Shown: positions 1 to 64,000 of the stretch, one piece after another
Layout of the letters: every line of letters begins with the position of its first letter
Numbering within the stretch: position 1 is the stretch's first letter
NCBI RefSeq assembly: GCF_949628265.1
Contig: NC_088789.1
Coordinates: 6,626,886-6,690,885, forward strand
From: Cloeon dipterum
Taxonomy: Eukaryota; Arthropoda; Insecta; Ephemeroptera; Baetidae
DNA: 64,000 bases
Reading direction: 5' to 3'
Translations under genes and position numbers: made by a program
The notes under the pieces: generated by a model
Databases searched by the model: none
Told to the model about the DNA's origin: nothing
The model's input: only the letters and a program-made list of their open reading frames with translations

Positions 1-19
1 AAGGTAAAATACGAATTAC

Positions 20-1777
20 CTTCGGCAATGTGGCCGTGCTCGTTGTCAGTCGTTATAGAAATGTGTGGCGGTGACGGCTTTTCCGTTTCCGCTATATGTT
101 CAAAAAGGAATAGCAAAAAAATGTGAGGTGTTGGTCAAAAGGCACAAGGGAAAGCAACAAATAGATTTAATGCTAAAATACGAAAGCAGACACAAAATTT
201 ATATAAAGTGCGAAGCAAATATTCTCACTTTTAAGCAGTAATTTATTTGTTAGAATGCTTTGAAGCAGAGGAAGACACAACCTTATAGTAATTTGTTGAA
301 CAAAAAATTGCTAATCCACAAACATTTATGAAATTAAAATCAAGAACAAATAAATGAAAAGCAAAACTTTTTGGAGATTTAAATGTTAAAATATCATCTG
401 GACTAATATTATTTTAAAATTTTAGCAAGACTAGTTAATTTTATTATTATGCAGGCAAATTCAAGAACACGATAATTAATACACGCACAAACCCATAACC
501 GCATTCATGTCATAAATTTGTGTGACTTACGGATAACGGTTAACGCAAATTCCATATTTTTTTCATTGCTGCCTCTAGCTGCTTGACAATCATAATATTG
601 CGAGTGAATTATTTGCACTTCGGCAATAACAAACCCTCGGTGAGGATCGTAATTGAAGGGTGTGCCCTGCGAAAATAAGCAGAAAAGAAAAGCTGTTGAA
701 AACCTAAGCCAAGTATGATTAAAGCTGCAGATTGGCAAGCTGAAAGATCGAAAAAGATGGAGGGAAAATGTGATGATTGAGGGGTATAATTACGTGTGGA
801 TATCATTGAAATAGTCATGTTGGCCGTGCGCTCGTTCCTTCTGGCCGTGCAGAGGAAATTTAGGACTTTGTAACCTTCCAAAATACCGGGCAGAGTAAAA
901 CCCTTTTCCCTGCTGAACGGCAGATTTCTCAAAATGCTCGTCGCACTATTCTCCTAATGGTGTTTATAACTGATATTTATTTCTCGTATTTGCGTCTGAA
1001 TAATTTAAATCAAGGCTAAATCGATGCACAAATTAACGCACGCTGGCTTTCTTCTTTCAAAAAAAATAAAAAAAAAATAAAAAATAAATAAATAAAAACA
1101 TTATGTTCCTGTAAAAGTTGAGACGCGATCCAAAGAATACTGATATAATTACATTGCCGTCGAAATTAGGATCCAGAGTCATTGTGATGTCGGGCGCTGT
1201 CGGCTTACAAGGGATGACGGATTCCTCCTTCTCCGGGCCTTCGATGAAGAAATCGTTTGGGTCGTGCGCTATGAGGTGCTCGTCATCTAAACACATGCAT
1301 CAATGAAACCGTGGCCACATTACATGAAAATCAGCAGAAAACGTACCATCGACATAAACGTAAATCTTGGCGAGATGGTTTTCGAATAAGTTCTCTTTGT
1401 TTTCTTCGTCCGTGCAGGTGTAGTAACCGGTCTCCAGATAGTCAGTTGTGGTGACCTTTATTGTGGACACAAATGGGTAGTCCGAGGAATTCTCGTCGGT
1501 CTGTTCCTCTAACACCACAGAGTCTTCCTGAAATAAATAAGAATATTTAAGAAAAATCTATGCTTCCCAAGAGAGAATTCCGCACCATCCCAGGTCGGGG
1601 GTACAACCAAATGATTTTCTTTTCCGAGTGGCATTCCAGGGTGAATTCATCGCCCACTTTGAGTACCAGCTCTTTATCCTCTGGCAGCAGTTTCGGCCGC
1701 GAGGCATCGCTCACCGCCACTATTAAACAAAGAAGCTCTATATGAAAACTTTTCATAATTATAAACAGAATAGACAT
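20..1777 (-). CDS. Pvr: PDGF/VEGF receptor-like tyrosine kinase, N-terminal Ig exons (partial)
   Basis: This is the start of a receptor tyrosine kinase of the PDGF/VEGF receptor family, a cell-surface growth-factor receptor. Exons read on the minus strand: 1777-1586 (signal peptide rich in Leu/Ile/Val, then Ig domain 1 with the Cys of LECHS), 1527-1347 (second Ig1 Cys in YYTCTD), 1286-1153 (start of Ig2, VIPCKPTAPDITMTL), one of two alternative exons (953-794 or 666-531), and 91-20. All joins have consensus splice sites and compatible phases. The VIPCKPT segment and the following G-F-[TV] segment resemble VEGFR Ig2. Ig3, the transmembrane segment and the kinase lie beyond the left edge. The Met at 1777 or 1756 could be the start. 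The family call is firm; orthology to insect Pvr is inferred. Confidence 0.75.
531..666 (-). other. Alternative exon B of Ig domain 2 in the Pvr-like gene
   Basis: A 136-nt exon (phase 0 in, phase 1 out) with acceptor TTTTCGCAG and donor GTAAGT. It encodes YDPHRGFVI and YYDCQAARG, the same structural positions as exon A. Both lengths are 3n+1, so including both would shift the frame and only one can be used per transcript. Confidence 0.7.
794..953 (-). other. Alternative exon A of Ig domain 2 in the Pvr-like gene
   Basis: A 160-nt exon (phase 0 in, phase 1 out) encoding the second half of Ig2, with REKGFTLPG and the disulphide Cys in NFLCTARRN. Acceptor CATTAG and donor GTAATT are visible. 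It aligns along its length with the exon at 531-666 and has the same end phase. Confidence 0.65.
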
Positions 1778-1799
1778 ATGAGGTGAATTTAATTCTACT

Positions 1800-4060
1800 G
1801 ATTTATCAATGGCTGTTTAAAATACGAATAAATCAGGCATGGAAGACAATTTTAAATTATGATTTTTCAACTTGTTTTGCTGGATTGATATACGTGAAAA
1901 AATGTTGTGACATAAAATTTTTAATTCTGCAAAATGAAAACTTTTAAATTAGTGCTGCGCTGAGGTCGAGTGCGGGTTGATTTGCGCCTATACGATATTG
2001 AGACGTTGAGTTTTCGCGAGTTGTTCGCTATTAGCAGGGGGTTGCCTATTAAAAAGTAGATTAAAAATAATTTTTATTTCTATGTACTTTATTATTCTTT
2101 ATTATTTATATCTCTATTTCTCTATAGGAGAAAATTTCGGCCAGCAGTTAAGAACACGAATTTAATTGGCACACGTGTTAGATATTAACTATAGCATGCT
2201 CATTCAAGCTAATAATTTTATTATTTAAAAATCTCATGACTATCTGGCATGGGACTGTGTTTTGAAGAAGCAATAATATTTTAATTTTATTTATGAAAAA
2301 CCGATATCTTGAGTGACGCTATTCTGTTTATACAGGTTTCTTATTCATTCTTGCGATCGAGTCATTTGCGTTGGTTAAAATTACATAGTTGACAATTTAA
2401 GTCAGTTTTAGTAGGTTCCAATGCACTTTTTTAAATCGAGAACTACACGCATGATTGATTATTGTATATAGTATCATATATGTATTTAGTAATAGCCGTG
2501 CACAGAACATTTAGAAAAAAATTATTAATCTAATACATTTACTAGCCAGTGGGCAACTGCATGACTCTGTCAATTTTTATCATTTTCCTTTTTCTTGATC
2601 AACTTTTGCAAAGCCTTTCGCTGAAAAATTTCTGATTCTGAGAACAAGCCGCTAAGTATATTTACTCAAAAAGTCTGATTAAGACCCGATCAAACACTCG
2701 ATAATGCCAAACTGCTTCGATTGCCGACGAACGCAGCGCATTGATAAACTAAGCTGCCGTAATGCTTGTATGTTATCGACCACCTAAAACGCTAAAACAA
2801 GCAGAATATAAGAGATATTGATATTATCAAGCAGTGTGCATTTCAAATTTCCTCACCAGAAATTAATAGTTATTATTACGGCTGGATGTAGTTTTAATAA
2901 TGATCAATATATAGAGGAATGTAGCTCAGGAAAATACAATTTAACAAAGATTAAATGGACGGGAATCTTACTTCATGCATATCATGAAGCCAGCAGTTCA
3001 GATTCTTTCTCTGTTTGTGTTGCTCTATATTATTATTATTATTATTATTATTCAATTATACTCGAGCTTCTCTCTCATACAATTATTTTCTCCCCATTAA
3101 ATTCTACGTATCCTAAATTTTTATTTGATGATTCAATTCCCTTAATAATGTTAGCCACATTTTGTAGATTTTTTTATGAAATTGACAAATAATACAAGGC
3201 ATCCCCTATGCGCAACCGCCTAAACAAACAATCTCTGCTGCAATACTGAAAAATAATACGCGGCTGAAGGCAAATCGCTTTCGCCGGCCCAGCAGACGGT
3301 TTTATGCCGTACAGCTTTTGTTTAGAAATGTTAGAAAAAGGGTGTCTACTCTTGAGAATTCATAAATCATCAAATATCATTTTTTTACATGATGAATATA
3401 AATATTTCCTGAGGTTTTGTAACACGCTTGTTGCTCTCTGTCCCATATAGTGCTGGGAACCAGAGCACCTGAATATTGAACCAACACTGTTTTTTATTTA
3501 CTATCTACTTTTTTTGGGAATACTCCGAAAAACAAAATTTGTTTATTAATCAATTTAGTGGTGTTTTTATGATATTTTTTACCAGAAAATTTTACTACGT
3601 GGATACATTATGTTAAAAAAACGGAAAATATTTTTAAGGATTTATTTTCAAACCAGAAAAATCAGTTTAAATTTAAAATCTCGCTACTTCTCATTGAAAT
3701 TAGAAGGCAAACTTTTTATTTAAAATTTTTTATTAAACGTTAACGAGCGTACGTGTGGTTGACTTATCATCGTTTAAGGAGTTGCATAAAACGCTGTTCT
3801 CCGGTCATTGTCAACACAAACATTTTATTTGAAAGCCATTGAACGAACGCCGGTCGACACGTCTGGTTGCCAGCGTACGGTACATTTCTCACTTGGCGGC
3901 CCCTCGAGACTCAGGTGACCCCGCCTCTTCGGCTCACTACGATCCGTGACTGAATGCAGAAGTGACAAAGTGAACTTACGCGGCCGCGACCAAATGATAA
4001 AAAATGCAGTGCATGGGAAAACTTGAGAACAAAAGATAACTGGAAGCAAAAGGGATCACA
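1800..4060. other. Intergenic stretch, no gene seen
   Basis: AT-rich sequence without a supported gene. It holds a short (TAT)n microsatellite near 3030-3050 and scattered poly-A/T runs. One CGGGNTG word occurs near 1972. The open frames here are short and low in complexity. Confidence 0.5.
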
Positions 4061-4071
4061 CGAAGTTTCGC

Positions 4072-4133
4072 TGACGTCACAATCATTGTGGCGTCACACC
4101 TTTGGAACCTGCGGCGGCCAGTCGTGTATAAAA
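4072..4133 (+). promoter_or_regulatory. Candidate core promoter: CRE plus TATA box
   Basis: A locally GC-richer block contains a perfect CRE palindrome TGACGTCA (4072-4079), a second GGCGTCAC and a TATAAAA (4127-4133). A transcription start would be expected about 30 bases downstream. No coding exon follows on the plus strand, so the target is unknown; it may be an orphan or mobile-element promoter. Confidence 0.35.
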
Positions 4134-4402
4134 GTGACTCACCCGCGTCGAACGATCGCACTTTGATTCCTATTCAAATGAATCATTTGTTTTCCTCTTA
4201 GATTCAAAAACAGTCACGAAGAGACTCACGAGGCACTTAAAACCAATATTGTTCAAATTTGGTGTGGGGGTACATTTTAGGTTGGGGAACCCATTAAAAA
4301 TAGTAGGGGGCCCCATGGGACCCTTTTTGGGGTCCAAAAAAATTGTTTCAAAACAGCACTTTGAGTTGGCAGTATTGAGGTACCACGTGACCTAATGCAT
4401 GC

Positions 4403-4519
4403 AACCGATATTAACTGGTCAAAATAACCGGTATAACCGGCTATAACAACCGGTAAAACCGGTCAAATGTACCGGTTTTTACCGGTATATTTAGCCAGTT
4501 TTACTGGTAAAAACCGGTT
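4403..4519. repeat. ACCGGT-rich foldback repeat
   Basis: About ten spaced copies of ACCGGT or close variants. The stretch near 4449-4465 is nearly the reverse complement of 4470-4486, so a hairpin with an A/T-rich loop can form. It resembles the end of a MITE or other foldback element. The sequence from here to about 5100 shows no gene. Confidence 0.55.
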
Positions 4520-5545
4520 AATATAGTGGTTGATAGGTTGTATCATACCGAGATTAAAATGCTCTAGACTGAATAGTGCTGCCATCTGGTGTGTGGTTAG
4601 TGGATTGAAAAGTTTTTGGCGCGCGGGGAAAATCTGTTCTTTTATAAGGTGCTCTGTCTTATTAACAGTTATGGCAATGGTAGGCGAGATTTGTAATTGG
4701 AAAAATGCAGCAATAAATTTTTTTAATAATACATAATTGTTTTCTGCTGATGTAAGTGTTGATCGAATGCAATTGTTACATTGGCAAATGGCATCGATCA
4801 TCTAATTTCCTTGTCATTATTGCCCAATTGATTTGTGTAGTGTCATATATTTTGATCTTAGAGCAACTCTCATGCAGATTTTGATGTGATCAACATCATT
4901 TTTTTCATAAAAAATGATATAGATCATAGCGTTAGTCTGTTGTTTAGGCTGTTGTGAGCGTGCAATTGATAAATATTTATACTTTTTGTAATCACAAAGC
5001 CATATTGTACGTGATTAATCCTAATTTTCACCTAAATAATCGCCTTGATCCAATTTTATATTGCCTCCTAGCGTTGTAGCGTGTAACCGATGTTTTGTGC
5101 GGGTTGCTAGCAATAGTTTACAATAAAGTGTTGCTTTTATATTATTATTATTATCATCTTTATTGACAAACAACCAACAAATTATGGAATGGTTAGAATA
5201 TGGCTACTTTAATGAAACAAATTCTTTTTTACATTTAAAATAATTTATTCAACCCGTAAAAGAGACAAATTTCAGTCATAAATTATTGTTATAATTTGAG
5301 ATGTAACATATATTTATTGATGTATTGAAGTCATTTAATAAACAGTGTATTTATTATATTGATTTATGTTTTCTGTCATCCCGTATAATTTCACAACTAG
5401 TCACAATATTAAAATTTAATTATAAAGCTAAGCATGTATCAACGGATCCAAAATTGAGATGGTAAATGAGGCACAGTTATGAATATAAATATTACTAATA
5501 CATGGCACTCGCAAGCTGGCACACAATTAATCACAGAAAGCATAA

Positions 5546-8500
5546 TCAACACTCAAAGTTTGCCACTTGCAGGCTCACACATCTGTCTGCAATTTGGCGC
5601 CAGTGGTCTGCGTTCGATCGAAGGTAGTGCTCCTTGGAACCAACAATCAGGACAACCTCTTTACCTCGGCTTAGCATCACATTGGCACGGTTGGGGTGAG
5701 ACATAAAGCCAAGGAAGGATGGGGCTTCGGGCTGCAAATGCTCGTCGTGTGCCAACTCCCTCTTGATCACCGCAGCTTCAGCTTTCCTTGAGCACACCCC
5801 TCCTTTCTCAGCCCGCACAAGGGAGATCACAACAATGTCCCGCTCAAGTCCGAGGATGTCGTCAATTGTCTGGACGGGGATCTTTTGAGGCACCAGTTTG
5901 GCAATATCCTCCATCTGAAATCATATAGAAAGTGTTAAAGTCGACTGTTAAATTACCATTAATTGCTCTAATAAATTACCTGACGTCTGTATGGTGTCAA
6001 GACGCACACTCTGTTGGCACCAACCCGTGACGAGACCTGCGAAGCAATGGTGGCAACAAGACGAGCTTCGCCAGGGTTGTACAGAGAGGGGTCATATAGA
6101 CCCCTCTCAGCTGGACTGTGGAAGTCCAGCCAGTACAAGGCCTCGGCCGTGTCCCCCAGGCCGAACGGCTGTAGTGCTTCGCGCAGTTTGCAGCGATCGT
6201 CACTTGGTGTTGTGGGCTGGGCTGCCGTCTGAAAATAATTGGAAATAATTAATTGATGGAAAATAAAATATCATAAATTAATTAAACTTACCATTTTGCC
6301 ACCGTAGAAAATAGAGGAGATTGCTTCCACGATCTTGTAGTGGGAACGGTAATTCTTCGTCAGGTATGTTCCGCAGCCTGGGTGGGGGATGTAGCTGGAA
6401 AAAAGAAATTAAATTAGTGTTGAACTTGAATGCCACTATTAAACACTTACTTTGGGCCAATCCAATCTCCAGTATGGGGAAGGAGGTGGAAGATGGTTTT
6501 CCCACCATCCAGGGCTGCGTTGATGGGACTCATGCTTCTGGGGGTGAGTTGAAGTGGATCTCCTGCTGCGACTGTTGCGACTGCCTGGCCGTTCATCGTA
6601 AGGGCTCCTGCGATGTCAGGGAAGGAAAAGGAACCTGCCTCGTCGAGCTGTGGAGAATCGAGCTGCTTTATTAAATTGTCAATATGAAATATTCGGGGTG
6701 GATGAGTGACAGTTGGTTGGCTTAGAAATGGTAAATCAAGTTTTCTCAGATATATATATGCAGTGGTAACATCCCGTGAAATATTGAAAGATTTTCAATT
6801 ACCATTAAATATTATTAAATATAACTTACCAATGTGATGAGTGGCGGGCGGTTGTTGGCACCTTCTGATAAGCTGATCCGCGCAATAGAGATTGGGGTGC
6901 CAATTACGAGCTGGTGTTCCCTCTTGTACTGAACCTTTGATGCTCGCTGGGTCAGGTCCATGGTCTCTTCTGGGCAGTTCGCCAGTTCCCTCTCTGAAGT
7001 CAGTCTCACGATGGCGGCCCGGTTGACGTCTCTACGCAGGAGTCTCCTGACTGTCGCGCCAATACCCTTGTTGCTATTTACTACTAGGTGGACGCTGCAA
7101 AGATTAAAGAATGAGTAAATATTAATTTGTTTAATGGAGTGCTATACTTACAGGGCATCTGCTGGGTTGTCCTCCATGTGGTGTTTGTAAATTTGGAGCA
7201 GCACCTCGTCGAGAACCCTCGTCTTCCCTGTTCCGGGCGGTCCCACCAAAGTGTAAACGTGGTGAAGGCGGCTGTGGGTCAGGATGTTGCAGACGGCTTC
7301 CAGCTGCTCATCATTGAGTGGGCCTCCTATCAGCTGTTGTCCGTTGCGCAACCCGTCAATAATCTCTTGCGGTACCTTAATTTAGGAATTTGAAATTAAG
7401 TAACAAATTAGGTACAAGAAAAATTGTACAAAATTTACCAGCGGCGATCCCAGTTGTGCTTCTGGTGGACCCCTTCCTGGGAAGAACAGGTGACGCAAGG
7501 CTGTCAGTGCGTCTAATGTGGCTGCATAAGGTATCTGGTAGACGATTGTGGCGCTGGTGAATCGAATCTGGCACTTCAGCTGGACACCCCGGGTCATACG
7601 GATGAGCCACGACTCGTCAATGGTGGCGTTGTTGAAGCCAATCTTCAACTGCAGAGACGGACTAGTGCTGCTTAGGGCCTTGACGAGCAGTTTGTCTGTG
7701 TGGAATAAAAGAATTAATATCATGGTAGAGGTATGGAAATAATTGCTACCTTTGTATGAATTTTTGCCACGTCCTGGCAAAGAGAAGTGTGCCCAGACTC
7801 CCACTGCCTCCTGCAGGCATTGGTAGACTGCTGCATCCAAGTCGATGTTGAGGTGAGCAAACCAAAGGTCTTCGTCATCCCGTAAAAGAGTGCATTCGCC
7901 TGACACTGCGTCGAGTGCGGTCTGTAGCCACTTATACTCCAAGAGCGGCACTGCAAGGCATCTGTAGAGGGAAATAATTATTTGTTTAGTGAATTGCTTA
8001 ATATGTAAACTTCATTGATTCTTACCTCTGTAGAGCGTTGTGCTCGTCAAGCTCTCTGTTGACCTGGGGATGCGAGGACCTGAGATAGTCCAGTGCAGCA
8101 AGTCTAGGGAAAAGCAGAAGCATTAATTAATAAAAAGGAAAAAATAAGGAGGTTAAGTGTTGACTTACTGGTCTTTTTTTGCCACCGATTTTGCGGACAG
8201 CTCAAGCCATGGCTGATGATGGAATTCCAGCTTTGGCAACTCAGGACTTCGTCTTTGCATCTTCAATATTGGCACGTCTACATTTGGGTTGAGTCGAGCA
8301 CGTGTCCAGTCAATATACTGTTGCTGCCGTTCGCGCATCCTGTCTTTGACGTTTGGGTACGACTCCTGATAGTCCGGCATTGGTCTGGAATATTAAGTAG
8401 ATGTTGAACACAGATGTAAGGAAGGGGATGTTAATGATAAAATAAATATCTGACATTTTATGAAGGAAAACTGTCACATCCCGTGGATTAAAATTATGCT

Positions 8501-8957
8501 AGCATTTTTAATAATTGCGGGATGTTTATGATAAAATAAAAATCAGATATTTTAGGAAGGAATTGGCGAGGAATTGATTATGAGTGCTATCAATTTGTTA
8601 CATCCCGTGGATTAAAATTATTTTAGCATTTAAAATAGAACGGTACATAGTCATGGTATAAAATAATGGTACTTACTGGCCAATCATGAAGTCATTGTAT
8701 GTGCCCTTCCAAACCGTGTTCAAGCTGCCAACTCTTGTCTGTGTAAAGGATAAAGATACAATTAATGCAAGGAATTAATTTATTATGTTTGTTGTGTGTC
8801 TTACCCTGTCGAAACCAGGTAGGCGCTCGTTCGCTTGCCTGCGTCTGTCAATCTTGTTACGTTCTTCCAGGTCATTTCCAGCAAAACCGAGGCAATCTGA
8901 CCAGTTGAATGCGCGTGAATTGGGGAAGTCGTGTGCCCTTTCCCAATGCCTATCCAT
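5546..8957 (-). CDS. MOV10-like superfamily 1 (UPF1-type) helicase
   Basis: About 800 residues over roughly 12 exons. Walker A GPPGTGKT is near 7230-7255, motif II is DEAG (6645 region), motif III GDPLQL, then LTKNYRSH, VLTPYRRQ, the TIDDILGLERDIVVISLVR block and RANVMLSRGKE. This order is that of UPF1/MOV10-group 5'-3' helicases; NYRSH and DEAG are closest to the MOV10/Armitage branch. The N-terminal part, MDRHWERAHDF onward, is not recognised and no zinc-binding region is seen. The start at 8957 gives a compact first exon (8957-8805); an in-frame Met at 9089 is possible but reads like untranslated sequence. It is transcribed away from the tandem array and the methyltransferase. MOV10-type enzymes remodel RNA in small-RNA and retroelement pathways; the role here is unknown. 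Confidence 0.8.
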
Positions 8958-9173
8958 TTTGTGTGTGTGTCCTGCAGGCTTGAGGGAAATTACCGAAATT
9001 ACGTTCAATGTGTGAAGCACGCGATGCACAATAACAATCAGCTGATGAAAGTGAGAGTGAGCAAGGAGGCGGTGTCGCTTGTGATGCATTGAAATTGAAA
9101 GTGTGATGCTTTGAAATCGAAAGTGTGATGTTATTGGCTAAAGAGCGGCGCGGTAGGAAATAGGATTTGAAAA

Positions 9174-9186
9174 TTGGCGCGAAATG
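9174..9186. promoter_or_regulatory. E2F-like site upstream of the helicase gene
   Basis: ATTGGCGCGAAAT fits the palindromic E2F pattern TTSGCGCSAA. It lies about 220 bases upstream of the helicase start, with further GC-rich words (GGCGCGG, GGGGCGGG) on either side. Confidence 0.45.
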
Positions 9187-9244
9187 TGCAGGGGCGGGAA
9201 AGAAAAATGGAATAAACAGATCTAAATGAAATAAGTTTGTGCAG

Positions 9245-12200
9245 CGATAGATCCATCTTTTTCAGTAATTGTTTGCGGTTCCAGATTGCTAGAAAAATCT
9301 GATAAATCGGGAAAAGCATGTTTTGACAGTTTTTGGAATTTTTTGGCCGTGATCTATCATCTTTTTGTTAACTTTTCACCATAGATCCATCTGTATTTCT
9401 CAAAATTGGCGCTTTAAAAATTGTTGCTAGCCTGGAAAATATTAAAAGAGCTTCCCGCAACACAACTGTTCACCTTTGAACCCATCTGCAGTGGTACAAC
9501 AATTAATAACGGCAATTTGCAAATTGTTCGGGCAGAGGCGCCCGCACACCCTATGCTTCTCATGGAGTTTGCGCGGCAGCATGAGCAAAATATTGCAATT
9601 TTCGGAAATAAGCTGCTTTTTGCTCTGATGAACCGTGCAAAACAAGTGGACGGGCTGTATGTGTGATTAAAAAATTCCAAAACCAAATTTGGGAGCGAAA
9701 AGGGCCTGATCGAGCCATGCCAAAAACCCATAATTTGATAGATCACTATTTTTCAACGATTGTTCCCGGTTCCAGATGGCCAGAAAAATCTGATAAATCG
9801 GGAAAAGCATGTTTTGACAGTTTTTGGAATTTTTTGGCCGTGATCTATCATCTTTTTGTTAACTTTTCACCATAGATCCATCTGTATTTCTCAAAATTGG
9901 CGCTTTAAAAATTGTTGCTAGCCTGGAAAATATTAAAAGAGCTTCCCGCAACACAACTGTTCACCTTTGAACCCATCTGCAGTGGTACAACAATTAATAA
10001 CGGCAATTTGCAAATTGTTCGGGCAGAGGCGCCCGCACACCCTATGCTTCTCATGGAGTTTGCGCGGCAGCATGAGCAAAATATTGCAATTTTCGGAAAT
10101 AAGCTGCTTTTTGCTCTGATGAACCGTGCAAAACAAGTGGACGGGCTGTATGTGTGATTAAAAAATTCCAAAACCAAATTTGGGAGCGAAAAGGGCCTGA
10201 TCGAGCCATGCCAAAAACCCATAATTTGATAGATCACTATTTTTCAACGATTGTTCCCGGTTCCAGATGGCCAGAAAAATCTGATAAATCGGGAAAAGCA
10301 TGTTTTGACAGTTTTTGGAATTTTTTGGCCGTGATCTATCATCTTTTTGTTAACTTTTCACCATAGATCCATCTGTATTTCTCAAAATTGGCGCTTTAAA
10401 AATTGTTGCTAGCCTGGAAAATATTAAAAGAGCTTCCCGCAACACAACTGTTCACCTTTGAACCCATCTGCAGTGGTACAACAATTAATAAGGGCAATTT
10501 GCAAATTGTTCGGGCAGAGGCGCCCGCACACCCTATGCTTCTCATGGAGTTTGCGCGGCAGCATGAGCAAAATATTGCAATTTTCGGAAATAAGCTGCTT
10601 TTTGCTCTGATGAACCGTGCAAAACAAGTGGACGGGCTGTATGTGTGATTAAAAAATTCCAAAACCAAATTTGGGAGCGAAAAGGGCCTGATCGAGCCAT
10701 GCCAAAAACCCATAATTTGATAGATCACTATTTTTCAACGATTGTTCCCGGTTCCAGATGGCCAGAAAAATCTGATAAATCGGGAAAAGCATGTTTTGAC
10801 AGTTTTTGGAATTTTTTGGCCGTGATCTATCATCTTTTTGTTAACTTTTCACCATAGATCCATCTGTATTTCTCAAAATTGGCGCTTTAAAAATTGTTGC
10901 TAGCCTGGAAAATATTAAAAGAGCTTCCCGCAACACAACTGTTCACCTTTGAACCCATCTGCAGTGGTACAACAATTAATAACGGCAATTTGCAAATTGT
11001 TCGGGCAGAGGCGCCCGCACACCCTATGCTTCTCATGGAGTTTGCGCGGCAGCATGAGCAAAATATTGCAATTTTCGGAAATAAGCTGCTTTTTGCTCTG
11101 ATGAACCGTGCAAAACAAGTGGACGGGCTGTATGTGTGATTAAAAAATTCCAAAACCAAATTTGGGAGCGAAAAGGGCCTGATCGAGCCATGCCAAAAAC
11201 CCATAATTTGATAGATCACTATTTTTCAACGATTGTTCCCGGTTCCAGATGGCCAGAAAAATCTGATAAATCGGGAAAAGCATGTTTTGACAGTTTTTGG
11301 AATTTTTTGGCCGTGATCTATCATCTTTTTGTTAACTTTTCACCATAGATCCATCTGTATTTCTCAAAATTGGCGCTTTAAAAATTGTTGCTAGCCTGGA
11401 AAATATTAAAAGAGCTTCCCGCAACACAACTGTTCACCTTTGAACCCATCTGCAGTGGTACAACAATTAATAACGGCAATTTGCAAATTGTTCGGGCAGA
11501 GGCGCCCGCACACCCTATGCTTCTCATGGAGTTTGCGCGGCAGCATGAGCAAAATATTGCAATTTTCGGAAATAAGCTGCTTTTTGCTCTGATGAACCGT
11601 GCAAAACAAGTGGACGGGCTGTATGTGTGATTAAAAAATTCCAAAACCAAATTTGGGAGCGAAAAGGGCCTGATCGAGCCATGCCAAAAACCCATAATTT
11701 GATAGATCACTATTTTTCAACGATTGTTCCCGGTTCCAGATGGCCAGAAAAATCTGATAAATCGGGAAAAGCATGTTTTGACAGTTTTTGGAATTTTTTG
11801 GCCGTGATCTATCATCTTTTTGTTAACTTTTCACCATAGATCCATCTGTATTTCTCAAAATTGGCGCTTTAAAAATTGTTGCTAGCCTGGAAAATATTAA
11901 AAGAGCTTCCCGCAACACAACTGTTCACCTTTGAACCCATCTGCAGTGGTACAACAATTAATAAGGGCAATTTGCAAATTGTTCGGGCAGAGGCGCCCGC
12001 ACACCCTATGCTTCTCATGGAGTTTGCGCGGCAGCATGAGCAAAATATTGCAATTTTCGGAAATAAGCTGCTTTTTGCTCTGATGAACCGTGCAAAACAA
12101 GTGGACGGGCTGTATGTGTGATTAAAAAATTCCAAAACCAAATTTGGGAGCGAAAAGGGCCTGATCGAGCCATGCCAAAAACCCATAATTTGATAGATCA

Positions 12201-12747
12201 CTATTTTTCAACGATTGTTCCCGGTTCCAGATGGCCAGAAAAATCTGATAAATCGGGAAAAGCATGTTTTGACAGTTTTTGGAATTTTTTGGCCGTGATC
12301 TATCATCTTTTTGTTAACTTTTCACCATAGATCCATCTGTATTTCTCAAAATTGGCGCTTTAAAAATTGTTGCTAGCCTGGAAAATATTAAAAGAGCTTC
12401 CCGCAACACAACTGTTCACCTTTGAACCCATCTGCAGTGGTACAACAATTAATAACGGCAATTTGCAAATTGTTCGGGCAGAGGCGCCCGCACACCCTAT
12501 GCTTCTCATGGAGTTTGCGCGGCAGCATGAGCAAAATATTGCAATTTTCGGAAATAAGCTGCTTTTTGCTCTGATGAACCGTGCAAAACAAGTGGACGGG
12601 CTGTATGTGTGATTAAAAAATTCCAAAACCAAATTTGGGAGCGAAAAGGGCCTGATCGATCCATGCCAAAAACCCATAATTTGATAGATCACGTCTTTTC
12701 GACGATTGTTCGCGGTTCCAGATTGCTAGAAAAATCTGATAAATCGC
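9245..12747. repeat. 491-bp tandem array, about seven copies
   Basis: Nearly identical 491-bp units run head to tail between the divergent helicase and methyltransferase genes. The two outer edges, near 9285 and 12715, share the divergent wording CAGATTGCTAG where inner units read CAGATGGCCAG. Each unit holds an inverted pair GTGATCTATCA ... TGATAGATCAC, one TTGGCGC word and one CGGGCTG. A C-to-G change marks units 3 and 6 (near 10490 and 11963), which suggests a three-unit higher-order period of 1473 bp. A plus-strand 81-codon frame recurs in each unit, but 491 is not divisible by three and no start, splice or continuation context supports a protein. Confidence 0.95.
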
Positions 12748-12842
12748 TAGCAGCCTGTAGGATACTTATTAGTAAAAATTTTAAATATGTTGGGTGAAAT
12801 TTAAGTATTTCATCAAAAATCAAATTTTTGAATCTGTTAAAA

Positions 12843-12876
12843 GCGCGCCAATTTTTGTTTGATTTGTTATGGCGCG
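12843..12876 (+). promoter_or_regulatory. E2F-like block upstream of the methyltransferase gene
   Basis: GCGCGCCAATTTT followed by GATTTG and GGCGCG, about 65-95 bases before the start codon at 12939. The order CGCG, ATTT, GATT, GGCGC resembles the block upstream of the small coiled-coil genes. Confidence 0.4.
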
Positions 12877-12938
12877 TACCGCATGTGTTCAAGTGTTTTG
12901 TTGTTATTGTTTATTGTTGATGCAGCAGCCCGAAGAAA

Positions 12939-15900
12939 ATGAAGCCTCTTGGCTCATTCTGGAAGTATGGTGCAGGTGAAGTTATCAGGATTGTGTCTTT
13001 TAAGGTTGAAGAAGAATTCAGAGATGGTGATAGATACCATGGATGCATTTATCGGTAAGTTTTTAGCAGTTTATGGTGCATGATGAGGATGCTGTTAAAA
13101 ATTACAATTAGGCGGGCTTCGTTCTCTTTACTTGGAGAAATAGCGGATGAGAGGGAACTGTTCCAAACCGATAGATGCTGCGAGGTAGTGGAAAAGGATC
13201 TGAGGTGCTGTGTAAGTGTTGCTGCCACACAAGCTGAAGGGGAAGACATATACTTCTGTAGATACAGGTAAAGTGAGATTAAGTTAAAATACGTACAACA
13301 AAAGTAATGCAACCCTCACCTTTACGTTCTATAAATTTATTATTAAATATATTTTAAAGGTTGGAAATGAATTACGCATTCAAGCTGCCAGTCGATTTTG
13401 TGTCCGGGTTGAAATGCTCCGGTGGAAGGGCGTGGTGGAAAATTGGCAATGCAAAAGTTGTGGCTAGCGGAATTAATGGTCAACCCACAGTGGAGTATTT
13501 AGGCATGATGATCTCAAGACACACTTGTGTTGCCGTTGAATGTGAAAAACAAGAGCTGCTCTCAATTATGAGGGTTGAAGGCATCATTCTACCGGAGGGT
13601 GTGAAGGCAGGTAGTTCAAGATCTGCTTGTAAAATCAGGCTGAGGGCTGCAGCATTTGAAAGGGATGGAAATGCCAAGGCTGAAAATACGTTAATTCTCA
13701 CAAATTGTTGTATGTTGCATTGAGAAGATATTTATTAAATTAATTAATATGTATTATAATTCCTTCTGCAGCCCGCATCGTTCCACTGAGTCGTGTTCAG
13801 CGCGTTGTGCAGGTCTTCTTTGCTGCAAGCAGGAAGGAAATGATGTTTACTCCAACAACGAGCTTCACAGGCGTTCCATCCTTCTCGTGTTGTGCGGTGA
13901 AAGAAGCTGAATCTGGTCGCGTGCAAGAAATTGGTCACCCTGCAAAATATCAAATCATGGCTGCTATTTCAAGTGGCCCTCGCAGACCTCTGCGCTGCCT
14001 TGATCTGTTCGCTGGCTGCGGAGGAATGAGTGTCGGGCTTGAAATGAGTTCGCTGACCAGAACCTTGTGGGCAGTGGATTCAAATGAAATAGCCTGCAGC
14101 ACATTCAAGCGAAATTTTCCACAGGCTAGCGTATATTGCGATTATGTCGAGCATTGGCTGCAGCAAGTGAAAAGAGTATAGAGCTTTCATATCATCATAT
14201 GCCATTTTTCTCATTATAAAATTCTCTTGTTTTGCCAGTTGGGACAAGGTTTACCACAGCAGGGTGAGGTGGAGGTCATTATCGGCGGTCCTCCATGTCA
14301 AGGATTTTCTCAGTGCAACAGGCAGAAGAAAAGCAAGAGAGCATCAATGAATGTTTGTATTTTATTAAATTACGGGATGAGAAATATTTAAAGGATTTTT
14401 TTTTAATTCTTGAATCACTATTTTTATTACAATAATAACGTATGTGATCAGAATAATTAGATTTATTTTAATTCTCTAAGATGTAACAAATAGATCCACC
14501 TGGTAACCACGTTGCAAAAGAAATAAAAGAATGAGTTATGACAGAAAGATTATTAAAAAATGTGCATTTCTCTAGATCAGCCAGACTGGAATATTCATGG
14601 AAGTAGTGAAATTTCTCAAGCCCCGTTTCTTCATCATGGAAAATGTGAAGGAAATTGTTACACATGACAAGGGGAAGCATCTCAGGGAAGCTCTAAAAAC
14701 CGCTCTGGACCACGGTTACCAGGCGAGGATGATGGTGCTTCTAGCTGATGATTTTGGAGTACCTCAACTTAGGCAGAGGTATATGTGAAGATGAAATAAT
14801 TATGTGCAAAAATCAGGCGATTATTTATTTTCCAGATTTTTCCTTGTTGGGGCTCTTGGCAATGAAGAACTCCCTGACATCCCGCGGAGAACACACCTGT
14901 CTGGAAGGAAGTGCCACAAGCTGCAGTGCGGCAGTTGCCCATTGGTTTCTCGATTGTCACTTGTGAAATACATATTCTAACTATTCTAATGGCTTGATTC
15001 TTGCAGGATTTCTCTACTGAAGAGCCTGCAATTTTTGGACCTGTTACTGTCCGGGATGCAATTAGTGACCTGAAGGACTTGGAGACCACACTCGGGGCGA
15101 AACCATACCCGCTTGTGCAGTCTGCCTATCAGGCAAAGGTAACTAGAATATCAAATTATGATGTGAACCACTTTTGGTCCCCCCCTGCTACCGGAGTTGC
15201 TATATTTTTTAGCGACTGCCGCGCCATTAAATATCATTTATTCGCTCTGCAACAACTTATGGTCCCTCCTATACAACAGCAGTTGCAAATTATTGGCTCA
15301 AAGTAACTTCTAAATCTGTTTAAAGATCTCAACTCCGTCTCCAGGAGGGGACCAAGTGTGTTGCTTTTTTAATTTGTGTTATTTTAACCCTGCGGGAGTA
15401 ACAATATGCGTCTGGAGCACCATAGAAATGTGCCCTACTGAGATCATGTTCAAATTCCCTCCGAGCTTGCAAAATTAATGAAATAAAAGTGTTCATTGTA
15501 CTTTGAGCAGCAATATGTTTTGCAGATGCGCCGAGGCAGTGATAGAGTTAAACTTCATAGGATGGTAAAACCACTATCTCGAGTAGACCAGGTCAGAATA
15601 AGCAAGATCAAGCCTGGAGAGGACTGGTCTGTTTTGCTGACTGAGCCTGCAGATCAATGGTAGGAAATGTGGTTTACTGCTTTCCCAACAGGAATTTAAC
15701 ATTATTGTATTGCTTTTAAGCGGGCTGCAAGGAACAAATCTGGCTCCAAGCATGCTTTCCAGAACAGGGCCACGCAATGGCTGGTGGAAGGGCGCCTATG
15801 GACGGCTCGAGTGGAACAAGAAATTTAAAACTATAATTGCCTCGCAAAATTTGGCATCAAAGAGTGGAACCCTAATTCACCCACAAGTTGACCGGACCAT

Positions 15901-16094
15901 TACGCTGAGGGAAATCGCTCGCGCCCAGTCATTTCCAGACAACTTTGTCTTCAGAGGCACCCCAAGGGCAATTCAGAGGCTGGCAAGTGCATTTATCCAC
16001 TGTGCGTATTTAAAGATCTAATCTATTTTTTCAGATTGGAAATGCTGTGCCACCCCTACTGGCAGAGTGCATTGGTTTCTCGTTTCAGCAATGA
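12939..16094 (+). CDS. BAH-domain DNA (cytosine-5) methyltransferase
   Basis: Eleven exons join into one open frame of 685 codons: 12939-13054, 13112-13267, 13360-13709, 13772-14175, 14239-14352, 14576-14778, 14836-14962, 15007-15138, 15526-15659, 15721-15982, 16035-16094. Residues about 30-95 resemble a BAH domain ([10 protein letters not shown], then IYFCRY). The catalytic domain starts near residue 250: motif [27 protein letters not shown] with the nucleophilic Cys, VI ENV, VIII QLRQRFFLVG, a target-recognition stretch with [26 protein letters not shown] and [10 protein letters not shown]. All key residues are present, so activity is plausible. It is closest to the DNMT1 type but lacks the RFTS and CXXC regions and has one BAH. 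The last intron is GC-AG (GCAAGT donor at 15983). The upstream neighbour is the 491-bp array. Confidence 0.9.
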
Positions 16095-16306
16095 ATTACT
16101 GCAGGATGGCCAAGTCAGGGATCCTCAACAAGCACTAATGGCTACCCTTCTTCACAGTAGAGTTCAACCCGGGGTGTTTTGAAAGCGTTTGTGAAATCAA
16201 CAATTGTCAAAAGTTCCCCTTCTTAAAAATTTTTAGAAAGTCAAACCCCAGTTTGGAAACATTATTAAATAAAATATGTGACCAGTGCCATTCTTATCAG
16301 AGCTGT

Positions 16307-17208
16307 TTACTTCCTGCGTTTGTTTTTTCCTGATTTGCCTATCAGTTTGCGGCGGAGATTGCTCTTCAATGATCTGATGGCAGTTATCATTGCATGTCTG
16401 CTGCATTTTTCCGGACCAAATCTCAGGCAAAGGTCTTCTTGCTGCAGAGTACCTGAAAATTAAAGGGATAATAGTATGCACTGCTGCGGAAACTGTGTTA
16501 AAATTTAAACAACTTATTAAAGTCTGCACTAGCGCGGGGAAGAGTGACATCAATCCATCGCAGCCAACAACTGTGGTGTTCATGATAGCATCTTCTGTGA
16601 AGTGGCCAAGTATGATCTTTTTAATAGCCTGGGATGGGGTCTGTGAAGTTTCGGCAGCTTGCACAACGAGGCCCATGTCAATGAAAACTAGCATGTTGTC
16701 AGCATAGAAGCTGTCCACCAACTGACACGCAGGAACAATTCATTTTGATAATATTTGCAATACTTTAACAGTGCCATTTCCACTCACCCCGCTTGCAATT
16801 GAAACCTCTGAATGGTGGACAAGCTGTGCCTTCCATGCTGATTCCAACAGGCTGTCTGAAATAAATTAACAATACATTTTTATACCTGCATGCGACTGTA
16901 AAGTATATTCTTCCTTACCCTTCTCTGCTGTCAAATTTTTAACCTTTGACCTGACCCATTCAATTCTATTGTTCAATTTTTCCAATTTTTCAACATCGGA
17001 AATTAGTTTGCTGCGGGCTGATATTTCATCTTGGCAGGCCTCAACATATTTGGATTCATTGTGGAGCACGAATTCTTCCAAAGTTTCTTAGAATGAAATT
17101 ATTTCATTAGCAAAGAAATTACAATTTATCATTCAAGGAATAGCCACCTGGTGACAAATCTGCGCTACCTGGGATGAACACACTAAAGTCTTTTTGTGAA
17201 GTTGACAT
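16307..17208 (-). CDS. Small BEN-domain protein
   Basis: Five exons: 17208-17148, 17086-16919, about 16857-16787, 16721-16514, 16452-16307; about 217 residues. The N-terminus is short and polar, followed by a predicted coiled coil (residues about 30-75, KLISDVEKLEKLNNRIEWV). The C-terminal half has the BEN layout: alternating hydrophobics, TPSQAIKKIILGHFTEDAI, then a variable loop and FPALVQTLI, ending in a strongly basic tail (GKSGKNKRRK). BEN domains bind DNA or chromatin and occur in animal regulators and some DNA viruses. The gene is divergent from the next one (236 bases between start codons). Its start codon lies inside a CGGGATG word. The fold call rests on pattern alone. Confidence 0.6.
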
Positions 17209-17443
17209 CCCGCGAAATTTCCTGCTTTTTCTATTATTAAATCAAGTATTATGCATTCATTGTTGTTTACTTACAACCTTTCTGGCGTCGTTCTGGTTTT
17301 CTTCTATTTTGGGGCGCTGCACGCGCACTTAAAGATTAAAATTTTTTGTTGCAACGCCTCGTTTCAGATTTTGCCGCCACATATTTACTTCAAGGCGACT
17401 GTTGCCTTCAGTTTGTTTCGATTTGAACATTACAATCATCGCA

Positions 17444-19225
17444 GTATGAAGCTTCTACTGGAAAATGTGATCACTGGAGTCGAGTTGGAAGTGGAGAGCC
17501 AGAGTCTGCAGTGGTTCCCAGCGTCCAGTGCAGTCTGTTCAATTGGCCAAGTTGTTATAGCTTTTGATGAGGGCCGCTTTGTCCCTGGTGTGGTGATTAG
17601 CGCTGACGGAGGTTAATATACATATATTAAATTGAAGCCTTTAGCACTTTCAGTAACAATTTTGAATATTAACCCTGTGCATGACGCATTTTAGGTGAAA
17701 GTCACGAGAAACCGGCATGGCTTAAGCACCACTGCTGGGCCAGGTTCCTTATCATGGGCCATCCTGATCCTGGCCTGTCCAAGGGTGTCCTCATGGACTT
17801 GAGGATAAGCGCAGGCGACTTTGAGTATCATGGCCAGGCAACTGTTGGTGGTGTTCAGCTTGAGGTTTTCCTAGTTGCATGTGCAGGTAGGTTTTGAAGG
17901 AATAAAGAAAAATTGTCTGCGTCAGTGAAAACTGAAATAATCTTATCGTCTTTTCTAGAATCGCATTTGAAACTCCTGCAGCAATTTGGTGCTGCAAGAA
18001 CTAGGAACGGCCTTGAGCAACTGAAGATGCGAGCTGAAGAGAATGTCAAGTGGCCTAAGCAAAATCTGCACCCCGGGCTAGTAAGTTTGCTTAAATAAGT
18101 TGTCTTTTAATAAGCTTCACTACCAACTTTATTTCATAGCATTTTATTCCAAGGAATATTCCAGACGGGCTGCAGAAGGCTCTTGAACAGAGCTGGTCGC
18201 GCCTTTACATTATTGAAGAAGACACTGTCCAAGAACACCAGGATAAGAACTCAATGGTAAATCAATGGCTTGATGGCGTACAGCCTTTGACTGAGCAAGA
18301 GAGAGGCCGTCTAACAATGGGGTCCATTGACAACAATGAGCCTTCCAATTATTCATTCAAGGACAAGGAATCATTCAAGAAAGGAGGCGTTATGGCTGCT
18401 GCGCACTTTTGGGCTGGCACTTGTACGGCAATGACTGCAGCAGCCACCTGGAAAAAGCGGTGCATTGCAGTCAATCAAGCAATTGGCCTAGCTCAACTCG
18501 AGCTATATCAGGTTGAGGGCAAAGAGGTGGAAATTGTCAACAGCCTTTGTATGATGCTTTTCGTCATATCATGCTAAATTCAATATTTTTTAATTAAATC
18601 CCAACAGGGGACCTCGGAAGTTGCCTCACAGAGCACCAACAGATTCTGTACACTGAAGAGAGTCAGTTAAGTGAAGAAGATGTAAGTGTTGTTCTCGCTG
18701 TATAAAATATTAATGACCATGAATTCATGCCACTTTTCAAGCGCATCACATACATCTTTCCGGAAGGCACGTTTTACTTGAGCCGGGCTGCTGTTGAGGA
18801 TGCGCTTAACAAAGGAAGTAATCCGCAAAATGCTTTCCTTAACTTGATTTTGGCACACTGCCGCCCAGCAGCTCTCCTTGCTTGTAACACAGACAGAGAA
18901 GGCAGAAAACAGAACTCGGATCTTCACGCGTTTTCAGAGCCGCTGTTAATCGCTCTGCACCGTATGTTTTAAATATTTCAAATATTAAAATATATAAATA
19001 TATATCTTTTTTTTTAACAAAAATATTTTCCCACGGTCACTCAACTGCCTTTTACTTTTAGATCAGCTCAACAAATATGGAGAAAGGCTTGCAAAGGGTA
19101 ATTGCGGACCTGCCAATGCTTTGAGGGTTTTACAGTTTGGAGGAGAAAGATTAACACGTGATTATCTGAGGCCTTTCCTTACGCAAGCTAGGAGCAAGTT
19201 TCTCCAGCTTGGCAGCCCGACTTAA
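17444..19225 (+). CDS. Larger protein with a BEN-like C-terminal domain
   Basis: Seven exons: 17444-17612, from about 17695, 17959, 18140, 18608, 18741 and 19062, ending at 19225; about 430 residues. The N-terminal segment GQVVIAFDEGRFVPGVVIS looks like a small SH3/Tudor-type chromatin-reader barrel, which is only a resemblance. The middle has an acidic stretch and an Ala-rich helix. The C-terminal exons (FPEGTFYLSRAAVEDALNKG ... AFLNLILAHCRPAALLACN) follow the BEN pattern, as in the neighbouring gene. Splice sites are consensus and phases agree. The divergent gap with the smaller BEN gene contains a GGGGCGC word and could be a shared promoter. The function is probably DNA binding, with an unknown target. 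Confidence 0.6.
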
Positions 19226-19569
19226 CAGTTGTAATATGTTATGAATAAATTTTGGATTGGAATCTGATTTTGAATTTAGGTACTTTCACTGGCTCATCCA
19301 GCACAAGTATATTTGTATTACAATAAATTCCTACTCCAAAGTCCCATTTTATTTGATACTAGTTGTTACTCAAATAAAATCTTGAAATAAATTATTTAGC
19401 TTTTTAACTTTTTTGCATTTAATTTACTAAACCCCACAATTGCGCAGCATCTTAGCGAAGATTTTCAAAGAAAAAAGAAAAACCAAAAAAGAAAACGGCC
19501 AATCAAATGGTTGATATGTTTGAAATGGCTCTGTCATGTGTAATCCTTTACTGCAGGCACACGCTTTGC

Positions 19570-20071
19570 TCAAACTTTTCCTGGGTTGCTGGAAAGAATA
19601 AACATTATAGAGTAGTGTGGGTCGAATTGATCATATAAATGTGGCGGTACCCACCTCACATTTGTCTTGGGTGGTCTGCCCCTCTTCCTTTTTACGGGTG
19701 GCTCTTGAGCATTGTCATTTTCCACTCTGGGAGCTCTAGAGAAGAAGGTTATTAAATATTAAAAAATTAAAACTTCGATATAACATTCTCACATCTTGCC
19801 TGCCTTCCCTCCTTGGTTATTATTGGCCTGCTTGTTGACCTTCCCTGATGTTTCTGGAGGTGCACCTCCAGATACCTGCTTTTTCAGGGATGCAGAAGTA
19901 GCTGGTCTAGGGTTTTGAAAATGGTCAACTCAGAATGCAAAATAAAACCTTTACTGATTCTCACCTGTTCTTGGCCTTGGATGTGGATGGATCAGCCCGT
20001 GTCAATCTTCTGTTGGTAGTAGTGACTGGCAGCATTACATCAGGTCCACTCTGGAGCTCGCTTGTCTCAGA

Positions 20072-20104
<33 letters not shown>

Positions 20105-23100
20105 AGTACTCGAGCTACTCTTTCTCGCTCTTTTGGGGGCAGCACCTCTCTTCTTAGGACAACTAGGGAAGAGGGTTTTTTAAATATTAACAAACCGCAA
20201 AATATGCTCACCTCTTAGCTGCCTGTTTCCCTTGCTTTCTATTTGCCTGCTTGCTCAGGCCCCCTGACGTGCTGGGAGGTGCTCTTCCAGAGACCAGCTT
20301 TTTCTTGGATGCACTAATGGTTTTCAAAATGTTGAATTAAGCTTGCAAAATTATAAAATCGCTCATTCATCTCACCCGCTCAGAGCCTTGGATGTCGATG
20401 GAGTAGCCCTGCTACTCTTAGTCCTGGTAGTATTGTGTGGCTGCATGTCATCAAGGTCACTCAGGAGGGCACTCAACCCGGAATTCTTGCTAACAGTGGA
20501 GGAGCATGAGGAGCTTGATGAGTCACGCTTCCTCTGGGAATTCTTTTTTCCACGAATTCCTTCACCAACGCCCTGGACAGCTTCCTGAGGTCCACTGTCA
20601 GCGACTTTTTGCATCTGTCTTCCTCGCACAGGTGCATCTCCTCTCCGGGCTGACCGCTTCGGCCTCTCCATCTCCATCAAGACTTCAAGGTCGATTCTTT
20701 GGAATGGGGTGTTTCTCATAATATAAAAAATACATTTTCAGGTAATACTCACTCAGGCTCCTCTGGCTCCTTCTCAAAGAGAGGCGCTTCCATTTCAACA
20801 GCCTCTTCCAGTGTCTTCCCTTTGTGCTTTCTGAGGTTTTCAACGCCACCCTCAAAGAGTTCTAGGGCGCGCCCCATCATCAGCCCGAATCCTAGACCTG
20901 TGGGAAGCTCGTAGTATCTATCATGCACGTTCATTTCGTGGCCCATCAAGAGACAGAGCATTTTCTTTGCTGCATGCGAGAGATTTAATGTCCCCAAATT
21001 GGTTGCCAGGGTTGTTCTCAAATATCGGGGTCTCAGCGTGGAAGCATCATGAAGGGCACCATGGAGATCCTTCAGAACCCCATTATGCCTGTTTGAAGTG
21101 TTCATGCGATTGCCATGCTGTGTGCCAAAGAGGAAGTTGCATTGATGCACTCCAGCCAGTCTCCGAACATCACTGTCCGCGCAGAGTTGGAAATACTCGC
21201 GCCACTCAGACTTAATCAGCGACAGTACCTGGAGAAGAAGGAATAACATGGACAGAAATTATTAATTTTGGGTCTTTAAAGCGGTATATATTACTGTATT
21301 TGTTATTTTAAAAATATAAAAAATTCATGGTAATTTAGCCCTTAACAGACCAATTTATTCCATGTACTTAAATATATATTTTTTTAATTTTCCTCTATCA
21401 ATCCACTCGCTTTATTTTTATCAGTGTTGCCTGCTTTGAAAATAAACTTGTCTTCGTTCTACGATACATGCCTTTTTGCCCCCCTTGCCAACAGAGCCAA
21501 TAATGTCATAATTCTTGGCCATTCCCTGCTGCACCTCGGAGAGAATTTCATTGTGGGTGTTGGCAAAATTGTTCCTCCCATTGTACTCATCAACCGTGAT
21601 GGCAGCAGCCTCGTTTGTCCTCCGGCCATTGAAGGTGGTAAAGAGCAAGTTTAGGTTTTCTGCTAGCAGCCGGTATTGCTTGGCTGCCTTATTTCTATCC
21701 TTTTCTTCTACAGCAGTGCGCAGTAGTGCTGCATGTATCTGGCAACCATTGCTCAAGTAGTCTTTGTACAACTTGAGGTCATCAGGATTCACTCGTGGCT
21801 TGTGCAACTTCTCATTTTTCTTCTTCTGAATGGCAGCCCGAGTAGTTGTGTAGGATGTGTAGTGAGCTGATTCCAAGTAAGCATGGATTTCTGTAAACTC
21901 CTCGATTGCTTCTTTAATCTTGGCCTGCTCTTCTGGGGTTTCGCCTACACGCTGTGTGGTACGTGCAAGCGCGATCTGCCTGAAAAGTGATGTAAGGGCC
22001 ATGACATCATTCGGCCGCTTGAACATGGTGGACGCAACACCGCCCCCGGCAATCTTGTGTACCACAGAAATTAGGCGATCCTCTGCATGGATGCTCGCAT
22101 TTACAGTGGTGCCCTTCCACACTGACCGTCTGGTAAGGTCACGCAGCTCTTTCACTAGTCCCAAGTCCTTGATGTCGGGGTGATCTCTGAAACCGTGATA
22201 TAGCTGCTGCAGAAGTTTTGCTAGGCGTCGGCCCAGCAAGATGGCATTATTGCCTTGCTCACGCTTGACTGCAATGGTCCTGATGACGGCCTCAACCAGC
22301 GGGTCCCCAGAGCACAGAAATTCTGCAAGGCTCTCTCTATTCTTGGCGTGCATCCCGTGCAAGAGCTTACCGACATAGTCAGCATAGTAGGAATCCATTT
22401 GACCAGATTTGGACATGGCCATGTGGTTCATTGCTGTGAGATTGACCACCGCAAAATTCTCTGCAGACTCAAGCACTTCTTCAGTGGCAACCTGTTCTGT
22501 GTTGGGCTTGCAGTGCTTTGCATGGCTGTATTTGAAGCCCTTCTTTGTAAGAATTGAGTGGCACAACATGCACTCATATCGGATCCCACCGGAGCTGTCT
22601 GTTCCTCTCCTGAAAGGGATGATGAAGCCTTTCTTTTCCTTCTCAGCTTGCTCATTGTGTTTCTTATCACCAGCTTTAACAATCTTGTAGATGGCTTTGT
22701 TTTGGGCTCCCTTGTCTTGAAGGGCCAGCGCTTCCATTACAAGCTGTTCACCACTGTGTACAAGTCTGATGTGCCTCTGCATGTTTCCATGGGACCATTT
22801 AGGGCAGTAGAGGCAATAATGGAGGCTTTTCTTTGGACCCATAGGTAGCAGCTTGAGTGGTGACTTCCGTTGCTTGAAAGGACTGAGAGACACAGGCAAG
22901 CCAGCCACCAATACTGGTTTTGTGCACCCCGCTAATGAATAGAAAATTTTAATCTAGTCACAAAACGCTTTCAAACCAATCAAAAACTTTTACCTTGGAA
23001 CAATTTTCTTTGCTTCACATGCTTCGCACGCTTCCTCATCATCGGGCCGAGAATGTGAAGCGGCTTAGATGTGCTCCCCTCAGGTACACCAATTAGGCAC

Positions 23101-26100
23101 ATTCTAACATCCTTGCTCAAATCTTGGCTGAGAGATTTAAGCCGGCACATCATGAAGTCTCTAGCATCAACAGTCTCAACTTCAAGGTCAGGGCATTGGA
23201 GCATTTCAGCAAGCAACCCTTGGAGTACATCAATCTCCATGGTGAGATCGCCTGAAAAGTTGAAGTAGGGCATGATTCACTTGACCTGCTGATCATTAAA
23301 AAATCAAAAATTAAAACATTGTCTTACACAAAGTCATTTTGGAATATAGGAGATGGCTCTCTTTTTCAGTTGCTAATTGCACAAACTCTGCTAATTCTGG
23401 ATAAGTCTGTAACCCGGTTGAAGCCGCCTCGGCAACCAGTAGATATGATGGAATCAGCTGGCCAGAGCTGCAATTCCCAATGTAAAATACACGGATAAGT
23501 AGTAGAGCTGGTTGGGCGACAACTGAAACAAAGCACGTGATATATTATTTCTGACTGCAAATTCACTCTCGGGCTGACCACTTACCATCCTCTGGCATGG
23601 AATTTGCACCTTCTGCCTTGCCAGGTGTCAACTCAGCAGCAACTGCAACTGGGACTTAAAAAACCAATATTTAGGTTTCTCATCAAATCTCATTCAGAAT
23701 TTATGAAATAGGCAACCCGCGCAGCAAAAAAACACAATTATAATCAACAATTACCTCTGTGCAAAACAAAACACCAGACCAATCATATTCTTGCTTTACC
23801 AGGTAAAAATATAATTTCAATGTGATTTAAAAAAATGAGACATTTAATAAAGTAAGTTTCCGGTGAAAGGAGTAATTTTATCCATTTTTTATATTGTCAA
23901 GTAAACTCACCATTTGCCAAAACTTTTTCACTTCCATGCGACTTTACTGGTGTGTTCTCGAGTACAGAAGCCCCTGGTTAACAACAATGCGATGAGTGAT
24001 TAATAAAATAGAAATAGACATTTTGTAACATTGAAATATTGTAAATCTAGATACACATATAATTACCTGCTACTGAAGGACTGGTTGCCATTTTATCTTG
24101 AAGTTCAAGATCAGCAGCTTGGCCTTTAGTTGGCGTCAAGATTGGTGAAGTCAAAGGTGGTGGTTCCGGGGAATTATTCAAGTAATGTTTTGTTGCCCAC
24201 TCATCATCATAATCAAAGCTTCCTCCATTCTCACCGCTCTCTTCCCTGCAGACAGCGATCTGGTCAAGCTCGGGTTGTTTATCAGCCTCTTCTAGCACAA
24301 GCTCAAAGGCACTCTCCAACCGGACATCTGAAGTAAATAAATAGTTAATTGAGGAGCTCAACCAAATTGAATTAAAAATGCACCCCGAAAGAAAAAACAT
24401 AACAAACTATGTGTCTAGCCACAGATTTGCTTCAGATGCAAGGTTAAAAAACAATTAAAGAGCAGTTTGGGCATGTGAAATCATTAACAAAAAATCGAAA
24501 AATATTCCTTAAAAATCCAGGATGCAATTTAACACATTGGAAACACACTCACCACTTTCTCTGACTTCACCAGCCCCTTCAGCCCAGCTTTCAGCCTCTC
24601 CGTCTTGCTTTGCAGACGGCCCTGCACACCTTTCAACGTCCTTCTCGTCGTTCTCAGCAGACTTGGCACTTCTCAAGGCAGTTTGCATGGCCGGCGCCTG
24701 CCTCTCAAAACAGGGAACTGAAAATAAGAACAGTTAGACAGGTTGCAAACAATAAATACAACAATTTTCTCAACCCGGCTGATACTACAGGCGAGACACG
24801 TGTGTCATGCGGGCTGCCAACAGCCAAGGACTTTTAATAGCACTGATACAGCAAGCCAAGAGTCGAAAAATATTCCTTAAAAATCCAGGATGCAATTTAA
24901 CACATTGGAAACACACTCACCACTTTCTCTGACTTCACCAGCCCCTTCAGCCCAGCTTTCAGCCTCTCCGTCTTGCTTTGCAGACGGCCCTGCACACCAT
25001 TCAACGTCCTTCTCAACAGGCGTGGCACTTCTCAAGGCAGTTTGCATGGCCGGCGCCTGCCTCTCAGAACAGGGAACTGAAAATAAGAACAGTTAGACAG
25101 GTTGCAAACAATAAATACAACAATTTTCTCAACCCGGCTGATACTACAGGCGAGACACGTGTGTCATGCGGGCTGCCAACAGCCAAGGACTTTTAATAGC
25201 ACTGATACAGCAAGCCAAGAGTCGAAAAATATTCCTTAAAAATCCAGGATGCAATTTAACACATTGGAAACACACTCACCAATTTCTCTGACTTCACCAG
25301 CCCCTTCAGCCCAGCTTTCAGCCTCTCCGTCTTGCTTTGCAGACGGCCCTGCACACCTTTCAACGTCCTTCTCGTCGTTCTCAGCAGACTTGGCACTTCT
25401 CAAGGCAGTTTGCATGGCCGGCGCCTGCCTCTCAAAACAGGGAACTGAAAATAAGAACAGTTAGACAGGTTGCAAACAATAAATACAACAATTTTCTCAA
25501 CCCGGCTGATACTACAGGCGAGACACGTGTGTCATGCGGGCTGCCAACAGCCAAGGACTTTTAATAGCACTGATACAGCAAGCCAAGAGTCGAAAAATAT
25601 TCCTTAAAAATCCAGGATGCAATTTAACACATTGGAAACACACTCACCACTTTCTCTGACTTCACCAGCCCCTTCAGCCCAGCTTTCAGCCTCTCCGTCT
25701 TGCTTTGCAGACGGCCCTGCACACCTTTCAACGTCCTTCTCGTCGTTCTCAGCAGACTTGGCACTTCTCAAGGCAGTTTGCATGGCCGGCGCCTGCCTCT
25801 CAAAACAGGGAACTGAAAATAAGAACAGTTAGACAGGTTGCAAACAATAAATACAACAATTTTCTCAACCCGGCTGATACTACAGGCGAGACACGTGTGT
25901 CATGCGGGCTGCCAACAGCCAAGGACTTTTAATAGCACTGATACAGCAAGCCAAGAGTCGAAAAATATTCCTTAAAAATCCAGGATGCAATTTAACACAT
26001 TGGAAACACACTCACCACTTTCTCTGACTTCACCAGCCCCTTCAGCCCAGCTTTCAGCCTCTCCGTCTTGCTTTGCAGACGGCCCTGCACACCATTCAAC

Positions 26101-27811
26101 GTCCTTCTCAACAGGCGTGGCACTTCTCAAGGCAGTTTGCATGGCCGGCGCCTGCCTCTCAGAACAGGGAACTGAAAATAAGAACAGTTAGAACGGTTGC
26201 AAACAATAAATACAACAATTTTCTCAACCCGGCTGATACTACAGGCGAGACACGAGTGTCATGCGGGTTGCCAGCAGCCAAGAACTTTTAATAGCACTGA
26301 TACAGCAAGCCAAGAGTCGAAAAATATTCCTTAAAAATCCAGGATGCAATTTAACACATTGGAAACACACTCACCAATTTCTCTGACTTCACCAGCCCCT
26401 TCAGCCCAGCTTTCAGCCTCTCCGTCTTGCTTTGCAGACGGCCCTGCACACCTTTCAACGTCCTTCTCGTCGTTCTCAGCAGACTTGGCACTTCTCAAGG
26501 CAGTTTGCATGGCCGGCGCCTGCCTCTCAAAACAGGGAACTGAAAATAAGAACAGTTAGACAGGTTGCAAACAATAAATACAACAATTTTCTCAACCCGG
26601 CTGATACTACAGGCGAGACACGAGTGTCATGCGGGTTGCCAGCAGCCAAGAACTTTTAATAGCACTGATACAGCAAGCCAAGAGTCGAAAAATATTCCTT
26701 AAAAATCCAGGATGCAATTTAACACATTGGAAACACACTCACCAATTTCTCTGACTTCACCAGCCCCTTCAGCCCAGCTTTCAGCCTCTCCGTCTTGCTT
26801 TGCAGACGGCCCTGCACACCTTTCAACGTCCTTCTCGTCGTTCTCAGCAGACTTGGCACTTCTCAAGGCAGTTTGCATGGCCGGCGCCTGCCTCTCAAAA
26901 CAGGGAACTGAAAATAAGAACAGTTAGACAGGTTGCAAACAATAAATACAACAATTTTCTCAACCCGGCTGATACTACAGGCGAGACACGTGTGTCATGC
27001 GGGCTGCCAACAGCCAAGGACTTTTAATAGCACTGATACAGCAAGCCAAGAGTCGAAAAATATTCCTTAAAAATCCAGGATGCAATTTAACACATTGGAA
27101 ACACACTCACCACTTTCTCTGACTTCACCAGCCCCTTCAGCCATGCACTCCACCTTGCCTACTTTTGGTCCTACAGCTAATAGACGTGCTCGCCGGCTAC
27201 TATGCTCACAATCATCTCGGGGTGCAGATTTCAATAATACTTTTCTTGCTTGCATCCTGTCAATTATTGCAATAATCATTTCACAAATTATGCGTTACAT
27301 TTATTTCTACAACTTACAGATCACTAGCCTTCTGATTAATATATGCCTTTCTTGCTTCTGCAAATTTGAGCTGACAATCCTGCAAACACATTTCCCGCTC
27401 TTTGCGCATTGCTTCATTAAAATCTGCAAGTTTCAAATAAAAAATATCAAAACAGAAATCATTGAAATACATTTTAAAAAATAAAACATACTCACCACCA
27501 ACAAACATAACCAGCTCAAGTGTATCTCCCGGTGACCGAGGCCGGATAAAGTCACCTTCGCAACTGGCATCAACCACTTTAACTTTTAGGCCATTCTTTG
27601 GGCTGAAAGTTACACCATACCTGACAGCCTGCAATTTGAAAACAAAGTAATTTCTTAGACCTTCTAACAGGAACAAAAAATGCAACGCGCTGCACAATAA
27701 ATCTTATAAATAAAAATTCTGATCTGCTGGAAACACCTAAATTAAGACAATAACTATTCTGTTAATTAAGTTTACCTTTAGCAGGTCAATCCGCGTCCTT
27801 GCTTTCCTCAT
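19570..27811 (-). CDS. Giant tyrosine recombinase with zinc fingers, repeat-exon array and AT-hook tail
   Basis: More than 20 exons, about 1,700 residues. Order: a 12-codon first exon (MRKARTRIDLLK), a module at 27628-27500, a helical exon near 27430-27320, a short exon, then seven 52-55-codon repeat exons (27172-24553), an acidic exon (24329-24070), small exons at 23970-23580, an unrecognised module (23515-22990) and the main exon 22930-21460. The main exon has two CxxC...H fingers (CLYCPKWSHGNMQRHIRLVH; CMLCHSIL) and the box I arginine in FNGRRTNEAA. Exon 21228-20750 carries RPRYLRTT and MGHEMNVHDRYYELP, supplying the later Arg, His and nucleophilic Tyr. Catalytic signatures fit tyrosine recombinases of the Crypton/phage-integrase type. 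The tail is Ser- and Lys/Arg-rich with an AT-hook (KRGRPPK). In the HxxR position an Arg appears. The exact 3' end and a few splice choices are uncertain. Confidence 0.7.
19797..20719 (-). repeat. Internal duplication of a two-exon tail unit in the recombinase gene
   Basis: Exons near 20312-20217 and 19912-19800 are clear duplicates (SGRAPPSTSGGLSKQA versus SGGAPPETSGKVNKQA). The exons before each of them (20715-20379 and 20158-19965) share a Ser-run followed by PSTSKA. The later copy holds a (CTG)n/(CAG)n run at about 20083-20105 encoding polyserine. Confidence 0.7.
24490..27142 (-). repeat. Tandem array of 359/368-bp units, each carrying one in-frame exon
   Basis: Seven full units plus one truncated unit. 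Each holds a branch/acceptor region ending TTATTTTCAG, an exon of 165 nt (type a) or 156 nt (type b), and a GTGAGTG donor. Both exon lengths are multiples of three, with phase 1 at both ends, so any number can be joined in frame. The encoded repeat begins VPCFERQAPAMQTALRSA and ends GAGEVRES. In plus-strand order the units are a, b, a', a, b, a', a', then a partial copy whose acceptor half is replaced by other sequence. A second three-unit higher-order period is therefore visible. Confidence 0.9.
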
Positions 27812-27913
27812 GGTGATATTGCCCTTTTGAGTGGTTCTCTTTCAGGATGTGGCCAGATTAATAATCGCAATTTCAGCCCGCGAATCAACAAATTGGTGGC
27901 CATTAACTGAAAA

Positions 27914-27970
27914 GCGCGCAAAACTACTGAAACAGGAAACAGGATATCGCGCGTTTTCAACTTGCACCAA
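27914..27970 (-). promoter_or_regulatory. E2F/CCAAT-like promoter block of the recombinase gene
   Basis: About 100-160 bases upstream of the start codon at 27811 lie GCGCGCAAAA (27914), TCGCGCGTTTTC (27946) and CCAAT (27967). A TTTGGCGC word follows near 28021. CGCG words with A/T flanks plus CCAAT match the other promoters of the island. Confidence 0.4.
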
Positions 27971-28071
27971 TCAGGACAAGGCATGCTTCACTTGTCATAT
28001 AGCCCTTATTGTTTCAGCTAGTTTGGCGCTGACTTTTGATTTACATCAATGCGACAATAAATGACCAGCCA

Positions 28072-28440
28072 TCTGCCCAATCCATTTTCCATGCTCTACT
28101 TAGAGATTCTGAGTTGCAAATATTAAACAATCGACAAAACACTGTTTAAAATATATTTTTTCAGCAACTATAGACCTTCCGGGATGTTAATACCACAAAA
28201 ACCATTGGGTAAATAAAGCACAAAAGCTTCTTTAAAATCACTAACAAAATAATTTTATGAGGAATATATGCATTAAAGATTCAAAGCAAACACATTATTC
28301 ATGAAATGCCTTCACCAAAGTCAATTTATTAAAATAATTTGAAGCATAATAATAGCAAAAATTTTCTCAACTAGCCATGCGCACACCATAAATTAAAGTT
28401 CAAGGGCCCAAACAAATTAAAATCAAGCACATTGCAAGCA
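28072..28440. other. Spacer without a gene
   Basis: AT-rich spacer between the recombinase promoter and the 3' end of the next gene. One CGGGATG word occurs near 28180. Nothing else was recognised. Confidence 0.5.
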
Positions 28441-28442
28441 GA

Positions 28443-29812
28443 TTACTTAAACTTTCTTCCTGGTCCCTCCTTTGCCAGCGCATCCAGCAGTTCATCGTGC
28501 TCCGGAAGACACTTCATCTTGATCATTTTCTCAATGAATGTTTCCAGCACTGCCATCAAATCCAAAAGAGCTTCGTGTTTCATCTCCAGCTCAACCAGTT
28601 CTTTCTTCACATCAACAGCCCGACAACAAATGCTGTGATTCTTGTCGTTGGAGATCTCCATACTTGAATGGGAGTCCACAATGGCCTCCTGCACTTGTTT
28701 AAATTTCACTTCAAGTGACTCCAACTCTCCTCTAACCAGGCTCATTTCCTTTCGGAGTGCTCGGACTTTATCTGAGGGATGTTCAACAAATTAGCTCCAT
28801 GCCAGAATACAATCAATTTATATTACAATGGCAACCAATCGACGGGCTTGGAGCAATGCCAGTTCCAGTGTCGATTGCAACAGATTCCAGGCTCCACCGG
28901 CTGCCGTCATACTTCAGCACTACAGACACAGCCCGCAAAGCTTCACTCATGTCTGAAATATTTAAAGTTTTAGTCAATGTTCCCCATTAAAAAACTACAA
29001 CACCTTACCTGCACCCATGTCAAGCAAGACCTCATCCAGCAAAATATTCGGCCAAAATCCCTGGCGTTCGATGTCAAATTTTTCATGGATTACTTGGCCT
29101 CCGGTTCCCACTGAATCACATGTGTCCTGCTTGTCACAGTGTTGGTCAACTCTAGCTTCTTTGCTGCTCCCAGCGCCACTTCCGTAAACTGTCGGTTCAC
29201 TTTCTTGGATATTAAATTCTTCTACATCTTTCCTATACTGGTTCTCAACAACCCGACAGCAAAACCTACCATAAAACAATACACAATACAAATTGGTTAA
29301 TAACTATTTATTTATATCATTACCTCTTGACTCGGCCATCAGCGCCACTACCATCAGCCTCAGCCTTCTGCGACGCCTTTTCGATGAACTCAGTAATGCG
29401 ATTCGGGTAACGCATAAAATTTTCCTTCCAAGTGTACGCGTCACTTGCCCCTGCAAACATTCAATTTACAAAAAAAAAGTCGCATCAATAAAAAATAAAT
29501 AAAAACTAACTTCCAATGTAAATCATCATCTCCTCCTCATCATCTTCAGGTCTAATTAATCCACCAATAAATCCATTCATAGCAGGTCGAACAAACAGAC
29601 TGCATTTATCATTGCAGGTAACCGCAAATGGATAATTCTGCAATGGCAAATAACCTAATTAATTCTAAAATACAGTACAAAATGCTAAAAATCAAATCTA
29701 TCTACATAATCAAAACTATCCACGATCAATAAATAAATGCTACGCTTTTCATTAGACATCTATATTTCCTGCTTACCATGATTGAATCTATTCTGCTTAT
29801 TGGTTTGCTCAT
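28443..29812 (-). CDS. Two-module protein sharing the recombinase N-terminus, with a coiled-coil C-terminus
   Basis: Six exons: 29812-29777, 29637-29511, 29450-29334, 29265-29009, 28952-28836, 28771-28443; about 325 residues. The first exon is exactly 12 codons (MSKPISRIDSIM, phase 0). It joins a module (NYPFAVTCNDKCSLF ... IRPEDDEEEMMIYIG) that aligns with the same two exons of the recombinase gene (RIDLLK; IRPRSPGDTLELVMFVGG). The middle is acidic and polar. The last exon begins after a phase-1 intron and is a coiled coil (MSLVRGELESLEVKFKQVQE). The shared module could be a common interaction or assembly domain. No catalytic motif is seen. The function is unknown. Confidence 0.7.
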
Positions 29813-30159
29813 CTCTTAATATCGTAGTTTCTCTAGGGATATACAATTCTTCTCGCCTAATAATCAAGGATTAGGATTCAAAATCAGTCTCGTTCAACCC
29901 GTACAACGTTCTCTTGCTGATAATGTGAGTGTAACTGCATAGCAATGGCGGAAAAAACAAAACACACGCGTTATCCATACAACTACGAAAATCAGTTTAA
30001 TTATAATCACAGTGCTTAGCCACAATTAAATTGATTTCTATTTCAAGGGTGTCAATATATTATTCAGCAGACGGTAATTATTGCCCAACACTAGTGAAAA
30101 AATTATTAATGCAAAATTTTAACTCGCATTCACAATTATTTTTAAACACTAAAAGTTGT

Positions 30160-30200
30160 CCCGCCAAATTCAGCCGACGCGCGAAATTGATATTGGCGCC
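30160..30200. promoter_or_regulatory. E2F/CCAAT-like block between divergent genes
   Basis: CCCGCCAAATT, then GCGCGAAATT and ATTGGCGCC within 41 bases. CCCGCCAAA is the reverse complement of a canonical E2F site (TTTGGCGGG). The same arrangement recurs at 32269-32305 and 34111-34157. It may serve the minus-strand gene at 29812 and the plus-strand gene with a noncoding first exon ending near 30304. Confidence 0.55.
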
Positions 30201-30850
30201 AACACCACCACACACCGCTCGCAGCACTCACTCAACAGCTCAACACACACTTTTGCTTGTTACGCTCATCCAGCAACAACATCTTTACTAGCTGCGCATA
30301 AATTGTGAGTAATTTTTCTAGAATATATTATTGCATGTTCAATTAATTCTTAACACACAATTACGATTTCGGTTTCTTATATTACAATAACACTTCCATT
30401 TATTGATTTGGACATCCCGATTAGATAAATGCATTATTTCAACATTTATGTAATTATGTACATAACATGCATTATACGCTAAATTATGTATGAATATTAC
30501 TTCTTACTCACGGGGTGTAATGTTCACTGTTACTTAAACCTATATCTGGCATTGCATTTACTTCAATTCAATTCTGATTATTTTCAAACATTTAATTCAC
30601 GAGTTTTATTAAAATCATAAATTAAATTTTCATTCATATTATATAACATACAATTTCTTGATTCACAACAAAAAGCAACGCTTGCAGCATTACACACCCC
30701 GAAAGTAAATAATAATGCGCTTAAAACTTTGATAAAAACACTAATACATAAATATGTTACATCCATTTGACTCACAACTAATATCTCCATCATGCAAATT
30801 CAATTTCTGACAATTTTTACAGCCTACTTTTCAAACTGTGGCCACATATT

Positions 30851-31535
30851 ATGTCCGGGATGCAAGATAACAACACCTCCAACAGTGCCAAAACACCATC
30901 CAGACATAGCATCGGCTCCTGGCATGATGACTGGAGTGAGGAAATGAAACAACACGTTGACTATGAGTATCTGCGGCGTAAGTTACAATCCACTTAAAAC
31001 TATTCCAAATTTTTCTTTGATCGCGTATCTCTTCCAACCAGGGGGCCTCAGAGAACCTCTGGGTAAAGGCTCGACAGTCACAGTAAATTACTCAGGCAAC
31101 CCTTTGGTCGCCACCAGCATTGAACTTACAGGAGTGACTCATTCCAGTCAGCATCAGCAGACAGAGCTGTGCGCATCTGCAGCTGGTAATTGTGTTTCGT
31201 ATAATTCACTCGCAGCCATTTAAATTAATTTCATCTCTACAGAATCCATCGCTAAATCCAAGCACACCATTTCCAAAATCATCCGGCATATGCATCGCAT
31301 CGAGCACGACCTTTGCCTGACTCAGAGGGAGCTGATCCGGGCTGCAGATGAGGAATCTCGCACCGTGAATGCCACAGAGGCCATCAACAAAATGCTTGAG
31401 GACCTTCTGCTGCAGCGAAAAAAAATCAATGGACAAATTGATAATGCAGTAGATGCTGCGACTCGTCTTGAGCGCATCATTGCCTCATTGTCAGAGCCCA
31501 AAGCAAAGGCAGTCCATCAAAAAGCCAAAATTTAA
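30851..31535 (+). CDS. Small coiled-coil protein, paralogue 1
   Basis: Three coding exons (30851-30977, 31042-31185, 31243-31535) follow a noncoding exon whose donor is at about 30304 and whose acceptor is at about 30821. About 188 residues. The first exon is polar and probably disordered (MSGMQDNNTSNSAKTPS), the second is Thr/Ser-rich, and the last is a long helix (ESIAKSKHTISKIIRH ... LERIIASLSE) ending in a basic tail. The last exon begins in phase 1 at E-S-I-A, the same boundary as in the two following genes, so the three are paralogues. No known family was recognised. A role in self-assembly or as an adaptor is possible. Confidence 0.75.
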
Positions 31536-31539
31536 GATT

Positions 31540-32260
31540 CATTTTAAGTTTTTCAAGTGCCACTGCTGGCAGTTTATATGAGTTTGTAATAACAGTTTAT
31601 TCGTCTTTCTCGGGCTGACGCAAATGTATTTTTTTTTAGATATTACCCGACTGCTTGTCAAAACAATCCTTTGTAATTTTTTTTTCATAGTAATTTTGTC
31701 TAAACAGCTTTTTCTAATTTTCTACAATTTCTTGACTAAAACGACATCCCGTCTGATGTAACATCGATTATTTTGCATTAAAAATATTTTTTGTAAACAC
31801 AATTTTCTTCACACCCTGTTTAATTAATATTTAAACCGACAATTTTTAATTCAATCGTGTCCGAAAAACTATACGGCACACGATTGTCATCAAAACAATA
31901 AAATTTATTACACTTTCACAGTTCTTAGCTCCTATTAAGGCATTACGTAATTTTGTCAAGACACAATCTAATTACTTTTACAGCATTACCTTCATTAGAA
32001 TATCAACCCTCAACTAGCAACAATCAATCACTGATTTATTGTCACATAACTATTTCTTTTGCCACCTAATTTGACCATTACAGATTCAATTCATCTCTAA
32101 TGACGCGATTTCTAGCATAATGATTTGGTTCAACACAATTTTTTTAAATAATAGTCATTGCTTCAACAATTAAAAAGCATTATAAACGTTAAAAAATAAT
32201 AATAAAACACGCTATTATTTGCAATCAATTCACTGGTTTTTCCCCAAATCTTACAGTCTA
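31540..32260. other. Spacer without a gene
   Basis: 3' flank of the preceding gene (AATAAA-type words) and AT-rich spacer. It contains CGGGCTG (31610) and CATCCCG (31744) words. No coding frame is supported. Confidence 0.5.
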
Positions 32261-32268
32261 AACACATC

Positions 32269-32305
32269 CCGCCCAAATTCAAGCTTCGCGCGCGATTTTG
32301 ATTGG
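32269..32305 (+). promoter_or_regulatory. E2F/CCAAT-like promoter block of paralogue 2
   Basis: CCCGCCCAAATTC followed by CGCGCGCGATTTTGATTGG (reverse CCAAT). It is positioned upstream of a noncoding exon whose donor GTAAGT is at about 32436. The order and spacing match 30160-30200 and 34111-34157. Confidence 0.55.
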
Positions 32306-32894
32306 TCCTAAAAATAACGCTCCATCCATAAAGCCTCCACGCCCACACAGCACCACAGCAACACACAGCACCAGAACCGCATGCCGCTAACAAACAGTTA
32401 ATCCAATCGCATCCGCCAGAACGACAAGAACTCCATGTAAGTTATTATCAAATTACGCTTTTCAATATGGAACAAACACAACTTATTTGATATTGCATTA
32501 ACCCGCTACCACATTTTGATTTTACGCAGCACAACATAGACAAATTTCCACGCGCTTGCATGTCCATTAAATATTTTTTGTATTAGACTAACCTTGTTTA
32601 CGGGCTGATTTACCCATTTCCGCTTGAATTGTCAAACTTAATTTATTCAATACATGTTTCCATCAACCCGCCACACACATACCATTACATAACAAACCAT
32701 TACTTTCACAAATTGAACCACCCTATTGCACATAATTAATTTCCCCGCAACTAAATTCAATTAGTAAATAAAAAAATATAACAACACAGACAATCAACAA
32801 TTTCTCCGGCAAATATTAATGTAATTCATCCCGCTTAAAATTCATATCTGCATTACAGATATTAACTGTCCTACATCATACGGGTTGTTTCAAC

Positions 32895-33413
32895 ATGAGC
32901 AAATCAGACGAAGACATGATTAACCTGGACAGCGACAGCGACATGTCGACTGCCTCCACCCTATGCTGCTGGGGTTGTTGCAACGCGCCAAGTTCGCCAA
33001 CAGCAGCGGCCTCCAAACAGCTTTGTGATGAGGACTGCATCAAGCACTTCCAGGGAGGCACAACTGTTGGAAGTAAGTTAATTTCAATTTTGTCTAGTGC
33101 AGCCTTTCATTCTCGCACCGTTACAGATTCACTCGTTAGGGCAGAGGCTGCGCTGGAAAAACTCTACGTTTCCTACAATGACTTGAACACTGAATACAAA
33201 GACGCGCAGGCTGTTCTGCGAGAAAACAGTCAGGAGACAGACTGGCTGGAAAATGCTCGAAGAAGGATCAGCATGAGGATCGAACGCCTCGTGAGGATGC
33301 GTCCCAAGATTGAACAACGGGTGAAGGACGCATCCAAGGCAGTTGTCGAGTTCGAGCAACGCCTCACCGAGTTTACGAAGCCTGCTCAAGACCTGTCCTC
33401 CGCGAGAAAATGA
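32895..33413 (+). CDS. Small coiled-coil protein, paralogue 2
   Basis: Two coding exons (32895-33072, 33127-33413), with a 5'UTR intron ending at about 32858. About 154 residues. The N-terminal exon is acidic and Ser/Asp-rich (DMINLDSDSDMST), then has a Cys cluster (CCWGCC, later C, C) and an Ala/Ser linker. The second exon starts after a phase-1 intron at N-S-L-V and is a long charged coiled coil (LEKLYVSYNDLNTEYKDAQ). Reading through the 54-base intron also stays open, so intron retention would still give a protein. It is a paralogue of its two neighbours and carries no recognised domain. Confidence 0.75.
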   Translation: MSKSDEDMINLDSDSDMSTASTLCCWGCCNAPSSPTAAASKQLCDEDCIKHFQGGTTVGSKLISILSSAAFHSRTVTDSLVRAEAALEKLYVSYNDLNTEYKDAQAVLRENSQETDWLENARRRISMRIERLVRMRPKIEQRVKDASKAVVEFEQRLTEFTKPAQDLSSARK

Positions 33414-33805
33414 TCGACAACTTTTTTGTAGTTGATTTTTTGCGGGATGTTTTTTTTATTGAAATCTTTCGGCCACATCAGCCAACACCATTGCATTGTC
33501 ACCTCATTATTTTTATTTCTGTAACTAAAATTCTTCAATTGCAACCCGACATTTGTATGTATTGTACCTTTTTAATTTTGTAATAAAATGTTCATATTAT
33601 AAATTTAATTCCTGATGCCAATTAATTGAAAACTACCAATTATAAATTACTAGAATATTTACTGCAAACACACATTGTATTCCATTTATATTACTTCCTA
33701 AAACATAATTATTTAAACTCATTCAGCTCTAACAAGCCTTCATATATGACGCTATTTACAAAAACACTGTCTGGTTTTTCCCCAATCTGAGCCTCCTCAT
33801 TTGTC

Positions 33806-34075
33806 ACCAAGAGACTCGTGAGTCTCTTCATGACAGAAACACCGCAAAGTTTGGGTGGTCTGAAGAGACTCGTGAGTCTCTTCAGGACAGAAACACCGCA
33901 AAGTTTGGGTGGTCTGAAGAGACTCGTGAGTCTCTTCAGGACAGAAACACCGCAAAGTTTGGGTGGTCTGAAGAGACTCGTGAGTCTCTTCAGGACAGAA
34001 ACACCGCAAAGTTTGGGTGGTCTAAAGACACTCACTGTCACCAAGAAACTCATGAGTCTCTTGGTGACAGTTTTT
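33806..34075. repeat. 54-bp tandem repeat with a palindromic core
   Basis: Four to five units contain GAAGAGACTCGTGAGTCTCT followed by TC, a 10-bp-arm inverted repeat with a 2-base centre, joined by AACACCGCAAAGTTTGGGTG. A decayed copy follows (CATGAGTCTCTTGGTGACAG). It sits directly upstream of the E2F-like block of paralogue 3. Related palindromes lie at 37069-37226, and one half-copy is near 4214. Confidence 0.9.
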
Positions 34076-34110
34076 TTATCCATGAGTCTCTTCAGACCAC
34101 TATGTAAAGC

Positions 34111-34157
34111 CTTTCCCGCCAAATTCAAAAAACGCGCGCGCATTTGTGATTTGCGCC
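34111..34157 (+). promoter_or_regulatory. E2F-like promoter block of paralogue 3
   Basis: TTTCCCGCCAAA is a full E2F consensus on one strand. It is followed by CGCGCGCGCATTT and GATTTGCGCC. The noncoding exon ends at the GTAAGT donor near 34282. Confidence 0.6.
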
Positions 34158-34585
34158 AAGAACACCACTGCAACCACACCTTTTGCACAGCACAGAGCAG
34201 TACCACTTACTATTCAGCCATTGCAAAACGCACTCGCAAACAACAACATCCACTGAATAACGTGAATCACCAATAAATCCGTGTAAGTTTATCTCATGAT
34301 ATCCTTCCTTCATCAATTACATACTGCCACCACGAATGTATTTCTCTACATAACTGTTTCCTTGCGGGCTGTTTAAGTAAATTTCATATTTCATCTTATG
34401 ACTTTCTTTCTTAATTAACATGTTTAAATCATCTCCACATACATAACATACCATTCTTTACATATACATGATCAACCAGCTTATGCAAATAATTACTTTC
34501 AGCCCGCACAAGCACATAATGATTAAAAGCCATAACAAAACATTCACATTTATCCCACCTTTGCAGCCAAGATAATTTATTCGGG

Positions 34586-35002
34586 ATGTCTGCCATGCAA
34601 CGTTTGTACTCTGACGACAACTTCCAACACAAGGGGAATCCTACTAACATGGATCCCTGCCAAAACACGGAGGGTAACTTCGCAGCTTCTGAGCACCAGC
34701 AATTGCAAGCCAGGTGCTCTTCAGCTAAAGGTAAATGTTCTTTATTTCAAGTATTGTCGCCATTTAATTACATGTCTATTACAGCATCAATTGCAACTTG
34801 TGAGAGGGCAATTAAAACATTCTACCGCAGACTTGACAACATTCAAGCTGACCTGTCCAACAAACACGTTGACTACGCCGGAAAGTTCCGTGAAATTGAT
34901 CAAGTACAAAGAGAGATCAACGCCATGTACAGGAAACAGCGCAAGCTCAGGGAGGAGCTGGTTGGGCTCGATGCCCGTGTAAAGTTGCACCAGATGCAAT
35001 GA
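34586..35002 (+). CDS. Small coiled-coil protein, paralogue 3
   Basis: Two coding exons (34586-34730, 34785-35002) after a 5'UTR intron (about 34282-34566). About 120 residues. The first exon is polar and likely disordered (MSAMQRLYSDDNFQHKG). The second starts after a phase-1 intron at A-S-I-A and forms a coiled coil (CERAIKTFYRRLDNIQADL ... REINAMYRKQRKLREELVG). The shared architecture with the two upstream genes (promoter block, 5'UTR intron, disordered exon, phase-1 intron, helix exon) marks a tandemly expanded family. The start codon is part of a CGGGATG word at 34582-34588. Confidence 0.75.
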   Translation: MSAMQRLYSDDNFQHKGNPTNMDPCQNTEGNFAASEHQQLQARCSSAKGKCSLFQVLSPFNYMSITASIATCERAIKTFYRRLDNIQADLSNKHVDYAGKFREIDQVQREINAMYRKQRKLREELVGLDARVKLHQMQ

Positions 35003-35520
35003 GACACTTTGAGAGGCAGTTGACCTCAAAGGGAGGCGCATGTCGAGGTGCACCCTTCAAATAATAGTGCACTCATTCTGTTTCAAAATTTTTGATAAAT
35101 TTTCTTTTTCTCGGTATGAAACTAATTATTACCATACGGGATGTTTCTGATTTGCACATGTGTAAAGGCTTATAGGCAATTGTATCACACACTTTCTTAT
35201 AAATTTATAAATATTTGTAGCTCTTTTCATCGGAATGCAACCCGGGTAGTGTACCGCCATTGAATTCAATAAAACATTGTTTTTCAAATTTCACTTCCCT
35301 ATTATCTTTTAATGTCAGCCACCAATTCCAGTTTTATATACAACAACCCGACCACCACACTGCAAAAACCCACTCGAAAAAAAATAAATCCAAGACAAAA
35401 GCATCCAACTACAAAAGGATTGTCACCACTAGCCGACAATTTACAATAAAAATGATCGAAAATAATCTTCCTGCATTACAAAGCAAACCACACACTTTAC
35501 AAGAATGATCACCCCGTCTA

Positions 35521-35977
35521 TTAGTTGAAGATCGGTCTCCTTCTCTTTGGCACTGGGCCTCTTGCACATGCAGCCAATTTCGCCAACTCTAACCTAAAAG
35601 ATAATTCATATATCAGTCTCACTATACAATTTAATAATTGCTTTTTATTACTGCCAGTCCTCCACAAGAATTTGCATTGATTGCCGAACTGCAACATATG
35701 ATAGCTCGGGCACACTTCCTGGAAGATGATCCTCTGTTTCACTGAAAATAATAATTTTCAATTACATAAATTTTCTCAGCAACATCAATACATACCTGCT
35801 GCCAACTGGCATTGTCTGTTCCTTCGGGCTGTCAAACTCTAAAAAGATGTCCTGGTCAGAGTCCGAATCTTCGCTGCTCAGGTCATCCCTCAATTTGGAA
35901 TCAACGTCCGAACTCTGTTGTTTGGCTTCAGTTGGCTTCTCCAACGCGCACTCTTCCGCAGCATCAGTGTCTTCCAT
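35521..35977 (-). CDS. Small acidic protein with a basic C-terminal tail
   Basis: Three exons (35977-35796, 35741-35652, 35593-35521) with phase-2 joins, about 114 residues. The N-terminal half is strongly acidic (DDLSSEDSDSDQDIFLEFD). The middle is a short helix (VPELSYVAVRQSMQILVEDW). The C-terminus, RGPVPKRRRPIFN, looks like a nuclear localisation signal. A Met ten codons upstream is an alternative start. It is convergent with paralogue 3. No family was recognised; a nuclear adaptor or chromatin-linked role is a guess. Confidence 0.6.
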
Positions 35978-36382
35978 CTCCCTACTGATTGTGAACAATA
36001 TAATTTCCATATTTTGATAACTTCACTCATTGGGCCACAAAAACACAATGAAAACATTCAAAAATATTTCTGTCTCCATAACTACTCACAACACACAACA
36101 CACAATGAGGCTTCGGCTGCATGGTCTCACCAACTATGATTGTAACTCTTGGCACGGGATACACAACTTTCACCAGCTGCAATTTGGTCCTTCACGGCAC
36201 CGACACATTTATCTAACTCAACCCGGACACGATTTGTCACAAAATTTGTCTTGTAAATGTGTCACAAAATAACGCATGAATCATCTATTGCAAAATAAAA
36301 ATTAAATTTGCGGGCTGCAATGCATCTCTGTTCTTCACATTATTTTAACAAATTCAAAGCTTTAAAATTATCAATAAACGAG

Positions 36383-36703
36383 TCATGTGTCCACACATAA
36401 CCAAGAGATTTGCAACTTGAAGGTCGCTAAGTTAGCAACTGATTTGAACACTTGTTTAGTGCCATCCATCGCCATCAATATTAAAGGAAACAGTGCCGCG
36501 TGTTTGGCCGCTATTTTAGCCGCTGGTTTAACCGCTAAATTACCGACAAAATTAGCCGCTTGACCCACCGCGCCCAACAATAACTTGGGCATGACCCAAA
36601 CAACACATTTAAAGATGAGAAACATGCCAATCATTGCTTCTATGGCTGCATCGCTTTCTGGACAACCTCCAAGCCACCCCGTGAAAACACCCTCTCCAGG
36701 CAT
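36383..36703 (-). CDS. Small hydrophobic, probably membrane-associated protein
   Basis: A single open frame of 106 codons (MPGEGVFTGWLGGCPESD...). Residues about 22-45 (IEAMIGMFLIFKCVVWVMPK) form a likely membrane segment, followed by an Ala/Lys amphipathic stretch and a second hydrophobic patch (HAALFPLILMAM). A Met at 36721 is an alternative start. It contains the right-most dense-zone CGGGNTG word (36676). No homology was recognised, and it could be a spurious frame. Confidence 0.4.
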   Translation of the reverse strand: MPGEGVFTGWLGGCPESDAAIEAMIGMFLIFKCVVWVMPKLLLGAVGQAANFVGNLAVKPAAKIAAKHAALFPLILMAMDGTKQVFKSVANLATFKLQISWLCVDT

Positions 36704-37068
36704 CTTACAATAGTTACTCACCCTCCAGCAACACCAATCAGTTATCCCCCTTCACATCACTACACAAACACAAAACTTTCACGCCCCCAGATAGGGCAAA
36801 AACAACACAAAACACATCATAAACACAATTTACCACGCTTATGAGGCACACTTTAAACAGCAACTATGGCGGCCAAACAATCTTTAACAGAAGCGGGGAA
36901 GACGCGGTGCCGGTAAAATTATCCGAAATATCGTTGAAAAACCGCAACCGCCACTTGGCTCCGCCCCAATCCTGTGGGGGGGGAATGTGCCAACATAATA
37001 AAATCGCGACGACGGCGCCACCAAAATCCATACACACGAACTCACTTTTGGGTTTTTAAAATATGTCA

Positions 37069-37226
37069 CGAAGAGACTCGTGAGTCTCTTGAGGACAGAA
37101 AAACCATGAAGTTTGGGTGGTCTGAAGAGACTCACTGTCACGAAGAGACTCTGAGTCTCTTCGCGAATTTCCCCTCCAAGTGAGTCTCTAAGTGACAGTT
37201 TTCGTGTTCGTGAGTCTCTTCGGACC
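37069..37226. repeat. Second cluster of GAGTCTCTTC palindromes
   Basis: Three or four copies of the same palindrome family as 33806-34075 (GAAGAGACTCGTGAGTCTCT and variants), including the linker AAGTTTGGGTGGTCTGAAGA. It ends with ACCACTATTTAAAAAC, much like the ACCACTATGTAAAGCC that ends the other cluster. It lies just outside the right edge of the motif-dense zone. Confidence 0.8.
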
Positions 37227-37416
37227 ACTATTTAAAAACTTCCGGAACCTCTCCCCCAAATCGAAATTGTATTTTGCCTCGAATATCTTTCACACAATCA
37301 GTCTCAGTAATGACGAGTGATTTTAAAATTTATTTTTTCTGTTTCTGGCGATTTGATTGAAGCATAATCCCCCAGTAGTATAGACGCAGATATCAAGAGG
37401 ATTTCCTTTTCAGACG

Positions 37417-37543
37417 ATGGACAGAATCAAGCAGAGTCCCACGCACGTGCCGGAAGCCTGCGTGATTTGTGAGAGAAGCTGCCAAGATAAAAATACTGAG
37501 AGGATTACCAAGACTTGTAGTTTGAAAACATATAATATTGTAA
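37417..37543 (+). pseudogene. Lone Cys-rich exon, probable gene fragment
   Basis: After a good acceptor (TTCCTTTTCAG) an ATG opens a 42-codon frame with CVICERSC and a later Cys, ending at a GTAAGAA donor. The spacing suggests half of a zinc-binding finger. No partner exon was found downstream before 39.8 kb. It could be a 5' exon of a gene with distant exons or a remnant cut off by rearrangement at the island edge. Confidence 0.35.
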
Positions 37544-37599
37544 GAAATCGGACGGAAAGCAATTTTGACCTACTTACTATATATATAACTATTAAGCTA

Positions 37600-39815
37600 C
37601 TTTAAATCTTATTTCCTATCCCCGCGACTGCAGCCTTTGATACCCTTTTTTCTATTTAGATAGTGTCAAATTTTTTATTCCTATATATAGTTACTCTTGA
37701 GTGATTCCAAGGTTTAATTTGTAATGATATTATTTCTGTTACTCAAGCTTGCTTTTCAACAAATAACTTTTCCTTGAATGAAGACGATAGAAATTTCAGA
37801 CGATAACTTTCAATTTTTAAGAATTAAGGTTTTTGACCATTAATGCGGCTGAGAACGAGTTTTATTGAACATAGAGTGTGTCGTCGTCATATAGGCCCAA
37901 CCCATGAGTGTGTTTTATTGAAAAGCACGCAACCGGCTGGCAAAAATGATCACGACAGTCGATATATAGCCAGCGCCTTGCCAGATGCGAACGCACTACT
38001 TATCTAATCTTGGTCAAAAAGTTAGTGTCCCTCTCATTTTTTCGCCAAACAACTTTTGCTATAGGAAAACGAGAGCGAATTTAGAAGGGGTGGGCTAGCA
38101 GCGGCAAAATAAACAATCATTCATTTGGACCGACCAAGTCCTTGGGAAGAAAAATAATTACACGCCAAGAGTGACGATAAAATTGAAAAAGCCGTATCTG
38201 CCAATGAGAGCCGGCTGTAGGAGATCACAGAAAAGCTGTCAAAATAATTATTTTTAACTATAGAGGCACAAAAAGTCAATTGGACAAGGAAAAAGAAGAC
38301 GACTTTTACTATACATATATGAGTGAACGGAAAGATTTGTAAAATTTTCATTCAAGAGAGGAGAGCGATTAAAATCTATTTTTGTCCAAACTAAAATAAT
38401 ATTTGTGAGCTGTTTAGAAATCAATCAAGCAAACACAAAAACATCATAAGTCGGAAAAGGAAATCAAGGCGAAACACAATTTTGCTTATGACTTTCATAG
38501 ATTTAATTAAAAAGCTTCTGGTCGCCGCTCGACCTAAAAAAAGCTGCGGCATCTCCATAAAAGCACTCCTCTTGCCAAATAATGGAAGAGATAGTAAAAG
38601 CTGATTTTTCAAGACGCACTCTGAGGTGGATTCTTGAACGGTGTGTAACCTCGACCGCGTCATCTTACTCGGATGCAAAAATAATAACCGTGCAATCACT
38701 GAAAGTCACCTCACCTGACACAAGCAGCAAGCAGAGCACTAGTTTCTCCATCCAGGCGGTGATAATTAAATAGTATTGACGACAGTGCAGTTCTCACTTG
38801 ACTAAAAGTCGCACATTATTCGCAGAAAAATATGCTTTAACAGCTCAGCCACGGACGCACTTTGCAAAGAGATGACCTCACTGGTCCAGCGCAGTCTTCC
38901 TGCCTCTCGCTCGAATTATTCAGTCACTCTTTTCAATAAAACACACGGCACTGAAAGAGCGCCTTACGCTACGTATCTCTCTATCTCCGACCCAGCTTTG
39001 AAACTGCGAGTCGCGAGTCTGGCGGTGCAGTGTGTGGCAGCGGAGGAGGTGCCTTCGAGTAGGGGAATGGAATCTCAGACCTCGAAAGGAAGGAACGAAG
39101 AAGAAATTAGGTGGGAGGGGTAATAAATGGACGATACAAACAGAATTATTTATATTTATACTGATATATGTGAGTCAATTAAAAAAAAACAAGTTTTCAA
39201 ATTCAAGATTTGTGAAATGACATCAACGTGCTTCAAAAATAAATTTGACAAATATTTAAATGAAGATTTCAGCTGGTTGTTGAAAAACTAATTTTCTTCT
39301 TTATTCCTGCACGTCTATATGGTTGGTGAGTTGTTGAAATACTAACAATAAGCCATATAATTCATCAAGTCGGTTCCCAACTAACAATAATGAAAATTTC
39401 AAATTTAACGTTATTTTGCTAAGATTTATGATGAAAAGGACCAATTTAACTTAATTATAATGATTATAATACTAAAAGGTTCATCAGATATTTCTTTCTG
39501 TAAAATAAGAAACATTTGATATCGTTAGAGAATGAAGATTTTGTATTGTTTGGTATTTACACGTTAGTTGTAGACACTTAAACATGTTTAAAAAGGTAGG
39601 ATCTTAACCATATCTCAATTGAAAAAAGCTATGTGCTCTAATCGCAATAGAAAGAACACCATTAGCTTTCAACAAACATACTCAAAGATTTTTCTAACTT
39701 TAAATTTTACATGCGCTGCTGGACCAATTCTTCAGAAGAAAAATCCCAAATTACACTTTTGGATAGAGCACTCAACAAATTAACTAAATTTATGAAGATT
39801 TAAATAGTGGAATTA
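37600..39815. other. Intergenic stretch, no gene seen
   Basis: AT-rich sequence with short open frames lacking splice context or recognisable protein pattern. Nothing supported. Confidence 0.5.
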
Positions 39816-39817
39816 TT

Positions 39818-42510
39818 TTATTCAATTTCACCGAGGAAGATGGTCTTGTCGCTGGAGGCGGAGAGAACTGTAAAAGAAAATGACAAAATAAGAAATAATC
39901 ATCAATTGAACAGGTGTATAGAGTTATTACCGATCGGCTCTTTGGGATGGAAATCGATTTCATTGACGCTTCCATTGTGTCCAGGCAGTTTGTACAGGAT
40001 TCGCCTGGTGGTCGTGTCCCAAATGTAGACAAATCTGTCTGATGATCCAGCTGCGATTTTGGACCCGTCAGCCGACCATGAGCACCTGAGCAGGTTCTGC
40101 GCATGAAAAGATAAAAATTAGCATTTGTACAGGCACGTTTAGACTTTCTTAGTTACCTTTTCGAAGTTGTGCTGATGACCCTGGAAAATTTTGACACACC
40201 TCTCCTGCGGGGCGTACGGACGGATGTCCCAAATTCTGAGTACGTTGTCCATGCCGTTGGACATGACGTAAGACCCGTCGGGAGAGAGGCTCAGCCCAGT
40301 GACGGTGTCCGTGTGCCCCTTCAGCTTGTACAGCAAAGCATTCTGCCTCAAGTCCCAAACCTGCAAACGATAAAATATCAATTCAGTTGAGTGAGATAAT
40401 TCAAGGTGGGTATCAAAACAGCAATTTAACTCTCTCAAACTCATAGTCGAGAAAGAACATATTTTTAAGGAACTACTACAGTTTGAGTTTTAATTTTTCC
40501 AAAATGTGAAAATGACAAATGGTTTAACTCAGTAAGAAAATGTACAAGATAATTTTTGTCTTCAATTTTCACTTTATGCACTTACCGTCTCAAAACCACA
40601 GAACCAAGTAAAATTTGTTAGTTTGAATTCATTGCCTCTTGTAAGCTGTGTATTTTTTCTGTGTTTGATTTTCCCTCTCAAGCTCAACTTCTCACTTTCT
40701 AGATAATTTCTTGACTGAGTGAAATATTGTCCATTCATTCTTTATCGCGTACATTTTGTTATTGTATAAAATAAAATAGTAATTTGTCCACACTGCTGAT
40801 TGACTTTGAATTTGAAATTATGGGTGCAGGCACACAAATTAAATTTGTAGGTACTAAAATAAAAAATATAAATGGTTCAGACAACCCCCTAAAAATATCA
40901 ATATCTAATTTTGTTTCAACCGTGAACAGCGTTACGGCGTACTTGATATGCGCTCTATTTTAATGTTTTGGTGGCAGAGGTAAAAGAATTGAAAACAGTG
41001 CCGTAATCTCTCGATATGATGGCGGCACCATTTTTGCCAAAGATGCGAGAGGATTTGAATTTGGACACTAACCACTAACCATTTGCACAATTTGCAAATT
41101 GTGTAACTTTTCATCACATTAATTCTGCTCGTTAGCTACAGATGGTAACTAAAAATTTCTGTTCCGATTCTTTTCCCACTTGACAAATTCTAAAATAGAA
41201 TTATAAATCATATACATCAAGCAGTATCGTGGTTGATTTTACAGAATTTACGTCTAGAATTGACTTTAGATGGAGGGAAATAGTTTGAAATATAAAAATT
41301 TGGCATAATTCAATTAAAGATCAAGGTATGCGTTACATGAACTGGGTAAAATGAGTTTAAGGATGTTGAGTTTTGAATATTTTTTGTTGCACAGGGTGAA
41401 GGATTTTTTTTTAATTATTTCTGACACTACTTTGTCATTAATTTGAGCACTAACGTGACGACTAAACTTGTTTAAGAGAACATAAAAATTCATGCTCATC
41501 CCGTTGATGGGACAGGTAGTTCATGAATTTGTGCTGCAACCTAGCTGAAACTAGTTCAGCAGGACATTTCCGTGGAAAAACAGCTCAATGTCAACAAGGA
41601 AGCTGCATCTAAATCCAACCTTTATAGATCATGACAACCATTGTGTGCTGCATTCATTGGCATCTATCAATAAATGATTATTGTTATAAATCATAAAACT
41701 AGCTCTTACAGCAGTTCAATTCCAGCAGTAAAACAATCTTTCGTTAAAAGCAAGGGGAGTGTACCTTTATATCATTATCGATGCCACTGGAAATAGCCTG
41801 GGTAGCGTTGTCGTTGAAGGTGACAGCGATGACCTGGTAGCCGCTATTGAGCGTGGTGGCCTGCTGCTTGCGGCGCGAGTCCCAGACGCGCACAGTGCCG
41901 TCGTCCGAGCCTGAGACGAACATAGAAGGACCCCGCCGGGCTGCGTGGCAGCTGTTGACAAAACTCGAATGGCCCTTGAACCGCTTCACGCGTGTTGCCT
42001 GGCTGATGTCCCATAGGGCCACCGTCTTGTCCGTGCTGGCGGTGACCAGCTGGGTGCCGTCGGGCGTGAAGTGCAGCTCCATCACGGCGCCGCTGTGCCC
42101 GCTCAGCACGGCGATGTTCTCACACTCGCCGTAAACATTCCAGTAAACTGCCATCAAATTTATTTGCTACAAATTTTAAATTGAATAGTTTTGTTATTAC
42201 AGATCTGTCTGTCGAAGCCGGACGAGGCCAAATGGTGACCCTCAGGATGGAACTTGGCAGTGAAAATGTCGCCTCCGTGGCCTTCCAGTTGCATGATCGG
42301 TGCGGACAAATTCGAAGTCCTGGTTATGCCCTGTTGTAAACAATTCCATTTGGAGATTAATTTGCAGAGTAAGGGGAGATTTTGGACACATACTGCTAAT
42401 TTGAGGGCCTTATCCTTCGACTGGGATGCAGAAACCAATTCGGTGCGAGCCTTCTTTGGCGTGTTGCTTGCCACCAAAGTCATGTCTTCCGCTTTTCGTT
42501 TTGTATCCAT
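39818..42510 (-). CDS. SNRNP40: U5 snRNP 40 kDa WD40 protein
   Basis: Six coding exons: 42510-42393, 42332-42204, 42155-41766, 40361-40158, 40094-39927, 39870-39818. The N-terminus MDTKRKAEDMTLV with a basic patch precedes seven WD40 blades: LEGHGGDIFTAKFHPEGHHL, LSGHSGAVMELHFTPDG, FKGHSSFVNSC, a further blade, LKGHTDTVTGLSLSPDG, FQGHQHNFEK and LPGHNGSVNEIDFHP. It ends ASSDKTIFLGEIE. Order and length (about 350 residues) match SNRNP40 of the U5 small nuclear ribonucleoprotein, which acts in pre-mRNA splicing. A 1.4-kb intron (40362-41765) contains nothing recognised. Confidence 0.9.
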
Positions 42511-42514
42511 GCTG

Positions 42515-43380
42515 GAAAATAATTAACGCTTGGAAGATGAACGGGGAGTATGCAAACGTCCGATACTCGAAAATCCAGAAGATTAACGAAATTCAGAAGC
42601 CGGTATTCAGGTTTGTGGGTAGTACCAATGCCTGAATGCCATGCCACAGCACAAGTGGCTCTACTGGCTCTGCTCTGCTGGCTCAACGCTCAACAACAAA
42701 GCAATCGCACCACCTAAACCAATGTCAAGTTTCTTCATCTCCAAACCCAGACTCAAGAATAAGTAAAATAATGTAGTGTCTCCTCACCTTTTTCAGCGTG
42801 TTTGAGAAACTTAAAGTTATAGATCTAATTGATTTCATATAATTAACGTAATGAAACACCGGTTCATTTAAAGGAACGAATTTCATTAATAAATTTTATA
42901 ATGTATTAATTCTTGCATTGCCCATTGATCGATGTTGTGTTGGCAGCAATGCTTGAGTCTGCCATTGCATTTTGCATTGCTAACAATTTGCCACAGGCAG
43001 ACCAGATGGGCAAGAGACTCGAAGTTGCATTTTGGAAAAAATGGCGACTATTTATTAGACGGTTTTAAAAGGTTTTAGACATTTATGGGTCGCCTGGTTC
43101 TGCCCGAAATATTGAAAGCCGTAAACTGACGGACATACGCGCCAACACATTTTAAAGTTCCTTCTCAACACCCATCTTGCGCTTCCCCGCTCTGCTCCTT
43201 CCACTCTGTTCGACCAGCTGATAATCTGTTGATTTGTAACCGTGTAACGCAGTGTTGCTCACATTCACAACGCTGCATCAAGCACGCTGTCGTGCAATAT
43301 TTTTGTCATAATTTCAAGTTCCTAACTTAAAACGCGTTTATTCATCTTTAATTCAAGTTTTGAATTTTTGAAAACTATTC
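42515..43380. other. Divergent promoter region of SNRNP40 and ZNF330
   Basis: About 870 bases between opposite start codons, with a GC-richer part near 43130-43215. No clear TATA box and no coding frame supported. Confidence 0.4.
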
Positions 43381-43383
43381 GCA

Positions 43384-44579
<1,196 letters not shown>

Positions 44580-44668
44580 AAGGATCCGTATTATGTTAAG
44601 TAATCTGTTTCCAATTCAATAATCAAAGAGTTTCATTGAAAAAGCAGTTAGTTTGATTATCATGAATA

Positions 44669-45628
44669 TTAATCTTCATCCTCGGCATCGTCTGCAGTTT
44701 TTTCCCCATCATCGTCTTTGTTCTTCTTTTTCTTAGTTTTAGATTTTGATCGTTTGCTCTTTTTGCCTTTTCCCTTGACCTTCTTCTTCTTCTTCTTCCT
44801 GGATTTCCTGTCGATGCCTGCCGACTCTTCCCGTTTCCCTTCATAAATGTCGCTCTCCACCTGGTTAATTTATTTATTTTATACCGAAGATATTTATAAT
44901 GGCAAATAATACCCTGGCAAAACATTCGTAAGTCAGATACTTGCAGCTTAGACCATTGCAAAATTCCTCATTGCATTCATGGCATGGTGGTATTTTCATC
45001 TCAACAATTCCTGCCCTGTTTTTAGATTTTTTCACACCATAGCCAGAAGTTGATTTAGCATCTTGTTGAATCCTCTGTATTTGCAACTTGCCTAGCTCAA
45101 CAAGCCTGATAAAATTTCACGCATTATGATATGCAAACTTTGGAAATGTATTTGTTCCAACCTTGAAAATAGCTCCTCGTCCATCTTAGACTTTGGTCTG
45201 ATTGTTGTCAACATTTTCCAATTTATATCAACTTGGCATAAGTCATCTAATCTAATGCTTTGCATACATGGAGGCACCGGATTGCAGTAGCTAAAAATAT
45301 TTTATTAGGAGCAATCAATGTTTTAATCAAAGCTTACTTGTATTCTTTTGAAGACTTGAAAGTTTGTGATTTGGAAATTTTGAAACTAAAATCCTTATCT
45401 CTTATTTTAATGTCTTCAGGCTTCACCTAAATGAAATTTATATTATCTTTTAACCATCAGTAAATTCTGCTAATATTTTACCTTTTCAGGCCTTATCTTA
45501 TATTCAGGCACTCGAGCAAGTAACTGATCTAATTCCTCCTTGGAGTTAATAACACTTTGGCTCAGATCTAAAATTGGTGGTGGCTCTTTCTTCTTGTCCA
45601 TTAAATCGTCTAATGCTAACGCCGCCAT
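44669..45628 (-). CDS. Conserved-looking protein with CxxC pair and Lys-rich tail, unrecognised
   Basis: Five exons, about 255 residues. The start MAALALDDLMDKKKEPPP lies at 45628. A short helical and charged region follows, then PPCMQSIRLDDLCQVDINW, a putative metal-binding stretch PPCHECNEEFCNGLSCKYL, and a tail of about 60 residues dominated by Lys/Arg (KKKKKKVKGKGKKSK) that ends acidic (DDAEDED). The tail suggests nuclear or nucleolar location. It is convergent with ZNF330 (stops about 90 bases apart). I do not recognise the family; the codon pattern and splice sites support a real gene. Confidence 0.65.
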
Positions 45629-45841
45629 TTTTCAACCTAGGGCTGGAAGTTGAAATTAATTAGAATTATTCAACAATTATATATTATTCTGTAATGAAGA
45701 TGATGGTAATGCAATATAAGATAAAGAGCCAATTTTAGGAGCACATTTTAATTAAAATAGCACTTCATGGTTATTTGCAAAACTTTATTGCCTTATTAAG
45801 AAACTTCAAAACATATTACTTGGTCTCACAATATCCATTTT

Positions 45842-48800
45842 TCATGCTTCGTCTGCAAGTGCCTGCCATTCGTTGTGCTTACTCTGCAAAGTCTGAATAT
45901 ATCAGTTAAGTTTTTGTCTTCGCACATACACAATGCTAAGTACTTGCCTTTCTGATTGTTGACAGTTGTGAAAGCAAGTCGGAAGACTCGCTTGGTAAAT
46001 TCATCAGGTGCTGCTTTATTTCAGGAAGGGCAATTTTTTCATCATCGGTTGATTGTAATGGAAATGATTTCAACACTGGAGGAGCTGATTTTAACACCTT
46101 GACCTCATTCCCTGTGTATACTAGTGGAGGTAGGGTCTGCTCCTGCAACTGGCGAAGCACAGCAGGCACAGGCGGTGAGGGCGGGCACACAAAATTTTGA
46201 TTTGGCGCAGGACTTGGCGATATGCGTCTCTCTACCTCCACCATATTATGCTGGAACTTTCAAAATTAGACCTTAATCCAACTCCTGTGTATGTCAAATT
46301 GCCTTTTTGTTCATTTGAAGTGCAGGAACTGGTGGCGAATTTGACATTCTTTTCGGGGAAGCTCTCTCAAGCTGTTGATTGTCACGCACGTCGACCGACC
46401 AAGAGATGGGGACTTGCACATTTAACATTTTCTCGTTCTGGGTGTCTCTCCTTGTGTTGCGACTGCCAAATTTTGAAATATCCTCTTGACTTGAACGGCG
46501 AATGTTGTTGTTTGTTTTTCCTAAGGACTGCGCTCTTTTTCTCCTATCTAGCTGCGGTGATGATGATGACCTTTTCAAAGACCGCATGTAAATAATATGT
46601 ACTTGAAAACTCAATTTCCGTAATGAAATCACCTTGGGTACTTATCTGAATCATCAGTGCAGCTATCAGTGGTCACCTTGTTAGACCGAGAATTTAAACT
46701 GCTTCCCCTTTGTCTATACATGTCTTTGTCGCTCTGTTTCATGTATTTTTTGTTTGTTCTGTTAGCACCCCAAATTGGTTTTGTGTGCGCCATCAAAGGT
46801 TGTGGCTGCTGCATTGACTTTTGGCGTCGAGTAAATATCTGTTAGCATACATAATTTTTTAAAAGGTGCATGGGAATTTGGGTAACACATTCAAAATGAT
46901 ATTACCGAGAGGTCGGTTTGTACAGCAACATCACGGCCAGACCTACTCATTAAAATACGTCTTTCCAGTTCAGGCGCTAATAGTACTGCTACCTCATTGC
47001 CAAGTAAAATCATTTCGTTGTCACCGCCTGCTTCGTTCGATTCCTTCATTCAAATAAATCTGATAGCATTATTTCAAAGCTCACCTGGTAATTCCATCGG
47101 TCTGCTACTATAATCCTCGTGAAGCCGCTTGTAGTCTTCATGCATGGAAAACTTCTTGCCGTCATCTGGAGGGTGGTTCAATGTTAAAATCTCTGGATCA
47201 TGTGACGTACCTGCGAAGTATATTTTTTGTATTGCAACAAACTCAGTTTCATTGAGTCAATAATAACTAACATTTCTCGTTTTTCCTTTGCTGTTGCGAT
47301 TGGCCTATATTTTGAATGTGTATAGTTTTAAAAATTCGATAAAGGGCAAGAGATTTATTACTTTCAGTCTCCCGGCGCTGTCTGTTCCGCGTCCTTGGGG
47401 ATAAATCCTTGTTAGACCATCCAGATCTTTGTTTATTACTTCTTCTTCCTGCTTGTTGGTTCCTTATGAATTCTTCATCTTCCTCCTCTGCATTCTGTCA
47501 AAAAAGAATAATCAATTGATGCTATTTATCATATTATATTTTATTTGAATAACCTCACCTTTTTCTCACGCTGTCTCTCTTTTTTATATCTCTCTTCAAT
47601 GACTTCACTCTCTTTTCTAATTCTCTCCTCTTCCAACTTCTCTTCTAAAATTTTTCTTTCCCTCTCTTCTCTTCTGATCCGCTCACGTTCTTCAAGCTAA
47701 CGTCAATTTTATTTTAAAACTGTAAAGCAAGCGGCACTGAACTAACAAACCACTAACCTGCTGTCGGATTGCTTGTTGGTTCTCAAGAGCCTTCTTCCGC
47801 CGTTTCTCCCTTTCCTCCAATTCAGCAGGCTCGATGTGTACCTTTCTCCCATAAATTACATTCTGGTCTTCGGCTTCTCCCCCTGAGCCCAAAGTTTTTT
47901 CAAGCCACGCAGGACTCGAGCTTTTTGGCTCAGGCAGTCTTGAAGGAGAACTTGATGGCTCCCACAGGTGTCCCACGGTGACTCCCCTGTCTCCCCATTT
48001 CATTCGTCCCTCGTCCCCACTGCCATTCATTTTGGTCTGTCTGCCCTCATGATTTGCAGGACTCCTAAACATAATATAAATTTAGGTTGGAGTTATTTAG
48101 TTGCAAGTGCTGTTTTACCTGCTCATTCTGCTGTCTAGCGTGTGGTTGAAAGATATATCGCTTGGATAATTACTGTCGAAATTATGTTTCTGAATTGAAA
48201 ATTAATTTAACAAATCACGCTAGGAAACAAAATTTTCTGACTCACGTGCTCTTGGTAAGAAATAGTTGGAATAACACTGTTCTTGCCAGAATAATTTTCC
48301 TGCTTCTGCGAATAGGCTGCTTGGTAACTACTTGTCCCAACCTCAGAGTCTCCAGCACCCCATGGGGACAAGAGTCCCTGCATTTCAGCTGGAATAAATT
48401 TAATTTAGCCCTTAATGTGCGCGTAACGACCACGGGGGTGAAATCTCTGTTTGTAAATAAATAGTGTTTGTTGTCTTGCCTTTCTCCCGTGCCCACTGCT
48501 GTTTCTTGACCTCAAGCAGACTGGGCTTCATTACGCCTGTGCCAAAGTATCCCGAGTCTCTCGATTCATGATCATAGTCTCTGGTGGGCTCCTCGTGCAC
48601 GGCTGACTGGCACTCTTTCACATACTGCTCATTCAGACTGGTTTCATCTCCAGACCACGCTTGCCTGTTCTGCTGTTGCTCACCAACTGCAAGTTGCCAA
48701 AAATGCTCGTTCAACGCAGGCAGTGGTACGGGTAGCGCGCATTTGTATAAAATGTGTGACAGCATAAGGCCCAGGTCAATATTCAAATTTTTGTTATTTC

Positions 48801-49382
48801 CCCCAGCTCAGTTGCCTTAGTGACCGTAAAACATGCAATGCAATCAATACTCAGACACTCTATCGCCGTTTAGCATCTCATTACTATCCAGGTTTGTATT
48901 CAAATTTTTTTTATATATAGCGAAATGTGTATAACGACTTTCATGTTCCACATCTGAGATAAAGAGCCAATTTTAGTGTTCATAGACCAAACGCATGTGT
49001 GTATATTAAGTGTGTCACACAATAATATATAAATGTTTATGCATGTAGGTCAGAAGTCATGATATTGAGGCGGTGAAATACAATGCTGTAGATTTTAGGC
49101 TTTTATACCTTGGTGCAGAATGTCCATTAATTCGTCCAGTTGCTGGTTGTTCAGTACAACAGAGCCATTGATTTTGGTGTCGGTATCGTCTTGCTGGACC
49201 GACGAAGCCGACAGTGAAGGTCGGAGCCCACGTGAGTAGGTCTCACCGTCCATGTTGCCTGTGGTTAAAGGGCGGCTGGTATTCCTTGAAGCAGGTGGAG
49301 GTGCTGGATCGTCCACGATATAAGATACGCGCTTGCCATCCAGAGTTCCAACAACAAATCTACATCTTCCAGTTACTGACAT
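45842..49382 (-). CDS. CCDC66: CCDC66-like coiled-coil protein
   Basis: About ten exons, more than 800 residues. The N-terminus MSVTGRCRFVVGTLDGKRV is followed by disordered stretches, then SLLEVKKQQWAREKAEM, Ser/Pro-rich linkers and the block VHIEPAELEEREKRRKKALE running into a long Glu/Arg coiled coil (47780-47570). Further low-complexity exons include two SPPVPA(L/V) motifs, and the end is KHNEWQALADEA. The EPAELEEREKRRKK...ENQQAI block matches the conserved core of CCDC66, a microtubule, centriolar-satellite and cilium-associated protein. CSPP1 was considered because of the SPPVPAL motifs, but the core fits CCDC66 better. Some exon edges in 46.6-47.5 kb are approximate. Confidence 0.65.
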
Positions 49383-49389
49383 CGTGCCC

Positions 49390-50190
49390 TAAAAAGTTTT
49401 GAGTTTATTTTAAATTTGGTTTATAACAGAAAAAAATTCATAAATAATTTTATACACGTGATTAAATTGTCCGTATAACTGTGCGAGTTATTCCATATTG
49501 AATATTCGTTGATAATATCGATATATAATGTGCATTGCGATTATTCTCACGTAGTCTTAAATGCTATAATTATTTTTTACACCTTTATATAAACCTAATG
49601 AAAAAATTATATATGATGGTAAAAAATATATTTGACTAACTATGCGTGCAGCAAAAAAATTTGCCAAGCATAAAGAGCAAACAACTATAATTATGGATGA
49701 GTCAATTTACTAACACACACATCATTTAAAATTTAAAAAAAAACATTTTTACGCGAGATCCGATTATTTTAATAGCTTTATAGACGCTCACCACTTAATT
49801 TGTTTCCAAGTAAGGAGAAAAGGGAAAAGGTTCCAAGCGCAGGCACACTTTATGCTAGTCTCCCCGTGTCTGAGGACGTGAGGATCAAACAACTTAAAGA
49901 AATTTCGGACAAATCAATAATGAGCCGGTGAGTCATTGCGCCCCAAGGAATGCCGCCATTCGTTTTTACCGCGCTTCGAGATGACTGTCGCACATGCGTG
50001 CTCTGCGCACTATCCCCCCACTCATGCGACTGGCGCACGGCCGCTCGCCGGCACGAAAACCTCGTGTTGTGTGTAGTGGTTGTCTGGTTGTGATTGTTTT
50101 GTGATTTATAAATTTTGCGTTCTGGATTCGCATGAGGTGCACGTGATACCAACTGGGTTCTAGAACTCAAATTTTCTTTTAAATTGCGAA
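49390..50190. other. Divergent promoter region of the CCDC66-like gene and NUFIP1
   Basis: AT-rich sequence followed by a GC-richer, CpG-containing block at 49860-50060. No gene was recognised. A splice acceptor-like tract before the ATG at 50193 suggests at most a short 5'UTR. Confidence 0.4.
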
Positions 50191-50192
50191 AA

Positions 50193-51863
50193 ATGTCGTT
50201 CCCGCACCTGAGAGCTGTTCCTCCGCCACCACCACCGCCCTTAAATTCCCATTACACCTTGCCAACTTTCGCTCTTCCTCCAGTGCAGTATTTTGGGCTT
50301 CCTAATCCTGGTGAGTTAAGGACTACATAATATTTATGTATGTAAGTAAATGGGAACGTAATGATTTGCATAATTTTTTCAGCAAGAGGCAGAGCGCAAA
50401 ACAGAGGCAGAGGTCGTGGTTGGTGTCGGAAACTTCCAAATGCCAATGTTTACAATAACAATAATCAAAATAAAGGAAATAATGGAACCAAATTTGGAGG
50501 AAATGGAAATGCAGGGAAAAAGCCGACTTGTGACAACTGCGATCGATGCTTTTCCTCTCCTCAAGAGCTAGCAGAGCACGTGTCTCAGCACCAAATCTGT
50601 GGACAAGAAGGGTGCACCTTTTCTGCTCACCCAAAAGTACGCGACCTTGACTTTGTAATAATTTACATACCTCTAGACTGATTATATTTGTTAGGTTGTT
50701 GCTAAACACATTGAAGTGCAGCATAAGAGTGGTTTATATGCTCGAATGAAAAAGGAAGCTGACGATTGGATTGAAGCGCGAAAAAAGAAATACCCCACTA
50801 AAGACAATATTGCTAAGAAAATTGAAGCGCGTGATGAGAGAATGGGTAAAGTATTAAATTATTAAATTAAACTTACAATAAGAATTGTTTTTACAGCGAG
50901 AGGGGAAAGAATCTCAAAACCGAACTCAAGATTTGCCGCCAGAGGCCGCAAAAATGGGTGGTCAAGACCCGCACGGAATCACCCTTATGGAAAGCCAGCT
51001 CAAAATGAACCTATTCCAGATCAACCTGCACCCAAGCTACCTGACTCAAGTCAAAGTGAACCTGACCAAGTAGTGACTAAGTCTGAACTGCCTGCCAAAG
51101 AGGTAATTCCCTCGAATTGGAAAAAAATTGTTCGTATCTTAACTAATTCTTTAATGTAGGAGCAGGCTGTGATAAATAATCCCCTTGCAAGCTTGGTAGG
51201 CCAGTACAACTCTGACAACGAAGACAGTGATCAAGACTCGCCTCCTGAGGAGGCACCAGTCAGGTAATTTAAACTATGTTGCTAGTTGCTATAGTGTTGT
51301 TCAAGTGATCTTGGTTGCGGTAGATGCTAAACTGGTTAGCAAAAATTAAAAACCTTGTTGCCATAAAAAATACAATTTTTAGGCAATCTCACTTTAATTA
51401 ATTTTTTAGTCATTAGTCTCATTCATTAATTTTTTTAATGTCGCAGTTTCCCATTATTCAATTACAAATAATATTGCATTGAGCAAGACGCGAACTAAAA
51501 TTACTAAACTCCTCAAATTCCCTATTTACATAGTAAAGGGTATGTCATTGTGCGTTTAAATTAAGAATTTATAAAGTATCCTACACCTGCTAATAATAAT
51601 TGTATTAATCCTTTCCCATCAGCCGTGAATTGAGTGGTCCACCGCTACCTCAACTGATTAAGGAAGTGAATCACATCCCTGTCGTTAGCAAGGTCCCTCC
51701 TAAGCTAAACCGACCTCGCATTGACCCTAGAGTGCAATTCAAGAAGAGGAATCGACCACCAACTTTACTCAGAAAGTTGCTTGAGCCTGAAATAAGGCGA
51801 GAAAGAAATATGATCCTTCAGTGTGTCCACTATGTGGTCAAAAATAATTTTTTCAAAAAGTGA
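50193..51863 (+). CDS. NUFIP1: FMR1-interacting protein NUFIP1
   Basis: Six exons, about 330 residues. The N-terminus is Pro- and Asn/Gly-rich (MSFPHLRAVPPPPPPP; GRAQNRGRGRGW). One C2H2 finger follows (CDNCDRCFSSPQELAEHVSQH), with a second Cys/His pair in CGQEGCTF ... HIEVQH. Then comes the NUFIP core WIEARKKKYPTKDNIAKK, an acidic patch after NPLASLVGQYNSDNE, and the C-terminal motif TLLRKLLEPEIRRERNMILQ ending VVKNNFFKK. These are the family hallmarks. NUFIP1 acts in box C/D snoRNP assembly with the R2TP machinery and in ribophagy. Start ATG 50193. Confidence 0.85.
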
Positions 51864-51869
51864 AACTTT

Positions 51870-52550
51870 GACATCTTCTCTTGTTAAGAGCAAACATACT
51901 ACCTGTTAAACATGTGTAGGAATCATCTGAAACTAAATAAAGGCATATATTGCAAGGTAATTATTGAGAATGTGATCTCCCATTCCTTGCGTAAGGGACT
52001 TTTTATAGTGTTGGAAGGCATCTCTTTTAAACTAATTTAAAATAGCCATTTAGGCATGAGTTTAAAGCTTCTTCAGTTGTAGACGGATTTTTAGAGGTCT
52101 ATCTAAAGGCCTTATTTTTACTTATTCCTTAAAATTGCAGCGAATTTTTTGTAAAGTTTTGATCTAAAAACAAATCATTTTTTTTTCAAGTTCAAACCTC
52201 ATGTTATAGATTTGCCTCAAGGTCTTGGCCATATTTCAGATTAATGGAAATTAGAGCCGCACCACCAACCACTGTGACCAAGCACCATCAAACTTCAATT
52301 TAAAAATTAAATTAACTGCGTGAGCCACCCATCAAAAATGATAAGCTACTGCCACCAAGCAACAATTCGGCTTAGGTCGTTTAACCAGCTGCTGCTTCAA
52401 TTTGTTGCGGCGGAGACCTCTAGATTTACCTGAATAACAAGGCTACTAAAAGTTAGGTTATAGGGGATTCTCAATAGATTGAAAATAAATTAACAAAATG
52501 TCGAGGTATTAATAAATTTTTAATATATTATAAACCATGGAACAAGAAGG
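51870..52550. other. Spacer without a gene
   Basis: AT-rich 3' flank between convergent NUFIP1 and TP53RK. Nothing recognised. Confidence 0.5.
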
Positions 52551-52552
52551 AA

Positions 52553-53459
52553 TCAACCAACCATACTTCTTTTTCTCCCTCGCATTCTCACATCTTCCAA
52601 TTTTTTTATGACTTCAGCTGCCTTAGAATTATTCTGAAAAGGTCAATGAATGCATCAGTAAAAATAGCCATAAAAAATAATTATTCCTACTTTGCAATAA
52701 GAGTCAATGATGTCTGGAATTAGTGGCTCCATGTTAGGATGAGTGGCAGCTAAAGCCCTTTCCAAGACATAGATGTCAACAGCTTTATCTTCAGCGCTGG
52801 CCTCTCCACCTCCCAAACCAAAGTCAATGAGAACCATCTCCCCGTTCAGATTAAGCAATATATTGGAAGTAGTTAGGTCGCCATGCGTGGTTCCAGCTTC
52901 ATGCATTTTGCCTGAAATGCAAACCTGAGTTATGATTTGTCTTATGAAAGACAAAGGACGAGTGTTTACCGATCAAATGCCCTAAATTACTGCAAATTTG
53001 TTTCAGCTCATCAGCTGGATTGGAATCCTTTTCCAGCTCTTTGATCTTTTGCTTTAAAGTGCGTCCGTTTCCGATCTCTTCCATTACAATGGTGCACTGG
53101 TCCACATCAACCATTAATATTTCAGGAGCCAAAATACCTATGTAGCCAAAAAAATAAATATACAAAAAGTTTCAAAATTGAGGTCGCAATAACTAACCAG
53201 CAGTCCTGCACTTCAAATTTCGCTTCACTTCACTCCGTAACCTTTGAGTAGAAAGAGATGAATCCAAAACAGGGTGTCGGTAGCCTTTAGAAAACCTCTG
53301 CTTGGCGATAGATGGTCTACCCTCATATGACCCCTTATAAACACGAGCCTCTGCACCTTGCCGAACCAATTCCCAATCGTTATTCAAATGAATGGCACAG
53401 GTCTTGATGCCCATTTTCTTTAATGCGCGCATTGTAGCCTTTTCGCTGCCCTCGGTCAT
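52553..53459 (-). CDS. TP53RK: EKC/KEOPS complex kinase TP53RK (Bud32)
   Basis: Four exons (53459-53197, about 53138-52970, about 52912-52693, 52635-52553), about 240 residues, the usual compact Bud32 size. Motifs: LVRQGAEARVYKG (nucleotide loop), KQRFSKGYRHPVLD, the catalytic loop HGDLTTSNILL and DFGLG. The C-terminal basic end, MRGRKRSMVG, is diagnostic of the family. Bud32/PRPK is an atypical kinase/ATPase needed for the t6A tRNA modification made by the KEOPS complex. The start MTEGSEKATM at 53459 follows a possible acceptor, so an upstream noncoding exon is possible. Confidence 0.92.
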
Positions 53460-53469
53460 TTTTCTAAAA

Positions 53470-54685
53470 AGAAGAATCAAATTTTTATTACAGGTAAAAA
53501 TTAAAATTTATATAAAATCGTGGCAATTTATATCTATGTATCAATTAATGTGTGTTTGCAATATCCACAATTTTATGCACACAATATGTATTCATTAAAT
53601 TTTATTCACGGTATTTTGTATTGGAAAATCGTCATATATCATATATCCTTTAACCCCTTGTCCCTACGCTCGTGCCAGGCCAAGTTAAGTGCACCTTAAT
53701 TTGGTGCAAATATGAGTAAGAGAACCTTGCAGACCCTATATTCGCACTTCGATTAATGGTTTTATGGTCTGAAAAAATTTTGAAACATAAAATTTCTGGA
53801 TTTTAATGAGAGTTAAAAAATCAGGTGTGTGCAGTAATATCCAGCCCCTATTTGCGCCTAAATTTGGTGGTGCGTGAATAGTCGTCCCACCCTTTAAAAT
53901 TAATAAATTTATCTGATTAAAGAGACGGGCATTACATACATTACAAAATATGTATCATACATAATATATAAAAAAGCAACAATCAATCAATTTTTCCAAT
54001 CGAATTAACCGGAAATAACCTTGCCTGGATGGCTTTGTTCAGTTTGATAAGTCTTGGGTTTAGGCTGGGTCAGGCCAAGGTCTGGCTGAGTTGGGTTGAG
54101 TCAGGGCTGAGTCGGCTGAGTTTAGGTGTTTTAGGTCTTCAATGTTGTTGTTTTGTAGCCTGGCGAAACACGTGTTCTCTACGCATGCCCTGTTTGTTTA
54201 GATTTGTATTTACGACTAATGGCAGAGGGCAGACCCACCTGGACGGCAGACAGTGGAATCTTTATGACATTGGTTGGAAGGAAGGGAGCGATGAAACATA
54301 GCGTAGAGCGTAGCGACTCATCTGTTGCAAACAGTAAAACAGTAAGTCCGTGTGGGGTGAGGCCCTAATTATTTTGATTGTCTAACCACCCGTGACCATC
54401 GATCCAAGAGAGTCTACGAGGCAGGCTGCGTTTGAATTGAATTGTTGAGTCGAGGAGCCGACTCCAAAGCTGTCGCCGGAAAACGAGCGATGGCAAAATC
54501 AAGGATCAAGTGATTTCTGCTGACACCATTATTATTTTGTCGATTTGAACTCAGCAGGAGACTTCTTCAGGGTGCCTGGATTTCGTAACAACCGATATCA
54601 AGTACGTATCATATATGTGTTGCACAATATGAATATTGAAATCTGACACATACATACGTGTACGTCGTATTGTATTAATATTATT
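53470..54685. other. Upstream region of the class II PI3-kinase gene
   Basis: AT-rich sequence, then a G/T-rich degenerate repeat near 54050-54130 (GGGTTGAGTCAGGGCTGAG). A likely noncoding exon ends near 54600. No coding frame is supported. Confidence 0.4.
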
Positions 54686-54690
54686 TAGCT

Positions 54691-61883
<7,193 letters not shown>

Positions 61884-62388
61884 TGAGTTTCAAGCTCAAA
61901 GCTATCTCCCCAACGAATACCTTTCCTCTATTATCCAGGTTATGTGTCTTTACAAAATGATAAGCCCGTGGTTAGCGCATGCAGCATTGTTTATTTAGCT
62001 ATGTAACCAGAATAGACGCGCGAGTCTCATTCAGTGTGCAAATATCACTCTACAGACGCAGGATAATCTGCTTTGTGTTTGTTGAATTTTGAATGCGCGC
62101 ACCCACAAAGAGCGATCATAATTTGGGTGTTGCAGTGTTCCGCCATCGCCTCATGAATTTTTCAATAGATCAGCGCTGCGTGCAAATTGGTGCGGGCTAT
62201 GATAATAGGATCGTTGCTATTTATCGAGCGCAACAATTAAAAAAGCTGCGCCCGTCGCCCGTCGTATCATTGACAACAGCGTTTGGCGTTATCTTGAGAT
62301 TATGTCAGTATTTACAGCGATAGCACTACGGAGACGAATGCTTTGAATTGCACAAACGACACAATAAATTTATTAGAAAAAATTTGAA
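61884..62388. other. Intron or spacer after the last PI3K-C2 exon
   Basis: An acceptor-like TTATCCAG at about 61939 leads only to a short frame ending LCVFTK, which is not PX-like. The rest holds nothing recognised, and the opposite-strand gene ends at 62389. Confidence 0.5.
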
Positions 62389-63872
62389 TCACGCGTCGCA
62401 CTCGTCAGACTCGTCGCTGTGCACAAAAGCTAAAAAGCTGGGGTGCACCTCGATCGGCTCGGGGGCGTCTGGCAATCGGAAGCTCAAAATGCCGTCGTTC
62501 TCGAATGCGAGGCTGTGGTGGTCGATCCTAGGGAAAATCTCGTTACCATACTCGGGAGGTGGGGTTGCTGGCGGAGTGTAAATGCGCGGCGGAGACACTG
62601 GAACCGGCCGGGGAGCTGCTGCCTTTTTCTTGGCTGGTAGACGCGGCTTGCTCTGAATTTTCGCGACCGGGCGCGGGCTCCTGGGCATCGTGGTCGCCAC
62701 AGGTGGTTCAAGACTCATTACTGATGCCGGTTCAGATTCCCAGTTGTTGTGGCTTTTCATCTTTTTGAAAAGCTCTTTTTCGTTGATGGCTTCATACGCC
62801 GGCGAGGGTGGCATCTCAACCGAGTACAAAGGTGGCGACTCCACTGAGCTAGAAGACGCTAGCACTGCCCGCGGATTGCGCCTCGATGGTGGTTCGCTCT
62901 TTGGCGCTTCTTTGGTCTTTTTCTTTTCCTTCTTTTTGTCCTTTTTCTTCCCCTTGGCTTCTGTGCCTGACACCACAAATGCATTACCTGGTGGGACCTC
63001 AGCGACCCTTTCAACAGGTTCCACTTCCCTGGCAAGTGGTTCAGCTACTCTTTTGGGAGGCTCCACTGTCTTTTTGGGGGGTTCTTTTGATTTTTTGAGA
63101 CGTGCATTCTCTTTTTCGCTAGCGCTTGACGTCTTGTAGATGCCTGCAGCCTTCAGGCGATCGTTGTTAAAAGCTTCTATAACTGGCACGGGAGCGTCGA
63201 CCGTGTTGGAAGGACCGTCTAAGTCTGTCTGAAGCAGCCTCCTGGGACCCTGTTTCGGTGGCAACTGTGGCGCTTGGTTGCTTTGTGGCAAATCGGGCAC
63301 TGGCGAGACAGGCAGAGGAGGAACTTCCTCGACGGCTTCTTTTGGTCGCGATGGCTCGCTTGCGCGTTTTTTTACTTTCTGGCTCTTCCGCAACGCCTTC
63401 TCCTCGGCCCTTCGCTGCTCTACCTCTCGCTTCTTCAGCTCCTTCATTCTCTCCTCTTCGGCTTTCCGCATTAGCTTCTCCTTTCTGCGATCCTCCTTGG
63501 TGCTCGACGTCCTCTGAGGCACCACTGGCGGCGGTTCGCTCCTTCTCGGCTCCGTCTTTCGACTGGATGGAGGCAAAGACTGGGTCCTCGGCACTGGAGG
63601 CGCCGGTCTGTCCTTCCTGATGACCACTCTAGGTGGCTCAGGTGGCGGACCTGACTCATCCATGTCCCATCGCTTGAACACTCCCTGCGTTGGAACGTTT
63701 GTCGAACGAGCGGAAGGCTCTTTCCTGGCGTTAGCTTCCAGGGTGGCTGTCATTTGGCTAACATTGCCAAGGCGCATCTGCCGCCGGAACCACGGAAATT
63801 TTATGCCCATTGTCACAGCGAGTACCACGAAGCAGCAGGAGCAGGCGATTGATATGAGGAATGTTGACAGCT
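62389..63872 (-). CDS. Last exon of a single-pass membrane protein with a long proline-rich tail
   Basis: One exon of about 494 codons starting at an acceptor (CTTCCCTCAG, 63873). The first residues form a membrane segment (TFLISIACSCCFVVLAVTMG) followed by KFPWFRRQM, so the remainder is cytoplasmic. The tail is rich in Pro, Arg, Lys and Glu, with repeated PPxP-type motifs (RPAPPVPRTQSLPPS, SPPRIYTPPATPPPEYG), a charged helix (KEDRRKEKLMRKAEEER) and an acidic end (SDESDECDA). SH3-binding and actin- or kinase-linked scaffolding is a reasonable inference. The extracellular part lies beyond the right edge and the family is not recognised. Confidence 0.7.
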
Positions 63873-64000
63873 CTGAGGGAAGAGAGGCAAATTAGTCTCC
63901 TGGAAAATGAATATCAGTTTACAAATAAATGATGGCCTGTTTTAGTTCAATTTTATCTAAATAGAAGAAATTGACTTAAATGAGTGGCGTGACACTGGAA

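Follow-up and report, generated by a model that had tools for sequence, protein, structure and literature searches.

The CGGGNTG-dense interval

Why is the word CGGGNTG crowded into one interval of a 64,000-nucleotide stretch of the Cloeon dipterum genome (the window), and what might read it there? An exact count on both strands gave 100 CGGGNTG/CANCCCG sites in the window. Of these, 95 are within 5100-36681, while five lie outside at 1973, 41497, 41937, 58905 and 58916. When one unit was kept for each of three tandem arrays the interval retained 77 non-redundant sites. The original prediction, made by eye, had put the non-redundant, full and outside counts at about 75, 90 and 5 and was nearly right, and the contrast between inside and outside holds. 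Its GC content of about 36% was off, as base counts gave 41%, with no bearing on the outcome.

Dinucleotide shuffling of the whole window yielded a mean of 13.0 sites (sd 3.5, maximum 23 in 100 shuffles) vs the 100 observed, and a first-order model of the mobile element described below predicted 5.4 vs 77. Motif discovery by an unbiased word scan of the element ranked CGGGNTG first with a z of 30.5. Genome-wide there are 43,070 sites in 190.1 Mb, i.e. 0.23 per kb, compared to 2.79 per kb in the element outside its arrays; the equal density that would have spoken against a special interval was not seen. The genome total is close to background, since the reversed word occurs 40,521 times. Being a total, it leaves room for other dense islands elsewhere in the genome. 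Shuffles, genome count, unbiased scan and first-order model thus reject chance or composition, and the dense interval is confirmed as real.

A mobile element and its genes

The word-dense interval is part of a mobile element of 33,050 bp at 4194-37243, which has further copies in C. dipterum and was delimited by shared ends and unrelated flanks (family A). The left end is identical in the window copy and four other copies. The right end is identical in the window copy and a copy at C2:36.85-36.88 Mb, and three further right ends agree to within three bases. The flanks of the copies are unrelated, with no target-site duplication evident at the five left and two fully compared right ends. The sharp edges that had been claimed for the interval follow the ends of the element; the nearest sites are 906 bp from the left and 562 bp from the right end, distances that are unremarkable (chance 0.08 and 0.21, respectively). 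Copy comparison and an inverted-repeat search showed a subterminal AAGAGACTCACGA at the left terminus (4194-4245, plus strand) and an inverted AAGAGACTCACGA together with palindromic GAGACTC repeats at the right terminus (37044-37243, plus strand). TRF located three tandem arrays, all on the plus strand: 7.1 units of 491 bp at 9246-12746 with one word per full unit, 7.2 units of 368 bp at 24495-27142 with two words per full unit, and a 54-bp array at 33809-34033, which by site and repeat comparison is related to the termini and lacks CGGGNTG. In 20 of the 60 fetched copy loci the word occurred 157 times in 63.3 kb of element-matching DNA vs 8 times in 63.8 kb of adjoining DNA. A 10-kb insertion inside one family A copy contained none.

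A helicase gene of superfamily 1 (AAA_11/AAA_12) with several exons spans 5549-8400 on the minus strand, its 5' end not being fixed; the Pfam matches, PF13086 with E 6e-7 and PF13087 with E 9.1e-12, fall on two exons. At 13080-16093 on the plus strand ten coding exons form the open frame of a DNMT1-like C5 cytosine methyltransferase. Splice model variant b agrees with the public protein P0002 from MNYAF on, the first exon having been adopted from P0002. PF00145 matches P0002 at E 2.3e-53, and this island-encoded cytosine methyltransferase is among the points that partly support the original interpretation. The top PDB matches, obtained with a variant a that is six residues longer, were DNMT1 (E 1.5e-65) with aligned PPCQ and ENV motifs; as judged from sequence, the catalytic domain is most like DNMT1. 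P0002 had no CXXC or RFTS match in Pfam and a BAH match below cut-off only (E 0.012). Mobile elements with a CG methyltransferase gene have been described as DNMT-encoding retrotransposons of dinoflagellates and charophytes, where self-methylation was suggested (PMC5890265). Those elements of protists and algae are retrotransposons, LINE- and DIRS-type in Symbiodinium, and the portion of that report available to us describes no address word (PMC5890265). The Cloeon element differs from them in residing in an insect, in its DNMT1-like enzyme and in having no reverse transcriptase among the element ORFs scanned.

The minus strand at 20752-23249 encodes a probable tyrosine recombinase, divergent in sequence, that carries two C2H2-like fingers. 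It is near-identical to the public protein P0001 (LOC135937615), whose record is not on the contig of the window. The PF00589 match remained below cut-off (E 0.0099), and the homologous protein of a second element family, family B (see below), had no such match. The R, RxxR, GH and YY boxes, which we take to be the catalytic boxes of a tyrosine recombinase, are conserved between families A and B. Among 7,992 scored candidates of the protein database the Cloeon protein was the only relative, and IMG/VR contained no close viral relatives. As to an endogenous large DNA virus with its hallmark genes, the element ORFs scanned, a subset of all ORFs, included no viral families. A probable tyrosine recombinase as likely integrase and the lack of an evident target duplication recall Cryptons and other tyrosine-recombinase DNA transposons as well as Starships, tyrosine-recombinase elements of fungi that are giant like the Cloeon element. 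In contrast to these, the Cloeon element has a DNMT1-like gene and an SF1 helicase gene within its 33 kb, and its recombinase has no relative outside Cloeon among the candidates scored.

The original prediction named a BEN or zinc-finger factor as the reader of the word. A splice model at 17446-19226 on the plus strand yields a protein of 448 amino acids, which is a candidate DNA-binding protein by elimination only. It has no match in Pfam, PF10523 (BEN) included, or in PDB. No relative was found among 7,995 scored protein-database candidates, and because not even a Cloeon record was among them the gene may not be annotated. The family B pieces compared contained no exon counterpart. A genome search with the BEN profile at E <= 10, conducted exon by exon with the best candidates scored, so that a split domain could be missed, returned five places, none at an element copy. 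Thus a BEN factor is not supported. As to the zinc-finger alternative, C2H2-like fingers occur in the recombinase alone among the proteins scanned, with a weak profile match (E 0.46). Further reading frames were judged by eye to be coiled-coil-like: exons of one protein at 28443-29303 (minus strand) and an exon of a small protein at 31224-31535 (plus strand), both with Pfam matches below cut-off only, and exons of small proteins on the plus strand at 32820-33413 without a Pfam match and at 34523-35002 with one sub-cut-off match.

Strictness, spacing and coding DNA

Any base is tolerated at N, as had been claimed: the four variants are enriched 11- to 19-fold in the element according to the first-order model, whereas all 18 single-base neighbours of the word reach 0.25- to 2.1-fold. 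Around the core, T is found at position -7 in 45 and at position -4 in 41 of the 77 sites, while A at -2 (5/77) and G at +7 (3/77) are rare. The resulting extended word TNNTNBNCGGGNTGH fits 23 of the 77 element sites vs 2,116 of 43,070 genome-wide. Apart from these weak preferences the flanks differ from one another.

The sites are evenly spread. The coefficient of variation of the spacing was the lowest among 388 words of similar count, a set that includes CGGGNTG itself and counts reverse complements partly apart, and a fraction of 0.0005 of 2000 random placements was as even. Only two arrays carry the word and 74 of the 77 sites lie outside them. There, one site occurs per 350 bp on average in coding and non-coding DNA, with a largest gap between neighbours of at most 1,050 bp. 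The density of 2.79 per kb is the same in coding sequence and in the remaining DNA. Six coding sets contained 16 sites, whereas synonymous shuffling left 3.2 on average and none of 3000 shuffles reached 16; of the three short helicase pieces taken alone, two gave no excess (P 0.28 and 1.0) and the third a P of 0.05. The word is common in either orientation (32 and 45 sites). Of the 77 sites, 69 fall within gene spans drawn by eye, and these show a weak bias toward the sense strand (44 vs 25, P 0.03).

Between copies the core bases showed 15 changes vs 26.6 expected from composition- and CpG-matched bases; the P value of 0.011 is optimistic because the copies share ancestry. The difference was not significant without CpG matching (6/464 vs 587/30,542), nor for either class alone (CpG P 0.30, non-CpG P 0.09). 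The strict core, the flank preferences and a coding excess beyond the requirements of the proteins agree with the predicted behaviour of a recognition site.

Sister family, proposed self-address and rival readings

Family B has a homologous methyltransferase, SF1 helicase and tyrosine recombinase; the helicase exons are homologous to those of family A. It comprises five copies that are nearly identical and for this reason is probably recently active. One copy had three CGGGNTG in 24.4 kb, a length that may include up to 2.4 kb of flank. Because the copy examined is nearly devoid of the word, CGGGNTG is not generally needed by such elements. Family B does not appear to use a substitute word of its own either, as none emerged from the 18 kb outside the arrays of one copy. 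The best candidate was AT-rich with a z of 11.3 vs 30.5 in family A, in a scan that covered spans up to 11 with 5-7 fixed bases; longer degenerate motifs are beyond its scope.

Our best reading of the sequence data, to which we give about even chances, is that CGGGNTG is an element-wide self-address bound by a putative protein of the element. CGGGNTG, or its extended form, would be a DNA-level address that belongs to a single giant tyrosine-recombinase transposon family. A sequence-specific DNA-binding protein encoded by the element would occupy the sites and hold the entire element open or unsilenced, and may guide the DNMT1-like enzyme and the helicase to self DNA. In the active lineage, selection favouring complete coverage would create and retain sites, while they would decay in dead copies.

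Anti-silencing is probably the purpose of such an address by analogy with VANDAL21 and VANC21 of Arabidopsis, a sequence-specific anti-silencing system of transposons (PMC5735166). In that system, single-base changes in the motif drastically reduce VANC binding, and another VANC uses other motifs (PMC5735166). VANDAL21 likewise has a short motif that is dense in one family, rare in relatives and host, and also present within tandem repeats (PMC5735166). The Cloeon word matches this in being strict, dense in one family and at background in the host genome, with a related family nearly devoid of it (family B, one copy). On the other hand, VANDAL21 is a plant transposon with a known binder, that of the Cloeon element being putative, and its motifs are mainly non-coding and arrayed in one orientation (PMC5735166). 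The Cloeon sites are single in 74 of 77 cases, in both orientations, evenly spaced and equally dense in exons. A VANDAL/VANC-type system would be expected to gain motifs through tandem repeat formation; in the Cloeon element two arrays carry the word and the 74 single sites lie outside them.

It is unlikely that CGGGNTG is where the DNMT1-like enzyme acts or is recruited, so that a methylated CpG would mark self. The element does encode a complete-looking DNMT1-like catalytic domain, and CGGGNTG contains a CpG. The CpG observed/expected ratio of 0.66 in the element vs 0.82 outside is what methylation would give, and CpG bases vary more between copies than other bases (99/2517 vs 1007/47494). 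Yet CpG is as scarce in parts of the host flank (58-62 kb) as in the middle of the element. For the deaminated forms TGGGNTG and CAGGNTG no clear enrichment was seen (1.0- and 1.4-fold), and word CpGs do not decay faster, with 6 of 254 substituted, three of them by deamination-type changes. An initial hint that the word CpG is protected from deamination (0/154 vs 36/1495) vanished with more sequence (3/254 vs 69/2517, P 0.21). Furthermore, the homologous enzyme of family B exists without such a word, and we know of no six-base specificity of DNMT1-type catalytic domains. Decay products and sister family thus disfavour the methylation mark that had also been proposed.

We consider it just as unlikely that the word serves the DNA metabolism of the element, i.e. 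loading of helicase or recombinase, replication or packaging. DNA uptake sequences and Chi sites, for which the uptake or recombination machinery is known, are whole-genome words of bacteria, and they too are dense, strict words that label self DNA. The even, element-wide spacing independent of genes and the encoded helicase and recombinase would fit, but family B has homologues of both without the word, and both orientations are frequent. Ordinary transcription-factor sites that co-regulate the element genes are less likely still: the weak sense-strand bias is in their favour, while the even spacing and the undiminished density in coding exons argue against them. Even more doubtful is a host-encoded factor, e.g. 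a silencer marking the element as foreign, given that the word is near background genome-wide and that silencing sites should be lost, yet the word exceeds what the proteins need and is mildly conserved. A compositional or mutational accident or the spread of one repeat is highly improbable even though two arrays multiply the word, in view of the sites outside arrays, the dissimilar flanks, the z score and the coding excess; array collapse and flank comparison reject a single spread repeat.

Returning to the self-address, a literature search on mayfly, transposon and tyrosine recombinase found no paper, and the titles and abstract openings on related topics announce no such insect element. To our knowledge, the ways in which transposons evade silencing in animals are largely open. 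We tentatively propose, at somewhat less than even chances, an animal transposon with a complete self-address that covers the element including its coding DNA and whose putative own reader blocks silencing or steers the methyltransferase, in one lineage and not in its sister. Giant DNMT1- and helicase-bearing tyrosine-recombinase transposons may, with similar reserve, constitute a new class as part of the self-address reading. With this element a DNMT1-like gene is found on mobile DNA of an insect, and the word-bearing family, the word-free family and dead copies are natural controls within one insect genome. If the reading is true, a self-address in coding exons would mean that a 33-kb parasite has been shaped by selection over its whole length so that its own protein recognises it.

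Density, strictness and spacing of the word

The word CGGGNTG/CANCCCG (N being any base) occurred exactly 100 times in the window on both strands. Of these sites 95 lay within 5100-36681 and 5 elsewhere, and 77 remained inside once three tandem arrays were reduced to one unit each, which bears out the original prediction of a dense interval at about 5100-36680 with few sites outside. Dinucleotide shuffles of the window contained a mean of 13.0 and a maximum of 23 sites (100 shuffles), and a first-order model of the element predicted 5.4. Motif discovery on the interval and a genome-wide count had been proposed with the prediction. CANCCCG ranked first with a z of 30.5 in a scan of the element with 13 word shapes. 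The 190.1 Mb Cloeon genome held 21,346 and 21,724 copies of CGGGNTG on the two strands; because the reversed word gave similar counts (19,069 and 21,452), CGGGNTG is at background in the genome taken as a whole, within which other dense islands may exist.

The four N variants were enriched 11- to 19-fold, compared with 0.25- to 2.1-fold for all 18 single-base neighbours. Around the 77 sites T was present at -7 in 45 and at -4 in 41, while A at -2 (5/77) and G at +7 (3/77) were avoided; judged by these base counts, the flank preferences would be those of a longer recognition. The extended word TNNTNBNCGGGNTGH matched 23/77 element sites vs 2,116/43,070 genome-wide, where its reversed control yielded 1,586. 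Spacing between sites had a CV of 0.70 vs a mean of 0.98 under random placement, and a fraction of 0.0005 of 2000 placements was equally even. This CV was the lowest among 388 words with 65-90 occurrences, a set that includes the word itself and partly counts reverse complements separately. The largest gap was 1,050 bp, with four other words of this set equal or smaller.

Word density was 2.79 per kb both in CDS (20 sites in 7,160 bases) and in other DNA (57 in 20,429), and 2.72 and 2.82 per kb, respectively, with a looser exon list. Synonymous shuffles were applied to six CDS sets, i.e. the methyltransferase, the recombinase, the 448-aa protein (17446-19226) and three short helicase pieces. 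The 16 sites in these sets compare with a mean of 3.2 in shuffles, and 0/3000 shuffles reached 16. Individually, P was 0.002 for the methyltransferase and 0.001 for the recombinase, 0/3000 shuffles reached the count of the 448-aa protein, and the helicase pieces gave P of 0.05, 0.28 and 1.0. The word is more frequent in CDS than the encoded proteins require. A weak sense-strand bias (44 vs 25 sites, P 0.03) counts against a purely orientation-free reading. Taken together, the strict, evenly spaced and coding-blind word points to a DNA-level site with a local effect that would have to extend over the whole element.

Copies of the element and fate of the word

Comparison with other copies placed the element at 4194-37243. 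The left terminus was identical in five copies including that of the window, and AAGAGACTCACGA was found inverted at both termini, 23-25 bases in from the end. No target duplication was evident at the compared copies, whose flanking DNA was unrelated. More right ends were located on contig C2 at 34.52, 36.23 and 37.07 Mb. Close to this side of the element, the 54-bp array at 33809-34033 repeats palindromic GAGACTCGTGAGTCTC from the right terminus (37060-37220), and the right end showed strong single-stranded DNA folding (z -5.2).

Among 7,992 scored candidates, the frame at 21421-22953 had only one public relative, an uncharacterised Cloeon dipterum protein that probably belongs to a C2 copy and not to the window copy. 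The frame gave 30 matches in the genome. Copies of the window family (A) were at C2:36.87 Mb (100%), C5:1.13 Mb (97%, two stops), C2:36.20 Mb (95%) and, in broken form, C2:36.42 Mb; the other matches included five copies of a sister family (B) and more diverged pieces. A- and B-like copies, some intact and some decayed, were grouped near contig ends (C2:36.2-37.1 Mb, contig end 37.46 Mb; C5:1.05-1.21 Mb).

Copies were compared from partial sequence of each. At 20 of 60 loci, element-matching DNA carried 157 sites in 63.3 kb vs 8 in 63.8 kb of remaining DNA. Likewise, about 10 kb of unrelated DNA splitting a family A copy at C2:36.210-36.220 Mb (L046, L054) contained no CGGGNTG. Over six copies 139/157 aligned sites were retained, and two sites of another copy were absent from the window copy. 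In the core bases 15 substitutions were counted, whereas bases matched for composition and CpG predicted 26.6 (P 0.011). Significance was not reached when CpG matching was omitted or when either base class was tested alone. Because the copies share ancestry, core conservation is modest evidence.

It had also been suggested that the word is a methylation-linked mark. CpGs in the word did not decay faster than other CpGs in the copy comparison, which argues mildly against this idea. CpG o/e was 0.66 in the element vs 0.82 in its surroundings. It dropped to about 0.5 mid-element (14000-28000), compared with values as high as 1.2 in the left flank; the host flank at 58-62 kb was as CpG-poor as the element middle (about 0.5).

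Genes of the element and its sister family

The methyltransferase gene (13080-16093) has ten coding exons with an open frame. Splice variant b agreed with the public protein P0002, which supplied the first exon; database and PDB searches used variant a, which is six residues longer. P0002 matched PF00145 with E 2.3e-53 and BAH below cut-off only, and the closest PDB relatives of variant a were DNMT1 (E 1.5e-65). Matches to PF00145 away from A- and B-like places (C3:34442396, C1:5543547, C2:6904444) are perhaps host DNMT genes. An SF1 helicase gene lies at about 5.5-8.4 kb. The recombinase P0001 (LOC135937615) matched PF00589 below cut-off (E 0.0099) and that of family B did not match; both share FNxRRxxE, RxxRTT and GHxxxVHDxYY boxes, which we take to be the catalytic boxes. 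Among the ORFs scanned, the remaining family A proteins (448-aa, several small) had no useful match, and several small ones look coiled-coil by eye. Upstream of three plus-strand genes an E2F-like CCCGCC(C)AAATTC precedes CG-rich DNA (30160, 32268, 34115).

Family B has homologues of the methyltransferase, helicase and recombinase, the latter with 37% protein identity to family A. Its five copies (C1:5717579, C1:37785060, C2:34355389, C3:6677437, C5:31820176) were at least 99.97% identical across 4.4 kb; thus these giant elements apparently moved very recently. Large 337-bp arrays lie on the two sides in opposite orientation. One copy, with approximate ends, contained CGGGNTG 3 times in 24.4 kb, of which up to 2.4 kb may be flank, and a word scan of one copy found no comparable substitute.

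A putative reader of the word

Because the word is family-specific though the enzymes are common to both families, it points to a reader that would be particular to family A. The closest parallel in the literature consulted is VANC21 of Arabidopsis, whose target YAGTATTAY is reported to be bound drastically less after single-base changes and whose localisation is affected by motif density (PMC5735166). DNMT-bearing retrotransposons with enzymes able to methylate CG de novo are described for dinoflagellates and charophytes (PMC5890265). Searches of open-licence papers brought up no element like the present one. In view of the properties of the word and these parallels we favor an element-encoded reader. 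We infer, at about even odds, that a protein of the element would bind and read the word, with an anti-silencing or self-directing effect for the element.
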